A stretch of 64,000 nt of DNA from Flavobacterium gelatinilyticum (GTDB lineage Bacteria > Bacteroidota > Bacteroidia > Flavobacteriales > Flavobacteriaceae). This document shows, piece after piece, positions 1 to 64,000 of this stretch (within the stretch, counting starts at the first letter, position 1; each line of letters begins with the position of its first letter). Made by a program: the position numbers and the translations under genes. The notes below the pieces were generated by a model that did not search any database, was not told the origin of the DNA, and worked only from the letters and a program-made list of their open reading frames with translations. The DNA lies in the NCBI RefSeq assembly GCF_027111295.1, contig NZ_CP114287.1:682001-746000 (forward strand). The letters run 5' to 3'.

Positions 1-1625
1 CTGGCTACATCGAAATTACCTTTCATTGTATAATTAAAACCTCCGCAGACCGGTGTCATTGTGCCGGCTGAAAGGGTTGCAACATACCCCTGTACAACTG
101 CATTCATGGATTTCGTACCGCAGGGGCCTGTTATGCTAAGCGTATAATTCCCTTTTGGCCAATATCCAGCTGGATCTGTCGGATTTACTCTTGGAAGTGT
201 AGCATTGCCTGTCGAATTTAATGTCACGCTGCCGGTTGTTCCTAAGGGCACCAAAGGATTGCTGGATGCTGTTACAGTATAAGTCAGTACATCCCCTATT
301 TGATAGGGAGTATTGGAAAGGATCAGCAAGCCATATCCCAGCACATTCAAATTAGGCTGTACAGCTGACAAAAATTGTGAAGGTGTAAATGAAGGCTCAG
401 CGGGAATAATTATTTGAGATGAGGGATTACCTAAAAAATTTCCAGTTGTATTTCCCGCTGCATCAATATAGGTAAAATTATAAGTGGCTCCTGCAGTAAA
501 ACCGCTTAAGGTCGCAGGAATACTTGACAATGTCTGTGTAATTACATCGGAAGGATCGGCAGTATTGGTAAAAACCATATCCATCGGAAGGCAGGTCAGC
601 AAATTGGCTCTAACGCTCAGTAAGCCAGTTCCTCCACAATTAGATGTAGTTATGGTTCCTCCATTATATACGTGCCTGATTGGAAATTCTTTTGTGTTGC
701 CGCACTGATCCATCAGTACTACCCTCATATTATTAATGTCTGCGTATATGTCTTCACGGGTAGCTGCGAGCGGCATTTTAAAACTTATAGTCTGCGGTGA
801 AATACCATCCGCTCCTACGGTAGCATTTCCGTCTGTACCAATTCCATATAACTGGCCCTGAAACTTTATTTTCCAGCTAAACAATGCTGCATCAGCAGCA
901 GAGATAACAGTACTGTTCGAAATATATTGAAAACCAGCTTCCACCATTATGATTATCGGTGATGAACAGGCAGAAGTCTGGTGTTTAGGATACGCATAGC
1001 CTATTCCTAGTTTAAAATCGTTTACAGTTACGGTAGGATTGGTGACAGCTGTTGATCCAGTGACAGTTTGTCCGCAGGCATCTGTAGCACTTACAATGTA
1101 ACTGCCTGCAGGCTGTGCATTAAAAGCAAAATTAGAAGCGCTTACGGCACCGCTATCCTGAATTATTGAACCAGGAGAAGACTGCAGTGCTATCTTGTAG
1201 GTTATCGGTAATTTACCGCCTGTAACCGTAGTTGTTAAAACTGCAGATCCTCCAGAACAGCTGGCAACTTTAGTTGGCGTCGCAATGCTCATCGGCGTAT
1301 AACCGTCTGAAACTGCTATATTTGCGCTGGTAAAAATTGTTCCTGTACTTGTATTGCGCCCTTTAAGCGTGTAAGTCCCGGTGGAAAGAGCCTCAAAAAG
1401 AGGGTTAGTCGTAAATTGAGCAGGATCATTTGGAATTGGTGCAATCACAACATTATTTTTAAGCAATTGATACTGGGGAGAAGTCCATCCTGCATTGTTG
1501 CTGGCCGTGATAGTACCTCCGCCCAGACAGCCGGTTGTACCTGGAGTACCCGATACGGTTTGTGCAGAGGAAAAAATACTTAGAAAAAAAATTAAAATTA
1601 GAGTTAATGTAAATTTCGATTTCAT
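1..1625 (-). CDS. Large secreted repeat protein, N-terminal part (gene runs off the left edge)
   Basis: An open frame runs on the minus strand from an ATG at 1625 to the window edge (about 541 codons, no stop). It opens with a signal peptide (MKSKFTLTLILIFFLSIFSSAQ) followed by Ser/Thr/Gly-rich tandem beta-sandwich-like segments. One example reads CSGGSAVLTTTVTGG, a Tyr/Ile core, then AGSYIVSATDACGQ, which resembles SprB-type surface-adhesin repeats. Other segments contain paired cysteines and the pattern GNYTLSITGPCG. In Flavobacteriia such proteins usually end in a type IX secretion signal; that end lies outside the window, so secretion route and total length are unknown. Likely a cell-surface or extracellular protein. 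No enzymatic motif seen. Confidence 0.75.
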   Translation of the reverse strand, partial: MKSKFTLTLILIFFLSIFSSAQTVSGTPGTTGCLGGGTITASNNAGWTSPQYQLLKNNVVIAPIPNDPAQFTTNPLFEALSTGTYTLKGRNTSTGTIFTSANIAVSDGYTPMSIATPTKVASCSGGSAVLTTTVTGGKLPITYKIALQSSPGSIIQDSGAVSASNFAFNAQPAGSYIVSATDACGQTVTGSTAVTNPTVTVNDFKLGIGYAYPKHQTSACSSPIIIMVEAGFQYISNSTVISAADAALFSWKIKFQGQLYGIGTDGNATVGADGISPQTISFKMPLAATREDIYADINNMRVVLMDQCGNTKEFPIRHVYNGGTITTSNCGGTGLLSVRANLLTCLPMDMVFTNTADPSDVITQTLSSIPATLSGFTAGATYNFTYIDAAGNTTGNFLGNPSSQIIIPAEPSFTPSQFLSAVQPNLNVLGYGLLILSNTPYQIGDVLTYTVTASSNPLVPLGTTGSVTLNSTGNATLPRVNPTDPAGYWPKGNYTLSITGPCGTKSMNAVVQGYVATLSAGTMTPVCGGFNYTMKGNFDVA

Positions 1626-2776
1626 AACTATTTTTATATTAAATTATAAACTTTACCACTCAAGCAATCAGGATATCCTTTAAGCAGATATTGGGCAGGC
1701 TTGATCACTCCTTGCTAGCTATTATCAACTAACTGCGAAGAAAAATCTACCAAAATATCATTGAAGACTTAAAAACAATCATCTATTTCAAAAGCAGACT
1801 GCTTATCTAACCTGATTCAAATTTTTAGCTGATCAGCAATATCTTACCTTCCAATACTCTAAATTTTGCGACAAACTTTATATTTATCACTGTTTAATTT
1901 TATTATTTGGAATCTGGCTTGGGCAATGAAAATTTAACTAGACATTTTCCTTGGCAGTTATTCATTATATGGCATTAAAATAAGTACCACAACTGCAAAA
2001 AAAATAAAGCCTTAGATCATGTAAAGCACATATTAATAGTACGGGCAAATAAAAAGTGCGAATAGGAATAAATTCAGATGGCGGAAAGAAGATAGAATAT
2101 GATGTAAGACGACGCAATCAATTTTCTAAATGACAGTGCTGCAATTTTTTGAATTAAAGAACGTTGCAGTACATCTGCGCAATATCTTGCATTATCATAT
2201 ATAGTTAAGGCTACAATTAAAGTAAGTAAGCAATTATTATATTTTTTTTATACAATAACGTTATTTCTTACAAAAGTAAACAAGTAGATAAAAAAAAAAC
2301 TGTTGCAACAACAATTTCATGTTGCAAATTATAAAATGAAACAATATTTAACATAACTGCTTAGCAATAAAAAAACTAATGCTTTAAGCTTTAAAGCATT
2401 TAAGACTCTAGTAGTTTTCTTACAAAAAATCATAGCAAGGTGTTTAAAAAATAATATTGAGGCATAAAGCGAGATTAGTATTCATTTTTTAATGATTTTT
2501 AAAATTTCATTTTCAAATGCAACAAAATCAATTAAAATGACACTTTTAGGTTCTGTCGTATCTATCAAAATCAAATCTAAGAATTTAGGGGATATAAAAG
2601 TTAACCCGCCAGCATACAGAATGATTTAAATATAGAGATCCCGGTCTAATCATCTGATTCTTCCGAAGCATATGCACAACTTCAATTCCGTTTAGAGTTC
2701 TTTTTGCAGATTAAAAACTTTTAAAACCTAATTCGTTTTTTATCAGCTATTTGACAAAACGATAGTCCTGTTCGAT
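1626..2776. other. Long A+T-rich intergenic stretch
   Basis: About 1.15 kb without a convincing gene. It contains a perfect inverted repeat at 2378-2400 (arms AATGCTTTAA and its complement, 3-nt loop, no T-run) and a short direct repeat of GTTGCAA near 2303-2330. I see no protein remnant, tRNA or clear promoter. The 5' end of the secreted repeat protein lies on its left, so its promoter should be in the first 100-200 bases. Confidence 0.5.
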
Positions 2777-3069
2777 AATAGAGCCAAATAAAGACAATTC
2801 TGGCTTAATGGCAATAATCTTCTCGAATCCTACATAATATTTGTAGAATTGTATATTAGTTTACTGCCATAAACCAATTTAGTTTCTATAATTTTTACAT
2901 CAATCCTAACAGAACATCCAAACCAAATTTATAAAGCCAATGAAAGACAGGCACTACATGTAGTAAGCTAATTTCTTTAAATCATCCAGAAATGATGTTG
3001 TAATTTGTCCTGTCGAGGTCACAACGCCAAATGGCGCCAATTGAAGACAATTGGCGCCATTTTTTATTT
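2777..3069 (+). repeat. Structured intergenic repeat, copy 1 (type I, with upstream module A)
   Basis: First of eight copies. Module A (2777-2870, beginning GAGCCAAATAAAGACAA) precedes the main body. The body is closed by ACAGAAC (2909-2915) against GTCCTGT (3007-3013), 6 of 7 pairs. It is followed by GGTCAC and a perfect 13-bp hairpin at 3031-3060: left arm ATGGCGCCAATTG, loop AAGA, right arm the complement, then TTTTT. The strong hairpin plus T-run looks like an intrinsic terminator for a + strand transcript. Neither neighbouring gene points this way, since both are on the minus strand, so the element is not the tail of a neighbouring gene. Candidate independent small-RNA gene. Confidence 0.75.
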
Positions 3070-3130
3070 ATTTTTACTATATAATCAACTTAAAATAATT
3101 TTTTCCTTTACTTTCTCTTTTTGACTGAAA

Positions 3131-4624
3131 TTAAATTTTTACTACAGACGGAGGCGTCCATTGATTTTTAATAACGGACTGCTTTGGGCCGTAGCATCTG
3201 AAATATAAACAGAAATCATCTGCAGGGCTTGGCAGCCAATTGGCTTTTTTGTCCCCTTCAGGCTCCGCATGCTGCACATACAATGTAAGGGAACCATCGA
3301 CATTGTACTTTAAATCCCGGTTTTTGGTTCCAACCGAATAGCGTTTTATGACATTGGGATAGAAAAAGTGATGCTCGTCATAAAGTGTAAGAGACCAGAA
3401 GCCGTCTACAGGCGGAAGGTTACCTTTTGCAAATGTCAGGGTATACTGTTTAGAACCATTCAGTCGAGATCCTTTTGAATCGAGATCCTGATAAAAATAC
3501 TTTGTTTCTTTACCTGCATTCACCAGTATATTGGATTTTGCTATGGCTGTACGGGTGAAATAATCCGTTCCAAAAGCAGCACAGTTATCGGCAGTGGTCC
3601 AGTTCCCTGGAAGAGGTATTCCCCAGTTGCGAAATTGCAGTAATGGATCAACCAGTTCTTTGTCCGCTTTATGGGCTTCATCAATCATCGCTTTTTTCAA
3701 TGCAGGATCTTTCTTTGCTGCTTCGATCACCGACAGTACCTGTGCGTAACGAGCTTCCTCGCCGGGCAATGGAGGAGCATCTTTCAATACAATAGGAAGC
3801 TGATCGAAAAAGGTATCTGGAAAGACCCATTTCGTTTCTTCAGATCCGCCATCTTTTGTCGGCGAACCTAAGGATGGAAGCCTACTCCAGTCCTGCTGTT
3901 TCATTTTTCCGTCAAATTTATCCAGAGCATAGACATCAATAGAATTAATTATGGCCTGGACTGCATTTTTATCTGAGGGCGTATCATCCTGAAAAACTCT
4001 AGGTACAATAAAGGCTGTGCCTGTTTTGCTGTAAAATACTTTAGTGATTCCTTTAGGCACCTCTCCTTTCCAGTTAGGCCCCGCCAGCATGTAAAACCCT
4101 GGTTTTGTACCATACATCTTCCCAAGCTGGGCAAAAGCATCTGTGCGAAGATCCACCACCTGATATACCCAGAAACGCTTGCCAAAATCCGGAACCTGTA
4201 TCACGACGGGAGTCTCATCAAGAGCGGCAATAGCAGCTCCGTAAACCACATCCTGATTTGGACAGGCAACCCAGCGCTGTTCAGGCTTAATATAATCATG
4301 CAACATTGCCAAAGAATTTAATGGCGCAAATGGCAGTACGCCATTCATAAGACCTACTTTTGGTGACTGCTTGAACGCAAGACGTCTGTTGTAAATGTTT
4401 TCCATTGGCCAAGCCCAGAAATAGGCATCTCTTGCGACCTGTCTTGCATAAGATTCTGTAATCTTTACATTTACATCGGGGCCATTCGGTACTGAATCCG
4501 AAAATTTGCCTGAAACATCAGCATCAGTTTCTGCAGAAGATAATGTTCCATTTTTATCACTTTTATTCTGATTGCACGCTGTCATTGCAAGAAGTACAAT
4601 GATTAAAATCAATTTGTTTTTCAT
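3131..4624 (-). CDS. DUF1254/DUF1214 lipoprotein
   Basis: A 497-residue protein with a lipoprotein signal: hydrophobic stretch, then LLAMTAC with Cys17 as lipidation site. The N-terminal half is a DUF1254 domain (DAYFWAWPMENIYNRR near residue 65, then NQDVVYGAA and the PDFGKRFWVYQVVDLRTD block). The C-terminal quarter is DUF1214 (GFWSLTLYDEHHFF, KRYSVGTKNRDL, DGSLTLYVQHAEP, ending near WTPP). The length is normal for the fused family. The biochemical role of this family is not established, so no function is claimed. Two broken relatives lie at 4653-4945 and 12199-12555, so this is the surviving member of a small local family. An intergenic structured repeat ends about 60 bases beyond its stop codon. 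Confidence 0.9.
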   Translation of the reverse strand: MKNKLILIIVLLAMTACNQNKSDKNGTLSSAETDADVSGKFSDSVPNGPDVNVKITESYARQVARDAYFWAWPMENIYNRRLAFKQSPKVGLMNGVLPFAPLNSLAMLHDYIKPEQRWVACPNQDVVYGAAIAALDETPVVIQVPDFGKRFWVYQVVDLRTDAFAQLGKMYGTKPGFYMLAGPNWKGEVPKGITKVFYSKTGTAFIVPRVFQDDTPSDKNAVQAIINSIDVYALDKFDGKMKQQDWSRLPSLGSPTKDGGSEETKWVFPDTFFDQLPIVLKDAPPLPGEEARYAQVLSVIEAAKKDPALKKAMIDEAHKADKELVDPLLQFRNWGIPLPGNWTTADNCAAFGTDYFTRTAIAKSNILVNAGKETKYFYQDLDSKGSRLNGSKQYTLTFAKGNLPPVDGFWSLTLYDEHHFFYPNVIKRYSVGTKNRDLKYNVDGSLTLYVQHAEPEGDKKANWLPSPADDFCLYFRCYGPKQSVIKNQWTPPSVVKI

Positions 4625-4652
4625 CTTTTAAAATTTAAAAAATAACTATAGC

Positions 4653-4945
4653 TTATTTAATTTTTTCTACGTCATTTAGTTTCCACCTCTGATCATACAG
4701 CTTTGGAGTTGGGCCTTAAAAGCGGGCTAAAATTTTAAATTTCCCTTTAGGGTCCGTTGGAATTCAATTTGATTCGCCGGATTCAGGTGCAGTTGATTTT
4801 AGCAAAAGCATCAACCGCTAGTTGAAAATGTACTGCCAGCATGCACCAAATGGCAGATTCTATTCCTCGTTGATACAAAATCTGTTCCTGAATATTATCG
4901 TGCTTAAAATCTGGAATTGCCGAAACCTTACATAATCTACTAAAA
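4653..4945 (-). pseudogene. Remnant of a DUF1254/DUF1214 gene (internal deletion plus nonsense mutations)
   Basis: Translating the minus strand recovers two family fragments joined directly. The first (about 4920-4800) reads IQEQILYQRGIESAIW then CMLAVHFQLAVDAFAKIN, matching the start of a DUF1254 domain. The second (about 4790-4653) reads TAPESGESN, stop, IPTDPKGKFKILARF, stop, GPTPKLYDQRWKLNDVEKIK, matching the DUF1214 C-terminus. The stops stand where Trp (NWIPTDPKG) and Tyr (RFYGP) are expected. The two parts are in different frames. The middle of the gene is gone, so the locus is non-functional. It lies just upstream of the intact paralogue on the same strand, suggesting an old tandem duplication. 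Confidence 0.8.
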
Positions 4946-5255
4946 AATAAACAATTTCAAATTATTATACAGTTTAAAGCTACAATATTTTTTTTAAAAT
5001 ACATTAACTTTTATGCACAAGTATAAAAATCAACAACATTAACTAGAGCTTCTCGTCCAAGTATCGTTTTTGCTTATGTCAAGTCATGGCAATTTTTGCT
5101 CTGGACTTGGTACTATCATGCCACAAAATGTTAATGAGAATATTAAATAAGTTCAGCAAACCATTCAACTACACATATGTACACAAAATATCGGGAAGAC
5201 TTATCAAACCATAAAAAAATGAAAAAGATTTATTTAAATACAAGATTGTAATTTA

Positions 5256-5400
5256 TAGAGCCATAGAAAGACAATTTTACCTTAACTTAAAACATTCTTT
5301 CAAAATCCTCGATAATAGTTGTAGAATTGTATAGTATTTTATAGAAATAAATCAATTTTTAACCTCAATCGAACGACATTTAATGAGTTAATTAAATATT
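5256..5400 (+). repeat. Solitary module A of the structured repeat family
   Basis: Starts GAGCCATAGAAAGACAA and continues with AACATTCTTTCAAAATCCTC and TTGTAGAATTGTAT, matching the upstream modules at 2777, 11823 and 25615. Unlike those it is not followed directly by the body; the nearest body (copy 2) begins about 240 bases further on, in A+T-rich sequence with no gene. Basis: eye alignment only. Confidence 0.55.
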
Positions 5401-5639
5401 TTTTATCTTCCAGAAAATAGGCAAATTAAATGTCCAATTCAATTACTTTCTGATTGGATTAAAGCAATATGAAAACACTAGTATCCTTACCAAATTTTAA
5501 TTTGAATAATCTACGAATTATTATATAATTTTACTAAAAACTGGCTCACTTTCTTCAGGAAGTAATAAATTTTATTGTCAAAAATTTTTTCTAAACCTTT
5601 ATATCTTAATAAATATAAATATATAGATGTTTTAACATT

Positions 5640-5827
5640 TTTTAACTTTTAACCCTTACAATACATACAAACCGCTTCCAAATAAAAAATCAAAATAATT
5701 ATCTTACAAATTCACTTGAAAGTAAGCCAATTTCTTTAAATCATTCATAAAATGGTTTGTAAATTGTTCAGTAAGGGTCACAAAGCCAAATGGCGCCAAT
5801 TGAAGATAATTGGCGCCATTTTTTTAT
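5640..5827 (+). repeat. Structured intergenic repeat, copy 2 (type II)
   Basis: Body closed by ACCCTTAC (5652-5659) paired perfectly with GTAAGGGT (5771-5778), a different helix sequence from type I copies. The interior keeps the shared stretch AAGCCAATTTCTTTAAATCA and a small hairpin (AATCATT against AATGGTT). The terminal hairpin is at 5789-5820: arms AATGGCGCCAATTG and TAATTGGCGCCATT, loop AAGA, with one G-U pair, followed by a T-run. It lies between divergent genes. Nearly identical in body to copy 6 at 33.1 kb. Confidence 0.75.
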
Positions 5828-5960
5828 TTACATTGGTAGATAAACTAACTTTGAATCATTTTTTTGTTTTATTTTCTTTTTTTTAGAATCACGTTAAAAC
5901 AAAAAAACAGCTGCTATAGATTTTTTATAAAAAAAATTAGATGTTTTTTTAAATTTTTCC

Positions 5961-6000
5961 TTCGATTACTTAACAGGATTCGAACACCCAGAATGGAGAA
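5961..6000 (+). repeat. Conserved box downstream of the structured repeat (first copy)
   Basis: Contains AACAGGATTCGAACACCC preceded by CGATTACTT and followed by AGAATGGAGAAATT. Close copies stand at 22429-22470 and 33331-33372, and a degenerate one at 25963-26002. Each lies about 100-150 bases beyond the terminator hairpin of a structured repeat (copies 2, 4, 6 and 5). GATTCGAAC recalls a tRNA T-loop, but no tRNA can be folded around it. Confidence 0.6.
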
Positions 6001-6107
6001 ATTATGACTTTTTAATGTCCTTATTTTTTTCTCTAAAAAAATAGACTATTTGCTAAAACACAACAATTGGCTTCCAATACGCAGTTCTTCAAAGAGAAAA
6101 CAGGGCT

Positions 6108-6203
6108 ATCCGGCAGCTGTAGCCCCGATAGCAGTGGAAATCCTTTTGTGCCGGAGTTCGGCGCAAAAGATTGCAACGCATAGCGGGAATAGCTCCTGAA
6201 AAA
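6108..6203 (+). repeat. Second intergenic repeat family (TAGCCCCGATAG type), copy 1
   Basis: Begins GCTGTAGCCCCGATAGCAG and ends CATAGCGGGAATAGCTCC. The middle folds into a 10-bp hairpin, TTTTGTGCCG against CGGCGCAAAA with one G-U pair. The TAGCCCCG and CGGGAATAGCT ends could pair partly. Copies recur at 41378-41472 and 43739-43853, and partially at 6224-6297. Many-copy intergenic repeats of this look occur in Flavobacterium. It may belong to the Flavo-1 RNA family, but I could not compare it with that model. Confidence 0.55.
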
Positions 6204-6223
6204 TAATATTATAAAATTTACAC

Positions 6224-6297
6224 GGGGCTGGGCACAAAGGACTGCTTCGCCAGTTCACTGACGCTCGGGTGGAATGCATAGCGGGAACAACTCCTTC
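6224..6297 (+). repeat. Second intergenic repeat family, partial or variant copy
   Basis: Reads GGGGCTGGGCACAAAGG, then CTTCGCCAGTTCACTGACG, CTCGGGTGGAATGCATAGCGG and AACAACTCCTT. The final part matches the end of the 6108 copy, and the middle matches the insert seen in the 43739 copy (GACAGTTCGCTTGCGCTCGG). A solitary module-A-like stretch follows (about 6297-6400: CATAGAACCAAAGAAAGACAA, TTTGTCGAATTGTAT). Confidence 0.45.
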
Positions 6298-6539
6298 ATA
6301 GAACCAAAGAAAGACAACTCTGCATTAAAGCAAAACAATGTTTTTAAATCCTTTCTAATATTTGTCGAATTGTATTATAGAGACCTAAATTTTTATCAGC
6401 CAATATTGGCATGAAATAAATCTAAGAATTGATTTTTCATAAATTCAATTGTTAATTACTGCTTAACTAAGGCAAAAATTGGGTTATTCCCATTATAAGT
6501 TTCTTTCAAATCTAAAAAAATAAATGCGGAAAAAATATG

Positions 6540-6547
6540 TAACTTTG
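6540..6547 (+). promoter_or_regulatory. -7 promoter box TAACTTTG
   Basis: Exact match to the Bacteroidota -7 consensus TAnnTTTG. It ends four bases before the ATG at 6552, so transcription would start at or within the first codons (a nearly leaderless mRNA). No convincing -33 TTG is visible at the usual distance. Confidence 0.5.
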
Positions 6548-6551
6548 CCTT

Positions 6552-6977
6552 ATGAGAAGAAACGGCGAAATAATTATAATTGAGGATGATGAAGATGACA
6601 GAAATTTTCTTAAAGACATATTTGAGAGTCTGGGGTATCCGAACAAAGTAGTTTTTATCGAAGATCCTACTCTGGCTATTCCCTATTTATCTTCTCCAGA
6701 TATAAATCCTTTTCTCATTCTTTCTGATATCAATATGCCGAAAATTGACGGTTTTCAATTACGAAGCCAGATTCTAGCTAATGATGATATAAGTGAAAAA
6801 TGCGTGCCGTACATTTTTCTTTCCACTTCGAAAAATCCTGAAAACGTAACAAAAGCCTACGCTTATAATGTACAGGGCTATTTTAGCAAAGAAGAAAATT
6901 TTCCGGCTTACAGGTTAATGATACAAAATATAATGGAATACTGGAAGACAAGCCTGACCCCTGTAACGGTTTGCTGA
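6552..6977 (+). CDS. Single-domain response regulator (CheY/Rcp1-like)
   Basis: A 141-residue receiver domain without output domain. The acidic pocket is IIEDDEDD (residues 8-15), the phospho-acceptor Asp lies in LILSDINMPKIDGF (near residue 58), the switch Ser/Thr in FLSTS, and the conserved Lys in YFSKEENF near residue 112. Such regulators pass phosphate between kinases or bind partner proteins. The large multi-PAS kinase and a second receiver protein lie just downstream on the opposite strand and are the natural candidate partners. The start is fixed by the -7 box immediately upstream. Confidence 0.88.
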   Translation: MRRNGEIIIIEDDEDDRNFLKDIFESLGYPNKVVFIEDPTLAIPYLSSPDINPFLILSDINMPKIDGFQLRSQILANDDISEKCVPYIFLSTSKNPENVTKAYAYNVQGYFSKEENFPAYRLMIQNIMEYWKTSLTPVTVC

Positions 6978-7077
6978 TAATTACTGCTGTTTTATCTTAA
7001 TATTGCCGGCTTGCTGATTTATAAAAATTTTTACTGCAATAAAGTCATTTTTTTCTTGAAAACCCGGCAGCATTAAA

Positions 7078-7458
7078 CTATAATATTAATTCCTTAAGCA
7101 TTCTGACCAGTTCATTATAACTGCTGGGTTTGCTCATATACCGGATAATCTCTCTCTTTTCCAGAAGATCGAAAACAAATTCTTCAGAAGGAGTTGAAAT
7201 TAATATTACCGGAATGCTTCTCAATTTCTCTTTACTTTTCATCTGCTGCAGGAAGTCTTTGCCATTCATTAACGGCATATTGTAATCTAAAAATATCAGG
7301 TCGGGAAGATTTTCTAAAGTTTCCAGTTCCTGCAATGCCTTTACAGGATTATCAATGTGGCGCATTATTATTTTTTCATTGACAAAACCGACAGCCTCCA
7401 TAAATATTTCAGCGTCATCGGGATCATCATCAACCAGAAGTATATTTTTATATAACAT
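7078..7458 (-). CDS. Single-domain response regulator (CheY/Rcp1-like)
   Basis: Receiver domain starting MLYKNILLVDDDPDDAEIF, with the phospho-acceptor Asp in LIFLDYNMPLMNGKDF, Ser in LISTPSEE, and Lys in YMSKPSSY. The frame stays open back to 7539, but those 27 extra codons have no homology-like pattern, so I chose the ATG at 7458 just before the receiver fold. It lies 87 bases downstream of the multi-PAS kinase on the same strand, so the two are probably co-transcribed and this protein is the likely phosphate acceptor. No DNA-binding domain. Confidence 0.88.
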   Translation of the reverse strand: MLYKNILLVDDDPDDAEIFMEAVGFVNEKIIMRHIDNPVKALQELETLENLPDLIFLDYNMPLMNGKDFLQQMKSKEKLRSIPVILISTPSEEFVFDLLEKREIIRYMSKPSSYNELVRMLKELIL

Positions 7459-7545
7459 AAGTGTTTTTTCTTTAACCTTTCGGTTCGGCAGAGAGCAGCT
7501 CTTTATAATATACGCATTATTGCTGCAACAGGTTTGCATAATGCT

Positions 7546-10500
7546 TTAAGATGCAGGAAGAAAAATATGAAATGTGGTTCCCTTTCCATATTCTGATTCT
7601 GCATACATTAACCCATGATGATTGTTGACAATTCTCCTGCACAGCGCCAGTCCGATGCCGCTGCCGGGAAAAATATTCTGTTCGTGCAGCCGTTTGAAGA
7701 TTTCAAAAATCTGCTTCTCATAGCCTTTTTCAAATCCAATTCCGTTATCACTGAACAAAATGTGATGATACTCTCCTTCAACAAGGGGAGAATCTGTAAA
7801 CTGGGCCGCATAATCATGCGGTACCAGAACAGCGCTTATTGTAATTTTCGGCGCAATATCATCTCTGGTAAATTTCAGCGAATTGCCGACCAGATTATAA
7901 AAAAGCTGATTCATCTGAAGACCGACAGCTTTTACAACCGGCAGCTTTCCAGCTTCAATTGAAGCATTTTTTTCCTCAACAGCCAGCTCAAAGTCAATCC
8001 AGATATTTTTGATAACTTCATTCAGATCAATCGCCTGCTGGCTCTTTTGAGGCTGTATCAGTCTTGAGAAAGCAAGAAGATCAGTAATGAGCTGGCTCAT
8101 CCTGGCTGCAGAAAAAGTTATTTTTTCAATCATTATCTTAGGATCTTTACCAGGGTGATTCTCCTGAAGCAGGCCTGCAAAAATCTGAATTTTCCGAAGC
8201 GGTTCCTGAAGATCATGGCTTGCCACATATGCAAACTGCGCCAGCTCCTGATTGGAATGCTTAAGGGCATCATTGGACTGTTCTAAATCAGCATTGGAAG
8301 ACTGCAACTCTTTCAGCACTGCCGCAAGTTCTTTTGTCCTGAGCTCCACTTCACTTTCAAGGGCAAGCTGAAGTTCCCTGTGGATCGTAATATCCTGAGC
8401 AGTCCCCTGAATCACCGACGGCTTCCCATCCAGATCAAAATAAGTCTGTCCCACTGCATGAATAACCTTTTCCTGTCCCGTAATGCCGTGTATAATTCTG
8501 TATTCAGCCTCATATCTGCCTTCTGAACCTGGTTTCTGGGCTGCAAAAAATGCCTCAGTCACCCGGTCATAGTCTGAAGGTTTTATCAGTGCGCGTATTT
8601 CCGATGACGGCATTTGGGCTGCCTTTAATCCGAACATGGAAGCGTGACGCTCTGATACTGTGGTAATTCCCGAAGATATGTCCAGTGACCATGTTCCGAG
8701 CTGCGCCACTTCTACTGCAGAGCGGAGAGCAGACTCTGCCTGTTCCGCTTTTTTTATTGAAACAATTTCATCTGTGACATCCGAACCGACATAAAGCACA
8801 GCATAAACTTCTCCCCTCTCATCGTTTAGAGGAGTCAGGCTGATATTATGATAACGGATTTCTCTTTCTTCGGTATTAATTCCAGGCATGCCGCCGGCAT
8901 AAAAACTTTTTCCTGAGCGAAATACCTCCTGTGCCGATTTTAGGAAATTCTCCGAATTGCTGGATTTCAGCACTGCCTTAAGAGGCTGTCCTATTATAGA
9001 ACTTCCCTTATTAATGACAGCCATAAAACGATCATTAGGATTTTCAATGACTAAATCCCTGCCCGCAAATACGCTTATCGCAACAGGGGCAGCATCTAAA
9101 ACAGTGCGAAGCTTGGATTCGCTTTCCTTAAGGGCTATTTCTGTCAGTTTACTCTGCGTAACATCCGTTGCATGAACAATTACTCCTATTACCTCCCCAT
9201 CATTATTTTTATGTGGCGTATATACAATGCTCAGCCATCTGGTGATTCCCATGCGTGAGGGCGCAAACATTTCATATTTCTCCTGATCTCCGCCGTAAGC
9301 AATTTCAAGATGGGGAAGTGTTTTTGCGTACGCAGCTTCTCCCAGAAATTCTCTTACGCTTTTTCCTATGGCTTCACTCGCGTCTACAGAAAACCAATCC
9401 ATAAAAACCCTGTTATAACTCTGGTAGCGCTGTTCCTTATCTAGATAGAAAATCATGGCCGGGACTGTATCGCGCAGTAACTGCAGGTGGGCTTCACTTT
9501 CCTGCATTGCTTTTTGCGCGATGACCTGCGCCGTCACATCAATGGCAATATCTAAAATAGCATAAATTTCTCCTGATTTGTTTCGCAGCGGTGTATAGGA
9601 AATATTGTAATAGTTATTATTCAGCACTCCATTCTGCATTATTTTCACCAGTGAAGCAGGAGAAATAAAAGGAATTCCGGTTGTAAAGACATCATCAAGA
9701 ATTTTAAGGTAAGCCTGGCCCTCAGAAATAAGTTCAGGCATGGCTTCTCTTAACGGCAGTCCTAAAATATCAGGGCCTTTGCCCACTATATCTATAAATG
9801 TCTGGTTAGGATATTCTATAATCAGGTCGCGGCCGGTAAACAGGCCAATGCCTGCCGGTGCCGCCGCAATGAGGTTTTTTAGTTTTGTTTCACTTTCTTC
9901 CACTTCTCTGCGGCTCAATACCTGTCTGGTTACATCAGTTGCAACTACCAGTATAACAGCTGGTTTACCTGCAGCATTCCGATTAATCTGATAGGTCAGA
10001 TCCACATAAATATGCTCCAGCTTTTCATTTCTAAGCAATTCAACCTCCACTTCCTTAGCAATAAAAGCATTACCGGTACGGATTACTTCCCTCAGCAGAT
10101 CATCAAAACCCTGCCCCTTGAGCTCCGGAAGTGCCTCAAGAAGGGGTTTGCCGATAATATCTTCAGCTTTGCGGCCTACCAGTTCGCCGTAAAAAGTATT
10201 GGCGCTTATAAAAACCAGATCATCTCCTATTCCTATCGTGGCAATACCGACGGGAGACTGCTCAAACATAACAGCGAGCTCGTTGTGGCTCTCTGAAGCC
10301 TGCTGCTGTGCTTTCACTGCAGGTGTTACATCCGAATACATAGCAAGAACGGCATAAACGGCGCCGGTCTTATCAAAAAGAGGTGTCAGGGAATAATCGA
10401 AATACTGTTCTTTTTCTGATTTTACATTTTTTATTCTGGCTGCTGTAGCTTTGTATTCTTTTCCAGTCAGATAAACTTCATTGAGCCTGTCATATAAATC

Positions 10501-11565
10501 ATAATCTCTTATGTCAGAAAAAACATCTTTTAATTTTCTGCCGATAATATCATTTTCTTTTCCCCAATACTGCAGGACTGCCTGATTGGCCAGTTCAATG
10601 TAAAACTCTCTTCCCCTGAATAATGCAGTGCCCACAGGTGCTTTTTCAATAAGTGTCCGAAAACGAAATTCTCCTTCTTCCAGCTGCTCCTCTTTTTCTT
10701 TTTCAAGTGTTATATCCACTGCGATGGCAGTGATATATTTACTGCCTGCTGCATCGCTTACAACAGAGACGCTATTGTTTACCCATAGTATTGAACCGTC
10801 ACGTTTTACATAGCGTTTGGTAATCATAAAATCTTTTCCGTCCCTGATGCAGGCCTCAAGAAGTATCATATTGCGCTGCAGGTCATCAGGATGTGTCAGA
10901 TCTCCAAGATTCATCTGTACTATTTCCTCCCGGCTGTAGCCAAGCATCTCGCAGTATCGGTCATTAACTTCCGTCACTCGTCCTTCTATATTGGCCTGTG
11001 CAATTCCGGCCTGAGACTGTTTAAGTACATTGTTAAGCTGTGTTCTTACAGAACCTGATTCTATTACATTGGGAATAACAGCTGAATTTTCTATGCAGGT
11101 GCCAAAGACTCCTTCCCTATTCCCGCTCTGGCCGAAAACTGCGCTGCATGCGACAGTAAGATAAATTTCCTGCAGGCTGTTATTTCTGCTTACAGCAGTT
11201 ATAATATTAGACTCTAATCTAATTGCTTTTTGATTTATAACCTGTTCAATGATATCTGATATTGTTTCCCATCCAAAAGGCATTGCATCTTTAAAGCGGG
11301 TTTCAAAAGTCGATGTTTTTATGCCGTTATCAGAAAAGAAAGCGCTGAAAGAATCATTGTAGAAAAAGAACCTTTCTTTTCCCCATATCAGAAACATCGG
11401 AACTCCTGAACCGAGCATAATTGCCAGTGATGTCTCCAGCTGCGGCGGCCATTTCTCCGGCGCACCTAAAGAAGTTTCAGACCAGTTAAACTCACTGATA
11501 AGAGAACCTAATTCTCCAATATTACTTAAAAACGGATGTTGAGATCCCCTGCTGTCCAACTGCAC
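7546..11565 (-). CDS. Multi-PAS sensor histidine kinase
   Basis: A 1339-residue cytoplasmic-looking kinase with no transmembrane segment visible. A degenerate PAS-like N-terminus (WSETSLGAPEKWP, residues 29-41) is followed by about seven PAS/PAC units, starting near residues 175, 305, 430, 560, 690, 815 and 940. Several repeat the pattern LIEKAPVG...PAGIGLFTGRDL...NPNDRF. HisKA has the phospho-acceptor His in ASHDLQEPLRK (near residue 1115). The HATPase has the N box (NLVGNSLKFT), DNGIGFEKGY and GSGIGLALCRRIV. The domain order resembles soluble light/redox/ligand-sensing kinases paired with Rcp1-type receivers. The tandem PAS repeats look internally duplicated. Ligands cannot be read from sequence. 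Confidence 0.93.
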   Translation of the reverse strand: MQLDSRGSQHPFLSNIGELGSLISEFNWSETSLGAPEKWPPQLETSLAIMLGSGVPMFLIWGKERFFFYNDSFSAFFSDNGIKTSTFETRFKDAMPFGWETISDIIEQVINQKAIRLESNIITAVSRNNSLQEIYLTVACSAVFGQSGNREGVFGTCIENSAVIPNVIESGSVRTQLNNVLKQSQAGIAQANIEGRVTEVNDRYCEMLGYSREEIVQMNLGDLTHPDDLQRNMILLEACIRDGKDFMITKRYVKRDGSILWVNNSVSVVSDAAGSKYITAIAVDITLEKEKEEQLEEGEFRFRTLIEKAPVGTALFRGREFYIELANQAVLQYWGKENDIIGRKLKDVFSDIRDYDLYDRLNEVYLTGKEYKATAARIKNVKSEKEQYFDYSLTPLFDKTGAVYAVLAMYSDVTPAVKAQQQASESHNELAVMFEQSPVGIATIGIGDDLVFISANTFYGELVGRKAEDIIGKPLLEALPELKGQGFDDLLREVIRTGNAFIAKEVEVELLRNEKLEHIYVDLTYQINRNAAGKPAVILVVATDVTRQVLSRREVEESETKLKNLIAAAPAGIGLFTGRDLIIEYPNQTFIDIVGKGPDILGLPLREAMPELISEGQAYLKILDDVFTTGIPFISPASLVKIMQNGVLNNNYYNISYTPLRNKSGEIYAILDIAIDVTAQVIAQKAMQESEAHLQLLRDTVPAMIFYLDKEQRYQSYNRVFMDWFSVDASEAIGKSVREFLGEAAYAKTLPHLEIAYGGDQEKYEMFAPSRMGITRWLSIVYTPHKNNDGEVIGVIVHATDVTQSKLTEIALKESESKLRTVLDAAPVAISVFAGRDLVIENPNDRFMAVINKGSSIIGQPLKAVLKSSNSENFLKSAQEVFRSGKSFYAGGMPGINTEEREIRYHNISLTPLNDERGEVYAVLYVGSDVTDEIVSIKKAEQAESALRSAVEVAQLGTWSLDISSGITTVSERHASMFGLKAAQMPSSEIRALIKPSDYDRVTEAFFAAQKPGSEGRYEAEYRIIHGITGQEKVIHAVGQTYFDLDGKPSVIQGTAQDITIHRELQLALESEVELRTKELAAVLKELQSSNADLEQSNDALKHSNQELAQFAYVASHDLQEPLRKIQIFAGLLQENHPGKDPKIMIEKITFSAARMSQLITDLLAFSRLIQPQKSQQAIDLNEVIKNIWIDFELAVEEKNASIEAGKLPVVKAVGLQMNQLFYNLVGNSLKFTRDDIAPKITISAVLVPHDYAAQFTDSPLVEGEYHHILFSDNGIGFEKGYEKQIFEIFKRLHEQNIFPGSGIGLALCRRIVNNHHGLMYAESEYGKGTTFHIFLPAS

Positions 11566-11822
11566 TCTTTGTAGTATTTGATTTCAAATGGAAAGGTAGC
11601 GTAATTTTAACAAATCACCAATTAATTTGATTGTCCATTATTTGAACCGGACTGCATCAATTTATTACAATACTAGTGACTAATTTAATCTGCTGGCCTC
11701 CTAAAAACATCTCGAAACGTATTTCCAGTTTCAGAGAAATTATGAATTGTAAATCTTGATATTGATTGTTTTCCTACTGAGGTAAAAAATTGGTTCATAG
11801 CTCTAAATCCAAAACAGAAATT

Positions 11823-12116
11823 CATACAGCCAAAGAAAGACAATCATGCCACAACTTAAAACAATCTTTACAAATCCTCCATAATATTTGTAGAATTGTA
11901 TGTTAGTTTACTGGTATGAACCAGTTGAGTTTTTATAATTTTTTACATCAATCCCCAACAGGACATCTAAACCAAATTTACATAGCCAATGGAAGACAGA
12001 CACTACATATAGAAAGCCAATTTCTTCAAATCATCCAAAAATGATGTCGTAATTTGTCCTGTCCCCGTCACAAAGAGCCAAAAGGCGCCAATTGAAGACA
12101 ATTGGCGCCTTTTTTA
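11823..12116 (+). repeat. Structured intergenic repeat, copy 3 (type I, with module A)
   Basis: Module A starts at 11828 (AGCCAAAGAAAGACAATC) and carries ATAATATTTGTAGAATTGTA. The closing helix is perfect: ACAGGAC (11958-11964) against GTCCTGT (12056-12062). The terminal hairpin at 12081-12112 has arms AAAGGCGCCAATTG and complement, loop AAGA, then TTTTTT. The outer pairs are A-T here where copy 1 has T-A, a compensatory change. It ends about 85 bases beyond the end of the broken DUF1214 gene, matching the position of copy 1 relative to the intact paralogue. Confidence 0.78.
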
Positions 12117-12198
12117 TTAAAAAAAAATATTAATCAATATATTATCGAATTTTTTGTTTTTACTTCCTTTGTTACCACCCTTTTATTTCGTTTTATTG

Positions 12199-12555
12199 TT
12201 AGAAACAAATAAATTGAGTTTTGATAACTGCAGCTGGACTCCACTCATCTTTTAAAGTTTTTCTTCAGGCCAATAACACCGTACATATAAAGAAAAAGTG
12301 CCTTTTCGAGCGGAAAGCCAATTGTCGATTTTATCACTATCTGGTTTGGAGTTTTGCACATACAGCGTTAGTGAGCCGTGAGCATTATATTTTAAATTTT
12401 TATTTTTTGTTCCTAAAGAGTAACGCTTAAACTCATTTGATGCAAAAAAGTGGTGATCATCATAAAGGATAAGTAAACAAAATCCTTTGACAGGAAGAGT
12501 TTGTCCTTTTGTAAAAGTAATGGTTTTTATTATTTCTTTATAGTAAAACGGATTG
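12199..12555 (-). pseudogene. C-terminal remnant of a DUF1254/DUF1214 gene
   Basis: The minus strand encodes KTITFTKGQTLPVKGF, then LLILYDDHHFFASNEFKRYS, LGTKNKNLKYNAHGSLTLYV and SARKGTFSLYVRCYWPEEKL. This is clearly the DUF1214 end of the same family as the gene at 3131. The frame then breaks: a one-base deletion in the run CTTTAAAAG is needed to continue with KDEWSPAAVIKTQ to the stop at 12199. Nothing recognisable of the DUF1254 half remains upstream of about 12555. Not expected to make a working protein. Confidence 0.82.
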
Positions 12556-12697
12556 CTAACATATTAAATAAAGTATAGTAATTTATATAAAACTTGTTAC
12601 TCTTTAATCAATTTTCTGATTAAGTTTAAGTAAGTTAAAAATATGATACCTTTAATAACAATCAAGCTATTTTACAACAATAAGAACAAATCATTTT

Positions 12698-13459
12698 ATG
12701 AAAAAAATAATCATTATAGTTATTTTACAATTTTTGACTTGTTCCGTCTTTGGGCAAAATACTGTTCCAAAGCATTCTATAATAACTGATACCGTAAAAA
12801 ACATTCGTTTCAATTACAAACAGCTTATTATTCCCGGAATTTTAATTGGATATGGTTTTTGGGGAAATGAAAGCGGACAGATAAAAAGTTTCAACAATCA
12901 AATACGTGATGAATTTACAGAAGATATTGATTGTAAGATTTCGATAGATGATTTTTCGAGATATGCTCCTGCTGTTTCAGTTTATGCACTTAATGCGTTT
13001 GGGGTTGAAGGAAAAAATAATATGCGTGACCGTTCTGTAATTTTAATCACTTCAACAATTATAAATGTGGGAACTGTTTTTGCTTTAAAATCACTCAGTA
13101 ATGTGGAACGTCCTGATGGAACTTCAAACAATTCATTTCCTTCAGGTCATACCGCTATTGCTTTTGCAGGCGCAGAATTTTTATATCAGGAATATAAAGA
13201 CAAATCAATATGGTACGGCGTTGCGGGTTATGCAGTTGCCGCAGGAACCGGAATATTTCGCATGTACAATAACAGACACTGGCTTACAGATGTTGCCGCA
13301 GGTGCAGGAATTGGAATTTTGAGTACCAAAATTGCGTATTGGGTAAATCCCTATATTACAAGAAAATTATGGCATGGCGAACACAAAAAATCGATGTCTT
13401 TTATAGCTCCATCTTACGATGGTAAAAATTTGACAATCTGCTATTTCAAAACATTTTAA
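12698..13459 (+). CDS. PAP2-family phosphatase (first paralogue)
   Basis: A 253-residue protein with signal peptide MKKIIIIVILQFLTCSVFG. The three phosphatase motifs are present: KSLSNVERP (near 131-138), PSGH (148-151) and RMYNNRHWLTD (near 187-197) with the catalytic His. The family removes phosphate from lipid substrates such as phosphatidic acid, undecaprenyl pyrophosphate or lipid A; the substrate here is unknown. It sits 55 bases upstream of the OmpR-type regulator on the same strand. A close paralogue stands at the far end of the cluster (20907-21665), sharing FNYKQLIIPG, KISIDDFS and the active-site region. Confidence 0.9.
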   Translation: MKKIIIIVILQFLTCSVFGQNTVPKHSIITDTVKNIRFNYKQLIIPGILIGYGFWGNESGQIKSFNNQIRDEFTEDIDCKISIDDFSRYAPAVSVYALNAFGVEGKNNMRDRSVILITSTIINVGTVFALKSLSNVERPDGTSNNSFPSGHTAIAFAGAEFLYQEYKDKSIWYGVAGYAVAAGTGIFRMYNNRHWLTDVAAGAGIGILSTKIAYWVNPYITRKLWHGEHKKSMSFIAPSYDGKNLTICYFKTF

Positions 13460-13514
13460 GCTTACGCGATACTAATATTCAGATTTTCTTCAAAATTCAT
13501 TTGTAAATTGCGAC

Positions 13515-14192
13515 ATGAAAATTCTTATTATTGAAGATGAGCAAGAAATTGCACAAAGCATCAAAGAGTACTTTAAAACAAATGGCGTTCAATGCGAAAC
13601 AGCCGAAAATTACGATTTGGCACTCAGCAAAATCGACAGCTATGATTACGATTGTATTCTGCTGGATTTAATGCTGCCTGATGGTGACGGATTTGATATA
13701 TTAAAAGAGCTAAAAGCGAAGAATAAAACAGAAGGCGTTATCATAATTTCGGCAAAAGAAAACCTTGAAACACGTTTGGAAGGATTTAATCTCGGCGCAG
13801 ATGATTATCTTACCAAACCTTTTCATCTTGCTGAACTTTTGGTGAGAATGCAGGCGCTTATTCGCCGCAAGAATTTTAAAGGAAGCAACAGCATTACATT
13901 CAATGAAATTGTCATCGAAATTTTCTCAAAGACAGTCTTTGTAAATGATATAAAACTGGATATTACAAAAAAAGAACTGGATTTACTCCTCTTTTTAATT
14001 GGCAACGAAAATAAGGTATTATCTAAATCCTCGATTGCAGAACATCTTTCTGGCGATATGGCAGATATGCTTGACAATCATGATTTTATATATGCTCATA
14101 TTAAAAATCTAAAAAAGAAACTCACACAAGCCGGAAGTGGCGATTATATCAAAACAGTGTATGGTTTGGGTTATAAATGGGAAAATGAATAA
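13515..14192 (+). CDS. OmpR-family response regulator
   Basis: A 225-residue regulator. The receiver domain has IIEDEQE (5-11), phospho-acceptor Asp51 in LLDLMLPDGDGF and Lys near 101 in LTKPFHL. A linker is followed by a winged-helix DNA-binding domain (TKKELDLLLFLIGN, then YIKTVYGLGYKWE at the end). Its last eight bases overlap the kinase start at 14185, so the two are translationally coupled. It probably controls the downstream outer-membrane and lipid-enzyme genes, and perhaps the PAP2 genes. The stimulus is not evident. Confidence 0.93.
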   Translation: MKILIIEDEQEIAQSIKEYFKTNGVQCETAENYDLALSKIDSYDYDCILLDLMLPDGDGFDILKELKAKNKTEGVIIISAKENLETRLEGFNLGADDYLTKPFHLAELLVRMQALIRRKNFKGSNSITFNEIVIEIFSKTVFVNDIKLDITKKELDLLLFLIGNENKVLSKSSIAEHLSGDMADMLDNHDFIYAHIKNLKKKLTQAGSGDYIKTVYGLGYKWENE

Positions 14193-15450
14193 CAAAAAAC
14201 TACTTCGCAAAACAACAAACAGCTTTCTTTTATATGCCGTTATCATATTATTGATAGCTGCACCGGTATTTTATTATATCTGTCAGTGGCTGTATGTTTA
14301 TGAAACCGATGAAGTACTGCTTTTTCATAAAGGCGCTTTTATAAACGAAAGCCACAACAATTACACTGCTAATGATATCGCCGCCTGGAACAAATACAAT
14401 CCTAATATATCTATTGTTAAAGATATGGGTGTAACGAAAGATTCCATTGTGGGTAAAATGATATTTGAAGCTTTAGCCAATGAAAAAGAACCGTTTAGAA
14501 TATTGTATGCTCCGGTTGATATCAACGGAAAAAGATACACCTATATAGAAAAGCGAAATCTGGTTGAAATGGAAGGAATGGTTTTTAGTGTGGCCGTTAT
14601 GTTCCTGTTCATCATCATCATTTTACTTACCGGAATAATCTGGATTTCAAAAAGATCAGCAAAAATAATCTGGAAACCTTTTTACAATACATTAAGCCAG
14701 ATAGAAGATTTTGAAATTGATAAAAGTAATCCGCCACATTTTATTCCAACCGATATTGACGAATTTGCGCGTTTAAATAAAAGTCTCGAAAGTTTAATCG
14801 AAAAAAATACAGCCATTTACAAAAGCCAGCGCGAATTTGTAGAAAATGCAGCACATGAACTTCAGACTCCATTGGCTTTATTCCAAACCAAAATAGACAT
14901 TCTCCAGCAATTAGAATTAAATGAAGAACAATCGACTTTAGTTGGTTCTCTAAACAAAGATGTATCAAGACTCAACAGACTGAATAAAAATCTTTTATTG
15001 CTTTCTAAAATTGATAATGAAAGTTATCTCGAAAAAAACACCATTAGTTTAAATGAGTATTTTGAGAAACATCTTGACTTTTTTACAGAGCAGGCCAAAG
15101 CTAAAAACCTGACTATTCAAACTGAATTTAAAGATGCTTTAAGTGTTCAGGGAAATGCAGCATTGGCAGAAGTGTTATTAAATAATTTATTTCTAAATGC
15201 TATTCGTCATAATAAAAAGGATGGCAGGATAGAAATTCAAATAGAAAACAATGCACTTCGATTCACAAACACAGGACAGGAAACAGCCTTGGCAGCAGAA
15301 AATATTTTCAACCGTTTTTCAAAAGTAAATCCTTCTTCGCAGGGAAATGGACTCGGATTGGCGATCATTAAAAAGATATGCGAAATCAATCACTGGGAAA
15401 TTCAATATTATTTTAATGAGAATCTGCATATTTTCGAGGTGAAATTTTAA
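14185..15450 (+). CDS. Sensor histidine kinase (partner of the OmpR regulator)
   Basis: The start ATG at 14185 lies within the end of the regulator gene and begins MNNKKLLRKTTNS. An in-frame ATG at 14137 exists, but the added residues have no signal character. The protein (421 residues) has two membrane helices (residues about 13-33 and 135-158) flanking a short periplasmic loop, a HAMP-like linker, HisKA with His224 in AAHELQTPLAL, and HATPase boxes FLNAIRHNKKDG and GNGLGLAIIKKI. Classic two-component architecture, resembling QseC/PmrB-type kinases that watch the envelope. Confidence 0.92.
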   Translation: MNNKKLLRKTTNSFLLYAVIILLIAAPVFYYICQWLYVYETDEVLLFHKGAFINESHNNYTANDIAAWNKYNPNISIVKDMGVTKDSIVGKMIFEALANEKEPFRILYAPVDINGKRYTYIEKRNLVEMEGMVFSVAVMFLFIIIILLTGIIWISKRSAKIIWKPFYNTLSQIEDFEIDKSNPPHFIPTDIDEFARLNKSLESLIEKNTAIYKSQREFVENAAHELQTPLALFQTKIDILQQLELNEEQSTLVGSLNKDVSRLNRLNKNLLLLSKIDNESYLEKNTISLNEYFEKHLDFFTEQAKAKNLTIQTEFKDALSVQGNAALAEVLLNNLFLNAIRHNKKDGRIEIQIENNALRFTNTGQETALAAENIFNRFSKVNPSSQGNGLGLAIIKKICEINHWEIQYYFNENLHIFEVKF

Positions 15451-15483
15451 AAATTCAAACTTCCTACAGAATCGGTTATGAGC

Positions 15484-15514
15484 TTTGTACTATTCTTTTT
15501 TTAAATAGTACAAA
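15484..15514 (+). promoter_or_regulatory. Inverted repeat reaching the start codon of the outer-membrane receptor gene
   Basis: Arms TTTGTACTATT (15484-15494) and AATAGTACAAA (15504-15514) are perfect complements over 11 bp with a 9-nt T-rich loop. The last base of the right arm is the A of the ATG. In RNA this hairpin would bury the ribosome-binding region; in DNA it would be a dyad operator. No T-run follows, so it is not a normal terminator for the upstream kinase. Confidence 0.6.
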
Positions 15515-17925
15515 TGAAATCAAAAACAATACTACTGTTATCTTTTCTGTTGATAATAGTACTGCAGTTATCCGCCCAAAAAAAATCGGTAACCATTTCC
15601 GGAATTGTAAAAGACAGTAATTCTAAAACTGTAATACCTTATGCTAATGTGGTTTTAAAATCTTCAAAAGATTCTAAAATTTTCTTTGGCACCGTAAGCG
15701 GTGAAGACGGACGTTTTACAATTGCAGCCGTAAATTCAGGAAATTACATTTTAGAAGTAAGCGTTGTTGGTTTTAAAACCAAATCCCAAACCTTGTTTGT
15801 GGGCAGTCTTTCTGATTATTTAGATCTTGGAAACATTGAAATTCAGGAAGATATCAATACGTTATCCGAAGTTGTTGTCAGCTCAAAAACACAGCAAAAC
15901 CCCGTAACATTAGATAAAAAAGTTTTTGCTGTTGCCGATAATATTACGCAAAGCGGAGGTTCTGTTTTGCAATCCATGCAAAATTTACCCGGAGTTACCG
16001 TTCAAAACGGAAAAGTACAATTAAGAGGAAATGATAAAGTAACCATTTTAATCGACGGTAAACAAACCGCTTTGACCGGATTTGGAAATCAGTCCGGACT
16101 CGATAATATTCCGGCTTCTGCTATCGAAAAAATTGAAATTATAAACAATCCATCTTCTAAATATGATGCCAACGGAAATGCCGGAATCATCAATATTATT
16201 TACAAAAAAAACAAACAAGACGGCTTAAACGGAAAAATAGGAATTAGTTCGGGATACGGAGCTTTATGGGAGCGTCAGGCGAATCTGCCAACGATAAGAC
16301 CTCAATATAAAGTGACGCCTAAAATTAATCCGAGCCTTTCGCTAAACTACAGAAAAGATAAAATAAATGCTTATTTACAAGCCGATTATCTCTATGCAGA
16401 AACGCTTAACAAAAATGAATTTGTTACCAGAACTTATGATGACGGCAACGTAATTAATCAGCAGACAAAGCGAAATCGGGATACACATTTTACTACGCTT
16501 AAAACCGGAATTGACTGGAATTATAATGACCGAAATACTTTTTCTTTTTCCGGGCTTTACGGCCGTGAAAAAATTATCGATCACGGAGACGAACCCTTTT
16601 TTAATCAGGATAATACGGAGCGTTTGCGTTTGTGGCAGTTTTTAGAAGACGAGCTTAAAACAACCGTTATGGTAAGCGGTTCTTATCAGCATAAATTCAA
16701 ACAGGCTGGCCGTAAATTAAATGCAGGAATTAATTATACGTATCATCAGGAAGATGAAAAATATTTCTTTGATAATATTCTGCCGGCATCTACGGGCCGC
16801 GATGCTTTTAAACTGCTTTCGGATGAAAAAGTAATCGACCTTAATTTAGATTATGTACAACCATTAAAATACGGACGTTTTGAAACCGGAATTAAATTTA
16901 GAAACAGAGAGATTCCGACCAATATGCAGTTTTTTCCGGGAGAAAATTCTCCAATAGATGCAAATGCCGGAGGCTGGGCCACTTATAAAGAAATCATTCC
17001 GGCTGTTTACGGAAGTTATATTTATGAAAGTGAAAGAATTGAAGCAGAATTAGGGCTTCGTTATGAATATGTTGATCTTAAGTACGATGTAAATCCAAAT
17101 CATCCTACTTATAAAAGCAACGGATATAATTATACAGAACCTTTCCCAAGTGTTAAACTGGCTTATAAAATTGATGATAAAAACAAATTCACCGCTTTTT
17201 ATAACCGCCGTGTCGACAGGCCAAATGAAGTCGATATTCGTATTTTTCCAAAATACGATGATGCCGAAATTATTAAAGTAGGAAACCCTGCCCTGCGCCC
17301 GCAATATACAAGTGCGTTTGAAGCAGGTTATAAAACCGATTTTAACAAAGGCTATTTTTTAGCCTCTTTGTATTACCGTGTTATCAATGGAACTATTACC
17401 AGAATTGCGACTACAGTTCCCGGCAGTTCAATCATTTATAATGTATTTCAAAATGCTCTGGAAAGTTCTTCTTTTGGTGCCGAAATTGTGTACGCAAAAG
17501 AAATCAATTCGTGGTATTCTTTCAACATCAATGGATATATATATAAAAATACAATAGACGCCTTTACGGTCACCAATTTATATCCTGTTCCATCAACTTA
17601 TACGGGCAGTCTTCAGGAAATAACTTCGGGAAATGTAAAATGGAACAATACCTTTTTGTTCAATAAAACACTTTCCGGGCAGGTTTCTATGGTATATCTC
17701 GCACCTGATATAATTCCGCAGGGAAAAATAGATTCGCGCTTTTCTACAGATTTGGGTGTAAAAAAGATGGTTCAAAAAGGAAAAGGCGAAATCTTTCTAA
17801 ATGCCACAGATATTTTCAATACGCTGGTAATCAAAAAAGAAATTCAAGGCGAAGGATTTCACTATACAAGCAAGGATTATTATGAAACACAAGTCGTTCG
17901 TTTTGGGTACAGTTACAAGTTTTAA
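15514..17925 (+). CDS. Outer-membrane beta-barrel receptor (TonB-dependent-like)
   Basis: An 803-residue protein with signal peptide ending LQLSAQ, a carboxypeptidase-regulatory-like beta-sandwich (residues about 25-110, SGIVKDSNSKTVIPYANVVL), and a plug-like domain (LQSMQNLPGVTVQNGKVQLR, then ILIDGKQTAL and AIEKIEIINNPSSKYDANG). A long beta-barrel follows with many aromatic-ended strands up to the terminal VRFGYSYKF. It matches the Bacteroidota outer-membrane family with plug plus OMP_b-brl_3 barrel. It probably imports or processes a ligand, or acts as an envelope sensor tied to the two-component pair upstream. The cargo is unknown. Confidence 0.88.
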   Translation: MKSKTILLLSFLLIIVLQLSAQKKSVTISGIVKDSNSKTVIPYANVVLKSSKDSKIFFGTVSGEDGRFTIAAVNSGNYILEVSVVGFKTKSQTLFVGSLSDYLDLGNIEIQEDINTLSEVVVSSKTQQNPVTLDKKVFAVADNITQSGGSVLQSMQNLPGVTVQNGKVQLRGNDKVTILIDGKQTALTGFGNQSGLDNIPASAIEKIEIINNPSSKYDANGNAGIINIIYKKNKQDGLNGKIGISSGYGALWERQANLPTIRPQYKVTPKINPSLSLNYRKDKINAYLQADYLYAETLNKNEFVTRTYDDGNVINQQTKRNRDTHFTTLKTGIDWNYNDRNTFSFSGLYGREKIIDHGDEPFFNQDNTERLRLWQFLEDELKTTVMVSGSYQHKFKQAGRKLNAGINYTYHQEDEKYFFDNILPASTGRDAFKLLSDEKVIDLNLDYVQPLKYGRFETGIKFRNREIPTNMQFFPGENSPIDANAGGWATYKEIIPAVYGSYIYESERIEAELGLRYEYVDLKYDVNPNHPTYKSNGYNYTEPFPSVKLAYKIDDKNKFTAFYNRRVDRPNEVDIRIFPKYDDAEIIKVGNPALRPQYTSAFEAGYKTDFNKGYFLASLYYRVINGTITRIATTVPGSSIIYNVFQNALESSSFGAEIVYAKEINSWYSFNINGYIYKNTIDAFTVTNLYPVPSTYTGSLQEITSGNVKWNNTFLFNKTLSGQVSMVYLAPDIIPQGKIDSRFSTDLGVKKMVQKGKGEIFLNATDIFNTLVIKKEIQGEGFHYTSKDYYETQVVRFGYSYKF

Positions 17926-18000
17926 CGGTATTCAAAATGAAATTCAAAATTAATTCAGAATTGCATTATAAAATTTGCAAACGAATGTTAAATAATAATT

Positions 18001-19953
18001 ATGAACAAATTATCTTCAAAGTTCGGCAGATATTCACTGTTGATGCATTTTATTTTTTGGTTTTTAATACTATCTCAATTTTTAAGAATTTCCTTTTTCC
18101 TTTGGCAGTATAGCGAAGTTTCGTGGAATATTATCGATCTTTTAAGAACCCTGCTAACAGGTCTTTTCTTTGATTTTGGTACCGTTGCATTCATTTCCAT
18201 TTGCAGTGTATTATATTATACTGTAATGCCAAATAAATGGGTAGGTTCTTTTTTAGATAAAATCTTAATTTACTTTTTTACATCCTTAACCGTTTTTATT
18301 CTTGTTTTTACCTTTTTTGCCGAATTGACATTTTGGGATGAATTTAAAACCAAATTTAATTTCATAGCCGTTGATTATCTTATATATACGCATGAAGTTG
18401 TAGCTAACATTCAACAGTCCTATCCCCTGCCCATTTTAATTGGCGGTGTATTACTGCTTACTTTTGTATTTCTGTTTATTTTTTATAAAAGAGGCGCTTT
18501 TACAACTACGTTTACGTCTAAAGCGAGTTTGAAAACGAGGCTTTCAGTTTTATTTTGTACGATTGGCATTGCTTTATTTTTTGGTTTCTTTATCACCAAT
18601 AATCAGGCAGAATGGTCTCAAAACAGATACAATTCAGAAATATCAAAATCTGGTATTTATTCCTTTTTTGCCGCTTTTAGAAACAACCAAATGAAATATG
18701 TTGATTTCTATACTTCTATTCATAATGATAAAGCTTTTGGTATTATTAGAAAGAAATTAGCCGATCCTAATTCCATTTATACCCGAAAAGATTATTCTAT
18801 TCACAGAAAAATTACAGACAGCAATCCATCTCTTGAAAACAAGAATGTTGTCTTTGTTTTGGTAGAAAGTTTGAGCGGAAGCTTTTTAAAGGAATTTGGA
18901 AATAAAGAAAACATCACTCCTTTTCTGGACAGTCTTGCCCAAAAAAGCATCTTCTTTAAAAATTTATATGCCACAGGAACCAGAACCGTGAGAGGAATGG
19001 AAGCCGTGACTTTGTGTATTCCGCCTACGCCGGGTCAAAGTATTGTAAAAAGACCTGATAATCAAAATTTGTATACCGTTTGCAGCGTTTTCAAATCCAG
19101 AAAATACGATTGTAATTTTTTCTACGGCGGCGACGGATATTTTGATAATATGAATGCCTATTTTGGAGGAAACGGATTTAATATTTACGATCGCGGACGC
19201 GGAAGTGTATTGAGCGATGAGATCAAAACTACTCGTAATAATATTAACGACAATGAAGTAACGTTTGAAAATGCGTGGGGAATTTGCGATGAAGATATTT
19301 TCAATAAAATGCTAAAAGTCGCCGATTCTCAATACAAAACCGGAAAACCGTTTTTCAATTTTGTAATGACAACATCCAATCACAGGCCATTTACTTATCC
19401 TTCGGGAAAAATTGATATCCCTTCTGGAACAAGTCGTGAAGGTGCCGTAAAATATACTGATTTTGCATTAAAAGAATTATTCAGAAAAGCCCAGACAAAA
19501 CCCTGGTTTAAAAATACCGTTTTTGTAATAATTGCAGATCATTGTGCCAGCAGTGCCGGAAAAGATGAAATTGATGTGGCCAACTATCATATTCCGGCCT
19601 TCATTGTTAATTTACCTGAAAATCAGAAAATAAAGAAACAATGTTCTCAAATTGATTTATGGCCTACACTTTTTTCTCTTTTTCATTGGAATTACGAGTC
19701 TGATTTTTTTGGGAAAAATGTTTTGGATTCTCAATTTGAACAGCGTGCTTTAATGGGAACCTATCGAAAATTAGTCTTGATGAAAAAAGAGAAAGTAATG
19801 ATTTTATCTGATCAGAAAAAACAGGCGTTTTATTCCTGGAATAAAGAAGATAATAGTTTGAAATCACTTCCTATAGATCAGTCTTTTTTAGAAGAAACAA
19901 TTTCGTGGTACCAAACCGCCGATTTCCTTTTTACCAATAAACTTTTACAATAA
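18001..19953 (+). CDS. LTA-synthase-like membrane sulfatase/phosphotransferase
   Basis: A 650-residue protein with about five membrane helices in the first 200 residues and a large alkaline-phosphatase-superfamily domain facing the periplasm. It shows FVLVESLSGSF (metal-binding Glu), YATGTRTVRGME (candidate nucleophile Thr near residue 328), NFVMTTSNHRPF and VFVIIADHCA (metal-binding Asp-His). The layout is that of LtaS and the phosphoglycerol/phosphoethanolamine transferases, which cleave or transfer head groups of phospholipids. It fits with the diacylglycerol-kinase family gene that overlaps it by one base, since such transfer reactions release diacylglycerol. The exact reaction is inferred. 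Confidence 0.85.
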   Translation: MNKLSSKFGRYSLLMHFIFWFLILSQFLRISFFLWQYSEVSWNIIDLLRTLLTGLFFDFGTVAFISICSVLYYTVMPNKWVGSFLDKILIYFFTSLTVFILVFTFFAELTFWDEFKTKFNFIAVDYLIYTHEVVANIQQSYPLPILIGGVLLLTFVFLFIFYKRGAFTTTFTSKASLKTRLSVLFCTIGIALFFGFFITNNQAEWSQNRYNSEISKSGIYSFFAAFRNNQMKYVDFYTSIHNDKAFGIIRKKLADPNSIYTRKDYSIHRKITDSNPSLENKNVVFVLVESLSGSFLKEFGNKENITPFLDSLAQKSIFFKNLYATGTRTVRGMEAVTLCIPPTPGQSIVKRPDNQNLYTVCSVFKSRKYDCNFFYGGDGYFDNMNAYFGGNGFNIYDRGRGSVLSDEIKTTRNNINDNEVTFENAWGICDEDIFNKMLKVADSQYKTGKPFFNFVMTTSNHRPFTYPSGKIDIPSGTSREGAVKYTDFALKELFRKAQTKPWFKNTVFVIIADHCASSAGKDEIDVANYHIPAFIVNLPENQKIKKQCSQIDLWPTLFSLFHWNYESDFFGKNVLDSQFEQRALMGTYRKLVLMKKEKVMILSDQKKQAFYSWNKEDNSLKSLPIDQSFLEETISWYQTADFLFTNKLLQ

Positions 19954-20837
19954 TGATTTATATTCATTTTATAATTAACCCAATTTCCGGAAGCGGTAAA
20001 CATAATTTGTCTGCTTCTTATATCTTAAGCCAGTTTCCTAAAGATCAATATAAAATTGAGGTTGATTATACAAACCAAAAAAAGCACGCAATAGAACTCA
20101 CAAAAGCTGCTATTGCACAAAACCCAGATTATATAATTGCATGCGGCGGAGACGGAACTATAAATGAAGTAGCTTCTTCGCTTATAGGAACTTCCGTAAA
20201 ATTAGGAATTATTCCTGTAGGTTCAGGAAACGGACTGGCCTCTAATTTGAATATTCCAAGAGATTTTGACAAAGCAATTGCTATCATTAAAAAAGGGCAT
20301 GCGACAGCAATGGATGTGGGACAAGTAAATGACAAATACTTTTTTAGCAATATGGGAATTGGCATTGATGCGCTTATTATTAAAAAATACGAACGAGCAG
20401 GAAAAAGAACACTTCCGGCTTATATCAAAGCAGCAATGTCTTCGAGTTTAGAATTTAAGACTCAAAAAACGATTGTACATTTTGACAATCAAACCCTTGA
20501 AATAAATCCGCTGATGTTGTTTATATCTAATTCTAACGAAATGGGTTATAATATGAGTCTTACTCCAAAAGCAAGTCTTCAGGACGGATTACTGGATATG
20601 ATTGTAATTCCGAAATTATCTTTTTTGGAAAAAATAATGCTGGGGTTTAACGTGCTTCGAAATTCAATCGAAAAATTCAAAAAAGCACAGCACTTTTTAG
20701 TAAAAGAAATTCAAATTGAAATGCCGTCAAAAATCTTTATCGATTCTCAAATTGACGGAGAACAGCATAATTTGAAAACAAATAAATTAAACATAAAAAT
20801 ACTGCCCGGAGCACTCAACGTTTTAGTAGATTTATAA
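19953..20837 (+). CDS. Diacylglycerol-kinase-family lipid kinase
   Basis: A 294-residue YegS/BmrU/DgkB-like protein. It has a nucleotide-binding NPISGSGKHN near the N-terminus, the family signature CGGDGTINEVASSL (residues about 64-77), and IPVGSGNGLASNL near 90. The C-terminal beta domain ends in KILPGALNVL. The family phosphorylates diacylglycerol, sphingosine or related lipids. Its ATG shares the final A of the preceding stop (TAATG), so the two genes are coupled. Together they could form a lipid-recycling pair: one makes a free lipid alcohol, the other re-phosphorylates it. Substrate not determined. Confidence 0.9.
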   Translation: MIYIHFIINPISGSGKHNLSASYILSQFPKDQYKIEVDYTNQKKHAIELTKAAIAQNPDYIIACGGDGTINEVASSLIGTSVKLGIIPVGSGNGLASNLNIPRDFDKAIAIIKKGHATAMDVGQVNDKYFFSNMGIGIDALIIKKYERAGKRTLPAYIKAAMSSSLEFKTQKTIVHFDNQTLEINPLMLFISNSNEMGYNMSLTPKASLQDGLLDMIVIPKLSFLEKIMLGFNVLRNSIEKFKKAQHFLVKEIQIEMPSKIFIDSQIDGEQHNLKTNKLNIKILPGALNVLVDL

Positions 20838-20845
20838 AATAAAAT

Positions 20846-20891
20846 TTCCATAGAAAGAACCTTTTTAATTCTCTCTATGGAATATTTTTTT
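20846..20891. terminator. Terminator between the convergent lipid-kinase and PAP2 genes
   Basis: Arms TTCCATAGAAAGAA (20846-20859) and TTCTCTCTATGGAA (20869-20882), 13 of 14 pairing, followed on the + strand by a run of T (20885-20891). The opposite strand has A+T-rich flanks that may also serve the convergent PAP2 gene. Confidence 0.8.
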
Positions 20892-20906
20892 GTTTTAAAC
20901 TCAGAT

Positions 20907-21665
20907 TTAAAATTGTCTCACAAAGCTGCAGCCCAATTCTTTTCCGTTATAAAAAGGCATAATCATCGATGTAGTTTTGTTTTCTTTTGAAGATTTAAAA
21001 ACTTTATTCTGCAAATACGGATACATCCAATATGCCGCTTTTGTACTTAAAATTCCAATTCCCGCGCCTGCCACAACATCTGTAAGCCAGTGTCTGTCAT
21101 TATACATTCTAAAAAGTCCCGTTCCTGTCGCGACCGCATATCCTGCAATTCCATACCAAATCGATTGGTCTTTGTATTCCTGATACATAAATTCTGCGCC
21201 TGCAAAAGCTGTTGCAGTATGACCCGAAGGAAAAGAATTGTTAGAAGATCCGTCCGGTCTTTCTACTTTAGTAATATTTTTTAGGGCAAATACCGAAGCA
21301 CTCATCATCAAGTAGGAACTTGCCAAAATAATAGAACGATCTTTCAGATTATTTTTTCCTTTTATACCCAAAGCGTTTAATCCGTATACAGAAGCCGCAG
21401 GCGCCCATTGCGAGAAATCATCAATAGAGATTTTGTGATCAATATCTTCATTAACTTCATCTTTAATTTCTTGATTATAACTTTTAAGCTGGTCGCTTTC
21501 TAAACCAATAAAACCATAACCAAGAAGAACGCCGGGAATGATCAATTGTTTGTAATTAAACTTTAGATTGTGCACACTATCTTGTACTACAATTGTATCA
21601 CTTACTGTGTTTTGCGCACAAACAGAAGCCATACCAAAAATAAATAACAGGAACGTTTTTCGCAT
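20907..21665 (-). CDS. PAP2-family phosphatase (second paralogue)
   Basis: A 252-residue exported protein (signal peptide ends ASVCAQ). Motifs: KNITKVERP, PSGH and RMYNDRHWLTDVVAG. It is colinear with the protein at 12698 over its whole length, sharing NYKQLIIPG, DEVNEDID against DEFTEDID, and SFPSGHTA. Placed convergent to the lipid-kinase gene at the end of the two-component cluster. Two nearly identical phosphatases bracketing the cluster suggest duplication followed by separate control. Substrate unknown; candidates are phosphatidate, undecaprenyl pyrophosphate and lipid A. Confidence 0.9.
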   Translation of the reverse strand: MRKTFLLFIFGMASVCAQNTVSDTIVVQDSVHNLKFNYKQLIIPGVLLGYGFIGLESDQLKSYNQEIKDEVNEDIDHKISIDDFSQWAPAASVYGLNALGIKGKNNLKDRSIILASSYLMMSASVFALKNITKVERPDGSSNNSFPSGHTATAFAGAEFMYQEYKDQSIWYGIAGYAVATGTGLFRMYNDRHWLTDVVAGAGIGILSTKAAYWMYPYLQNKVFKSSKENKTTSMIMPFYNGKELGCSFVRQF

Positions 21666-22134
21666 TTTAAATAGAAATTAGAAATTAATAATGACGCTTG
21701 GTGAATAAAAATTAACGTACTTCTTCCTCATAGAAAACATTAAATTACATACTTTATATTTACTCAGTTAATGTTAAAGTAAGGCAAAGTTGAGTACCAA
21801 TTTTGAAGAAATTCTGTATTTACGATTTAGTTAGTTCTTTAAAAAATATTTAATCCAATAAAAATCTGACTTTACTGCTTCATTAATGCACATGTCATCG
21901 TGATATCAAAAGTGTTTCAAATCAGTTTGGTTGTTAAAGCTTGCTTCGGAAGATCACTTTTTGAAATGAAAGCATAAGGTTTTATATTTGTATTTTATAA
22001 AATTATTTTGTTTTACGTTTGTAGGAGAATCATCGCACATCTATTTTTGCAAAAAAACAGCACTTTAGAAAAATCCATTATTGCTGAATCCAGGTTTTAG
22101 CCTGCATCTGATATAAAAAGGTAGAGACTTTTGC
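21666..22134. other. Intergenic stretch upstream of repeat copy 4
   Basis: About 470 A+T-rich bases between the second PAP2 gene's 5' end and repeat copy 4. I see no gene remnant, RNA gene or clear hairpin. The PAP2 promoter should lie in the first 100-150 bases. Confidence 0.4.
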
Positions 22135-22305
22135 ACAAATCCCCAACAGGACATCTAAACCAAAGTTACTAAGCCAATGAAAGACAGTGTCTACATGTAG
22201 TAGGCCAATAACTTTAAATCTTCCATAAATTTTGTTGAAATTTGTCCCGTCGAGGTCACTCAGCCAAATGGCGCCAATTGAAGACAATTGGCGCCATTTT
22301 TTTAT
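22135..22305 (+). repeat. Structured intergenic repeat, copy 4 (type I, no module A)
   Basis: Closing helix ACAGGAC (22146-22152) against GTCCCGT (22244-22250), 6 of 7 pairs, extendable with CCCC upstream against GAGG downstream. The interior keeps AAGCCAATGAAAGACA and GGCCAATAACTTTAAATC. The terminal hairpin at 22266-22299 is perfect over 15 bp (arm AAATGGCGCCAATTG, loop AAGA), followed by a T-run. A minus-strand ORF across it is an artefact of the repeat. Confidence 0.75.
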
Positions 22306-22428
22306 TTATGCTACTAAACACGCTGGCTTTTAATCATTTTTGCTTTTCTTTTCTTTCTTTAAAAAAATAGCAAAATTGCTTCAGTGTATATATTTATATA
22401 AAAAACAGCACAGATAGTTAATTTATCA

Positions 22429-22470
22429 TTCGATAACTTAACAGGACTCGAACACCCAGAATATAGCGAA
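22429..22470 (+). repeat. Conserved box downstream of the structured repeat (second copy)
   Basis: CGATAACTTAACAGGACTCG continues with AACACCCAGAATATAGCG, matching the box at 5961 with one substitution in the core. It stands about 130 bases after the T-run of copy 4, with a T-rich stretch (TTTGCTTTTCTTTTCTTTCT) between, as after copies 2 and 6. Confidence 0.6.
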
Positions 22471-22805
22471 ATTTTGATTTTATACCATCTTTTTTTTTAG
22501 TTACTGTTCTTCAGAAATGTAATTTATAAACGGTTTGATATTTTATGATTATTTAAATTTCCCGCTTTCATTTTTCAAAAATAATTGCTGCTCAAATAAA
22601 GCAAAAAATGGTTTATGACAGCAAACGGAGTAATAAAAAAGTTCTTAAACGAAAAAGAATAAATTCTTCATCACGAAAGCGCTATCAACATTTTAGAAAA
22701 TAGTGTATCATTTCATAATTTCTCAAATCTTCCCCGAACATATCTGTGATTGTTAATTGTTACTCAACTGAAGTCAAAAATTGATTTATTTCTTGATACA
22801 TCAGC

Positions 22806-23900
22806 TTATTTTTTCTCGGCATATTTTATAAAATATACAAATAAAAAGTTCTGGTCCAATACGTTTGTGACTTTATCAAAACCTAAGTTTTCAATTTCCT
22901 TATTGAGTTCCGTTAAATTAACTGTCTTATTTTGATCTGAATCCAGATTTAAAATAACTTCTGAATCCTTTTTAGTTCTGGTGCACTTGATAATTAACTG
23001 ACCAATAACCACATCTTTATTTAGATATAAAGATGCACTTCCCATTTCTGCTGCTTTCAGCTCAAAGTCCTTCAGCGGAAAGTTCATTTTGTTTAGCGCA
23101 CACATCATTCCAACATAACTTTGGGTATTCAAGTCTGCCACATTTAATTTTTGCAGCCATCGATCCATCTCACGTTTGGTGCTCTCATTCTGTCTGGACT
23201 TATATGACAAATCAATCAGGTTTAGACCTGCAATTTTAATATCTACATTTGTATTTGAAATTTCAGTATCATTCATGCAGAGTGATCTTCTCTGATTTCG
23301 CGCCAGCTCAACGCCTATCTCTTCGTTAAATTTTAAGGTCAGCAGGCTGTAGCTGCCATCCTGCATACTGATTCTTAAAGGCGATACTGCAGGCACTCCA
23401 TTGCTTAAAACCGTTTTTTTTGTCTTTGGATCCCAGCGCCTAATCATACTGGTAGATAATTCAATTTCAGAATGCGACAGCGGTATGGTAATATCAAAAG
23501 GAATTGCTTTTCTGTTGGGATTTTGCTGCACATTAGCCTTAATCTCAAAATAATTAAAATCTGATCTGCAGGGGGTTAAATTCAATATATAGTCGCTTCG
23601 TTTATATACAAGCTTAATGGGACTGCTGCTGTAAATTGTCACACTGCCAGCCGATGCATCTTTTACAAACAACTGTTCGTAATCTTTGATGCCGTTTTTA
23701 AAATCAAAACCGCTTTTCTTAAAGTCATCATAACTGAGTAGTGTTTTTAATTTTTTCGGAGGCTCCTCTGAAGTATTTTTAGCTATATTAAGGCATTCGC
23801 ATCTGTTTGGAAGAATCTCTGCATTTATTTTTTCCTGAGTATATCCTGCAACAGAAAACACTAGGCATGTTACCCATATATATAAGTTCCAATTTTTCAT
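22806..23900 (-). CDS. Secreted protein of unknown function
   Basis: A 364-residue protein with signal peptide MKNWNLYIWVTCLVFSVAGYTQ. The mature part is mostly polar, with isolated cysteines (CEC near residue 35, single Cys later). Segments such as YDDFKKSGFDFKNGIKDYE suggest a mixed alpha/beta fold. No known domain recognised. It stands 143 bases downstream of another secreted-protein gene on the same strand, so the two may be co-transcribed. Codon usage looks native. Confidence 0.75.
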   Translation of the reverse strand: MKNWNLYIWVTCLVFSVAGYTQEKINAEILPNRCECLNIAKNTSEEPPKKLKTLLSYDDFKKSGFDFKNGIKDYEQLFVKDASAGSVTIYSSSPIKLVYKRSDYILNLTPCRSDFNYFEIKANVQQNPNRKAIPFDITIPLSHSEIELSTSMIRRWDPKTKKTVLSNGVPAVSPLRISMQDGSYSLLTLKFNEEIGVELARNQRRSLCMNDTEISNTNVDIKIAGLNLIDLSYKSRQNESTKREMDRWLQKLNVADLNTQSYVGMMCALNKMNFPLKDFELKAAEMGSASLYLNKDVVIGQLIIKCTRTKKDSEVILNLDSDQNKTVNLTELNKEIENLGFDKVTNVLDQNFLFVYFIKYAEKK

Positions 23901-24043
23901 TCTATTAATTTTTTAAGCAGCTGTTTTTTTAATTAATTCCTATTACTTGATTTTATCTAGATCTAATGATAGCTTTATTTTACGGCACTCACTGCTGTAT
24001 CTTACAGCCCTATAAGGCGGCGCCACTTATTTGATCTGACAAA

Positions 24044-25189
24044 TTATAAAAAATATTCAATCTTTCTTTCGGCAGTCAAGGTAGGCTCTCCCTGATCTGT
24101 TCCTTCCAGATACATTTCACATCTAATCCAGTTATTGTGGCTGTCATATTGATATTTAAAATACTTCTGCTGCTTGTCTAAGGTACTCTGAGGATAGTAG
24201 GCAGGATTGTCTACAAGTGCTTTGATATTGATAAGATCGCCTTGTTCATTATATGTTTTAAGGATATTTCTTCTGCCCATTGTCTGCGCCGAACCATCTC
24301 TGGTATAAATTTTCACACTTTGCACATAATCTCTATCCGGATGGTATGCATATTCCTGCCTGCCCGCTACTGTAGAACATCCGAACATTTCAATCTGCGT
24401 GATTCTCCCTTTTGAATCGTACTGATATTTGAGCTCTAAGTCCTTGCAGAACCTGCTCTTGGTCCCCATAGCGTTATAAGAAGAAGCAAACTCTGCATCT
24501 TTTGTCCCAGCAGAAATCTTTTGGCTTATGACTTGTCCTTTATCATTGTAAACAAATTGCTTGACATCATCTAGATCCTCTTCCTTTGGAACCTTGCTTC
24601 TGGTTTTGGAATCGTATTTTTCACTGTATAATTTTTCTTCGGTAATCCTCCCCTCATTGTCAAATTTATAAACATAAAACTTAGACATATAGGCGGCCTG
24701 AAGCCTGCCATCCCTTTTCAGCTGTACCTGCAGCGTCTGATCGGGCTTCAGTAAAAGATTATAATTATAAAGGGGATAATATTGTTTGAGCGGAGTTTTA
24801 TATTTATTTTTTCTGGCAATATCCTTTTTATCGTATAGATAATGATTACTGTTATTTTCTTGAATATCAGCAAAAGACAAATATTCCTCTTTGATATAGC
24901 CATCGCCAACTGACTGGACAATCCTTTGATTTTCATCAAATCCTAAAAAAGCATTATTAATAATAAAATTGTTGGCTTTAGCTGTAGCTATATCATGGTC
25001 AGAAAGGCCAGTTCTTGCTGCACTGAATTTAACGTACACAGCCTTTACAGAATCCTTCAAATTCAGATTGAAACCAATAATATTATTCTTAGAAGAATAA
25101 ATACTGTTGTATTTCATTTCCAATTGTGCCCTTGAGCCAATCGGCAACATTAAAATACATAATAAAACCCCCTTACAAAATGTGCGCAT
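24044..25189 (-). CDS. Secreted protein with YD-like repeats
   Basis: A 381-residue protein with signal peptide MRTFCKGVLLCILMLPIGSRAQ. Residues about 165-300 contain repeated blocks of the YD/RHS type: YKFDNEGRITEEKLY, FVYNDKGQVISQKI, YQYDSKGRITQIEMF. Each has aromatic-x-Asp-x-x-Gly-x-Ile spacing, expected to form beta-strand units. No C-terminal toxin domain is present, so it is not a full Rhs toxin. Probably an exported periplasmic or surface protein; partner unknown. First gene of a likely two-gene unit with 22806-23900. Confidence 0.75.
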   Translation of the reverse strand: MRTFCKGVLLCILMLPIGSRAQLEMKYNSIYSSKNNIIGFNLNLKDSVKAVYVKFSAARTGLSDHDIATAKANNFIINNAFLGFDENQRIVQSVGDGYIKEEYLSFADIQENNSNHYLYDKKDIARKNKYKTPLKQYYPLYNYNLLLKPDQTLQVQLKRDGRLQAAYMSKFYVYKFDNEGRITEEKLYSEKYDSKTRSKVPKEEDLDDVKQFVYNDKGQVISQKISAGTKDAEFASSYNAMGTKSRFCKDLELKYQYDSKGRITQIEMFGCSTVAGRQEYAYHPDRDYVQSVKIYTRDGSAQTMGRRNILKTYNEQGDLINIKALVDNPAYYPQSTLDKQQKYFKYQYDSHNNWIRCEMYLEGTDQGEPTLTAERKIEYFL

Positions 25190-25614
25190 ATTAGAGCAAT
25201 ATTTAATTTTCCAGTCTAGTTATTTTTTTGCCGATAAATTAACAAAATTGCTTTTAGTTCTCCAACAAATCTAGGTGAAAATAAGTGTGTAATGACTGCA
25301 AGTATCAGTCCATATTGAATTCTATTATTCAAAAGAACATATTACCATGATTAATGAAAATCTACAAACAGAAGAAAACCTTTTTTTTTGCATCAGTACA
25401 AAAACAATTAATAATTAAGCTCAAAAATTTTAACTTCTTTAAAATTAGTAAAACATGGTAATCGAATTTTTGCCTGAATAATCTCAAAACTATAATTTAA
25501 TTTTGCTAATAAACTGCTTTAAATTCTTCATTTAAAAACCTTATAATTTCATTAAAGTAATAGTGAAAGGGATTGCTTTTGTGCCACAAAACCTAAATTG
25601 CATAAAATAATTCA
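25190..25614. other. Intergenic stretch upstream of repeat copy 5
   Basis: About 425 bases of A+T-rich sequence. The promoter of the YD-like gene should be near 25190-25300. No gene remnant or stable hairpin noticed. Confidence 0.4.
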
Positions 25615-25905
25615 TAGAGCCAAAGAAAGACAACCCTTCCTTAACTTAAGACATTCTTTTAAAATCCTCCATAAATTTTGTAAATTGATATATCAGTTTA
25701 ATGCGATGAATCAATTGAGTTTTTATAATTTTTGCATCAATCCCCAACAGGACATCTAAACCAAATTTACAAAGCCAATGGAAGACAGACCACTACATAT
25801 AGAAAGCCAATTTCTTCAAATCATCCAAAAATGATGTTGTAATTTGTCCTGTCCCCGTCACTCTTAAAAAAACGTTAAATCTTTCGATTTAGCGTTTTTT
25901 TTATG
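25615..25905 (+). repeat. Structured intergenic repeat, copy 5 (type I with exchanged terminator)
   Basis: Module A (25615-25700) and body nearly identical to copy 3. Perfect closing helix ACAGGAC (25747-25753) against GTCCTGT (25846-25852). After the shared CCCCGTCAC, the usual GGCGCC hairpin is replaced by an unrelated one at 25868-25900: arm AAAACGTTAAATC, loop TTTC, right arm GATTTAGCGTTTT with one G-U pair, then T-run. Same position and architecture with different sequence argues that this part acts as a transcription terminator. The element lies between divergent genes. Confidence 0.78.
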
Positions 25906-25962
25906 CCTTTTACAAACCATTTAACGAGCTTTTACTTCAAAAAATAGATTATTTATAAATCC

Positions 25963-26002
25963 TGTCAAGTTAACCATTCAGGATTCAAACCACTCAAATA
26001 CC
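25963..26002 (+). repeat. Conserved downstream box, degenerate copy
   Basis: GTCAAGTTAACCATTCAGG followed by ATTCAAACCACTC aligns with the boxes at 5961, 22429 and 33331 but has several changes. It lies about 60 bases beyond the T-run of copy 5. Confidence 0.4.
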
Positions 26003-26109
26003 TAGTAAACACAAAGACCAGAATAGCACCTTAACAATATTTTAAGAGATTTTTCAAATTAAATCACTCTCAAAGCAATTAAACAAATTAAAAATAACAA
26101 CATAAATCA

Positions 26110-26145
26110 TTGCTTATTCAATTTTATATCGTAATATTGCAATAT
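26110..26145 (+). promoter_or_regulatory. ars operon promoter with overlapping operator
   Basis: TTG (26110-26112) and TAATATTG (26132-26139) are 19 bases apart, the expected spacing for a Bacteroidota -33/-7 promoter, with one mismatch in the -7 box. A perfect 12-bp palindrome ATATTGCAATAT (26134-26145) overlaps the -7 box. This is where an ArsR dimer would block transcription until arsenite binds. The arsR ATG follows 13 bases later. Confidence 0.6.
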
Positions 26146-26157
26146 AAATATAAAACG

Positions 26158-26490
26158 ATGGGAGCAACAAAAACAGATCACTTTACAGAAAGCCAGAATG
26201 AGCTGGCTGTTTTAGCCAAGGCGCTGGGCCATCCTGCGCGTATTGCTATTATGGAATATTTATTAAAAGTGGATGCCTGCATCTGCGGAGATATTGTAAA
26301 CGAACTTCCCCTTTCACAGCCGACAGTTTCACAGCATCTGAAAGAATTGAAAAATGCAGGACTGATTAAAGGAAGCATCGAAGGAAATTCTATCTGTTAC
26401 TGCATCAATGAGCCTGGGCTGGAAAAGATAAAAGGCTTTTTTGAGCACATATCTGATCATTTAGCAAAAAAGAAAAACGAATGCTGTTAA
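26158..26490 (+). CDS. arsR: ArsR-family arsenic-responsive repressor
   Basis: The start at 26158 (MGATKTDHFTESQNEL) is chosen over an upstream in-frame ATG at 26110, which would lie inside the promoter. 110 residues with winged helix: LAKALGHPARIAIMEYLL, a Cys pair in DACICGD, and recognition helix LSQPTVSQHLKELKNAGL. The C-terminus ends ECC. The family represses its own operon and releases DNA on binding As(III) through cysteines; either the internal CxC or the terminal CC could serve. First gene of the ars operon, 10 bases before the acetyltransferase. Confidence 0.92.
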   Translation: MGATKTDHFTESQNELAVLAKALGHPARIAIMEYLLKVDACICGDIVNELPLSQPTVSQHLKELKNAGLIKGSIEGNSICYCINEPGLEKIKGFFEHISDHLAKKKNECC

Positions 26491-26500
26491 TCTAATAGAT

Positions 26501-26986
26501 ATGGAAATCAGAAAACTATTAGTTGAAGACTGGAATCAAGTAAAATCAATCTATCAAAAAGGAATTGATACCGGCAACGCCACGTTCCAGACCAGCGCCC
26601 CTTCGTGGGAAGACTGGGATCAGTCTCATCTTGCATCTTGCCGAATTGTGATGGAAGAAAATAACAAAGTAATTGGATGGGCTGCCCTTACCCCTGTTTC
26701 TTCCCGCTGCGTTTACGCTGGAGTTGCAGAAGTGAGCGTATACGTGGATCCTGCAAATTCAGGAAAAGGAATTGGTCTTGCCCTTTTAAAGGAACTTGTA
26801 AAACAGAGTGAAACAGAAGGAATCTGGACGCTTCAGGCAGGGATCTTTCCTGAGAACACGGCAAGTCTCCGCATTCATGAAAAAGCAGGCTTCAGGATAC
26901 TTGGAACAAGGGAGAAAATCGGAAAACAAAATGGTATCTGGAGAGATACTGCGCTTCTTGAAAGAAGAAGCAGTCTTATTAATTAA
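26501..26986 (+). CDS. GNAT acetyltransferase, ArsN/phosphinothricin-acetyltransferase-like
   Basis: A 161-residue GNAT protein with the arrangement of phosphinothricin acetyltransferases: WEDWDQSHL, VIGWAALTPVSSRCVYAGVA, the acetyl-CoA-binding loop VDPANSGKGIGLALL, and PENTASLRIHEKAGF. Members found in ars operons (ArsN1 type) N-acetylate arsinothricin or related amino-acid arsenicals. Its place directly after arsR supports that role here, but a general amine substrate cannot be excluded. Confidence 0.82.
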   Translation: MEIRKLLVEDWNQVKSIYQKGIDTGNATFQTSAPSWEDWDQSHLASCRIVMEENNKVIGWAALTPVSSRCVYAGVAEVSVYVDPANSGKGIGLALLKELVKQSETEGIWTLQAGIFPENTASLRIHEKAGFRILGTREKIGKQNGIWRDTALLERRSSLIN

Positions 26987-27019
26987 TAAAAAATATAGTT
27001 TAACTAAATATAAAAAATT

Positions 27020-27493
27020 ATGAAACTTTCAGAAATTAAAGAAGTGCTTAAAACAGTTGAGGCTGTAAATTTTGAACTGCCAGACGGCACATTTGTACCA
27101 GAATATTTTCATGTAACCGAAGTAGGTCTGGTTACCAAAAACTTCATCGACTGCGGAGGAACAGTAAGAAAAGAGACTGTCGTAAATTTCCAGCTTTGGG
27201 ATGCCAACGACTACGAGCACAGGCTTAAACCTCAGAAACTGATTCATATCATTGAGCTTTCAGAAAAAGTATTGGGAATTGAAGATTATGAAATTGAGGT
27301 AGAATACCAGAACACAACCATCGGGAAATACGATTTGGACTTTAACGGTAAAAACTTCACTCTACTCAATAAACAGACAGCCTGTCTTGCTCAGGAACAG
27401 TGCGGTATTCCATCTGACAAACCTAAAGTAAAATTATCTCAGCTAAATGCGGACAATGCTAATTCATGCACTCCAGGCGGAGGATGCTGCTAA
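27020..27493 (+). CDS. DUF6428-like protein with C-terminal cysteine tail
   Basis: A 157-residue soluble protein typical of Bacteroidota ars operons (DUF6428-like). The fold region spans residues 1-120 (PEYFHVTEVGLVTKNFIDCG, then EVEYQNTTIGKYDLDF). The tail is cysteine-rich: TACLAQEQCG, then SCTPGGGCC at the end. The terminal thiols suggest arsenite binding or delivery to the exporter, which is inference. Lies between the acetyltransferase and the ArsC-like gene in the same operon. Confidence 0.78.
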   Translation: MKLSEIKEVLKTVEAVNFELPDGTFVPEYFHVTEVGLVTKNFIDCGGTVRKETVVNFQLWDANDYEHRLKPQKLIHIIELSEKVLGIEDYEIEVEYQNTTIGKYDLDFNGKNFTLLNKQTACLAQEQCGIPSDKPKVKLSQLNADNANSCTPGGGCC

Positions 27494-27537
27494 TCATTAA
27501 AGAGATAATTAATAAACCTTTTACAGCCCACAAAACT

Positions 27538-28152
27538 ATGTTATATCCGCAAATTGAGAATACCGTTAAATCATTTGATTTTAAGCAAATCTCCGAAGAT
27601 CGCAAAGCAGTCCTGCAGCCATTAATCGACTTCATTCAGACTAAAGTTGACAATAATCTGGAAACCAGGTTAAATTTAATCTGTACTCATAATTCAAGAA
27701 GAAGCCATCTCTCGCAGGTATGGGCGCAGACAGCGGCTGCCTTTTATGATGTAAAAAATGTCTCATGCTATTCAGGAGGAACTGAGGCCACTGCTCTTTT
27801 CCCGATGGCTGCGGAGACTTTGAAGTATTCAGGATTCAACATCAAAACTCTTTCAGAGGGATCGAACCCTTTTTATTCCATAAAATATTCAGCTGACGAA
27901 CTTCCTGTCATTGGTTTTTCCAAAACCTATGATGATGATTTCAATCCTGAAAGCGGATTCGCCGCAATAATGACCTGCTCACAGGCTGACGGCGGATGCC
28001 CTTTTATAGCAGGAGCAGAGAAAAGAATTCCGATCACTTTTGAAGATCCAAAAATTTCTGACGGAACGCCTCAGCAGAAGGAAACTTATCTGGAGCGCAG
28101 CCTGCAGATAGGAACTGAAATGTTTTACGTATTCTCGCAAATAAAAAAATAA
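27538..28152 (+). CDS. Arsenate-reductase/low-molecular-weight phosphatase-like protein
   Basis: The start at 27538 ([15 protein letters not shown]) begins the conserved region; the frame extends upstream over the end of the previous gene without homology-like sequence. The catalytic P-loop is [16 protein letters not shown] (Cys near residue 47), a CX5R-type active site of the LMW-phosphatase/arsenate-reductase fold. Further cysteines occur at YSGGTEA and [11 protein letters not shown]. It probably reduces arsenate, or works with ACR3 as the longer arsenate-reductase-like proteins of this phylum do. One base separates it from acr3. Confidence 0.85.
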
Positions 28153-28153
28153 A

Positions 28154-29233
28154 ATGTCAGCAAATAACTGTGCGCCAGCCGTCAAACGCAAAAAACTAGG
28201 CTTCCTTGACCGCTTCTTGACCCTTTGGATTTTTCTTGCCATGGCAATAGGAGTGGCAATAGGATATTTTATTCCTTCCAGCGGAGATTTCATCAATTCT
28301 TTCTCCAGCGGAACAACAAACATTCCATTGGCAATAGGGCTTATCCTGATGATGTATCCGCCTCTGGCAAAAGTAAAATATGAGCAGATGGGACAGGTTT
28401 TCAAAAACACAAAAGTCTTGGGTGCCTCTTTATTCCTAAATTGGATTGTAGGCCCTGTCTTGATGTTTTTATTAGCATTGCTGTTTTTGAACGGATATCC
28501 TGAATACATGATTGGAGTGATCCTGATCGGTTTGGCTCGCTGTATCGCAATGGTTGTGGTATGGAACGATCTGGCAGACGGAAACCGCGAATATGCTGCA
28601 GGGCTTATTGCCCTGAACAGCATTTTTCAGGTGCTGCTTTATAGCGTATATGCATACATCTTTATAACCATCCTCCCTCCCTATTTTGGATATGACGGTT
28701 TTGAGGTGAACATCAGCATTGCTCAGATTGCCGAGAGCGTCGGTATCTATTTAGGTATTCCTTTTGCTCTTGGAATTATAAGCCGTTATGCTTTGATAGC
28801 TTTAAAAGGTTCTGAATGGTTTGAGAATAAGTACGTGCCATTCATCTCACCTATTACTCTTATTTCATTGCTCTTTACAATCATTGTAATGTTCAGCCTG
28901 AAAGGGGAACTTATTGTTCAGATCCCTATGGATGTTGTGCGCATTGCAATACCGCTTGTGATTTACTTTACTTTGATGTTTATCATCAGTTTCTTTATCG
29001 GCAAATATTTTGGGGCAGACTATTCAAAAGCCACATCTATTGCATTTACAGCAACAGGGAATAATTTTGAACTTGCCATTGCCGTGGCAATCGGAGTATT
29101 TGGAATAAACAGCGGACAAGCCTTCGCAGGTGTTATAGGTCCTCTGGTAGAAGTGCCTGCTCTTATAGCCTTGGTAAATCTTGCTTTCTGGTTTAGAAAA
29201 AAGTTCTATTCAAATCGTACTGACAGTTTGTAA
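28154..29233 (+). CDS. acr3: ACR3-family arsenite efflux transporter
   Basis: A 359-residue membrane protein with about ten helices. It carries the ACR3 hallmark [19 protein letters not shown] (conserved Cys in helix 4) and [19 protein letters not shown] in helix 9. It exports As(III) from the cytoplasm using the proton gradient. The N-terminus has a short Cys-containing tail (NCAPAVK). Directly coupled to the ArsC-like gene upstream (one-base gap). Confidence 0.95.
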
Positions 29234-29253
29234 GTTTTTAAAAATTCATAAGA

Positions 29254-29829
29254 ATGGAAGGCTTTAAATTATTTTTGCGGAGTATTGCTGCAGTCAGCGA
29301 CCAGGAATTTGAAAATTACGGTCAATATTTCAAAACACGCACTATAAGCAGAGGGAGTTATTTTGCAGAAATTGGCAAAACATCTCATGAGGCCGCTTTC
29401 ATAAAGAAAGGACTGCTCAGGACCTATTACATAAATGAAAAATCCGAAGAAGTGACTTCCTGCTTCTGCGCTGAAAATAATCTCACGGCTTCATATAAGA
29501 GCTTTATTTCGCAGCAGCCTTCGGAACTTTCCATTCAGGCAGTGGAAGATACCCAGCTTATAACAATCAGTTACAATGACCTGCAGATTCTCTATCAGAA
29601 GAGTCCGCTATGGCAGAATATAGGAAGGACAATTGCCGAGCGGCAGTATATGGTTATGGAGCAGTATGCCAGTGTTTTGTGCAATGAAACCGCAAAGGAA
29701 AAATACATGCGCATGCTTAAGGAACAGCCTGCAGTTGTAAACAAGGCTTCAGTAAATGATATTGCAAGTTATCTTGGAATAACACGCAGGACACTCAGCA
29801 GGATAAGAAATGAGATAGCACAAAAATAG
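29254..29829 (+). CDS. Crp/Fnr-family transcription regulator
   Basis: A 191-residue protein with a cyclic-nucleotide-binding-type beta barrel (residues about 25-120, FAEIGKTSHEAAFIKKGLLR, CFCAENNLTASYKSF) and a C-terminal helix-turn-helix (ASVNDIASYLGITRRTLSRI). The barrel lacks an obvious phosphate-binding cassette, as is common in Bacteroidota members. It lies 20 bases after acr3, so it belongs to the operon. It may sense redox or another signal through CFC; regulatory target unknown. Confidence 0.85.
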   Translation: MEGFKLFLRSIAAVSDQEFENYGQYFKTRTISRGSYFAEIGKTSHEAAFIKKGLLRTYYINEKSEEVTSCFCAENNLTASYKSFISQQPSELSIQAVEDTQLITISYNDLQILYQKSPLWQNIGRTIAERQYMVMEQYASVLCNETAKEKYMRMLKEQPAVVNKASVNDIASYLGITRRTLSRIRNEIAQK

Positions 29830-29897
29830 AGGACATTTGTCCTTCGTTTTAATTATGCTTCCCCATAGTTTTGCTTTTATAATCAATCAAAAATAAA

Positions 29898-30461
29898 ATG
29901 GAAACAGCAATTATCATTTCATCCTTCTTTCTTGTCCTTTTTGCGGTCTTGGCCTTGTATGATGGCTTTTATCTGCATATTTTCAAATACCAGCTTCACA
30001 ATCGGGAAGAAAGTAAAACCGAGCACATTACCCATACATTGAGAGCTGTTTTCTTTCCGGCAATCCTTTATTTTTTGTTCTTGAAACAGGATAATCATAC
30101 TAGTTTTGTAATAGGCTTAACCATAGTTCTTTTGGATATAATGGTGCTCGGGTATGACGCTTTTATAGAGAAAGACAGCAGGCAGTTTATGGGAGGGCTT
30201 CCGCGCTGGGAATATATTGTCCATTTATTCGTAAATGGGTTTCATTTTGCGTCAATTGCGGTTTATCTCTCCATCAGGTTTACTTTTCAAAATGGGGAAA
30301 TAATGATTTCCAATATCAATCAATCTCCGGGATTCTTTAATCTGTTAATTGTAAATCTACTGCCGGGAGCTATCCTAATGGCACTTCTTCATGTTTTCTT
30401 ATGCATGCCAAAAACAGCCCTTATCTGGAATAATTTCAGAGGTAAAATCAATTGTTGCTAA
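29898..30461 (+). CDS. Integral membrane protein with terminal Cys-Cys
   Basis: A 187-residue protein with about five membrane helices (residues 4-24, 50-62, 70-90, 113-133, 150-172). It has His residues on helix borders (YDGFYLHIFKYQLHN, THTLRAVFFPA). It ends GKINCC. No family recognised. Its position between the Crp regulator and the sigma factor, and the same C-terminal CC seen on ArsR and the DUF6428-like protein, suggest an arsenic- or metal-related role (inference). Confidence 0.72.
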   Translation: METAIIISSFFLVLFAVLALYDGFYLHIFKYQLHNREESKTEHITHTLRAVFFPAILYFLFLKQDNHTSFVIGLTIVLLDIMVLGYDAFIEKDSRQFMGGLPRWEYIVHLFVNGFHFASIAVYLSIRFTFQNGEIMISNINQSPGFFNLLIVNLLPGAILMALLHVFLCMPKTALIWNNFRGKINCC

Positions 30462-30494
30462 TCCCGCTTTCTGCATAAGCAGAACATAAAAACT

Positions 30495-31058
30495 ATGAGT
30501 TTGGAAATAAATACTATTCACAATCAGTTTTATATCATTTTAGGCAAGTATATTAAGGCGCGCATAAATGATACCCACGATGCATCTGATGTTTTGCAGG
30601 AAGTTTTTATAAAGATAAACGAGAATTTAGGATCACTGACCGACGAAGGCAAACTAAAAAGCTGGATTTTCACAATCACAAGAAATTCCATTATTGACTA
30701 TTACCGAAAAAATTCAAATCATAAAAAATCGGAGCTGACCGAATGTATGATGCAAAAAGTAATGCATGAAACAGATTTTGATACTTCGGAAAGTCTGGAC
30801 TGCTGTTTAATAAAATTCATTGAGCGCCTGCCGGAAGACTATCGGGATATTATCATGGACAGCGAAATACATGGAATCAAACAGAAAGACTTAACAGAAA
30901 AATACAGCCTTGCCTATCCTTCCATACGGTCTCGCGTGCAAAGAGGCAGATCCAAATTAAAGGAAATGCTTCTGGATTGCTGCAGTATTGAATTAGACCG
31001 CCGTGGAAATGTTATGAATGTTACCTCTAAAAAATCATGCAGCGGAGGAAAATGCTGA
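30495..31058 (+). CDS. sigZ: SigZ-like ECF sigma factor with cysteine tail
   Basis: A 187-residue ECF-type sigma factor. Region 2 is DASDVLQEVFIKINENLGSL with KSWIFTITRNSIIDYYRK. Region 4 is EIHGIKQKDLTEKYSLAYPS with IRSRVQRGRSKLKEML. The tail has cysteines in LLDCCSIELDRRGN and then SCSGGKC at the very end, as in the SigZ group. No anti-sigma gene is adjacent, so the thiol tail itself may act as a metal or redox switch (inference). Probably directs transcription of the following peptide gene or of the operon. Confidence 0.85.
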   Translation: MSLEINTIHNQFYIILGKYIKARINDTHDASDVLQEVFIKINENLGSLTDEGKLKSWIFTITRNSIIDYYRKNSNHKKSELTECMMQKVMHETDFDTSESLDCCLIKFIERLPEDYRDIIMDSEIHGIKQKDLTEKYSLAYPSIRSRVQRGRSKLKEMLLDCCSIELDRRGNVMNVTSKKSCSGGKC

Positions 31059-31185
31059 TATCACCGGATCATTTACGGAAGGTTCATATATAAAAATTCA
31101 GGCTGTTAGAAAAAAAATCAGCAAAGTCTGCATCATTTTTAGATTAGTACGTCTTAAGTAGTATTAATCATTAAAAATTAAAATT

Positions 31186-31359
31186 ATGAAAAACAAAATG
31201 TACCTTACTCTTGCAGCATTGGTATTGTCAGCTGGAAGTATCTTCGCTTATGCAAACTTGTCAAAAACTGATGCGGAGAAAAATTGCACTGAAAAATGTT
31301 CAACCCATTGCTGCAAAGACGATTCGGCAACTTGTGCTCCGAAAGATTGCAAAAAGTAA
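31186..31359 (+). CDS. Small cysteine-rich exported peptide
   Basis: A 57-codon gene: signal sequence MKNKMYLTLAALVLSAGSIF then AYA, and a mature peptide of about 33 residues with six cysteines (NCTEKCSTHCCKDD, then TCAPKDCKK). The Cys spacing resembles metallothionein-like metal binders. It stands 127 bases after the sigma factor and is followed by a strong terminator, which supports a real transcript. Likely a periplasmic or secreted thiol peptide induced with the ars operon. Homologues not checked. Confidence 0.75.
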   Translation: MKNKMYLTLAALVLSAGSIFAYANLSKTDAEKNCTEKCSTHCCKDDSATCAPKDCKK

Positions 31360-31385
31360 TTTTTTTTTGCAATTATCAATTAATT

Positions 31386-31418
31386 ATAAGACAACTTTTT
31401 GAGTTGTCTTATTTTTTA
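31386..31418 (+). terminator. Intrinsic terminator of the ars-sigZ-peptide unit
   Basis: Perfect arms ATAAGACAACT (31386-31396) and AGTTGTCTTAT (31402-31412), 5-nt loop, followed by TTTTTT. Lies 27 bases after the peptide stop codon. Confidence 0.85.
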
Positions 31419-31532
31419 TATCAATTATTTAACAAAAAAATTATAAATAAGAATTATCAAACTTAATTATAGTATTGCAAATAGGCATACTATTGTTACT
31501 TTTATACACTAATTCTATAGGATATAAGAAGC

Positions 31533-32837
31533 ATGATAATCAAAACACCTGCGAATAAAGGAATCTTATTGCCTTTTATTATTTTATCTGTATTTCAATT
31601 ATGTGCACAGCAAAAAGACAGCTTATCCCAACAGTTCCTAATGAATATTGAAATCAGGCCAAGAGCCGAATACACTTCAAATTATATCCTTCCTCCTAAC
31701 GACTCAATTGATCCTTACTTTTACATCACCCAGAGAAACAGAATTTCAATGCAATATGCTAGAGAAAAATGGCTTGTAAAATCGGATTTACAAGAAATTC
31801 ATTTTTGGGATGAAAACAACAAAGCTTCCAAAGTTGGAAGCATTAATTTTTATCAGTTGTATTTTGAGACTAAGTTTAAATCCCTAAATATACGATTGGG
31901 AAGGCAGAGTGTTTTATTGGACAATGGCAGATTATTCTCCGATGCTCCCTGGGCACAGCAAGGGAGAGCTCATGAAGGAATTAGGATAATAAAATCCTCA
32001 AAATATTTCTCTAATGACTTTTTCTTTTTATTTACTCGAAAGTATGGAACTGAGTTTGAACCGACCTACTCACCTGTTGCATCGAATAAATATAAATATC
32101 TGTTGTTAAATAACCTCACCTACAATGACAATCATGGATTTTTATTTTCCTCATTGAATACTGTTGATTTTTTAGAAAATGCAAATTCTGGGAAATTATA
32201 CAGCCGTGCAACAGCAGGCGGAAGAATAGAATATAAAACCAAACAATGGTATTATACCTTAAATTCATACTTGCAGTTTGGACGTAATGCAAAAGGCCAG
32301 AAATTATTCGCTTACTATTTCCAACCTGAGGTTAAGTTGTCTTTACTAAAATCTACTTGGCGTTTAGGCGCTGAAATAATAAGTGGCAGTAGTCCTCATA
32401 TATCAGATGGCAGTTCCGGCGATTTTGATGTTTTATATGGCGTGACATGGAAGTTCAATGGAAATATGAATGTCTTCACCCGTTTTCCAACCGACGTTAA
32501 CGGCAAAGGTTTAGTAAATCCCTATCTATTTACTGTAATTCCTTTAAATAGTAAACTATCGCTTCGTTCTGATTTTCACCTTTTTTATACTCAATATCCT
32601 CTTCTAAATAATTTGGACCAGAAAATGACAAAGTTTCTTGGATATGAATCTGATCTTTCTTTGAAATACATACCTGTCAAAGAACTAGAAATTAATTATG
32701 CCTTTTCTTTTTATAAATCAACAAACACTATGGAATATCTGCCAAAAATACAAGATGAAAATAAACTTGCTATTTGGAGTTATTTAATGATTTCATATTC
32801 TTTTAATGCTGTCAATTTAAAGCATTATAAAAATTAA
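31533..32837 (+). CDS. Alginate-export-like outer-membrane porin
   Basis: A 434-residue protein with signal peptide ending FQLCAQ and barrel-type alternating strands. It has the family pattern RLGRQSVLLDNGRLFSD then WAQQGRAHEGIRI, typical of the alginate_exp/long-chain porin group in Bacteroidota. Single gene after the ars terminator, with its own promoter region (31419-31532, A+T-rich). The substrate is not evident. It may or may not belong functionally to the ars region. Confidence 0.78.
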   Translation: MIIKTPANKGILLPFIILSVFQLCAQQKDSLSQQFLMNIEIRPRAEYTSNYILPPNDSIDPYFYITQRNRISMQYAREKWLVKSDLQEIHFWDENNKASKVGSINFYQLYFETKFKSLNIRLGRQSVLLDNGRLFSDAPWAQQGRAHEGIRIIKSSKYFSNDFFFLFTRKYGTEFEPTYSPVASNKYKYLLLNNLTYNDNHGFLFSSLNTVDFLENANSGKLYSRATAGGRIEYKTKQWYYTLNSYLQFGRNAKGQKLFAYYFQPEVKLSLLKSTWRLGAEIISGSSPHISDGSSGDFDVLYGVTWKFNGNMNVFTRFPTDVNGKGLVNPYLFTVIPLNSKLSLRSDFHLFYTQYPLLNNLDQKMTKFLGYESDLSLKYIPVKELEINYAFSFYKSTNTMEYLPKIQDENKLAIWSYLMISYSFNAVNLKHYKN

Positions 32838-33028
32838 TATATTTCAAAAGAATAAAATCTCTTTGTTTATGATTTTTGATGTTTAGAATTATATCAACAA
32901 CAAATTTTGATGTGAATTTTCTAAAAATATTATTTTAGTTTTAATCACTCCAATTTATGTTTTTATGCAACGATGTTCCACCAAAAAAATATTTTAGAAA
33001 AAATAAAAATACATGACAATATTTAGCT

Positions 33029-33215
33029 TTTTTAACATTTAACCCTTACGATACATACAAACCTTTTCAAATCAAAAAATTAAAATAATTATCTTACAAA
33101 TTCACTTGAAAATAGGCTAATTTCTTTAAATCATTCATAAAATGGTTTGTAAATTGTTCAGTAAGGGTCACAAAGCCAAATGGCGCCAATTGTCTTCAAT
33201 TGGCGCCATTCTTTT
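33029..33215 (+). repeat. Structured intergenic repeat, copy 6 (type II)
   Basis: Perfect helix ACCCTTAC (33042-33049) against GTAAGGGT (33161-33168). The interior is almost identical to copy 2. The terminal hairpin at 33179-33210 is a perfect 14 bp (arm AATGGCGCCAATTG), here with loop TCTT instead of AAGA, then a C and TTTT. Placed between convergent genes, unlike copy 2, so position relative to genes is not conserved. Confidence 0.77.
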
Positions 33216-33330
33216 ATTTAACCCTTATCAATAAATGAGTTTGACTCGTTTTTGCTTTATTTTCTTCATAAAGAAACAAACTTCAGAAAAACATTATTTA
33301 TATGAGAAACAAGATAAATTTAAATTTTAG

Positions 33331-33372
33331 CGTTCGATAACTTAACAGGATTCGAACACCAAGAACAGAGCT
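33331..33372 (+). repeat. Conserved box downstream of the structured repeat (third copy)
   Basis: CGTTCGATAACTTAACAGG continues ATTCGAACACCAAGAACAGA. Core AACAGGATTCGAACACC identical to the box at 5961. It lies about 120 bases after copy 6. Confidence 0.6.
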
Positions 33373-33433
33373 GAAATTAAGTTTTACATTTTCAAAATTT
33401 GATAATTTCCTGTCTTCCCTTATCAATCTTTTT

Positions 33434-33474
33434 TAAGAAAAAAAGCCAGCAGTCTAAAACACACTGCCGGCTTT
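33434..33474 (-). terminator. Terminator of the RND efflux operon
   Basis: Read on the minus strand: arms AAAGCCGGCAG and CTGCTGGCTTT (one G-U pair) with an 11-nt loop, then a run of T. Forty bases after the RND pump stop codon. Confidence 0.8.
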
Positions 33475-33513
33475 AAAAATTATCTTAATTTCAAAAAAAT
33501 CTTTTCTCTCTTC

Positions 33514-36500
33514 TTACATCTTTTCAATACTAGGAGGGATCAATTTATACATCACGGGCGTTACAATCCGTGATAATATTGTAGAACTGATTAAACCGCC
33601 AATTAACACAATTGCCAATGGTGCGATCAAAGGATTTGAGTTTAATGCAATCGGAATCAAACCGCAAATTGCAGTAATTGAAGTCAGCACTACAGGCAGA
33701 AAACGTGTTTCTCCTGCAATTGAAATAGCTTCATCGATCGAATGTCCTTCCTGCCTTAACTGATTGGTGAAATCTACCAGCAGCAAAGAGTTCTTTACCT
33801 GAATTCCCGAGAGACCTATAAAACCGATTATAGCAACCAAAGACATCGGACTTCCATTGAGAAGCAATAATAGCACGCCACCTAAAATCCCCAGCGGAAT
33901 AATAGATAATACAATAATAATTCCTTTAAAAGTTTTAAACTGCAGCAGTAAAACCGCCACAAACAAAAAGGTACTCAAAATAATTACGGCCAAAAAATTA
34001 CCGCCCAGCGCATCGCCTTCGGATTCTTTTTCACCTGATAATTTATAGTAATATCCTTTTGGCATTTTCAATTGATCCAGTTTTGGAACAATGTGCGTCA
34101 ATAAATCATTGGCATAATACCCTTTTGCCGATAAAGCGGTTACTTTTGAAAAGCGTGATTTATTAAAATGGTTAATCGCCGTTGGAGAAGTTTCAAACGA
34201 AATTTCAGCAATCTGGTTTAGGGCAATCGGAGTTCCCTGAAGGTTATTTACGTACAAGTTTTTCAAAGCGTCAAGGTTCGAAAATTTATCTCGGGGCAAT
34301 GTCAGCGTAACATTTCTGGCATCTCCCCTATCATCTATATAATCACCGACTGTTAATCCTGCTACCGAAAGACGGATTACCTTATCTACATCGCTGGTCA
34401 ATACGCCCAATGTTCTGGCTTTTTCTTTATTGATTTTAACTTTAACATCAGTTTTATACGTATTCAGTTCATTGTTGATATACACGGTTCCTTCCTGATT
34501 TCTAAGAATAGTCTCTACCTGTGAAGAAAGCTTACGTAACACTTCCTGATCTTCACCAAATAATCTTACGACAATATTAGCTTCTAATGGTGTTCCCTGT
34601 TCAAAATCTTTTACCTCCACTTTTGCGTAAGGCATCGTTTTAAATTTATTTCGAAGTTCTTCAATCAAAGCTGTTTTCTCTGATGGTTTAGCTTCATCTT
34701 CGAGCTGGACAAAAATCTGCGCAAAATCGGGTTTTCTGTCCTGGGGATGCACATTGTAATAAATCTGCGGATTTCCTTTACCAACGTTCGAAGTGTAATA
34801 CACAATTTCCTTATGATTTTTAAGCTCTGCTTCTACAATTTTGGTCACACGGTCACTTTCTGAAATATTGGCCTGAAGGGGCATTTTTATATTGATAAGA
34901 AACATCGGTTTTTCTGAAGTTGGAAATAATTTAAAACCCGTTACTTTAAACAATCCAAAAGCAGTGATGCTTAAAACTATAGAAATAGCAATAGTTGTTC
35001 TAGGATATTTTAATGCTTTGGGCATAATATCACGATACGCTCTGGTCAGGAATTTTTGCAGATACTGAAGAAAAATATTTCCTCCCGCATGATCGTGCGT
35101 TTTTAAAAATCGGCTTCCTAAAAACGGCACCAATGTTAAAGCTACAATCATCGATGCCAGTACACTGGTAATAACTGCCATTGGAAGACTTCTGATAAAT
35201 TCTCCCGAAACATCCGGCAGGAAAGCCAGCGGTAAAAATGCAATTATAAGTGTTGCAGTACAGCCTACAACGGCAATTCCGATTTGTTTGGTACCTTTAA
35301 GGACTGCATCCATTTTAGAATGTCCTTCCCGCAGCCATCGCTCTATGTTTTCGACTACCACAATACTGTCATCCACCAACAATCCTAAAGCTACCACAAG
35401 ACCAACAATACTTAACTGATTTAAAGAAAAGCCAAAAGCATTCATTGCAATTAATCCCAATGCGAGGGATAACGGAATGGAAATCATCACAATTCCCGAA
35501 GCTCTTAAACCTAATGGAAGTAATGTCACAATTACCAAAACAATTGCCAGCGTAAAATCAAAACCTAAATGTCCCAAACGCTGCGATACCATATTCGCCT
35601 GATCGAAGTTTTTTACTAATTTGATGTTTGAGGGTAATTCTTTAGAAAATTCATCTACAATTGGCAGGAATTCTTTCTGCACATCTGTAATGTTTACATT
35701 GTCTTTCATTCCGGCTGTCACTAGCACACAACGGTGTCCGTTGATGCGGGTAATATGATCGACGACCTGTGACTTGTAGCCTACTTCGGCTACATCTTTC
35801 ATATAGATTATTTTACCGTTAGCATTGTAAATTACTGTATTGGATACATCGTCCGCATTTTTAAATTTACCGCTAGTTTTTACATTAAATACTTTACTGC
35901 CTAAATCAATGCTTCCTCCTGGAATATCGGCCGCTTCGCTCTGCAGGCTTGCCATGACTACATTTAACGGAATTTTTAATTGGGCCAACTTTTCAAGCTG
36001 TAAATCAATACGAATTTCCTGCTCGGGAAATCCAGCATATTTTACATCTTTCAGATTGGTAATTTTCTCAATTTTAGATTTAAGTTTATCCGCTTCATCG
36101 CGAAGTTTTTTGTCTGATGCATTTTCTGAAACCAACGCTATCTGAAGGATTTTCACATCAGAAGAAGCAATTTTTTCGGTTTTTATCTGATAAATATCTT
36201 TTGGAAGTTCGCTGTTTTTAAGAGCATTCATTTCCGTAGAAATCTCCTGATATTTATTATCAACATCTACTCCGTATTTAAATTTTACCTGAAAAGCTGC
36301 AACACCGTCTTCTACTGTGGTTAATATTTTTTCGATGTTTTCGAGTCCGTAAATTTTATTCTCGATTGGTTTTACAACCTGCTCCTCCATATCCTTTGGA
36401 CTTGTCCCGGGATAGATTACCGTAATTAAATATTGCGGCGGATGTGTTGAAGGATCTTCCGCCCTAGGCATGGTAAACAACGTAAGATACCCTACCACAG

Positions 36501-36564
36501 CAACCAGCAGAAATATAATCAGTGTAAACTGATAATTTTTAACAGCAAAGTTTGTTATTTTCAT
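33514..36564 (-). CDS. RND efflux pump inner-membrane subunit
   Basis: A 1016-residue AcrB/HAE1-type transporter with 12 membrane helices in two groups (residues about 10-30 and 335-530; 540-560 and 855-1010) and two large periplasmic loops. The proton-relay signature is present (GLVVALGLLVDDSIVVVENI), as is the second-half equivalent (GFIGLSGIQVKNSLLLVDF). Full length. Last gene of a three-gene pump operon (TolC-like, adaptor, pump), nine bases after the adaptor. Exports small toxic compounds; substrates unknown. Confidence 0.95.
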   Translation of the reverse strand: MKITNFAVKNYQFTLIIFLLVAVVGYLTLFTMPRAEDPSTHPPQYLITVIYPGTSPKDMEEQVVKPIENKIYGLENIEKILTTVEDGVAAFQVKFKYGVDVDNKYQEISTEMNALKNSELPKDIYQIKTEKIASSDVKILQIALVSENASDKKLRDEADKLKSKIEKITNLKDVKYAGFPEQEIRIDLQLEKLAQLKIPLNVVMASLQSEAADIPGGSIDLGSKVFNVKTSGKFKNADDVSNTVIYNANGKIIYMKDVAEVGYKSQVVDHITRINGHRCVLVTAGMKDNVNITDVQKEFLPIVDEFSKELPSNIKLVKNFDQANMVSQRLGHLGFDFTLAIVLVIVTLLPLGLRASGIVMISIPLSLALGLIAMNAFGFSLNQLSIVGLVVALGLLVDDSIVVVENIERWLREGHSKMDAVLKGTKQIGIAVVGCTATLIIAFLPLAFLPDVSGEFIRSLPMAVITSVLASMIVALTLVPFLGSRFLKTHDHAGGNIFLQYLQKFLTRAYRDIMPKALKYPRTTIAISIVLSITAFGLFKVTGFKLFPTSEKPMFLINIKMPLQANISESDRVTKIVEAELKNHKEIVYYTSNVGKGNPQIYYNVHPQDRKPDFAQIFVQLEDEAKPSEKTALIEELRNKFKTMPYAKVEVKDFEQGTPLEANIVVRLFGEDQEVLRKLSSQVETILRNQEGTVYINNELNTYKTDVKVKINKEKARTLGVLTSDVDKVIRLSVAGLTVGDYIDDRGDARNVTLTLPRDKFSNLDALKNLYVNNLQGTPIALNQIAEISFETSPTAINHFNKSRFSKVTALSAKGYYANDLLTHIVPKLDQLKMPKGYYYKLSGEKESEGDALGGNFLAVIILSTFLFVAVLLLQFKTFKGIIIVLSIIPLGILGGVLLLLLNGSPMSLVAIIGFIGLSGIQVKNSLLLVDFTNQLRQEGHSIDEAISIAGETRFLPVVLTSITAICGLIPIALNSNPLIAPLAIVLIGGLISSTILSRIVTPVMYKLIPPSIEKM

Positions 36565-36572
36565 AATACTGA

Positions 36573-37658
36573 TTATTTAATGATCTTGATAGTTGATTGT
36601 TCGTTGAGATAAGCACTGTTTGAGATCACAATCTGATCTGTTTTCTGAAGACCTTCTTTTATGAATACTTTATTGTTCTCAAATTTATTAATGGTCACCA
36701 GCTGTCGTTTTACTTTGTTGTTTTCCACAATAAAAACAAACGCTTTGTTTCCGTCAGCTTCAATAAGCGAATTGTACGGAATGATGATGAAATCTTCTGA
36801 GTGCTCTGCCTTTATTTCGGCTTTTCCAAACATCCCCACCGCTGGTTTGCTTTTTTTAAGGCTCAGTTTTAATTCGACCTGAAAAGAACCTAGTGCTGCA
36901 TCTGCCGCCTGCGATTTTCTAAAAATAAAGGCATCGAATTTTTCATCAGGATAACCGTCAAGCGTCACAGTGGCTTTCTGCCCTACTTTTACCGCGGCCC
37001 ATTCTTTGTCTGTCAATCCTACTTTTAGCAGATAATTATTGTTTTGGGTGGTTTCATTTATAGCCAGAATTGGCGATCCTGCGCCAACTACTTCTCCTTC
37101 GCTGGCTATTTTTTTCGAAACAAAACCATTCGCAGCAGCATAAATTTTAGAATAACGCGCATTAAAAGCAACCGCATCTTTCTGTTTTTTAGCAATGTCA
37201 AGGCCCGTTTTGGTATTCTGAAGCTGTTCTAATGTATAAACACTGTCTTTGTACAAATTGCTTGCTCGTTTATAATCACGCTCGTACTTTTTGAGATTCA
37301 AATCGGTTTGGTTCAATCCTGCATTAATCTCTGTTTCGTCTAATGATGCCAGAAGCTGGCCTTTCTTAAAAAACTGGCCTTCTTCAACATAAATACGACT
37401 GATGACCCCTCCTATTTTAAATCCATAATTGGCCTGATTTTCTGTTGTTACTAAACCTGATGCGCTTATGGTATTGTTAAGAGCAAAAGATTCGACCGGA
37501 GCTGTTTTAATCGGGATGACATCCGCGCTTTCAAAGGGCGAATTTTCCTTTTTTTCTTCTTTACAGGCGTAAAAAAGCGTTAAAGCAAGCAATATAATCA
37601 ACCCTTTTTTGGAGGCTGCGATATGTTTTTTTAGATAATTGTGAATCGTTAATTTCAT
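36573..37658 (-). CDS. RND efflux periplasmic adaptor lipoprotein
   Basis: A 361-residue membrane-fusion protein. Lipoprotein signal LLALTLFYAC. Lipoyl/barrel-sandwich halves surround a coiled-coil hairpin: IGGVISRIYVEEGQFFKKGQ, LASLDETEINAGLNQTDLNL, then AAANGFVSKKIASEGEVVGA. The beta-barrel and proximal domain end with TDQIVISNSAYL. Bridges the pump and the TolC-like channel. Eleven bases separate it from the upstream TolC-like gene. Confidence 0.93.
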   Translation of the reverse strand: MKLTIHNYLKKHIAASKKGLIILLALTLFYACKEEKKENSPFESADVIPIKTAPVESFALNNTISASGLVTTENQANYGFKIGGVISRIYVEEGQFFKKGQLLASLDETEINAGLNQTDLNLKKYERDYKRASNLYKDSVYTLEQLQNTKTGLDIAKKQKDAVAFNARYSKIYAAANGFVSKKIASEGEVVGAGSPILAINETTQNNNYLLKVGLTDKEWAAVKVGQKATVTLDGYPDEKFDAFIFRKSQAADAALGSFQVELKLSLKKSKPAVGMFGKAEIKAEHSEDFIIIPYNSLIEADGNKAFVFIVENNKVKRQLVTINKFENNKVFIKEGLQKTDQIVISNSAYLNEQSTIKIIK

Positions 37659-37669
37659 GTTTTTTATTT

Positions 37670-39001
37670 TTAGTTAAAAGTAAAAGTGGCGTTGGCTCTT
37701 TCTAATTCTGCAAAAGCAATCCAGGAGTTATAAAGCGAAATATTAGTGTTAAGCTGCGCATTCACCCATTGGTTCTGTGCATCAAGCAGTTCTATATATA
37801 TTGCCTGGCCTTCCTTGTACAATTTGGTAATGTCATCATTGTACTTTTTGGCCGACTGCTTTTGATTTTTATCAGCATTGAACTGCTCTAAGGCCGATTT
37901 TAGATTGTTCTGTGAAACCTGAAGCTGAAGCAGCAGCTGCTGTTTTACATTATCAGTTTGCGAGATGATTTTTTTACTGTCTTCTTCAACTTGCTTCAGC
38001 TTCCATTTGTTTTTGTTTCCCGAAAAGATATTCCACTCCAGCCCCACTCCGGCAAAATAGTAGCGTGAGTTTTTATCCGACTGAAAATCAAAATCCTGAA
38101 TTCCGAAATCGGCAAAGCCGTTTACTTTTGGCAGCCAGTACGATTTGGTCAGTCTGCTTACATTTTCGTTTATTTCTTTTGCCTGAGTGAGCTTTTGCAG
38201 CTCTTCTCTATTTTGGGTATTTTCTGAAAGTACTTCTATTGGCAGTGCTTCACTCTGATCAGTTTCTATTGCGGCATCAAGTTTTTGATTCAATAAAAAA
38301 TTAAAATAGGATCTGGCATTATTACTGGTTTGTCGGGCGGTTTCTAAATTGGCCTGAATGCGGATTACCTCATTATCGCTTCGTAAAACGGCAGTCCGGT
38401 TTATTTTTTCATTTTTAAATAAAGCCTGATTTACCCTTTGGTTTTCTTTTACCAAAGCCAGGGCATCTTCATAAATCTTAATACCTTCAACCGATTGCAG
38501 GTATTTGTAATAAGCAATTTTAATTTCCTTTACTAACTCTCTTTGATAGATTTCGAGTTCTATTTTTTGAAGCGTCGTCTGCTGGGCTTTTATTCTTTTA
38601 TTATAAATAATTTCAAAATTCAGCAATGGCATCGTGGTATGAATTTTAGCATCATAAAAATTATCCGGATTTATCAAGACCGACTGATTTTCTAACATCG
38701 GAAAAGCGTTAGAATTGGTAATTTGATTTAAAGTATTATACACCGGATTCAGCATATCTCCAATTGGAATATCGATTGTCCTTCCGCCTTCTGCTTTGGT
38801 GTAACTTCCATTTAGGGAAACTGTTGGATAAAATAAAGCTCGTGCTTCTTTTAAGGCATACATGCTTTTATTAATATCAAAATTATGCTGCCTGATTACT
38901 TCGTTATTTTTTAAGCCGGTCTTTATATAAGTTTCCAGCTTGTTCTGTGCATACCCTGAATATCCTAGACAGAGTATTGCAAAAGTTAGTTTAATTTTCA
39001 T
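37670..39001 (-). CDS. TolC-family outer-membrane efflux channel
   Basis: A 443-residue protein with signal peptide MKIKLTFAILCLGYSGYAQ and two internally related halves of long helices with coiled-coil heptads (KNEVIRQHNFDINKSMYALK; EARQTS-type stretches; LLLQLQVSQNNLKSALEQF). First gene of the pump operon. A TetR-type operator (39024-39036) lies just upstream of its start, so the channel, adaptor and pump are probably induced together. Confidence 0.92.
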   Translation of the reverse strand: MKIKLTFAILCLGYSGYAQNKLETYIKTGLKNNEVIRQHNFDINKSMYALKEARALFYPTVSLNGSYTKAEGGRTIDIPIGDMLNPVYNTLNQITNSNAFPMLENQSVLINPDNFYDAKIHTTMPLLNFEIIYNKRIKAQQTTLQKIELEIYQRELVKEIKIAYYKYLQSVEGIKIYEDALALVKENQRVNQALFKNEKINRTAVLRSDNEVIRIQANLETARQTSNNARSYFNFLLNQKLDAAIETDQSEALPIEVLSENTQNREELQKLTQAKEINENVSRLTKSYWLPKVNGFADFGIQDFDFQSDKNSRYYFAGVGLEWNIFSGNKNKWKLKQVEEDSKKIISQTDNVKQQLLLQLQVSQNNLKSALEQFNADKNQKQSAKKYNDDITKLYKEGQAIYIELLDAQNQWVNAQLNTNISLYNSWIAFAELERANATFTFN

Positions 39002-39023
39002 TTATTGTACATTGTTTATTATT

Positions 39024-39036
39024 TGAACATTGTTCA
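39024..39036. promoter_or_regulatory. TetR-type operator upstream of the efflux operon
   Basis: Palindrome TGAAC-ATT-GTTCA, the same half sites and 3-base centre as the operator in front of the regulator gene. A weaker similar stretch (TGTACATTGTTTA) lies 8-20 bases closer to the start codon. Confidence 0.75.
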
Positions 39037-39057
39037 TTTTTTTGGGCAAAAAAATTT

Positions 39058-39675
39058 TTAAAGCTTTTCTATCATTTTTAGATATTCATTGTATCCGTCA
39101 TACAAAATGGTATCGGGATTCGTAAAATTTACATTTTTAATTCTCTGGTGAATTTCCAGACAGCACATGCCATGTACCAAACTCCAAACCATAAATGCCA
39201 GCGGCTCTACATTATGGCCTTTAAAATAACCTTTGTTAATACATTCTTCAATAGTTTTTTTAACTAATCCAAATGCTGTGCATCCTTCATCCCAATCTTC
39301 ATTCTCGGAGTCTTTCAGGAATTCTATTGGAGCTTTTAGATTAAACATCAAATCGTACATTTCAGAATTTTCGATGGCAAATTTGATATAGGCAAATCCC
39401 ATTTTCTTTAATCTTTCCTTCGGATCTTCTATAGTATATAACTCCATAAAATAACTATCTAATTCCTGAAAACCTATTGTATGAAGATCATGGAGAATAT
39501 CATTTTTATCTTTAAAATAAACATAAACAGTGCCTACACTGTAGTTAATTTCTTCAGCAATGTTTCTTATGGTGGTATGTTCAATTCCTTTTTCAACAAA
39601 AAGCTTTTTAGCACCTTTTAATATCAGGGCTTTTAAAGCTTCTTTTTCTTTTGCTTTTCTATCAATTGTACTCAT
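39058..39675 (-). CDS. TetR-family repressor of the efflux operon
   Basis: A 205-residue protein beginning MSTIDRKAKEKEALK. An earlier TTG at 39699 is in frame but overlaps the -7 box, so the ATG at 39675 is preferred. The N-terminal helix-turn-helix is TTIRNIAEEINYSVGTVYVY then FKDKNDIL; the C-terminal ligand domain is variable. Matching TGAACnnnGTTCA palindromes precede both its own gene and the downstream pump operon, so it should repress itself and the pump. Confidence 0.92.
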   Translation of the reverse strand: MSTIDRKAKEKEALKALILKGAKKLFVEKGIEHTTIRNIAEEINYSVGTVYVYFKDKNDILHDLHTIGFQELDSYFMELYTIEDPKERLKKMGFAYIKFAIENSEMYDLMFNLKAPIEFLKDSENEDWDEGCTAFGLVKKTIEECINKGYFKGHNVEPLAFMVWSLVHGMCCLEIHQRIKNVNFTNPDTILYDGYNEYLKMIEKL

Positions 39676-39696
39676 ACTTATTTTTATTACTGCAGA

Positions 39697-39727
39697 CAAA
39701 GATATAAAATAAAATGAACGCTGTTCA
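39697..39727 (-). promoter_or_regulatory. tetR promoter and operator
   Basis: On the minus strand the -7 box TATCTTTG (39704-39697) matches TAnnTTTG. The palindrome TGAAC-GCT-GTTCA (39715-39727) lies immediately upstream, between the expected -33 and -7 positions, a typical autorepression layout. Confidence 0.75.
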
Positions 39728-39758
39728 TTTTTTATTCAGTTAAATATTTTTATACAAA

Positions 39759-40526
39759 TTAAGATTGCAATCTGGCCGTAATACCTTTATGATTCAATAA
39801 CTTGTAAGCTAACTTTGGTAAAAATCTATTTAACAGATAAATCGCTTTTGTATCGCCAACACGAATAGTGTACGTATTGTTTTTTAATCCTTTTATTAAA
39901 GCATCAATTAGCACATCTGGTGTTATCGATTTACCTTCCATTCCCTCAGACATATTTGTTTTTACCAACGGTGGCAATAATTCAAATATTTTTATTCTGC
40001 TTCCAATTATCTGTAAATGATCTCGTAATGCTTCTGTATAAAAACGTACCGCAGCTTTTGATGCTGAATAAGTTGGTACAAGATTAGACGGCGTGTAACT
40101 CAATATCGATGATGTATTGATAATAGCTGCTTCTTTTCTGCTTTTAAGCATATCCAGAAAAAGATCATTTAAGAGAATAACTCCTAAGTAGTTAGTATTA
40201 ATTTCCATGGCAGCTTTTTCAAAATGTTTTGAATTACTGAAACCTAAATTATCCTGACCATTCATAATTCCGGCATTGTTATAAAGTATATCGATACCAC
40301 CCATTTCATTAATTTGGTTGTACAAAGCAACCGCGGCTTCCTGGCTGGACGCATCACTTTTAATGGTCGTAATGGATGGATACATTTTTTTGGCAAGATC
40401 CAATTTTTTCTGATCTCTTCCTGTAATAATTACTTTAGCACCTTCTGTAATGAACTGTTTTGCAGCCTCTAATCCGATTCCGGCAGATCCACCTGTAATC
40501 AAAATTATCTTACCTTTTAATTCCAT
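39759..40526 (-). CDS. Short-chain dehydrogenase/reductase (DltE-like)
   Basis: The start at 40526 (MELKGKIILITGG) is chosen because the 22 upstream codons cover the promoter and operators. 255 residues: NAD(P)-binding TGGSAGIGLEAAK, NNAGIMNG, and the catalytic YSASKAAVRFYTEAL (Tyr-x3-Lys). Substrate unknown. Divergent from and probably controlled by the HxlR regulator at 40629. Confidence 0.9.
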   Translation of the reverse strand: MELKGKIILITGGSAGIGLEAAKQFITEGAKVIITGRDQKKLDLAKKMYPSITTIKSDASSQEAAVALYNQINEMGGIDILYNNAGIMNGQDNLGFSNSKHFEKAAMEINTNYLGVILLNDLFLDMLKSRKEAAIINTSSILSYTPSNLVPTYSASKAAVRFYTEALRDHLQIIGSRIKIFELLPPLVKTNMSEGMEGKSITPDVLIDALIKGLKNNTYTIRVGDTKAIYLLNRFLPKLAYKLLNHKGITARLQS

Positions 40527-40552
40527 AATTTTTCTATTTAGTTTATTATTTC

Positions 40553-40611
40553 TATATTTGCTTGCGAAATGCAAGTGCAAATATAAATACATTTACTTGC
40601 AAAAAGCAAGT
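40553..40611. promoter_or_regulatory. Divergent promoters sharing HxlR operators
   Basis: On the + strand, -7 box TATATTTG (40553-40560) directly abuts operator 1, CTTGC-GAAAT-GCAAG (40561-40575). On the minus strand, another TATATTTG (40585-40578) lies two bases from the other side of operator 1. Operator 2, ACTTGC-AAAAA-GCAAGT, is at 40595-40611, 35 bp centre to centre. Both divergent genes would thus be switched by the same sites. Confidence 0.75.
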
Positions 40612-40628
40612 GATTTTAATTTTATTTT

Positions 40629-41042
40629 ATGAAAACTCAAAAAAAGAGATCAGACTGCCCGGTAAGTTTTTCACTTGAAGCCTTTGGTGACAAGTGGTCG
40701 CTGTTGATTGTTAGAGATTTAATGCTTAAAAAAAAATGTACCTATGGCGAATTGGCAAAATCCGATGAGAAGATCGCAACTAACATTTTAGCCGCTCGAC
40801 TGCTCTCGTTAGAAGAAAACGGAATTATTCAGAAAATGGAGCATCCCGACAGTAAAGCCAAAGTATTGTATCAATTGACACAGAAAGGAATGGATTTAAT
40901 TCCAATAATTGTTGAAATTAATCTTTGGGCAGAAAAGTATACCAACATTCCTGAAGAAAGAAAGGAATTGCTGGCACAAATGAATGCTGATAAGGAAGGA
41001 TTTATTAAAAATGCTTTAAAAGAACTTGAATTAAATCTATAG
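40629..41042 (+). CDS. HxlR-family transcription regulator
   Basis: A 137-residue winged-helix protein with the HxlR signature: CPVSFSLEAFGDKWSLLIVR, LMLKKKCTYGEL, IATNILAARLLSLEENGII, and the LTQKGMDL wing. The single N-terminal Cys (SDCPVS) in this family often senses electrophiles or redox stress. It most likely represses the divergent SDR gene and itself through the CTTGC-N5-GCAAG sites. Confidence 0.9.
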   Translation: MKTQKKRSDCPVSFSLEAFGDKWSLLIVRDLMLKKKCTYGELAKSDEKIATNILAARLLSLEENGIIQKMEHPDSKAKVLYQLTQKGMDLIPIIVEINLWAEKYTNIPEERKELLAQMNADKEGFIKNALKELELNL

Positions 41043-41184
41043 TATAGATTACATAGCTACTACTTTTTTTGCCACGATAAATTTGGACTGGAATGTGCAT
41101 GACAAAACACGCCCCCGCAGGTGCAGAACTGCCTCCAATTTTGTCACACAAGCTAAGGCGGTTTTAATAAAAGAGGTTAGCGAT

Positions 41185-41345
41185 TTGTTCAAACCAAATT
41201 ACCAAAGCCACTGGAAGACAAACAACTACATATAATAAGCCAATTTCTTCAAATCATCCAAAAAAAATGTTGAAATTTGTCCCGTCGGGGTCACAAACAA
41301 GCCAAATGTCACCAATTGAAGACAATTGGTGACATTTTTTTATAA
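41185..41345 (+). repeat. Structured intergenic repeat, copy 7 (type I, covarying hairpin)
   Basis: The body is recognisable from CAAACCAAATTACCAAAGCC to GTCCCGTCGGGGTCAC; the 5' partner of the closing helix is degraded here. The terminal hairpin at 41304-41337 is perfect over 15 bp but with stem AAATGTCACCAATTG instead of AAATGGCGCCAATTG. Two bases in each arm have changed together. T-run follows. Confidence 0.75.
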
Positions 41346-41377
41346 CCTTACTTATTTTTATTAGTCAAAAGTGCCGG

Positions 41378-41472
41378 GCTCCTCAGCAGCCCTAGCCCCG
41401 ATAGCAGTTAAAATCCTTTTGCGCCGGGGTTCGGCGTAAAAGATTGGAACGGATAGCGAGAAGAGCTCCTAA
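41378..41472 (+). repeat. Second intergenic repeat family (TAGCCCCGATAG type), copy
   Basis: GCAGCCCTAGCCCCGATAGC, hairpin TTTTGCGCCG against CGGCGTAAAA with one G-U pair, then GGATAGCGAGAAGAGCTCC. The hairpin differs from the 6108 copy by a compensated change (GTGCCG/CGGCGC against GCGCCG/CGGCGT). It overlaps a 65-codon ORF that I consider spurious. Confidence 0.55.
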
Positions 41473-41651
41473 AAAAACACTGTCAATCACAGTATATTTT
41501 ATCATGCTAATAGCAATTCATATTATCTTAGACAGGCCGCTTGCAATCAATTCATCACTGGCATATTTTTTCTTAGGATGTTTTAAAAAACCTATTCTAA
41601 GAAAAAAAAATTACGGACCTGCAGGTCAAAAGAAAAAATAATCTTTCGCTT

Positions 41652-42806
41652 CTATTTCAGCCTGAAAATCAGCCGCTGAATAATCATAAGCCAGATTGCA
41701 GTCAGCATCATCGTTGAAGTAATTACAGCCAATGTTATTTGATACGTATAATTTTCTACTAATTTTAAAGAAGCTGCCATGGTCATTAAAATAAAACTGA
41801 ATTCCCCTATCTGCGATAAGAGTGCCCCTGCATATAAACTGTCTCGCCAGGAGTTCTTAGTCAGTTTAAAAAGAATGGTATTAATCAGGCTGTTTATAAA
41901 GAGTACTGAAAATGAAATCAATATAATTGTACCTGTATTTTGAATAAAAAAATTAATATCTAACTGCAGTCCTACAGCTAAGAAAAAGAAAGCCATAAAA
42001 AATACCCTAAAAGGAATAAGGGAACTACCCAGCCAGCGGGTTGCCTTATCATGCCCGATTAATATTCCTGAAGCAAAAGCACCAAAGGCAGTAGACAAGC
42101 CAAACCATCCGCTGATCCAAGCCATTGTGAAACAGATACTAAAGCCGATAAAAACCTGCAGTTCATGGTCAACAGTAATCTCTTTGCGCATCGGAATTTT
42201 AAAAAGTTTTTTAGTCAGAGCCCCTTTCAAAAAAAGAATCATCAATACGCCTCCTGCGCATACTTTTATCAATTGAACTGCTGATACAGCGGTACCTGAC
42301 ATAAAATTCAAAGCCAGCATCATAGGTATAACCAATATATCCTGCATTAATAATACACCGCAGGTAATCATGCCGAGCTGACTTTTAATTTGGCCTGTTC
42401 TGGCCAGATACTGAAATACAATGGCCGAACTGCTGATGCTGATTGTAAAGGCAGTCAGTACAATTATTGTCATTTCCCATCCTGCATATGATCCAACAAA
42501 ATACATGCAGATAAAACTAAGCACGACCTGAACAACTGAAATCAACAGCGGCTTGTAAAAATTACGCGTGAGATATTGAAGGTCAATCTCGCTTCCTATG
42601 GAAAACATCATAATAATGATCCCTATCTCACCAAGCTCTGATATCACATCAGGTTTGTGGATAATATTAAATACCTGAGGACCTAAAAGCACACCGGCCG
42701 CTATGTAGGCGATAAAATAAGGCTGCTTTAACCGCCGAAGCAATAAAATCAACAATAAGACAATAAGGGAAAGCACAGCAATCCCCGAGAATAATTGTGA
42801 GAGCAT
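41652..42806 (-). CDS. Cation/proton antiporter (CPA2, Kef/NhaA-like membrane domain)
   Basis: A 384-residue protein with about 12 membrane helices, matching the Na/H-exchanger domain of CPA2 transporters: QPYFIAYIAAGVLLGPQVF, MMFSIGSEIDLQYL, AFTISISSSAIVFQYL, FGAFASGILIG. It lacks the cytoplasmic TrkA-N/TrkA-C nucleotide-binding domains of KefB/C, so it is a membrane-only form. Probably exchanges K+ or Na+ for protons. Sits 67 bases downstream of the Hsp20 gene on the same strand with a hairpin between. Confidence 0.88.
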   Translation of the reverse strand: MLSQLFSGIAVLSLIVLLLILLLRRLKQPYFIAYIAAGVLLGPQVFNIIHKPDVISELGEIGIIIMMFSIGSEIDLQYLTRNFYKPLLISVVQVVLSFICMYFVGSYAGWEMTIIVLTAFTISISSSAIVFQYLARTGQIKSQLGMITCGVLLMQDILVIPMMLALNFMSGTAVSAVQLIKVCAGGVLMILFLKGALTKKLFKIPMRKEITVDHELQVFIGFSICFTMAWISGWFGLSTAFGAFASGILIGHDKATRWLGSSLIPFRVFFMAFFFLAVGLQLDINFFIQNTGTIILISFSVLFINSLINTILFKLTKNSWRDSLYAGALLSQIGEFSFILMTMAASLKLVENYTYQITLAVITSTMMLTAIWLMIIQRLIFRLK

Positions 42807-42824
42807 ATTTTAAATTATTATCAA

Positions 42825-42851
42825 GAAAGCTGCCTTTATGGGGCAGCTTTC
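42825..42851 (-). terminator. Hairpin between Hsp20 and antiporter genes
   Basis: Perfect 10-bp arms GAAAGCTGCC and GGCAGCTTTC with a 7-nt loop. On the minus strand the following T-run is poor, so it may be a partial terminator or a processing site rather than a full stop. Confidence 0.6.
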
Positions 42852-42873
42852 AATAAAAAATTCATAAAAGTTT

Positions 42874-43326
42874 TTAAGAAATCTCTATCATCCTTGGAGA
42901 CTTTTGTCTGGCCTGTTCCAGTTTTGGAATAGACAGCAGTAAAATTCCATTTTCGTATCGGGCACGAATTCTATCTTCGTCCACTACATTTTTGGGAAGC
43001 ACAAAACTTCTCTGGAAAGATTGGTAGCTGAACTCTCTGCGGGTGTAATTTTCTTGCTCTTTATTAACGTGTTCCTGCTTAAAGGAAGAAATAAGCAGCT
43101 GTCCATTATCAAGGGTAACCTTAAAGTCATCCCTGCTCATGCCGGGAGCTGCAACCTCTACTTCATAATTCTCGTCAGTTTCCTTAATATTCACTGAAGG
43201 CAGTGTGGTGCTTGTGGTTGAAAAATTGTTGTTTTCCCAATTGAAAAGATCGCGGCCAAAAACATCATCAAAAAACAAGCGTTGGAAAGCCGGCACATGG
43301 CTTCCGTTTCTTTTAATAAGATTCAT
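42874..43326 (-). CDS. Small heat-shock protein (Hsp20 family)
   Basis: The start at 43326 (MNLIKRNGSHVPAFQRLFFD) is preferred over the in-frame start at 43428, whose 34 extra residues look like translated promoter. 150 residues with an alpha-crystallin domain: NYEVEVAAPGMSRDDFKVTL, YQSFQRSFVLPKNVVDEDRI, YENGILLLSIPK. Holdase chaperone that binds unfolding proteins. A plausible promoter (-7 CACCTTTG near 43370, minus strand) and a large inverted repeat at 43423-43459 lie upstream. Confidence 0.93.
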   Translation of the reverse strand: MNLIKRNGSHVPAFQRLFFDDVFGRDLFNWENNNFSTTSTTLPSVNIKETDENYEVEVAAPGMSRDDFKVTLDNGQLLISSFKQEHVNKEQENYTRREFSYQSFQRSFVLPKNVVDEDRIRARYENGILLLSIPKLEQARQKSPRMIEIS

Positions 43327-43422
43327 AACAGTAATTTTTAAAATTGTTATACAATAAATTTTTGAACTTGCACAAAGGTGTGCACAAGGAAAAAAAACAA
43401 AAAATATGCCAGGGATTAATTC

Positions 43423-43459
43423 TGACATTTTTTCATAGTAGAAAAATGAAAAAATGTCA
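43423..43459. promoter_or_regulatory. 14-bp inverted repeat upstream of hsp20
   Basis: Perfect arms TGACATTTTTTCAT (43423-43436) and ATGAAAAAATGTCA (43446-43459), 9-base spacer. No T-run beyond, so an operator or a transcript hairpin upstream of the hsp20 promoter is more likely than a terminator. Confidence 0.55.
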
Positions 43460-43532
43460 TTTTAATCTACGATGAAGACCTTTTTTCGCACTGCTTATTT
43501 TCAGTATTGAGAGAATCTGCTGTCCTTACTTT

Positions 43533-43727
43533 TTACGATCCAAATTTAGAAGTTTCAGGAAAAAATGTCACTTCACCTGTAGAAATGTCGTGTGATCCTC
43601 CAACAATTCCAATTTCTCCATTTTCAATCATTTCTTTCAATATCGGACTGCGCTGCATTATCGATGAAACGGTACGCTTAACAATCTCTTCAAATCTACT
43701 CGTGGTTTCTAATTCAATAAAGAGGTT
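43533..43727 (-). pseudogene. C-terminal relic of a beta-carbonic anhydrase
   Basis: 65 codons on the minus strand read NLFIELETTSRFEEIVKRTV, SSIMQRSPILKEMIENGEIG, IVGGSHDISTGEVTF, then a stop at 43533. This is the characteristic end of beta-class carbonic anhydrases. The frame closes upstream at a TAG at 43728-43730. The catalytic zinc-binding half is missing. Nine bases further the TAGCCCCGATAA repeat copy begins, so the break coincides with that repeat. Confidence 0.78.
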
Positions 43728-43738
43728 CTAATACGCAG

Positions 43739-43853
43739 CTTTCCTTAGCCCCGATAAAAGTGAAATCCTTTGCGGCGGAACTTGACGCAAAGATTGCTTC
43801 GACAGTTCGCTTGCGCTCGGGTGGAACGTATAGCGCGGAAAAGCTCCTAAAAA
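43739..43853 (+). repeat. Second intergenic repeat family, long copy
   Basis: CTTTCCTTAGCCCCGATAA, hairpin GAAATCCTTTGCGGCG region against CTTGACGCAAAGATTGC, then GACAGTTCGCTTGCGCTCGG and TATAGCGCGGAAAAGCTCC. Longer than the 6108 copy by an insert also present in the 6224 copy. It abuts the carbonic-anhydrase relic. Confidence 0.55.
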
Positions 43854-43918
43854 GACAATTAAATAGAATAAAGGGCATAATTGTAGAAAAAAAGCCAACT
43901 TCGGGTATGAATTCCTTA

Positions 43919-44422
43919 TTAGTCCCGCTGCGATATATTCTTTTCAGAAACAAAAAATAAACTTATAACGGGTCTCAATAAAGCTTTGGCCCAGTGCAGA
44001 AGAAAGACTTTCTTTAGCAGCAGCACAAAGCCGGCAAAAGAATTTGGCTTCTGGACATAAAGGTCCGCCCCCTTTTCAAAGGTATCTTCAATATCCGAAG
44101 GATGGTTCCAGGTGGAGAGCATGACCGCAGGAATGTCGCGAAGCTCTTTATCGCCCTTTATTTCTTTCAGCGCCTGTTTGCCCCCTTTAACAGGCATATT
44201 GACATCTATAAAAATAATATCGGGATCGGGCTGGGATTTATCCCTGAGTGTATTCACGAGCTGCTGCCCGTTTTCAACCGCAGTTACCTCAGAGGGAATA
44301 TCAGCTTCATCAAGGGCATCAATGAATAATTCCTGATCGTCCTTATCATCCTCGGCCAGTATAATTTTTACCGGCTCCTTTTCATTTAAGTTTTCACCAG
44401 AGGGGGTTTCAGAGCTTGTCAT
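43919..44422 (-). CDS. Single-domain response regulator with long C-terminal extension
   Basis: A 167-residue receiver protein: KIILAEDDKDDQELF, phospho-acceptor Asp in IIFIDVNMPVKGGKQAL (near residue 75), MLSTWNHPSD, and Lys in LYVQKPNSFAGF. The last 25 residues (ALLRPVISLFFVSEKNISQRD) extend beyond the receiver and could come from fusion with intergenic sequence. No DNA-binding domain and no neighbouring kinase; related in type to the receivers at 6552 and 7078. Confidence 0.82.
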   Translation of the reverse strand: MTSSETPSGENLNEKEPVKIILAEDDKDDQELFIDALDEADIPSEVTAVENGQQLVNTLRDKSQPDPDIIFIDVNMPVKGGKQALKEIKGDKELRDIPAVMLSTWNHPSDIEDTFEKGADLYVQKPNSFAGFVLLLKKVFLLHWAKALLRPVISLFFVSEKNISQRD

Positions 44423-45194
44423 CTTTAGGCAGTTTTACAATTCTCAAAAGTACGGAAAATACATAAATGAAATGATAACCTGCAAAATTTAAAACATCGA
44501 GTTTAAGGGATTCTGTCTGAAATGATCTTTGGTCATCTATAGATGCTGGCAGTTTTTACTACTGATATTGAAACTGAAAATGACAGGCAGGCAAAAAATA
44601 CTAGATACGTTAATATATTTGGATGATAAGGAATATATTTTTTAAACTCATTACTCATTACTGACAGAAGTTACATTACTATAAAAAAGGGCCTTATTAA
44701 ATTACAGAATAAAGTTCTTTTGCAATTAACTGAATTAGCATTTAACCGTTTTTTAGCGCCCTAGTTAATCACTGAATTACGTTTAAGGAACAAAGGATTA
44801 TACCAAATTCCGGGCAGTTAAGAATAAATCCATATCATTGGTTCAAATCGTACCAATAATTATAGGTAGTGTTAAATACTAGAGACAAATAGTGAAACCT
44901 CCTTTAAAAATGGTTTACTATATCATCATCTCTTGAATTTTCATCTCTTATAACTTGATTACTAGTTGTTGCTCGACTGAGGCAAAATATGGTTGGTTCC
45001 TCCAGCACTTGTATATTGGGTTGATTTTGCTTTTCTCATTGTCTGTAAACATCATTAAACTGATATAGCATCAGCTTGAATAGTAATGCTATAAATGTAG
45101 TACTATTAAAAACATTACTGGAAATAAACCCCTGGTTTGATTGGCTTTAGAATTATTATTTTAAGTTTAATATGACTCGCCGATTTTTAATTCG
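44423..45194. other. Intergenic stretch between regulator and SDR gene
   Basis: About 770 A+T-rich bases with no gene remnant found. It contains TTGCTCGACTGAGGCAAAAT at about 44970, weakly similar to stretches near 11772 and 22760 that also contain ACTGAgG followed by AAAAaTtG. These may be a minor repeat. The promoter of the response-regulator gene should lie near 44423-44550. Confidence 0.35.
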
Positions 45195-45260
45195 GACGTT
45201 TAAACAATGTATATTGAGACGTTTAAACAAAGTCATGTGTTCGTGTATCCTCTAATTTTG
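45195..45260 (+). promoter_or_regulatory. Promoter with 13-bp direct repeats upstream of the SDR-AraC pair
   Basis: GACGTTTAAACAA occurs twice (45195-45207 and 45218-45230), 23 bp apart, about two helical turns. This is the classic layout of AraC-family activator sites. A -7 box TAATTTTG (exact TAnnTTTG) follows at 45253-45260. No clear -33 TTG is present, as expected of an activator-dependent promoter. Confidence 0.65.
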
Positions 45261-45287
45261 TCCTGTTAAATAACTTAAATTAAAAAA

Positions 45288-46283
45288 ATGGAACAGAATA
45301 ATTATCAGGGAAAATTGCAGAAAGCTACAGGTTCCGGATTTGATGCCAAATCCACCTCAAACAAGGTTATAAAAGGAATTGATCTTAAGGGAAAAATTGC
45401 CATTGTTACGGGCGGAAATACAGGTATTGGTCTGGAAACGGTGAAAACACTTGCCAGAGCCGGCGCAACAGTGATCGTACCTGCCAGAGATGTCGAAAAA
45501 GCCAAAAGAAATCTGGAAGGAATTGCAAATGTGCAAATAGAAAAAATGGATTTAATGAATCCCGATTCTATAGATGCTTTTGCTGAAAAGTTTTTGCTTT
45601 CAGGACAACCGCTTCATCTGCTCATTAACAATGCAGGAATTATGTGGGTGCCGCTCCGCAGGGATAAGCGAGGATATGAATCGCAGCTGGCAACCAATTA
45701 TCTGGCGCTGTTTCAGATCACAGCAAGATTATGGCCTGCATTAAAAAAAGCAGATGGCGCAAGGGTGGTTAATGTTTCTTCAGGAGGACACCAATTTTCA
45801 GATTTTGATTTTGAAGATCCTAATTTTCTAAATCGGGAGTATGAAACTTTGCAGGGATATGGACAGTCAAAAACAGCAGTTAATCTTTTTTCGGTTGAAT
45901 TAGATACACTTGCAAAAGCCTATAATGTGCGCAGTTATTCTTTATGTCCGGGCGCTGTTGGAGAAACAGAATTAGCAAGGGAAGCACCAGTTGATTTGTT
46001 TCAAAAACTGGGTTACAGTGATGCTGAAGGAAATATACTGCCGGAAGTTGCAGCGTCATTAAAAACAATTCCGCAAGGTGCATCTACAACCCTTTGGGCA
46101 GCCACGAGCAAATTGCTGAATGATATTGGCGGGGTTTATTGTGAAAATACAGATATAGCAGCATTGAGTTCAAATGATGCAATTATTGGCGGTATTAAAT
46201 CGTATTCATTAGATCAAAAAAATGCAAAACGTTTGTGGAAATTAAGCGAGGAGATGACTGGAATAAAATTCGATCTTCATTAA
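45288..46283 (+). CDS. Short-chain dehydrogenase/reductase
   Basis: A 331-residue SDR of the longer retinol-dehydrogenase/WWOX-like type. NAD(P)-binding VTGGNTGIGLETVK (near residue 40), NNAGIMWVP, catalytic Tyr-x3-Lys in LQGYGQSKTAVNLF, and LCPGAVGETELARE after it. Substrate unknown. Three bases separate its stop from the start region of the AraC regulator; the two likely form one transcript induced from the direct-repeat promoter. Confidence 0.9.
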   Translation: MEQNNYQGKLQKATGSGFDAKSTSNKVIKGIDLKGKIAIVTGGNTGIGLETVKTLARAGATVIVPARDVEKAKRNLEGIANVQIEKMDLMNPDSIDAFAEKFLLSGQPLHLLINNAGIMWVPLRRDKRGYESQLATNYLALFQITARLWPALKKADGARVVNVSSGGHQFSDFDFEDPNFLNREYETLQGYGQSKTAVNLFSVELDTLAKAYNVRSYSLCPGAVGETELAREAPVDLFQKLGYSDAEGNILPEVAASLKTIPQGASTTLWAATSKLLNDIGGVYCENTDIAALSSNDAIIGGIKSYSLDQKNAKRLWKLSEEMTGIKFDLH

Positions 46284-46313
46284 TATTTGTATCTTTATAC
46301 CACACAAGCAATT

Positions 46314-47132
46314 ATGGATTATCAGGTAAATTACATAAACCCAGAGATTAAACTTTCTAGTTATACCGGCAAGCTGTTTAAAACGGAAGCCGCGTTTAAT
46401 GATCATTTGCTTGTGTGGTTAATTTCGGGGGAAACGAAAATTATTCAGGCAGATGAAACTTTTGTATTTGGTGCTGGAAATACTTTTTTAATTCCCCGAA
46501 ATCAATTGGCTGCCATCATTAATATTCCAAAAGATGGTTTGCCGCACAAAGCAGTTGCCATGCATTTATCGGCAAAAAGACTTCGGGAATTTTATGATCA
46601 CGAAAATGCAAAGTTAAAAACGGCGACACCAAAAATTTTCAGTTTCCATAAACATCCTTTATTGGAAAGCTGCTTGGCTTCGCTGATTCCTTATTTTGAA
46701 ATGCAGGAAAATTTTCCCGAAAATATCGCTTCCTTAAAAATTACTGAGGCAATTTCGATACTTAGAACTATTGACCCGCATATAGATGCTGTACTGGCAA
46801 ACTTTGATGAACCTTACAAGATTGATTTAATTGCTTTTATGGAGAAGAACTTTATGTTTAATATGCCATTGGAAAAGTTTGGCTATTTAACAGGCCGGAG
46901 TCTGACCACTTTTAAGCGTGATTTTCATAAGGCTTTCAACATTACACCGCAACGCTGGCTAACCAAAAAAAGATTAGAACTAGCCCATTATCAGCTTAGT
47001 GAAAAAAACAAAAAACCTGTTGACATTTATTATGAAACAGGTTTTGAAAATTTATCGCATTTTTCATTTGCATTCAAAAAACAGTTTGGTTATTCGCCAA
47101 CTGAATTGCAAAGAATGAATAAAAATTTTTAA
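46314..47132 (+). CDS. AraC-family transcription regulator
   Basis: The start at 46314 (MDYQVNYINPEIK) begins the cupin-like sensor domain; an ATG at 46287 is possible. 272 residues. The C-terminal double helix-turn-helix reads KFGYLTGRSLTTFKRDFHKA, then NITPQRWLTKKRLELAHYQL and YETGFENLSHFSFAFKKQFG. It probably activates the SDR gene directly upstream through the two GACGTTTAAACAA sites and so also itself. Confidence 0.9.
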   Translation: MDYQVNYINPEIKLSSYTGKLFKTEAAFNDHLLVWLISGETKIIQADETFVFGAGNTFLIPRNQLAAIINIPKDGLPHKAVAMHLSAKRLREFYDHENAKLKTATPKIFSFHKHPLLESCLASLIPYFEMQENFPENIASLKITEAISILRTIDPHIDAVLANFDEPYKIDLIAFMEKNFMFNMPLEKFGYLTGRSLTTFKRDFHKAFNITPQRWLTKKRLELAHYQLSEKNKKPVDIYYETGFENLSHFSFAFKKQFGYSPTELQRMNKNF

Positions 47133-47240
47133 AGGATTGTTTGGTTAATGGCCTCTCTAAAAACGAGTGCTGTTTCTTTCAAATTTGCTGTAATAAGCTA
47201 TGCAAGTTTATCTACTTTAAATAAATTATTACGTAATTCA

Positions 47241-47415
47241 TCAATCCCCACCGGGTCATCCAAATCAAATTCATAAATCCAATGAAATACAGATAATTAC
47301 ATATTAATAAGCCATTTTCTTCAAATCATCCAAAAACAATGTTGAAATTTGTCCATTCGAGGTCATAAAAGCCGAATGGCACCAATTGTCTTCAAATGGT
47401 GCCATTTTTGTTTTA
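47241..47415 (+). repeat. Structured intergenic repeat, copy 8 (type I, decayed)
   Basis: Body from ATCCCCACCGGGTCATCC to TTTGTCCATTCGAGGTCAT; the closing helix no longer pairs well. The terminal hairpin at 47375-47406 pairs 13 of 14 (arms AATGGCACCAATTG and CAAATGGTGCCATT, loop TCTT) with a T-rich tail. A GC pair of the usual stem (GGCGCC) is here A-T, changed on both sides. It lies between convergent genes. Confidence 0.7.
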
Positions 47416-47451
47416 CAACTGATAAGGTTTTTTACTCAAAGTATCTTCTAA

Positions 47452-47892
47452 TTAAGGCTTTTTTTCGATGACAAATGCTTTGAGCTCTGCTATCTTCCCA
47501 TCTTCGAATCGCCAGATATCACAATAATCAAAATGTTCATATTTTCCGGCCTTATTTTTTAATCGGATTTCCCCCGTCACCATAACAAAATTGTCTTCTT
47601 CGATTGCCTTTTCCACACTGAACACCGGTGGCTCCAAGTAGAATTCTTTCATATAAGCACGCACTTCTTCTTTTCCATTAAGAATACGCTCACCAATGAA
47701 AACCCATTTGGTATTTGCGGTACAGTAAGCTAAAAAACTTTCGTAATCGCCATTTTTCACAAATTCATTGGCTTTGTGTAAGATTGTTGTATTTGTCATT
47801 TTTGTCTGTTTTTTTAAATGATTATTTTTTGTTTGGGCACTAACATTGGATGTGACAATAAATAGTGTGATAATGATTAATGATTTTTTCAT
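47452..47892 (-). CDS. Secreted SnoaL/NTF2-like protein
   Basis: The start at 47892 gives a proper signal peptide (MKKSLIIITLFIVTSNVSAQ). 146 residues with an NTF2-like/SnoaL fold: LHKANEFVKNGDYESFLAYC, TKWVFIGERILNGKEEVRAY, FDYCDIWRFEDGKIAELKAF. Such proteins are small ligand-binding or isomerase-type barrels. The catalytic role is not predictable. Just downstream of the truncated dehydrogenase gene. Confidence 0.82.
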   Translation of the reverse strand: MKKSLIIITLFIVTSNVSAQTKNNHLKKQTKMTNTTILHKANEFVKNGDYESFLAYCTANTKWVFIGERILNGKEEVRAYMKEFYLEPPVFSVEKAIEEDNFVMVTGEIRLKNKAGKYEHFDYCDIWRFEDGKIAELKAFVIEKKP

Positions 47893-47921
47893 TTTAAATT
47901 GTAGTAAAACGTTAAGGAACA

Positions 47922-48460
47922 TTAGATATTCTCTTCAATAGTTTGAATTCCAAATTCTGCCAGACGTCTTATAATATTATCCGATGAAACTATGGTTTCA
48001 GGAAGGTATAGACCTCCTGTTTTATGCGCAGTCTGTCCATTCAGGCCAAGAACCCTCTCTGCGATCATATAGACGCCTACCGCAGTTAGATGAGAATTCC
48101 CTTTAGGACCGGAAACAATGGTTCTGATTTTCTTCGGTTCTCCGGATGATGAGATCCCTTCTATCTCAATATACAAATCGTGTGATGCTGTCAAACCATT
48201 ACTGCTGCCTATTGATTCCCCAATAATGAAATCAAACCGAATATTGCGGGCACTCGTAAAAGCTGCGATACTCGGAACGTCAAGGGTACTCATTGGATGT
48301 CCAATAGCCGATGATCCACCATACAGGTTAATCGGTCTTGCATTATTTTTTGAATCCACATACTGCCAATTTCCATCCTGACGGATCAGTGCCTTACCTA
48401 CAAAACCACTAACTTCTTCTGCAACCAATGGTCCTACCGGATCTTTTTCATCGTATAGTC
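47922..48460 (-). pseudogene. N-terminally truncated saccharopine-dehydrogenase-like gene
   Basis: The frame begins without a start codon, just after a stop, at about 48460 and reads GLYDEKDPVGPLVAEEVSGF, then GHPMSTLDVPSIAAFTSARN and KKIRTIVSGPKGNSHLTAV, to the stop at 47922. This matches the C-terminal half of saccharopine-dehydrogenase-like NAD(P) proteins. The N-terminal Rossmann half is missing. The frame runs into the tail of the upstream gene (48434-48964), indicating a deletion that fused the two loci. A shorter product from an internal start at 48428 is conceivable but would lack the cofactor domain. Confidence 0.75.
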
Positions 48461-48964
48461 CGGCAGTTTTAAATCGGTGCCGATATCTTTACCTTCACTG
48501 TAGTTTTTTTCACGATATTTTATCTTATCTGTAAAAAATATTTTATTTGACTTGAAAGTTTTTAATATGTCCAATTCTCTTTTTTGCTTTTTAAGATTGG
48601 TTTTTCCGAGATAAAGCAATCCTGAGCACATACCTATTACATATTTCCCATCCTTGTTTTTTCTTGCATAAACAATTAATTGCGTATTTTCAGGAATGAA
48701 TATGGAACAGGAACTTCCCATACTCCCATCGCTTCTTCCAGCTACATAAATTGCTTTTAGATTTTCGCCTTTAAAAAGTTCATTGATGATAAACTCTGTT
48801 TTATAGAGTTCTTCCGAGTTTTCATTTTTATAGTTCTTTACGATTTTAATTTTAGCAACAAAATCAGATTCTATATATTTTTCTGTTATTGCACTATCAT
48901 CACAAATGCAGGCAAATAGTGGAAAGGAAAACAGCAATAAAACAATTTGTGATATTTTTTTCAT
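48434..48964 (-). CDS. Secreted TIMP/NTR-like cysteine protein
   Basis: A 176-residue protein with a hydrophobic leader (MKKISQIVLLLFSFPLFA). The mature protein starts CICDD. The N-terminal Cys-x-Cys, SSCSIFIPENTQLIVYARKN and GMCSGLLYLG form the cysteine and strand pattern of netrin/TIMP-like OB-fold domains. The last residues (DYTMKKIR) are encoded by sequence that belongs to the truncated dehydrogenase in another frame, so the original C-terminus was probably lost in a deletion. Function unknown. Confidence 0.72.
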   Translation of the reverse strand: MKKISQIVLLLFSFPLFACICDDSAITEKYIESDFVAKIKIVKNYKNENSEELYKTEFIINELFKGENLKAIYVAGRSDGSMGSSCSIFIPENTQLIVYARKNKDGKYVIGMCSGLLYLGKTNLKKQKRELDILKTFKSNKIFFTDKIKYREKNYSEGKDIGTDLKLPDYTMKKIR

Positions 48965-49054
48965 TGTTTGCGGTTTAAAATTGGGGAAAAGATTCTCATA
49001 CTCCAGCCGGTTTGGTATTAAATTAGACTTTTTCTTTAGGTCTTCATACCGAGG
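48965..49054. other. Short noncoding gap
   Basis: Ninety bases that should contain the promoter of the TIMP-like gene. Nothing else seen. Confidence 0.3.
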
Positions 49055-49400
49055 CTAAATCAAGTCAAAGGGTTTGCCCTTGCCATTGAGCCAGCAGTAT
49101 ATTTCTTCCTTTTTGAGTTCGGGAAAGAATTTGAGTGCTTCTTCAATGCAATAGTTGGACAGAAAAGAATCTGATCACCAATGGCTGTAATTACTTTTTC
49201 ATAGCCGTAAAAACGCATGATCTCATCAATCTGATCCTGTCCCCACACTCTATAATACGTCCGATTGCCATTTTATATCCCCCTTGCCAAACGATCTTGT
49301 CAATTCTGAAATCCCAGAAGAATTTAGGATGAAGGTCAGGGATGTTTTTAGCTGATTCGATTATTTTTTTTAAAATTTGGTTACTATCAAATATAAGCAA
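49055..49400 (-). pseudogene. Frameshifted small gene with FFWD motif (DUF6922-like)
   Basis: Three frames together give a continuous product: LPDLHP-type start with IPDLHPKFFWDFRIDKIVWQ, GGYKMAIGRIIE, then (after one extra base in a GGGG run near 49243) QDQIDEIMRFYGYEKVITAI. After a second one-base shift near 49165 it continues SNYCIEEALKFFPELKKEEI and YCWLNGKGKPFDLI, stop at 49055. The HPKFFWD plus MRFYG pattern resembles the small DUF6922 group. Either a pseudogene or two sequencing errors at short homopolymers. Confidence 0.65.
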
Positions 49401-49672
49401 TTTCTAGAATTATCTGCGACAACCTCTCTTTTTATTGAGGTTTTAAGTCAAATTCCGGCTTTGTTGTTTGAATTTACATTAAAGGGCTTTCAGCAGCTTT
49501 AAGTTAAATGAAGCTTTTATATCAACAGTATTTGCCTGGTTTACAACATGATTTCTTTTTGATTTATCCAGGCAATTATATTCCTAAAATTATATAACAA
49601 TTACCCAAAATATTAGTACTTCAAAAATATCCTGTTCTTTAATTTTGTCTATAAATTTCAAACCATCCCCTT
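49401..49672. other. Intergenic stretch upstream of bestrophin gene
   Basis: About 270 bases without a gene. A candidate -7 box TAATTTTG (exact TAnnTTTG) lies at about 49640, in TTCTTTAATTTTGTC, about 30 bases before the bestrophin ATG. Confidence 0.4.
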
Positions 49673-50566
49673 ATGCTCACTAATACTAAAATCCCGGTTT
49701 CATACCTTTTCAATAAAGTCAAGTATGAAATTTTCTTTGTGCTGGTCATCGGCATGCTGGTTCATTATCTCACTACGGAGTTTAAAAACATTATTCCTTT
49801 AATGCCCATCACTATTCCCGCATTCATCGGAACGGCCATTTCGGTGATACTCTCCTTCAAGCTCAATCAGTCTTATGACCGCTGGTGGGAAGCCCGAAAA
49901 ATTTGGGGAAGCATCGTCAACGACAGCAGAAGCCTGGTGTTGCAGCTGCAGTCATTTGTAGACAGGGAACATCAAAATGAAATCAGGGAAATTGGCCTCA
50001 GGCACATCGCCTGGTGCTACAGTCTGGGACAGACCTTGCGAGGCTTGGATCCTGTCGCTGGTTTGGAGAATTTTATTTCCGAAGCTGAAATACAAGAAGC
50101 TTCAAAACAAAGCAACAAACCCTTGGCCGTGCTGCAAGTCAATACCCTTCAGATAGCAGCGCTGAAAGAGAAAAAGGCCCTTGATATTTTCTCACAGGTG
50201 CAGCTCAACAATACCATGGTCAATTTTTCCAATTATATGGGAATGGCCGAGCGCATCAAAAACACTGTTTTTCCGATAACCTACAGGATATTTCTGCATT
50301 TTTTCATCTACATTTTTATTGTAACCCTTTCCATTGCCCTGAGGGATATCGAAAGCTATTTTGAAATCCCTTTGCTTTTAACCATTTCAACGACTTTTTT
50401 CCTTTTGGAAAAGACCGCCACCCACCTACAGGATCCTTTCAGAAACCGGCCGACCGATACCCCGGTAACGGCGATTGCCAGAACCATTGAAATAAACATC
50501 AAGGATTTATTGAAAGAAAAAGAAATTCCTGAACCTTTGGCGCCTGAAAAATATTATCAGTTATAG
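49673..50566 (+). CDS. Bestrophin-family membrane channel
   Basis: A 297-residue protein with the bacterial bestrophin pattern: IPAFIGTAISVILSFKLNQS, YDRWWEARKIWG, SIVNDSRSLVLQL in the first half, and two C-terminal membrane helices (residues about 205-250) followed by a soluble tail with DPFRNRPTDTPV. The bacterial proteins form pentameric ion channels. Monocistronic on the + strand; its DNA is clearly richer in G+C than the genes to its left. Confidence 0.92.
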   Translation: MLTNTKIPVSYLFNKVKYEIFFVLVIGMLVHYLTTEFKNIIPLMPITIPAFIGTAISVILSFKLNQSYDRWWEARKIWGSIVNDSRSLVLQLQSFVDREHQNEIREIGLRHIAWCYSLGQTLRGLDPVAGLENFISEAEIQEASKQSNKPLAVLQVNTLQIAALKEKKALDIFSQVQLNNTMVNFSNYMGMAERIKNTVFPITYRIFLHFFIYIFIVTLSIALRDIESYFEIPLLLTISTTFFLLEKTATHLQDPFRNRPTDTPVTAIARTIEINIKDLLKEKEIPEPLAPEKYYQL

Positions 50567-50596
50567 ATTCTTGAAATTTATCTGCAAATCTCCTTT

Positions 50597-50628
50597 AAAA
50601 AAGAGGGCTGCCTTTAAAAAGACAGCCC
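50597..50628 (-). terminator. Terminator of the H1-like mini-gene
   Basis: Minus-strand hairpin with arms GGGCTG and CAGCCC (50605-50610 against 50623-50628) extended by further T-A pairs, followed on the minus strand by CTCTTTTTT. It stands 18 bases beyond the stop codon of the 58-residue gene, supporting transcription of that gene. Confidence 0.7.
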
Positions 50629-50645
50629 CCAGAGGAAGAATGATT

Positions 50646-50822
50646 TTATTTTTTCGATTCTTCGATAGAAACTTTTCTAAACTCCTTCAATAGTTTTTCG
50701 ATTTCTAAAGTTGATTTGCGGGCTCTTGCTCCGGCCGCTTTAACGCAGCTGCCCCCTATGCCATGGGCATTATATTTCAATAAAAATGTTTCTTTTTTGT
50801 AAGATTTCAAATCACTGGGCAT
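50646..50822 (-). CDS. Histone-H1-like small basic protein
   Basis: A 58-codon ORF. The C-terminal two thirds read KAAGARARKSTLEIEKLLKE then FRKVSIEESKK, the typical end of the short histone-H1-like (Hc1-type) proteins of Flavobacteriia, which bind DNA and are about this length. The N-terminal part (MPSDLKSYKKETFLLKYNAH) is less typical, so the protein may be a divergent copy or a recombined one. It has its own downstream terminator. It faces the hydrolase gene at 50854 with only 31 bases between starts, so promoters must overlap. Confidence 0.6.
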   Translation of the reverse strand: MPSDLKSYKKETFLLKYNAHGIGGSCVKAAGARARKSTLEIEKLLKEFRKVSIEESKK

Positions 50823-50853
50823 CTAATCCTACAGAAATCAAAACATTATACCA

Positions 50854-51732
50854 ATGAAACGACAATTTTTTATTCTCGCGATGTTTCTTTTTACCCTTCA
50901 CGCGACAGCGCAGCACGCAGTCAAGGTCACGGCAGTGAGCAAAAAAGGTGATCCAATGATTTTTCTACCCCACATCGGCTGTTCATCTGCAATGTGGCAG
51001 GAAATCGCTGAAAAATACAGCGGCCGTTTCGCCTGCTATCTAGCCGATTTTGCAGGCTTTAACGGCCAGAAACCCCTTGACAGCTTATACACAGAAAATT
51101 ATGTGAACGATTTGCGGGCATTCATCAAAAAAGAAAAACTAAAAAATGTTATTTTAGTGGGACAGAATTATGGTGCCTTTGTGGCTGTCAAATTAACCTC
51201 GGATAAAAGTCTGAGCATCAAAAACATCATTGCCTGCGATTTTTATCCCAAACTCAGCATGGTGCTGGATCCGGCGATGACAGACCAGAAGCTGCAAACC
51301 ATCAAAAAGGGCATCCGTGAGGCAACCCTGCAAATGAACCCTGCCGATTTTGAGGCCAACCAGAGACAAACAGCGGAAATGATGAATTTTACAGATTCGA
51401 AAAATGTTGACCGTTTTGTCGAGTGGCAGAAAAAATCAGACAGAAAAACACTTGCAGAAACCCTGTGTGAACAATTTAGCGCAGATTTGCTTTCGGAGCT
51501 CCAAGAAAATAAAATCCCGATACTGGTTTTAACCACTTGGTATTTTGCAAAAAAGTATAAAAACATGCCGATTTCTGAAGCTGATAAAAAGCTGAAGGAA
51601 ATGTATGGCGATACGCCAAATATTACGCATGCCGTAACCGAGCAGGCAAAAGATTTTATGGCAAATGACCAGCCAGAATGGTTTATCAGTGAAATGGATA
51701 AATTCTTAAAACAGCCTGCTGTTGGAAAATAA
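50854..51732 (+). CDS. Secreted alpha/beta-hydrolase-fold protein lacking the catalytic Ser
   Basis: A 292-residue protein with signal peptide MKRQFFILAMFLFTLHATAQ. It has the hydrolase oxyanion/strand pattern PMIFLPHIGCSSAMWQEIAE, then YLADFAGFNG. At the nucleophile elbow it reads VGQNYGAFVAV: GQNYG replaces Gly-x-Ser-x-Gly. Near the C-terminus the family His region reads QAKDFMANDQPEWF with Asp where His is expected. It is therefore probably a pseudoenzyme or binding protein. Its 3' end overlaps the sigma-factor start, so it belongs to the sigma operon and may carry its signal. Confidence 0.82.
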   Translation: MKRQFFILAMFLFTLHATAQHAVKVTAVSKKGDPMIFLPHIGCSSAMWQEIAEKYSGRFACYLADFAGFNGQKPLDSLYTENYVNDLRAFIKKEKLKNVILVGQNYGAFVAVKLTSDKSLSIKNIIACDFYPKLSMVLDPAMTDQKLQTIKKGIREATLQMNPADFEANQRQTAEMMNFTDSKNVDRFVEWQKKSDRKTLAETLCEQFSADLLSELQENKIPILVLTTWYFAKKYKNMPISEADKKLKEMYGDTPNITHAVTEQAKDFMANDQPEWFISEMDKFLKQPAVGK

Positions 51733-52213
51733 GCAAAAAATATTCGACCAGCTTTTTACCCAATACCGAGACTGGATTTTTCGTCTGTGCTGCACCTACA
51801 CCAGAAGCGAAGCACAGGCAGAAGATTTGGTACAGGAATGTTTTTCCAAAGTATGGATAAATCTATCTTCATTCGAACATCGCTCGGATTACAGTACTTG
51901 GATTTACAGGATTGCGGCCAATACCTGCCTGATGCAGCTGCGAAAAGAAAAAAACAGTCCGGTAGAATACCATGAGAACCTAAAAGACAATTCTCCTGAG
52001 GAAAAACCGAACGATAAGGAAGAGCAGTCCGTTTTCTTATATAAAGCCATCGCCCAGCTCAATGAAATAGACCGCATCATCATCTCGATGGTGCTCGAGG
52101 ATGTTTCCCAGAAACAAATTGGGGATGTACTGGGAATCACCGAAAATAATGTAAATGTCAAGGTGCATCGCATCAAGAAGCAACTCAAAGAAATACTATC
52201 AAAAAACAACTGA
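51722..52213 (+). CDS. ECF-type RNA polymerase sigma factor
   Basis: Starts with TTG at 51722, overlapping the hydrolase end by 11 bases. 163 residues: region 2 QAEDLVQECFSKVWINLSSF with STWIYRIAANTCL, region 4 SQKQIGDVLGITENNVNVKV then HRIKKQLKEIL. The TTG start and overlap suggest coupled, low-level translation. The next gene, one base later, encodes a membrane protein that is the likely anti-sigma factor. Confidence 0.92.
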   Translation: MENKQKIFDQLFTQYRDWIFRLCCTYTRSEAQAEDLVQECFSKVWINLSSFEHRSDYSTWIYRIAANTCLMQLRKEKNSPVEYHENLKDNSPEEKPNDKEEQSVFLYKAIAQLNEIDRIIISMVLEDVSQKQIGDVLGITENNVNVKVHRIKKQLKEILSKNN

Positions 52214-52214
52214 C

Positions 52215-52817
52215 ATGGAAAAGGATTTTGAAGAACTAAAAACGCTCTTTCAGCAGAAGAAGCCTTCAGCTGCCTTTTCTCAAAAGGTTGTTGATCAAAA
52301 AGTCAAAGATGATATTTCGGGGCTGAAAATAAATCATCTTAAAACAATAATTACATTCATCATAACGCCAATAGCCCTTGTTTACATTGACAGCTTAAAT
52401 GCAGAAAAAATGGATACATCCGCTTCAGGATTTTGGATTTTGATTGGCTGTTCTTTGTATTACGCCTTGAGCAAAACCTATCTTCTTTATCGCCTGAGTA
52501 AAATAAGGCCCATAGAGAGTGTTCTGGAAACCGTTAAAAAATTAGAACGCTATAAAAAACTCAATATTTGGATGCATACTTACGGCGAGGTTTTGTATGT
52601 TTTGATACTGGGTTTTGGCGTGTATTTGTACCTTAGACCGGTACTTGACAAATTCCTGCTGGATAAAACCGGACGTACTATCCTTTGTTTTTGGTGGGTC
52701 TGGGGAATTTGTATTCTATGGATGTTTTTTTACACCTTCGTTATCAAGCGCAGACGCATGAAAAAAGACGTTGCCATACTTGAAAAATATATGCAATACA
52801 TTAAATCGGAGATATGA
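52215..52817 (+). CDS. Membrane protein, probable anti-sigma factor
   Basis: The start at 52215 (MEKDFEELKTLFQQKKPSAA) follows the sigma stop by one base. 200 residues with a short soluble N-terminal segment (1-55) and four membrane helices (residues about 48-65, 77-97, 130-150, 165-185). No zinc-binding HxxxCxxC motif, so not a ZAS-type domain. Function inferred from position only: in Bacteroidota such pairs sequester the sigma factor at the membrane. Confidence 0.78.
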   Translation: MEKDFEELKTLFQQKKPSAAFSQKVVDQKVKDDISGLKINHLKTIITFIITPIALVYIDSLNAEKMDTSASGFWILIGCSLYYALSKTYLLYRLSKIRPIESVLETVKKLERYKKLNIWMHTYGEVLYVLILGFGVYLYLRPVLDKFLLDKTGRTILCFWWVWGICILWMFFYTFVIKRRRMKKDVAILEKYMQYIKSEI

Positions 52818-52887
52818 TTAAATATCAAAAAGATAAAGCAACACTTGAAGCAGCTATCCAGGAAACATTACGGTAGTATTTTTAGAG

Positions 52888-52926
52888 AACACCGAAACCA
52901 GATTCTGTAGGATTTCGGTGTTTTGC
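52888..52926 (+). terminator. Terminator of the sigma operon
   Basis: Perfect arms AACACCGAAA (52888-52897) and TTTCGGTGTT (52913-52922) with a 15-nt loop, followed by TT and GC-poor sequence. 70 bases past the anti-sigma gene. Confidence 0.75.
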
Positions 52927-53004
52927 TGTTTGTAATCCCAATAAATGAAATAAACTATGTAAGATTTTCTTTTTCACTGCATCTAAATAGAAAAAGAAAA
53001 TATT

Positions 53005-54693
53005 ATGAGAAAAATCAAAAATCTATTGCTGTGCATTTTATCTTTTAATAGCATTGTTAAAGCCCAGATCAATTCTGAAATCAAACTTTTTTCACCTGAG
53101 GTCATCTCTAATGGTAACGTATTCGGACTTACCATTTCGCCTGATGGAAGCAAAACTTACTTTGTCAATTCTTTTGGAGGAAGAAAAAAACTCCAGATAA
53201 TGCAGAGTGAAAAAGTAAACGGAAAATGGCAGACACCAAAACCTGCTTTTTTTTCAGATCAAAAGTTTCGCGAAATAGACCCCTTTATTTCTCCAGACGG
53301 AAATACTATTCTATACAATTCAAGAAAAAGTCCCCAAAAGAATGCCAGTGATGATAAAGATCTCGATATCTGGATGGTGAGACGCAGTAAGGGAAAATGG
53401 GGCAAACCTTTTGCTCTTGGTGAGATCAACAGCAATGACAACGAGACTTATGCTACAATGACTGCCAACGGAAATATCTATTTTGGACTGCGCAGTGATC
53501 AAAAAGGCTATGGAGGTAACGATATCTACGTATCGAGGTTCGTGAAGGGCAAATACCAAAAACCCGTCAATCTGGGCTATCCCATCAATACAAAAAATGA
53601 TCAAGGCAACAGTTACATCTCCCCTGATGAAAATTATATGATTTTCTCATCAGATGGACAAACATCAGGTTTTGGGCAGTCAGACCTTTACATCAGTTTT
53701 AATCTAAACGGTAAATGGACTTTGCCTCTCAATCTTGGTGATGGAATCAATTCGGAACAAAACGATTTCTGTCCGGTAGTTTTCAATCACGATACGCTCC
53801 TTTTTGCCAGATCTGAAAAAACTGGTGATCACTTAACAGAAAATATTTATACTGGAACAATCAACATTCCATTTCTTAGAGCTTTAGCGACAACACAACC
53901 AATATCAGCCCTTCACAACACAATCCCTGAAGGCGATGCTTATGGAATCACTTTTTCACCGGAGGGCAAATATGCCTACACTACTAAAAGCAGTGCAGAT
54001 AGAAGTGTTTGTGAAATTTATCGTTTAGAAAATGGTTCAGATTACCATTTTCTAAACCCCGAAAAAATGGACATATGGCAGTTGACGCCCAATGTTTCTA
54101 ATCCGGTTATCAGCCATGATGGCACATTTGCACTGCTGCGAATTTCAGAAACTGGCAAAGATCCTGACCTGTATATTTCAAGAAAAGATGTGCAGGGAAA
54201 CTGGCAGAAACCTGTTCCCTTACCTGAGAACATAAATACGTCTGTCGATCAATATTATCCAGAACTAACCGCAGAAAATCACCTTTATTATTCGAGTAAC
54301 GGCGATGTGTTTTATTCCGAATTCAGAAATGGACAGTGGCAGGATCCGTCTCCGGTAAAAGAGCTCAACACCAGTAATTTCTCCGAAAGCAATCTCGCTG
54401 TGAGCCGTGATGGAAAATGGCTGGTTTTCCTTTCCAACCGTACTGGGGTTTATGGGGCTTATGATTTGTATCTCTGTAAAAAAACATCCGAAAAGTGGTC
54501 TGAACCTGTTAATCTTGGTCCGGGTATCAATACCAATGCAATGGAATACCAGCCGAGATTTTCACTGGACAATAAAAAACTCTATTTTACCCGCTCGGTT
54601 TTTACAGATGGAAAAAGACAGGGAAAAGATCAGGTCATGGAAGTTGAGATTAGCGATTTGTTATCGAAATGGCAGTTACCTTCCCTAAATTGA
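53005..54693 (+). CDS. Secreted PD40/TolB-like beta-propeller protein
   Basis: A 562-residue protein with signal peptide MRKIKNLLLCILSFNSIVKA and repeated WD40-like (PD40) blades: LTISPDGSKTYFVN, PFISPDGNTILYNS, YISPDENYMIFSSDG, ITFSPEGKYAYTT, AVSRDGKWLVFLSN, FSLDNKKLYFTR. Two propeller halves seem present (blades before and after residue about 310). Such proteins act as periplasmic or surface binding scaffolds. Followed by a non-genic hairpin, then the DUF1304 fragment. Partner unknown. Confidence 0.85.
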   Translation: MRKIKNLLLCILSFNSIVKAQINSEIKLFSPEVISNGNVFGLTISPDGSKTYFVNSFGGRKKLQIMQSEKVNGKWQTPKPAFFSDQKFREIDPFISPDGNTILYNSRKSPQKNASDDKDLDIWMVRRSKGKWGKPFALGEINSNDNETYATMTANGNIYFGLRSDQKGYGGNDIYVSRFVKGKYQKPVNLGYPINTKNDQGNSYISPDENYMIFSSDGQTSGFGQSDLYISFNLNGKWTLPLNLGDGINSEQNDFCPVVFNHDTLLFARSEKTGDHLTENIYTGTINIPFLRALATTQPISALHNTIPEGDAYGITFSPEGKYAYTTKSSADRSVCEIYRLENGSDYHFLNPEKMDIWQLTPNVSNPVISHDGTFALLRISETGKDPDLYISRKDVQGNWQKPVPLPENINTSVDQYYPELTAENHLYYSSNGDVFYSEFRNGQWQDPSPVKELNTSNFSESNLAVSRDGKWLVFLSNRTGVYGAYDLYLCKKTSEKWSEPVNLGPGINTNAMEYQPRFSLDNKKLYFTRSVFTDGKRQGKDQVMEVEISDLLSKWQLPSLN

Positions 54694-54755
54694 AATACAA
54701 TCAATAATCATCGGGTTTATCAAGAAACTGTGACAAATAAAACCCGCCTCGATGA

Positions 54756-55070
54756 AGATCTGATGGTGTGCGTCCAAAGAAATACTTAAATGGGCAGGAA
54801 GACCTTCAATTCCATACCCGCGCATTTATTCCCAGAAAAAAAGCATTGGCCGCCAACCAGGGGCTTTACAGCGGCTTTCTTGCCGCGGGGCTTATATGGT
54901 CATTGTTTATCTCTGATTTGTTCTGGCAGCGCAACATTGCACTGTTTTTTCTTTCCTGCATTTTGACCGCGGCAATTTACAGGGCTCTTACAGCCGGCAG
55001 GGCTATTTTCTTCAAGCAGGGACTTCCTGCATTGGCCGCCCTTGTTCTGGTGTTATGGCCTTCTTGTTAA
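54756..55070 (+). pseudogene. N-terminally truncated DUF1304 membrane protein gene
   Basis: The frame opens after a stop at 54753 with no ATG; a GTG at 54768 could start a 100-residue product. The conserved part is KALAANQGLYSGFLAAGLIW, then FFLSCILTAAIYRALTAGRA and FKQGLPALAALVLVLW, typical of DUF1304 (YqjF-like small membrane protein). The usual N-terminal helix with its EH-Y-M block is missing. Either a pseudogene or a shortened gene with an altered start. Confidence 0.65.
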
Positions 55071-55161
55071 TACGCCGTCAACAGAAAAAAAAACGACCAA
55101 ATGGTTTGTCCGAGATTAAAATTTAGGCTATTTTTAATACTGTAAAATCAAAACCTGCCCA

Positions 55162-55554
55162 ATGAAGCACATACAACTGATCCAGACCATTCTTTATGTG
55201 GAAAATCAGCAATCAAGCGCTGATTTTTATAAGCAGCTCTTCCGACAGAAGCCTGATCTTGATGTTCCGGGAATGACAGAATTCATCCTGGCTGAAAACT
55301 GCAAACTGGGCTTGATGCCCAATAAGGGTATTGCAAAAATCCTTGCCCCTGCCATGCCTGATCCTGCTCTGGGAAATGGTATTCCAAGATGCGAGCTGTA
55401 TTTTTATGTGCAGGATATTGAAATGGAATTTGAAAATGCGCTGAGGATCGGCGCCAGACTAATCAGCGGCATAGAAGACCGTGACTGGGGCGACAGGGCC
55501 TGTTATTTTGCGGACCCCGACGGACATATCATTGCCTGGGCTGAGAGATTATAG
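55162..55554 (+). CDS. VOC-family (glyoxalase/bleomycin-resistance fold) protein
   Basis: A 130-residue single VOC domain: IQTILYVENQQSSADFYKQL, FRQKPDLDVPGMTEF, RCELYFYVQDIEMEFENALR, and DRDWGDRACYFADPDGHIIA then WAERL. It keeps the metal-site-type His/Glu positions. Substrate unknown. A TTGTCCG motif lies at 55106-55112, 50 bases upstream, resembling the candidate LytTR sites further right. Confidence 0.85.
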   Translation: MKHIQLIQTILYVENQQSSADFYKQLFRQKPDLDVPGMTEFILAENCKLGLMPNKGIAKILAPAMPDPALGNGIPRCELYFYVQDIEMEFENALRIGARLISGIEDRDWGDRACYFADPDGHIIAWAERL

Positions 55555-55789
55555 CGCCGGCATAAGAAGACCAAGGGCTTTCATTTAGGGTTGGGACTTG
55601 TAATACTATACATGTCTTAATAGCGAAATACACTTGTCCCGGATCTTTATGAGCGCCGTCCATCCAATATGCTCCGTTTTTATTAATAAAAATGAAATTG
55701 TTGTCTATGAACTTTATTTCGCAAAAAAGCTAAATAAGGCGAAAATCCCTTATTTTCTTTTTTGGAATCCAGCAGCACTATAGTCCTAC

Positions 55790-55821
55790 AAAGCAGGACA
55801 GTCGTGATCTGCTTTTTTTTT
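55790..55821 (+). terminator. Intrinsic terminator downstream of the VOC gene
   Basis: Arms AAAGCAG (55790-55796) and CTGCTTT (55809-55815) with a 12-nt loop, followed by nine T. It is 235 bases beyond the VOC stop, so a long 3' UTR or a separate short transcript ends here. Nothing else recognised between 55555 and 55790. Confidence 0.65.
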
Positions 55822-55959
55822 ATCTCTCAGCTGTCAGAAACCACATTGTTATATCCATGCCTGAATCTTTGACAACAGACCAAGACATACATCAAATACC
55901 GCAATGCAACGTACTTAAATCATTCATAGAATCTGTTTTTTTTGCAGTCGGAATACTTT

Positions 55960-56205
55960 TTATTCCAATGAGATGCTCTCAGAGAGGTTTTCCCTGGCCA
56001 GGAATGCCGAAATATACCCCTCGACTTCCGTTCTGCGTACAGTTGCCGTTCTAAAAGTGTTGATATGAAACTCCTCATCCTGGTCCAGGATATGGATAAT
56101 CTCTGTGTAGCCCTTTGAAATGAGGCTTCCTTTGAGTTTAATGAAAGTGAGCTGCTGGCGCGCATCCAGATCTTTTCTCACTTTTAGCTGTATCATTTTT
56201 TCCAT
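55960..56205 (-). CDS. Small hypothetical protein
   Basis: 81 codons, MEKMIQLKVRKDLDARQQLT, IIHILDQDEEFHINTFRTAT, with beta-alpha-type spacing. No family recognised. Codon use fits the neighbours. A longer ORF in another frame (55920-56165) overlaps it and looks like a shadow. It could be a real small regulator or nothing. Confidence 0.45.
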   Translation of the reverse strand: MEKMIQLKVRKDLDARQQLTFIKLKGSLISKGYTEIIHILDQDEEFHINTFRTATVRRTEVEGYISAFLARENLSESISLE

Positions 56206-56675
56206 TGCAAAAGATTCGCTCTTTGTTTCCTTAGTTTAATTGTTCCAGGTGTTCTACAATCAAATATAGCTATTCTGCTGCTATTGCCCGGCCCTGAAAA
56301 TGTTAAAAATTCCTAGTTTTGTCTTTTCCATACAAGATGTACGCTTCACCCCCCATTTTGTCCGTTTGAGCTTATTTTTTTAAGCACCAAAGACGTTGGC
56401 TTTATAAATTCGCACAGGCTTGAGCGCGTTTATAACAGCCATAAAGGCAGGTCTTTCCCTGCACCTGGCTGCCGGCTTTTAGTGTGGATTTCATTTTTTA
56501 TATGCGGCCGCCTGTTTGTGCTTTTTTAGTTTTATTTATCAATCATCATTTCAAGCACGGCGGCTGCTTCAAAACTGCCTCTAAGATGTAGCGCAACTTT
56601 TCAAAAGCCCATGCCGTAGAAGATTTCGTGCTACTTCTTTTTGATGCTTAACTACTTGTAAACACTCAAAAAACT
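56206..56675. other. Intergenic stretch with a candidate LytTR site
   Basis: About 470 bases upstream of the cyclase gene. TTGTCCGTTTG stands at 56358-56368, identical to a half site in front of the DUF2141 gene (61662). A weaker TTGTCTTTTCC lies 39 bases upstream. No gene or stable hairpin otherwise. Confidence 0.4.
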
Positions 56676-57782
56676 ATGCCATTTTCAGCCTTCCGCCTGC
56701 GCTATTACTATCAGGAAATATTCCACATCACCCTTCTTTGGATCATCACTGGACTGCTTTTTGTCTATATAAAATTCAACGACCTGCACGATCTCTACAT
56801 CTGCAGCAATTATCCATTTCCTGCAGGGACCACCAAAAGCCGCATATATGCCTTCTCCCTGGCGAGCTCCTTTGTGATCGGTCTGATGATGGCCCTGCTG
56901 CACACACTTGTATATCCCCGTCTCATCAGGACCCATAATCTTCTTATAACCGCAGGGCTGCGCAGCCTTGTTTTCTGTATTCTGGCTATTGTTCTGCTGC
57001 TGCTTTTCTTTGGGGAATCTCCATACCGGTTCTCCGCAAATCTCACCATGCAGAGCGCAGCGGCAGACATAACGGTATACCTGATCTTCATAGAGACCCT
57101 AATAGGGATGACCGTCACCCTCAGGCGGAGCTTGGGAAAGAATTATTACAGGAATTTTATCCGATCAACCTATTTTACCCCTGCCCTTGAAAACAGGGTC
57201 TTTATGTTCATGGACCTTAAAAATTCCACAGAGTCGGTGGAAAGGATGGGAAGCATCGCTTTCAGCAGCTTTATTCAGGACTGCTTCAAAGACCTCTGCG
57301 AGCAAGCGATGGACTATGGAGGTGAAATCTACCAGTTTGTCGGGGACGAAGCGGTCATTACATGGCCTGCAGCACATCATTTTGATTACAGCCTTTCTCT
57401 GGAGCTTCATTTTGCCCTAAAGGCACGCCTGGCAGATAAAGAAAAACAATACCTGGACAGGCACGATAATTTTCCCTGCTTTAGAAGCTCGGTGCACTGC
57501 GGGGAGGTATCGGCCGCACTTGTGGGGCGCTATAAGCAGGAAATCGCCTATCATGGCGGGGTGCTGAACCTGTGTTCGCGAATGCAGTCCATGTGCAGGG
57601 ATTATGACATTGATCTGGTGATATCTGAAAAAATCCATCAGCAGCTCTCCATAAGCTCTTCGAGGTTCAGCTTCAAAGCCATGGATGGTCTTTGTTTCAA
57701 GGGAATTGAAAAAAAACAGCTGGCCTACAGCGTAAGCCTGCCTTCAAAGGGGCGCCTTGAGCCTGGGTGCCGAACAATCTAG
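56676..57782 (+). CDS. Membrane-bound class III adenylate/guanylate cyclase
   Basis: A 368-residue protein. Four to five membrane helices in the first 155 residues, then a class III cyclase domain (about 175-345). Metal-binding aspartates lie in VFMFMDLKNSTESVERMG and YQFVGDEAVITWP. The transition-state residues appear in AYHGGVLNLCSRMQSM (Asn and Arg). All catalytic elements are present. It should make cAMP or cGMP; the base-selecting residues cannot be assigned by eye. Its stop codon overlaps the stop of the convergent kinase gene by three bases. Confidence 0.9.
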   Translation: MPFSAFRLRYYYQEIFHITLLWIITGLLFVYIKFNDLHDLYICSNYPFPAGTTKSRIYAFSLASSFVIGLMMALLHTLVYPRLIRTHNLLITAGLRSLVFCILAIVLLLLFFGESPYRFSANLTMQSAAADITVYLIFIETLIGMTVTLRRSLGKNYYRNFIRSTYFTPALENRVFMFMDLKNSTESVERMGSIAFSSFIQDCFKDLCEQAMDYGGEIYQFVGDEAVITWPAAHHFDYSLSLELHFALKARLADKEKQYLDRHDNFPCFRSSVHCGEVSAALVGRYKQEIAYHGGVLNLCSRMQSMCRDYDIDLVISEKIHQQLSISSSRFSFKAMDGLCFKGIEKKQLAYSVSLPSKGRLEPGCRTI

Positions 57783-58857
57783 TGCTTGAAAATAATACTT
57801 ACAGCTGTACCCTGCGCTTCACCGCTCTGTATTTCCAGCCTGCAGCCGATTTTCTCGGCCAGGCTCATGACAAGCTGCAGGCCCAGTGCGGAACCTGTCT
57901 CTCCATCAGTTCCCCTGCCCGGCAGGGCCTGATTTTTTATCGCACTGAGCTTATCGATATCCATACCTTTTCCATTATCGCTTATAACCAGCTCCCACGG
58001 GCTCGATGTGATGGAAATACGACCGTTGAAGGGGGTGAACTTTACAGCATTTGAAACCAGGTTTCGGACAATTACCATAAGGATGTCAAAGTCAGTCTCA
58101 ATGTTCTCAAGCTGCTCAAGGTCGGTGGAAATGGTTATATTCTTGCGCTCACAGGATAACTTAACTCCGCCGGCCACTTCAGAAACCAGAAGCGGAAAAT
58201 CAATCAACACGGGCTTCAACTGAAGGCTGTTGAAATTCAGCCGTGCCCAGCTGAAGCTCGTCTCCAGCAATTGCAGCACCCTGGAAGATTCCTCGCGTAT
58301 CTGGCGCATCATAGGTACAAACTCATCAGGTGAAAGATCCCTATTCTCGGCAAGGGAGGCCATTGTATACAGGTTGGCCAGAGGACTGCGCAGGTCGTGG
58401 CCCAGAATGGAGAGCATCATATCATTGCTGGAATTGGCCTTTTTTAACTCTTCCTGCAGCATGACATCGCTGTTGATATCCACATAGGCAATAATGAACA
58501 GGCTGTCCAGAACCGATGCCTTGATTTCAAACCATCGCCTTTCCCCTGAGCTGCAGGTGAGATGGACTTTCATTTTTATAAATTTCTGCTCGCCTCTTTC
58601 AATCTCCGCCGCCTGCTTTTCCAGGAGGTTAAAACCACGCTGCGGTACTCCCCCTGGGGATAGAGAAGCTCCAGCAGCGCATCCTTGCAAGGGGCTTCCT
58701 TGAGGCTGTAGCCGATCTGGGAGCTAAATTTTTTGTTGTAGAACAAACACTTATCCAGACTCGGCTTGCGATCCCAGACTATGATAGGATAGGGAAGAAA
58801 ATCAACTAGTTTTCTGAGTTCTTTTCTGGATATTTCAGAATCATTAAAAAGGGTCAT
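57779..58857 (-). pseudogene. PAS histidine kinase with a frameshift
   Basis: Frame one begins at ATG 58857 with a PAS domain (MTLFNDSEISRKEL, FLPYPIIVWDRKPSLDKCLF, YSLKEAPCKDALLELLYPQG). Near 58646-58655 the reading must change by one base to continue with QRGFNLLEKQAAEIERGEQK and the kinase core. Core: His in SILGHDLRSPLANLY, N box NLVSNAVKFTP, DNGKGMDI, GSALGLQLVMSL. A single base missing in the C-rich or G-run (CCCCAGGGGG) would restore one ORF of about 360 residues. Either a recent loss or a sequencing error. A shorter kinase without the PAS could start internally. Confidence 0.75.
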
Positions 58858-58953
58858 AACGGTAGGACTGGTATTACATTGGGACTGTTTGAAAGTGCAA
58901 AATAAAGGATTTCTGATTATTCTGTAAACAAAAAATGGCCAAAAATTAAATGG

Positions 58954-59037
58954 TTGTCCCTTTGGGCGCTTCAACCGAAATCTTGTCCGTTTCACCGAAG
59001 TTTTTCACAGTTTCTCATCACACCGCCACTAAATTTG
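58954..59037 (+). promoter_or_regulatory. Porin promoter with candidate LytTR half sites
   Basis: TTGTCCCTTTG (58954-58964) and TTGTCCGTTTC (58983-58993) lie upstream of an exact -7 box TAAATTTG (59030-59037), 39 bases before the porin ATG. No good -33 box, as expected if an activator such as the LytTR protein at 60861 is needed. The sites also face the divergent kinase gene. Confidence 0.55.
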
Positions 59038-59075
59038 CTGGGATTTAAAATTATAGCAACATTAAAATAAAAAGT

Positions 59076-59651
59076 ATGAAAAAATTAATTCTGCTCAGCC
59101 TTATACTGGCATCTTCAAACCTTTTCAGTCAGAGTTTTTTGGACAGGCTCCACCTGGGCATCAAAGCAGGTGCCAACTACAGTGATTTTAGCAATGCCGG
59201 ATTTGAGACAGAAGGGCTTGCGGGCTTTCATGCGGGGGTCGCAGTGGCCCTCGACATCAATGAGCGTTTCAGCATCCAGGAGGATTTTCTTTACTCCACA
59301 CAGGGTGCAAAATTAAAAGGGGGCCCTCTGGATGGAAAAGAACTGAAATTATCCTATGCCGCCATTCCCATTGTGGTGAAGTACAAGACCAGCTTCGGAC
59401 TCTATTTTGAGGCAGGTCCGCAGGTCGGTATCCTGGTTTCTGAAGATTTTAAGACCCTTACTCATGCTGATTTTGCAGAAAAAATAGACGCCGGCATGGT
59501 GGCGGGAATCGGATACCAGTTTGAAAACGGCCTGGGTATCGGAGCGCGTTATTATTTTGGACTAACCGATGTGGGCAAGTTAAAATCAGCCTCAGTCAAT
59601 ACCGATTTTCAGAACAATTCTTCCCAGGTAAGCCTCTTTTATATGTTTTAA
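59076..59651 (+). CDS. Small outer-membrane beta-barrel (porin-like) protein
   Basis: A 191-residue protein with signal peptide MKKLILLSLILASSNLFSQ, and an eight-stranded barrel pattern typical of OMP_b-brl_2: LHLGIKAGANYSDFSNAGFE, GFHAGVAVALDINERFSIQE, YFEAGPQVGILVS, GLGIGARYYFGLTDVGK, ending SQVSLFYMF. Structural or adhesive outer-membrane protein. Probably part of the LytTR-controlled set. Confidence 0.88.
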   Translation: MKKLILLSLILASSNLFSQSFLDRLHLGIKAGANYSDFSNAGFETEGLAGFHAGVAVALDINERFSIQEDFLYSTQGAKLKGGPLDGKELKLSYAAIPIVVKYKTSFGLYFEAGPQVGILVSEDFKTLTHADFAEKIDAGMVAGIGYQFENGLGIGARYYFGLTDVGKLKSASVNTDFQNNSSQVSLFYMF

Positions 59652-59653
59652 TC

Positions 59654-59686
59654 AAAGGATCGTGCCCGGGCGCATAATGATCTTTT
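59654..59686 (+). terminator. Terminator of the porin gene
   Basis: AAAGGATC (59654-59661) against GATCTTT (from 59678) with a G+C-rich inner stem (GTGCCCGGGCGC), followed by seven T. Two bases after the stop codon. Confidence 0.65.
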
Positions 59687-59820
59687 TTTATTCCCGACTG
59701 CCTGTCCAAGGCAGCGGGATTAATTGTTTAAAAACCATAACCGGAATCTGGTAATCTTTTGTATTTTAAAGCCCTGATAAAACACTCAAACAATCCGTCC
59801 TCTTAAAAGAACAACATCCA

Positions 59821-60864
59821 ATGAATAGCATAGCCAAATCTTTTAATCCAGTGATCATGAAGGATATATACCGAATGAATATCTTCTTTACGCTGCTGGT
59901 TTCCCTTCTGGCCTTTTTTTATCTGATTATCTTCAAACCTTCTGCCGTACTGGTGCTTTTCATGACCCTTAAAAACGTGAGTTATCTGCTGATGCTGACC
60001 TTCTCACTCTCTGCGATCCTGAAATACTGCGCCGAGAAATTTCCGCATGACCTGTTTCGATTCAGGCTCTGCAGGTATGCAGCCAGCTTCGGCACTGCTG
60101 TGCTGCTGCAGATGATCGTATGGCCCGTCTTTGCTTTTCTGGCAGAGGTAGAATGGAGATTTGATGATATGGATCTGGTGCTTACCTTTCTGATGGAAGC
60201 CGTGTTTTTCACCATCCTTCTGCTCCTGCTGCAGGACTTTGCCATCATCAGGCTGGCCAAAAGAAATGCAGAACTTGAAAATTCAACCCTGCAGCTGCGC
60301 ACAGCCCAGGCTGAAATCCTGCTTCTCAAACAGCAGATACACCCCCATTTTTTATTCAATTCGCTCAATACCCTGAAGGCACTTTATAAAAAAGATATAA
60401 TTCTTGGCGAAAAGTACCTCATACAGCTTGCCGCCTTCCTTCGCACCGGCGTATCATTGAACAGCAGCACGATTATACCCCTGGAGCAGGAAGTCGAATT
60501 CTGCAGGAATTATCTCCAGATGCAGCAGCTGCGCTTTGGAAGTGCTCTGGAGTGGGAAATACACATAAACGATCCTGGAATGCTCCAGGGCAAAGTCCCG
60601 GCCTTCTCCCTGCAGCCACTTGCAGAGAATGCCATCAAGCACAATAAATTCACCATACAACACCCCTTAAAAATAATTATCGAACAAAAACAGGATCTCA
60701 TATCACTGTCCAATTCAATCAATCAGAAGCAGCCCGGGGAAACCTCGCTGAAAAGCGGACTGGCCAATCTGGCAGAACGATGCCTGATTTGTTCAGGAAG
60801 CGAAATTTCGATCAGTAATAACGGTCTTACCTTCTCGGTTGCTTTTAAAATAACAGACCCATGA
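59821..60864 (+). CDS. LytS-type membrane histidine kinase
   Basis: A 347-residue protein with four membrane helices in the first 145 residues, a coiled linker, and a His_kinase domain with the phospho-acceptor in LKQQIHPHFLFNSLNTLKAL (near residue 178). The HATPase N box is FSLQPLAENAIKHN. The G2 region is weak (LKSGLANLAERCLICSG). Its last four bases overlap the LytTR gene (ATGA), so the pair is coupled. Typical LytS/YehU system; ligand unknown. Confidence 0.92.
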   Translation: MNSIAKSFNPVIMKDIYRMNIFFTLLVSLLAFFYLIIFKPSAVLVLFMTLKNVSYLLMLTFSLSAILKYCAEKFPHDLFRFRLCRYAASFGTAVLLQMIVWPVFAFLAEVEWRFDDMDLVLTFLMEAVFFTILLLLLQDFAIIRLAKRNAELENSTLQLRTAQAEILLLKQQIHPHFLFNSLNTLKALYKKDIILGEKYLIQLAAFLRTGVSLNSSTIIPLEQEVEFCRNYLQMQQLRFGSALEWEIHINDPGMLQGKVPAFSLQPLAENAIKHNKFTIQHPLKIIIEQKQDLISLSNSINQKQPGETSLKSGLANLAERCLICSGSEISISNNGLTFSVAFKITDP

Positions 60865-61625
60865 AAATCATAATTATTGAAGACGAAAGCTTTGTGGCGG
60901 AAGATCTGGCAGCAAGCCTGAAAAACTGCAGTCCTGATATCCAGATCACAGCCATACTTACTTCTGTCAAAGAAGCCACAGCCTATTTCAGTGAAAACCC
61001 CGCCCCTGACCTTATCTTCAGCGACATCCAGCTGGGCGACGGCCTGAGCTTTGAAATTATGCAGGCTGTCTCGATCCAGGCCCCCGTAATTTTCTGCACT
61101 GCATTCAATGAATATGCCCTGGATGCCTTCAAGGCCAACGGCATTGAATATATCCTTAAACCCTTCAGTGAAGAGCAGCTCAGAAAAGCACTTCACAAAT
61201 ACACCTCCATGCGCAGTCTCTTTAATGGCAATCTGGCCCTTAAGTACCACAAAGCAATGGAAACCATCTCAAGACTGACCCCCGATGCCAGCCAGACCAT
61301 CATGGTAAAATTCAGGGACAGGCTGCTTCCCTTCACTCTTGATAAAATTGCCCTTTTTTATGTGGAATCCGAAACTACAGTGCTGCACTGTTTTAACGGC
61401 AAAAGCTATATTATGGCAGAAAGCCTGGAGGAGCTTGAGAAAAGAACCGCTCCGCTTTTCTTCCGGATAAACCGCCAGCAGCTGGTCAGCCGCCGATCCA
61501 TTGCCGAGGTAGCCGACTATTTTCCCCGCAGGCTTAAAGTGAGTCTAAATATTCCTTTTCATAAGGAAATTTTTGTGAGCCGCGAAAAAAGAAGCAGGGT
61601 TTTGGACTGGCTGGCCCGATCATAA
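60861..61625 (+). CDS. LytTR-family response regulator
   Basis: A 254-residue regulator. The receiver has IIEDESFVAEDL, phospho-acceptor Asp in LIFSDIQLGDGLSFEIM (near residue 54) and Lys in YILKPFSEEQL. The C-terminal LytTR DNA-binding domain is VKFRDRLLPFTLDKIALFYV, then FFRINRQQLVSRRSIAEVAD and YFPRRLKVSL. LytTR proteins bind two direct repeats about 21 bp apart. Exactly such a pair (TTGTCCGTTTG / TTGTCCGTCTG) occurs 37 bases after this gene. Confidence 0.94.
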   Translation: MKIIIIEDESFVAEDLAASLKNCSPDIQITAILTSVKEATAYFSENPAPDLIFSDIQLGDGLSFEIMQAVSIQAPVIFCTAFNEYALDAFKANGIEYILKPFSEEQLRKALHKYTSMRSLFNGNLALKYHKAMETISRLTPDASQTIMVKFRDRLLPFTLDKIALFYVESETTVLHCFNGKSYIMAESLEELEKRTAPLFFRINRQQLVSRRSIAEVADYFPRRLKVSLNIPFHKEIFVSREKRSRVLDWLARS

Positions 61626-61661
61626 ACCCATGGGCAGCCCGGACTGTTATACTTCCGGGCA

Positions 61662-61693
61662 TTGTCCGTTTGAAGTGCAAAGTTGTCCGTCTG
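61662..61693 (+). promoter_or_regulatory. Candidate LytTR operator: two 11-bp direct repeats 21 bp apart
   Basis: TTGTCCGTTTG (61662-61672) and TTGTCCGTCTG (61683-61693), start-to-start 21 bp, 69 bases before the DUF2141 ATG. Spacing and same-strand repeat fit LytTR-domain sites. Related sequences occur at 56358, 58954, 58983 and 55106. Confidence 0.65.
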
Positions 61694-61761
61694 GCGTACT
61701 TTTTCAAGGCTCTTTTGAAAATCCACCCTTACATTCGCGTCATAATCTTAAATGATATGAC

Positions 61762-62211
61762 ATGGCAGACAACCCATTTCCCCTTCGCAGTATTTTCATT
61801 CTCACTGCTCTTTTATTTATCTCTTCGGCCGCTTGCTACGGGCAAAACCTGCATCTGCTGGTAAGCGGTATGCGCTCGGAGAAAGGAAACATCATACTGA
61901 ATGTTTTCAAGGATAAGGAATCGTACAGCCGCCAGCAACCGTTTAAAAAATTGATATTTGAGAAAAACGGCCCCAAAGGCGGAACGATGATCATCAGCTT
62001 TGATCTGAATCCAGCCCTGTACGGCATCACCTTGGTGGATGATGAAAACAAGGACGGCCAGCTCAATAAAAACTTTCTGGGAATCCCAAAAGAAGGTTTC
62101 GGCTTCTCCAATTTTTTTATGGAAAAAATGAAAAAACCCGATTTTGACGACTTTAAGACGGCTGTCAAATCCACAGGCAATAAAATTGCCATCAGAGTAA
62201 AATACATGTAA
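61762..62211 (+). CDS. DUF2141 secreted protein
   Basis: A 149-residue protein with signal peptide (FPLRSIFILTALLFISSAAC) and the DUF2141 pattern NLHLLVSGMRSEKGNIILNV, FKDKESYSRQQPFKK, YGITLVDDENKDGQLNKNF, GIPKEGFGFSN. Extracytoplasmic beta-sandwich of unknown role. Directly behind the candidate LytTR operator, so it is probably the nearest target. Confidence 0.9.
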   Translation: MADNPFPLRSIFILTALLFISSAACYGQNLHLLVSGMRSEKGNIILNVFKDKESYSRQQPFKKLIFEKNGPKGGTMIISFDLNPALYGITLVDDENKDGQLNKNFLGIPKEGFGFSNFFMEKMKKPDFDDFKTAVKSTGNKIAIRVKYM

Positions 62212-62239
62212 ATCCTAAAATTTAATAAACAACTGAATT

Positions 62240-62920
62240 ATGAGAACTAAAACCACCGCTGTGATCAAAGCAGCATTTGTACTTGCCGCCATGATAGTGC
62301 TGTCTTCGTGCGACAGCAACGAAGTAGATCCTTTCGGCTCGGGAAGGCTTAAAGTCGTAAATGCCGCACCGGATTCCGGCTCCCAGAAATTCATACTTGC
62401 CAATATCCCGTATATCGGAAATCTCAGTTATAAGGAGCATTCGGTATCGTATCATAAAGTGGCCGTAGGCAATAACCTTGTTGCCCAGTACAGGGATGAA
62501 GGAGACAATGACCTGTATGCTTCCCAGGAACTGGATCTGGATGACGATAAGACCTATACGGTGTATCTTACCGGAGGATCACGTTCCGATGCCGGGGTAC
62601 GGCTTTTTGAGGATAACCTCTCCGCTCCGTCAAGCGGAAAGGCAAAGGTTAAATTTCTGCACCTTAGCGACGCTGGCCCCTCTTCAATAAATTTCACCGA
62701 TGCAGCCGGGATAAGCCTTTCGGGGACCCTGGCCCGTTATACCCAAAGCAGCTATGCCGAGGTAAACGCAGGAGTTCTCGCCATACACGCACATTCCAGC
62801 GGGGCAACAGCCGACCTGGCCTTACTGGAATCGAATTTTCAGGATGGAAAAATCTATACGGTCTATATTTCCGGAAATGCTTCATCGGGCTACAGTATAG
62901 AGCAGATCCTGCACAATTAG
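62240..62920 (+). CDS. DUF4397 lipoprotein
   Basis: A 226-residue protein with lipobox AMIVLSSC (Cys 24 region). Mature part RLKVVNAAPDSGSQKFILAN, YTVYLTGGSRSDAGVRLFED, VKFLHLSDAGPSSINFTDAA: the paired DUF4397 repeats. Outer-surface or periplasmic lipoprotein of unknown role, 28 bases after the DUF2141 gene and probably in its operon. Confidence 0.88.
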   Translation: MRTKTTAVIKAAFVLAAMIVLSSCDSNEVDPFGSGRLKVVNAAPDSGSQKFILANIPYIGNLSYKEHSVSYHKVAVGNNLVAQYRDEGDNDLYASQELDLDDDKTYTVYLTGGSRSDAGVRLFEDNLSAPSSGKAKVKFLHLSDAGPSSINFTDAAGISLSGTLARYTQSSYAEVNAGVLAIHAHSSGATADLALLESNFQDGKIYTVYISGNASSGYSIEQILHN

Positions 62921-63003
62921 CCCGCGGGAGGCAACTACATAAACAACAGTCGGGGCCGCTGTGGGGAGCGGTTCCGGCAATTTTTTTTTTAATACTTTCT
63001 ATT

Positions 63004-63485
63004 ATGTCTTACAGCCAAACCCAGGCTTTTAGCTCCTTCTTTGAGATCAAAGCCCCTCTTGAAGAAGTATTTAAAAGCTTCTTTAGATCTGACATGCTGC
63101 AGGTCCTGAAAAACTTTCCGGGCCTTCCTGAATTTATAAACTATACAGCCAAAAAAAAAACACAAAACCCGGGTACAGCCATCCCATTTTTTTCATCAAT
63201 GGCAATACGGCAAGACGCACCCTTGTTGATTATGTACCGCAAGAATCATTTTCTGCCGCTATAGATAATTTCACAGCACTGCCCTTGGCAGGCTTTTCTC
63301 AGATCACCTACAAGTTCACCTTTATTGAAGACCCTGTGATAAGGGCGGTTAAGATACACTGTGAATTCACATTCCATTTCAGCTACCTACTGGGTGTACT
63401 GCTCTACCAGCATAGGACGCGCAGGCTGCTGCAGCACAACCTGGAGCTACTGGTCCTACTAATTGACAGGAATCTAAAATTATAA
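63004..63485 (+). pseudogene. SRPBCC/START-like gene with frameshift
   Basis: Frame one (63004-) reads FFEIKAPLEEVFKSFFRSDM, LKNFPGLPEFINYTA, then breaks after AKKKT in a run of ten A, or in TTTTTTT near 63185. Frame two continues NGNTARRTLVDYVPQESFSA, LAGFSQITYKFTFIEDPVIR and ends LVLLIDRNLKL at 63485. Together they match a ligand-binding START/Bet-v-1-type domain of about 160 residues. A one-base homopolymer change explains the break; real mutation or sequencing error cannot be decided. Confidence 0.65.
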
Positions 63486-63802
63486 AGGAAAGAAACTTAA
63501 AAAAAATGCTGCCGTCTCCCTTTAATTTTATGCCTCTTTTAGTAATCTGCAATAATAGGATTGGATATTTGAATGCTTCGCGCAGCACAAAGAAAAAGCT
63601 CCAGAAAAATCTGGAGCTTTTTTTGTTTATTTTAGATTTACTTAAGCTTGATTCTGACTGCGCATGCACATTCTTGGACATTCGCACATCTTTTCATACA
63701 ACACTCTTCGAACAGTAGGTTTGCCAAATCTGCCAAATACAAAACCATCTTTCCATTGCGCCAATTGCCCGGATGCGTTGCAGTAGCTGTTATGAGCAGA
63801 TT
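63486..63802. other. Right-edge intergenic stretch
   Basis: Besides the terminator, the minus strand between about 63640 and 63790 has several short cysteine-containing reading frames (for example EECCMKRCANVQECACAVRI). None has a convincing start, so I make no gene call. They may be decayed sequence behind the edge gene. Confidence 0.3.
63593..63624. terminator. Bidirectional terminator near the right edge
   Basis: Perfect 12-bp arms AAAAAGCTCCAG (63593-63604) and CTGGAGCTTTTT (63611-63622), 6-nt loop, with T-runs on both strands. It serves the + gene to its left and the minus gene entering from the right edge. Confidence 0.85.
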
Positions 63803-64000
63803 TTATTCTAACCTTTCAAAGAGGAATTCCCCACCTGCACACGAATAACGATATTCAAGTCCGTCTTTATCTCTTCCACCTGAATTCCATAATTTTAAAG
63901 ATTCATTTTCCATATGGATTTGCCACGTAGAGCTGTCTTTGAATCTGAATTCAAAGAAGTATCGGAAATATCTTGAATCTTCTTTGAATACAATTTTTTC
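63803..64000 (-). CDS. C-terminal part of an unidentified gene entering from the right edge
   Basis: An open frame on the minus strand from the edge to a TAA at 63803 (65 codons): EKIVFKEDSRYFRYFFEFRF, then STWQIHMENESLKLWNSGGR and EYRYSCAGGEFLFERLE. Mixed aromatic/charged, no family recognised from this piece. Its transcript would end at the 63593-63624 terminator. Confidence 0.55.
   Translation of the reverse strand, partial: EKIVFKEDSRYFRYFFEFRFKDSSTWQIHMENESLKLWNSGGRDKDGLEYRYSCAGGEFLFERLE

Follow-up and report, generated by a model that had tools for sequence, protein, structure and literature searches.

The window, by which we mean the whole 64,000-nt stretch of the Flavobacterium gelatinilyticum chromosome that was analysed, contains eight intergenic elements lying between multi-gene segments (Table 1). 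Of the 75 ORFs listed, Pfam scans covered 36 window proteins, all encoded before 49.7 kb and exclusive of a 187-aa ORF (30495-31058). The eight copies reported in the preliminary description were borne out, since all lie on the + strand with 75 to 100% identity to a reference copy over a 65-nt core, and a hairpin with a T-run is present 3' of each. Searching 320 kb with nhmmer returned 16 + strand copies at E ≤ 3.3e-29, half of them (8/16) within the window, and values of this size exclude a chance origin. These copies do not form a uniform set: there are two body types (type-2 in copies 2 and 6, at 5777 and 33167), the hairpin of copy 5 (25857) is unrelated in sequence to those of the other copies, and the body of copy 7 is shortened. 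The ending GTCAC, ascribed to every body, is found in copies 1 to 7 and replaced by GTCAT in copy 8. A decayed second body, R1, stands upstream of several copies.

Table 1. Sites, hairpins and cassettes along the window (window coordinates)
Feature	Coordinates	Strand	Remarks
R1, decayed body paralogue upstream of site 1	2776..2852	+	
Site 1, type-1 body (cassette 3' end)	2895..3022	+	core GTCAC 3018-3022
Site 1 antisense tail reading frame	about 2954-3022		
Hairpin (terminator-like) with T-run after site 1	3025..3068	+	5' end of next cassette
Site 2, type-2 body	5653..5781	+	core GTCAC 5777-5781
Site 2 antisense tail reading frame	about 5704-5781		
Hairpin (terminator-like) after site 2	5784..5827	+	cassette 5' end
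R1, decayed body paralogue upstream of site 3	11804..11899	+	
Site 3, type-1 body	11942..12071	+	core GTCAC 12067-12071
Hairpin (terminator-like) after site 3	12076..12119	+	cassette 5' end
Site 4, type-1 body	22131..22259	+	core GTCAC 22255-22259
Hairpin (terminator-like) after site 4	22262..22305	+	cassette 5' end
Site 5, type-1 body	25731..25861	+	core GTCAC 25857-25861; R1 at 25609-25687
Site 5 hairpin (terminator-like)	25866..25903	+	different sequence, AAACGTTAAATC..GATTTAGCGTTTTTTTT; cassette 5' end
Site 6, type-2 body	33043..33171	+	core GTCAC 33167-33171
Site 6 hairpin (terminator-like)	33174..33217	+	loop inverted (TCTT)
Site 7, shortened type-1 body	41187..41294	+	core GTCAC 41290-41294
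Hairpin (terminator-like) after site 7	41300..41343	+	cassette 5' end
Site 8, type-1 body	47238..47366	+	variant core GTCAT 47362-47366
Site 8 hairpin (terminator-like)	47370..47413	+	loop inverted (TCTT)
Cassette B	3018..5776		DUF1254/DUF1214 protein
Cassette C	5777..12066		Flavo-1 RNA, response regulators, PAS histidine kinase
Cassette D	12067..22254		PAP2, two-component system, outer-membrane beta-barrel, sulfatase, lipid kinase
Cassette E	22255..25856		two proteins without Pfam match
Cassette F	25857..33166		ArsR-type regulator, GNAT, DUF6428, SBF transporter
Cassette G	33167..41289		RND efflux operon, TetR, SDR, HxlR
Cassette H	41290..47361		Flavo-1 RNA, Na/H exchanger, Hsp20, response regulator, SDR, AraC

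The family extends beyond the window. A search of the whole host genome (40 of 43 candidates scored) placed all 25 matches at 636-827 kb of the 5.83-Mb chromosome, 17 on the + strand and 8 on the - strand, all 8 of the latter covering the palindromic hairpin only. The 17 clear host sites occupy a single strand throughout, 4 of them with cores other than GTCAC, and the segments between recognised sites are multi-gene and 1.4 to 45 kb long. Across the genus, with at most 5 candidates scored per genome, sites were present in 27 of 149 sampled Flavobacterium genomes. A scan of genome contigs gave 120 stretches; among the 80 listed, 70 were from Flavobacterium, 2 from other Flavobacteriaceae and 8 from elsewhere, which we took for chance matches. 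A plasmid or phage carrier was dropped, as neither the plasmid nor the phage collection contained a match to the elements at E ≤ 1e-5. An insertion sequence remnant was also rejected as the source of the whole family: the reading that we take to be IS6-like is found only left of copy 1, adjacent to the element and not its origin.

Exchange of the two halves between genomes

Each element consists of two halves, with a conserved core (usually GTCAC) at their junction. The body, on the left, closes one cassette; hairpin and T-run, on the right, open the next. Comparison between genomes revealed that body and hairpin are not inherited as one unit, the two separating at or near GTCAC. We compared 44 sites in 946 pairs, two of the sites being placed a few bases off, and found 15 pairs with a common outer arm (≥80% over 500 columns); 14 of these 15 share one side of the core only. 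The switch in identity falls within 5 nt of GTCAC in 6 of the 14 one-sided pairs; in the remaining 8 it is 41 to 206 nt distant, where the shared body or hairpin ends.

The segments themselves recur behind different neighbours. At site 2, the two sides match different F. chungbukense contigs, the left C14 at 98.5% identity and the right C9 at 99.5%. Cassette C is found over 5920 nt at 99.5% in F. chungbukense, the match ending at about position 11641, and 8.2 kb of cassette G is common to F. chungbukense and F. anhuiense (95-96%), where it stands behind other neighbours. About 3.5 kb of cassette F is common to F. anhuiense C4 (84-87%). Two cassettes reach 95-99.5% in F. chungbukense or F. anhuiense, with less close matches for the others, whereas the chromosome beside the array is only 73-83% identical. 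Judged by these sequence comparisons, what lies between two elements behaves as a cassette that opens with a terminator-like hairpin; the last possibility offered in the preliminary description, a terminator-carrying non-autonomous mobile element, came close to this.

The tRNA-Arg anchor and the recombinase genes

The host tRNA-Arg(ACG) gene (542857-542931) itself ends in GTCAC (...GTCGAG/GTCAC). The 17 clear host sites lie 93 to 292 kb downstream of it on one strand, and the first 91 kb behind it contain no recognised body. A hairpin and then a large serine recombinase (LSR) gene follow the host tRNA, and hairpins of other sequence occupy the same position behind the tRNA-Arg gene; as differing hairpins stand at this one place, the hairpin was dropped as proof of an RNA. 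In F. chungbukense, the cassette 5' end that follows the host tRNA adjoins a body of the array (right arm 87%, left arm 52%), and the F. anhuiense array begins at tRNA-Arg(ACG). In all 13 genomes of one search with the tRNA and a site on one contig, a site lies downstream on the tRNA's strand, and six separately located genomes (the host, G004, G006, G007, G008 and G015) agree in this. Exceptions to the rule of strand and place are one match in the cluster G072:C72 and three far from the tRNA (G077, G115 and G142); G008 also has matches 660 to 720 kb away from its tRNA.

Several genomes have LSR genes located behind the tRNA or behind a site. The host LSR (542896-544446) reads through GTCAC into tRNA-Arg(ACG); type-ii LSRs, by contrast, stop a few hundred nucleotides before the core. 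Of the eight members of one LSR cluster, four abut tRNA-Arg and the other four an array body, all with the same cassette 5' end (GAGACAA..). The Resolvase and Recombinase domains were present in 4 of 4 array LSRs scanned. A PF07508 match was found in 22 of the 27 site-bearing genomes versus 8 of 20 other Flavobacterium genomes examined; the five site-bearing genomes with no such match (G004, G006, G074, G096 and G138) include F. anhuiense. The second LSR of the host array region (786878-788446) has no recognised site alongside. Scanned cassettes of the window contain no LSR gene, and tblastn of 26 LSR frames against the window gave only tail matches, at sites 2 and 6. A tyrosine integrase was rejected as the agent: Phage_integrase (PF00589) has just four matches in the host genome and none at 530-900 kb, where the array lies.

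On the basis of these sequence relationships, we consider it very probable that the elements are attachment sites of a tRNA-anchored large-serine-recombinase system that stacks same-orientation multi-gene cassettes. The 3' end of tRNA-Arg(ACG) would be the founding target. A cassette would run from core through terminator-like hairpin, cargo genes and body to the next core, and the body next to the core would imitate the tRNA 3' end, so that each inserted cassette provides a new target and the tandem array grows. The 5' hairpin would occupy the place of the tRNA's terminator, and it probably serves as a terminator when its cassette is the one next to the tRNA. A recombinase gene behind the core likely marks the autonomous cassettes, and the scanned window cassettes, which have none, would be mobilised in trans. 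We infer that these LSRs catalyse the joining, as we do the exact crossover base and the manner in which the DNA passes between cells. One point against this reading is the length of the body, which exceeds what an LSR half-site should require.

In 28 of 40 sites the body, read antisense, gives a tail that continues the LSR frame. The stop is at codon 22 in 24 sites and at codon 25 in another 4; it comes earlier in 9, and comes later or is missing in 3. The tail reads VTxTGQITTSFLDDLKKLAYYM and then stop, or has the type-2 form. In the 29 of 40 sites picked for an ungapped frame, pN/pS was 0.54, versus 1.87 and 0.91 in the shifted frames, values that are descriptive and come from related copies. 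Among the best 120 of 626 homologues, 4 (query included) end in the tail, of which only P0016 has both LSR domains, and a loose antisense-tRNA pattern was found in 95 and a strict one in 53. One possible explanation, to which we give limited credence, is that integration itself splits the recombinase gene and the array makes it whole again, each body carrying in antisense an interchangeable set of the last 22 to 25 LSR codons. A cassette landing on the tRNA would leave its LSR ending in antisense-tRNA codons, and one that is circular or behind another cassette would regain the LSR tail. If so, array sites would serve the recombinase as targets and also switch it on, and arrays would favour their own growth. 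We lowered our estimate for this explanation because conservation of the tail part does not exceed that of the remaining body: the two differ by 0.213 and 0.229 per column pair in a gapped alignment, and an apparent doubling of variation past the stop, which came from a comparison of ungapped strings, was dropped as an argument.

Alternative explanations

Could the elements instead be RNA genes? The preliminary description had proposed an undescribed small-RNA family, with body and hairpin forming one transcript of 170 to 300 nt that ends at the hairpin. The intergenic DNA is conserved, and a good terminator-like hairpin follows it. Against this proposal, body and hairpin are exchanged independently between genomes, a hairpin occupies the same position behind the tRNA-Arg gene, the elements gave no Rfam match at or above the gathering score, and in most sites the body prolongs a recombinase frame when read antisense. 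A covariance check gave neither a consensus fold nor covariation in the body: RNAalifold returned 0 consensus pairs, and pairing in the named stem (79.9%) was no better than the shuffle mean (81.2%), so that compensatory changes in this stem were not borne out. We regard a small RNA as highly improbable. The same results bear on a superintegron-like array, in which folded single-strand sites would be joined by an integron-type tyrosine integrase. The same-orientation cassettes each ending in a recombination site fit such an array, and the imperfect inverted repeats ACAGGACA/TGTCCTGT at the body ends had raised an attC-like folded site, which was rejected on the absence of pairs and the shuffle comparison. 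With the integrase matches all outside the region as well, this explanation is barely credible.

Ordinary homologous recombination, for which the sites would be mere shared homology without a site-specific enzyme, is favoured by the type-1 bodies, which are alike along their whole length (mean column identity 77%), and it is possible in the 8 of 14 shared-arm pairs because their switch lies at the edge of the repeat and not at the core. However, the 6 pairs that switch within 5 nt of the core are unlike on the other side, the tRNA 3' end and array bodies accept the same cassette 5' end, LSR genes abut the sites, and the sites face one way from the tRNA. We therefore find homologous recombination very unlikely as the general explanation.

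Significance and comparison with known systems

With the elements as attachment sites, the repeats would be seams between accessory-gene blocks stacked behind one tRNA gene in Flavobacterium. A puzzling repeat would become a map of a gene-exchange system, a little-noticed route by which gene modules may be collected and swapped. Different species have the two-component signalling cassette and the efflux cassette in common at 95-99.5% and others at lower identity, and cassette ends can be read from the sequence. The system would add tRNA-located, cargo-stacking serine recombinases in Bacteroidota.

Integron arrays contain many same-orientation cassettes with one recombination site each, mostly without a recombinase. 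The array described here is similar in these respects; it differs in its multi-gene segments, each opening with a terminator-like hairpin, and in having no IntI-type tyrosine recombinase at 530-900 kb of the host and no folded attC-like site. Staphylococcal cassette chromosome (SCC) elements target the 3' end of rlmH with the recombinase pair ccrA/ccrB, and several cassettes may sit in tandem. In the published account of SCC and its enterococcal counterpart ECC, large serine recombinases (CcrA/CcrB) insert variable cargo at a single chromosomal site (PMC6222049). A large serine recombinase beside the attachment site is likewise found here. Unlike in SCC, insertion is at tRNA-Arg or array bodies instead of rlmH, and unlike LSR families share one array, which in the host has 17 clear sites.

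Islands targeted to tRNA genes bring along a piece imitating the tRNA end, as the account of Islander describes (PMC4383910), and a Riemerella 10K island adjoins tRNA-Arg according to its report (PMC6764341). Insertion at tRNA genes with an imitating piece is common to both; those islands are ascribed in these accounts to tyrosine integrases, whereas the candidates here are serine recombinases and the unit is a long cassette array.

The Dehalococcoides report describes the ssrA islands as tandem, downstream of one RNA gene and flanked by direct repeats of that gene's 3' end, with 15 of 31 islands lacking an integration module (PMC3146451). In the DsiB islands described there, a reverse-strand serine recombinase gene adjoins the left site, and the 3' end of the gene runs into the site, with the stop only beyond it (PMC3146451). 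Both systems have tandem units bounded by repeats resembling the 3' end of the target (17 clear sites here), and in both the 3' end of a recombinase overlaps the left site, as with the host LSR (542896-544446), type-ii LSRs being different. By that same account, the differences are a target of ssrA (tmRNA) instead of tRNA-Arg(ACG), insertion in the T-loop instead of at a 3' terminal core, and repeats of 20 bp as opposed to a 130-nt body. The Dehalococcoides islands also have an integration module of six genes, one of which encodes a second, small recombinase. The idea put forward for Dehalococcoides, that the recombinase is complete only when circular or behind another island (PMC3146451), becomes testable in Flavobacterium. 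Taken by analogy, the array most likely works like SCC or the Dehalococcoides ssrA islands.

Sites in the host array and across the genus

The eight elements that the preliminary description singled out are real and present in the window. Each site is a body, the 3' end of a cassette, plus a core, usually GTCAC; a terminator-like hairpin with a T-run, the 5' end of the next cassette, follows. The host genome is one contig of 5.83 Mb, with the window at 682001-746000. Within 560-880 kb, a profile search recovered 16 plus-strand copies at E <= 3.3e-29, eight of them inside the window, and degenerate sites near 634.0, 653.0 and 843.5 kb. In a whole-genome search with 40 of 43 candidates scored, all 25 matches fell within 636-827 kb; its eight minus-strand matches were to the palindromic hairpin only. 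A site scan together with the site list gave 17 clear body sites, every one on the plus strand (see the table). The core is GTCAC in 13 of them and GGCAC, ATCAC, GTCAT or GTCGC in the rest.

Coordinates of features in the F. gelatinilyticum genome (w, window coordinate)
Feature	Position	Strand	Basis or remark
Clear body sites left of window	636315, 664342	+	site scan + site list
Clear body sites in window	685018, 687777, 694067, 704255, 707857, 715167, 723290, 729362	+	site scan + site list
Clear body sites right of window	773942, 798501, 805511, 814793, 817577, 826766, 835215	+	site scan + site list
Host LSR 1	behind tRNA-Arg(ACG)		PF07508
Host LSR 2	786.9-788.4 kb, array region		PF07508
Host LSR 3	behind tRNA-Arg(TCG), elsewhere in genome		PF07508
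Two Flavo-1 RNAs (RF01705)	w6117-6194, w41390-41467		Rfam, 74.8 and 63.7 bits; each near a cassette 5' end
Related 54-nt pair	w6237-6290, w43789-43842
Stop-broken reading beside R1 (decayed second body) of copy 1	w2620-2790	-	presumably resembles end of IS6-family transposase
Genes just ahead of first recognised sites	628494-632747 (L014:8494-12747)		taken to resemble DNA polymerase IV and error-prone DnaE, then AlkB-like gene
3933-codon gene with internal repeats	671824-683625 (into w1-1625)		in part common to F. chungbukense contig C14

The hairpin loop reads TCTT at w33174-33217 and w47370-47413 and AAGA, the reverse complement, in most copies. The corresponding cassette in F. anhuiense has the loop AAGA and a right flank 97% identical, as though the hairpin had been inverted in situ. 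Three cassettes carry TTAACAGGATTCGAACAC ∼170-195 nt past the core (w5960-5990, w22430-22460 and w33335-33365). Its reverse complement resembles a tRNA T-arm, and spaced motifs similar to it lie on the flanks of large serine recombinase (LSR) cassettes in genomes G040 and G053.

Sites at E <= 1e-12 were found in 27 of 149 Flavobacterium genomes sampled, with at most five candidates scored per genome. Clusters (at least two matches within 200 kb) were confined to one strand in 21 of 22 cases, the exception, G072:C72, being mixed.

The tRNA-Arg(ACG) anchor and cassette sharing

One "site" in F. anhuiense turned out to be a tRNA-Arg(ACG) 3' end, CGAG followed by GTCAC, with a hairpin directly after. 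In the host, an identical tRNA-Arg(ACG) lies at 542857-542931, upstream of the array and on its strand; a hairpin comes next, then an LSR gene whose frame crosses GTCAC into the tRNA. In F. chungbukense, the 5' end of this tRNA-side LSR cassette also follows an array body. A hairpin with a T-run stood behind GTCAC at the nine tRNA loci displayed, of 13 analysed.

We mapped the tRNA in 16 of the 27 site-bearing genomes, with an LSR directly behind it in eight. It shared a contig with a site in 13, and in all 13 a site was downstream of the tRNA and on its strand. Sites and tRNA were on separate contigs in G080, G094 and G131. Six further genomes (the host, G004, F. anhuiense, G007, G008 and F. 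chungbukense) agree, on contigs with both; the check thereby covers all of the 27 but G086, G096, G125, G138 and G175. Matches distant from the tRNA occur in G077 (4224341), G142 (5324076), G115 (2301917) and G008 (two, at 660-720 kb). In six genomes that lack an array, apt remains linked to the tRNA, and most genes after them are without counterpart in the array regions compared.

When the host array is aligned with those of F. chungbukense (G015) and F. anhuiense (G006), the inter-element DNA is seen to move in units. The efflux cassette (w33167-41289) recurs in both species at 95-96% identity, with different neighbours ahead of it. Cassette C is 99.5% identical to F. chungbukense over 5920 nt, and 11.4 kb with element 2 as its end is 98.5% identical. 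Identity is lower in the remaining shared pieces (for instance, 84-87% in part of cassette F and 78% at 771-773.7 kb). Chromosomal DNA on the array's tRNA side shows 73-83% identity with F. anhuiense and, over 1.5 kb, 78% with F. chungbukense.

Among 946 pairs from 44 sites, 15 had an outer arm in common (at least 80% over 500 columns). Fourteen shared one side of the core only, the opposite side being at 52-67%, and one shared both. By a changepoint test, identity switches no more than 5 nt from the core in 6 of the 14 one-sided pairs and 41-206 nt from it in 8, at the boundary of a shared body or hairpin. The clearest example is element 2, which corresponds to F. chungbukense contig C14 left of the core and to contig C9 right of it.

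Serine recombinases and the antisense tail

A PF07508 search revealed three LSRs in the host. It gave a match in 22 of the 27 site-bearing genomes versus 8 of 20 other Flavobacterium genomes searched, and none in five site-bearing genomes, F. anhuiense among them. Resolvase and Recombinase domains were present in each of the four LSRs scanned. In F. chungbukense, four of five LSRs lie behind tRNA-Arg(ACG) or a site and the fifth behind tRNA-Arg(TCT). ARAGORN found a tRNA or tmRNA in the fetched 1.7-3.4 kb at 14 of 29 LSR loci in one set and 23 of 30 in another, these 59 loci leaving out six further PF07508 matches without a locus.

One LSR cluster (at least 60% identity) has eight members, found in pairs behind tRNA-Arg(ACG), tRNA-Arg(TCT), type-1 bodies and type-2 bodies (the two sequence kinds). 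All eight junctions have the cassette 5' end (T)GAGGAGACAA../..TTGTCTCTTTTTTT with minor variation; the cores are GTCAC (four), ATCAC (two) and TTCAC (two). For this family, tRNA end and body look like equivalent addresses. In several genomes LSRs also lie behind a tRNA-Ser/Pro/Arg(TCT) cluster (loci L117, L122, L123, L305 and L322), which is likely a second array locus. At tRNA-Arg(TCT), another family (G040, G053) seems to have a parallel system, in which sites read TTCAC then TTAATGACACC.

No consensus RNA fold was found in the body. On its minus strand, the frame that a host-type LSR enters from the next cassette reads VTxTGQITTSFLDDLKKLAYYM at 24 of 40 sites (stop at codon 22), and an alternative tail, VTLTEQFTNHFMNDLKKLAYFQVNL, at 4 of 40 (stop at codon 25). 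The TTTCTTCAAATCATCCA of the preliminary description is the DDLKK codons read antisense. In the tail frame pN/pS was 0.54 versus 1.87 and 0.91 in the other frames (29 chosen sites); conservation of the tail part was no higher than in the rest of the body. Host-type LSRs at tRNAs have C-terminal antisense-tRNA residues, e.g., VTSTGFKPVTF. This pattern, loosely defined, occurs in 95 of the best 120 of 626 homologues, and four of those 120 (P0001, which is the query; P0016; P0029; P0056) end with the tail instead. For DsiB, McMurdie and colleagues (PMC3146451) suggested that the gene is complete only when circularised or when preceded by a further island.

Proposed mechanism and related systems

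Judging from this anatomy, an LSR most likely inserts the cassette, as a circle, into the chromosome at the core, using the tRNA first and any body afterwards. Since the body imitates the end of the tRNA beside the core, every insertion would renew the target and cassettes would stack in one orientation, the hairpin at each cassette start standing in for the tRNA's terminator. No recombinase was present among 36 proteins scanned from window cassettes, so these cassettes would require an LSR supplied in trans.

We found no account of such arrays in Flavobacterium by title or abstract in the open-access full-text literature, subscription journals being mostly outside it. The host array appears to work like the Dehalococcoides ssrA islands and SCC/ECC, but its target gene differs from theirs, which is a defining feature of each. 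The tycheposons of marine bacteria may be a further likeness to the array.
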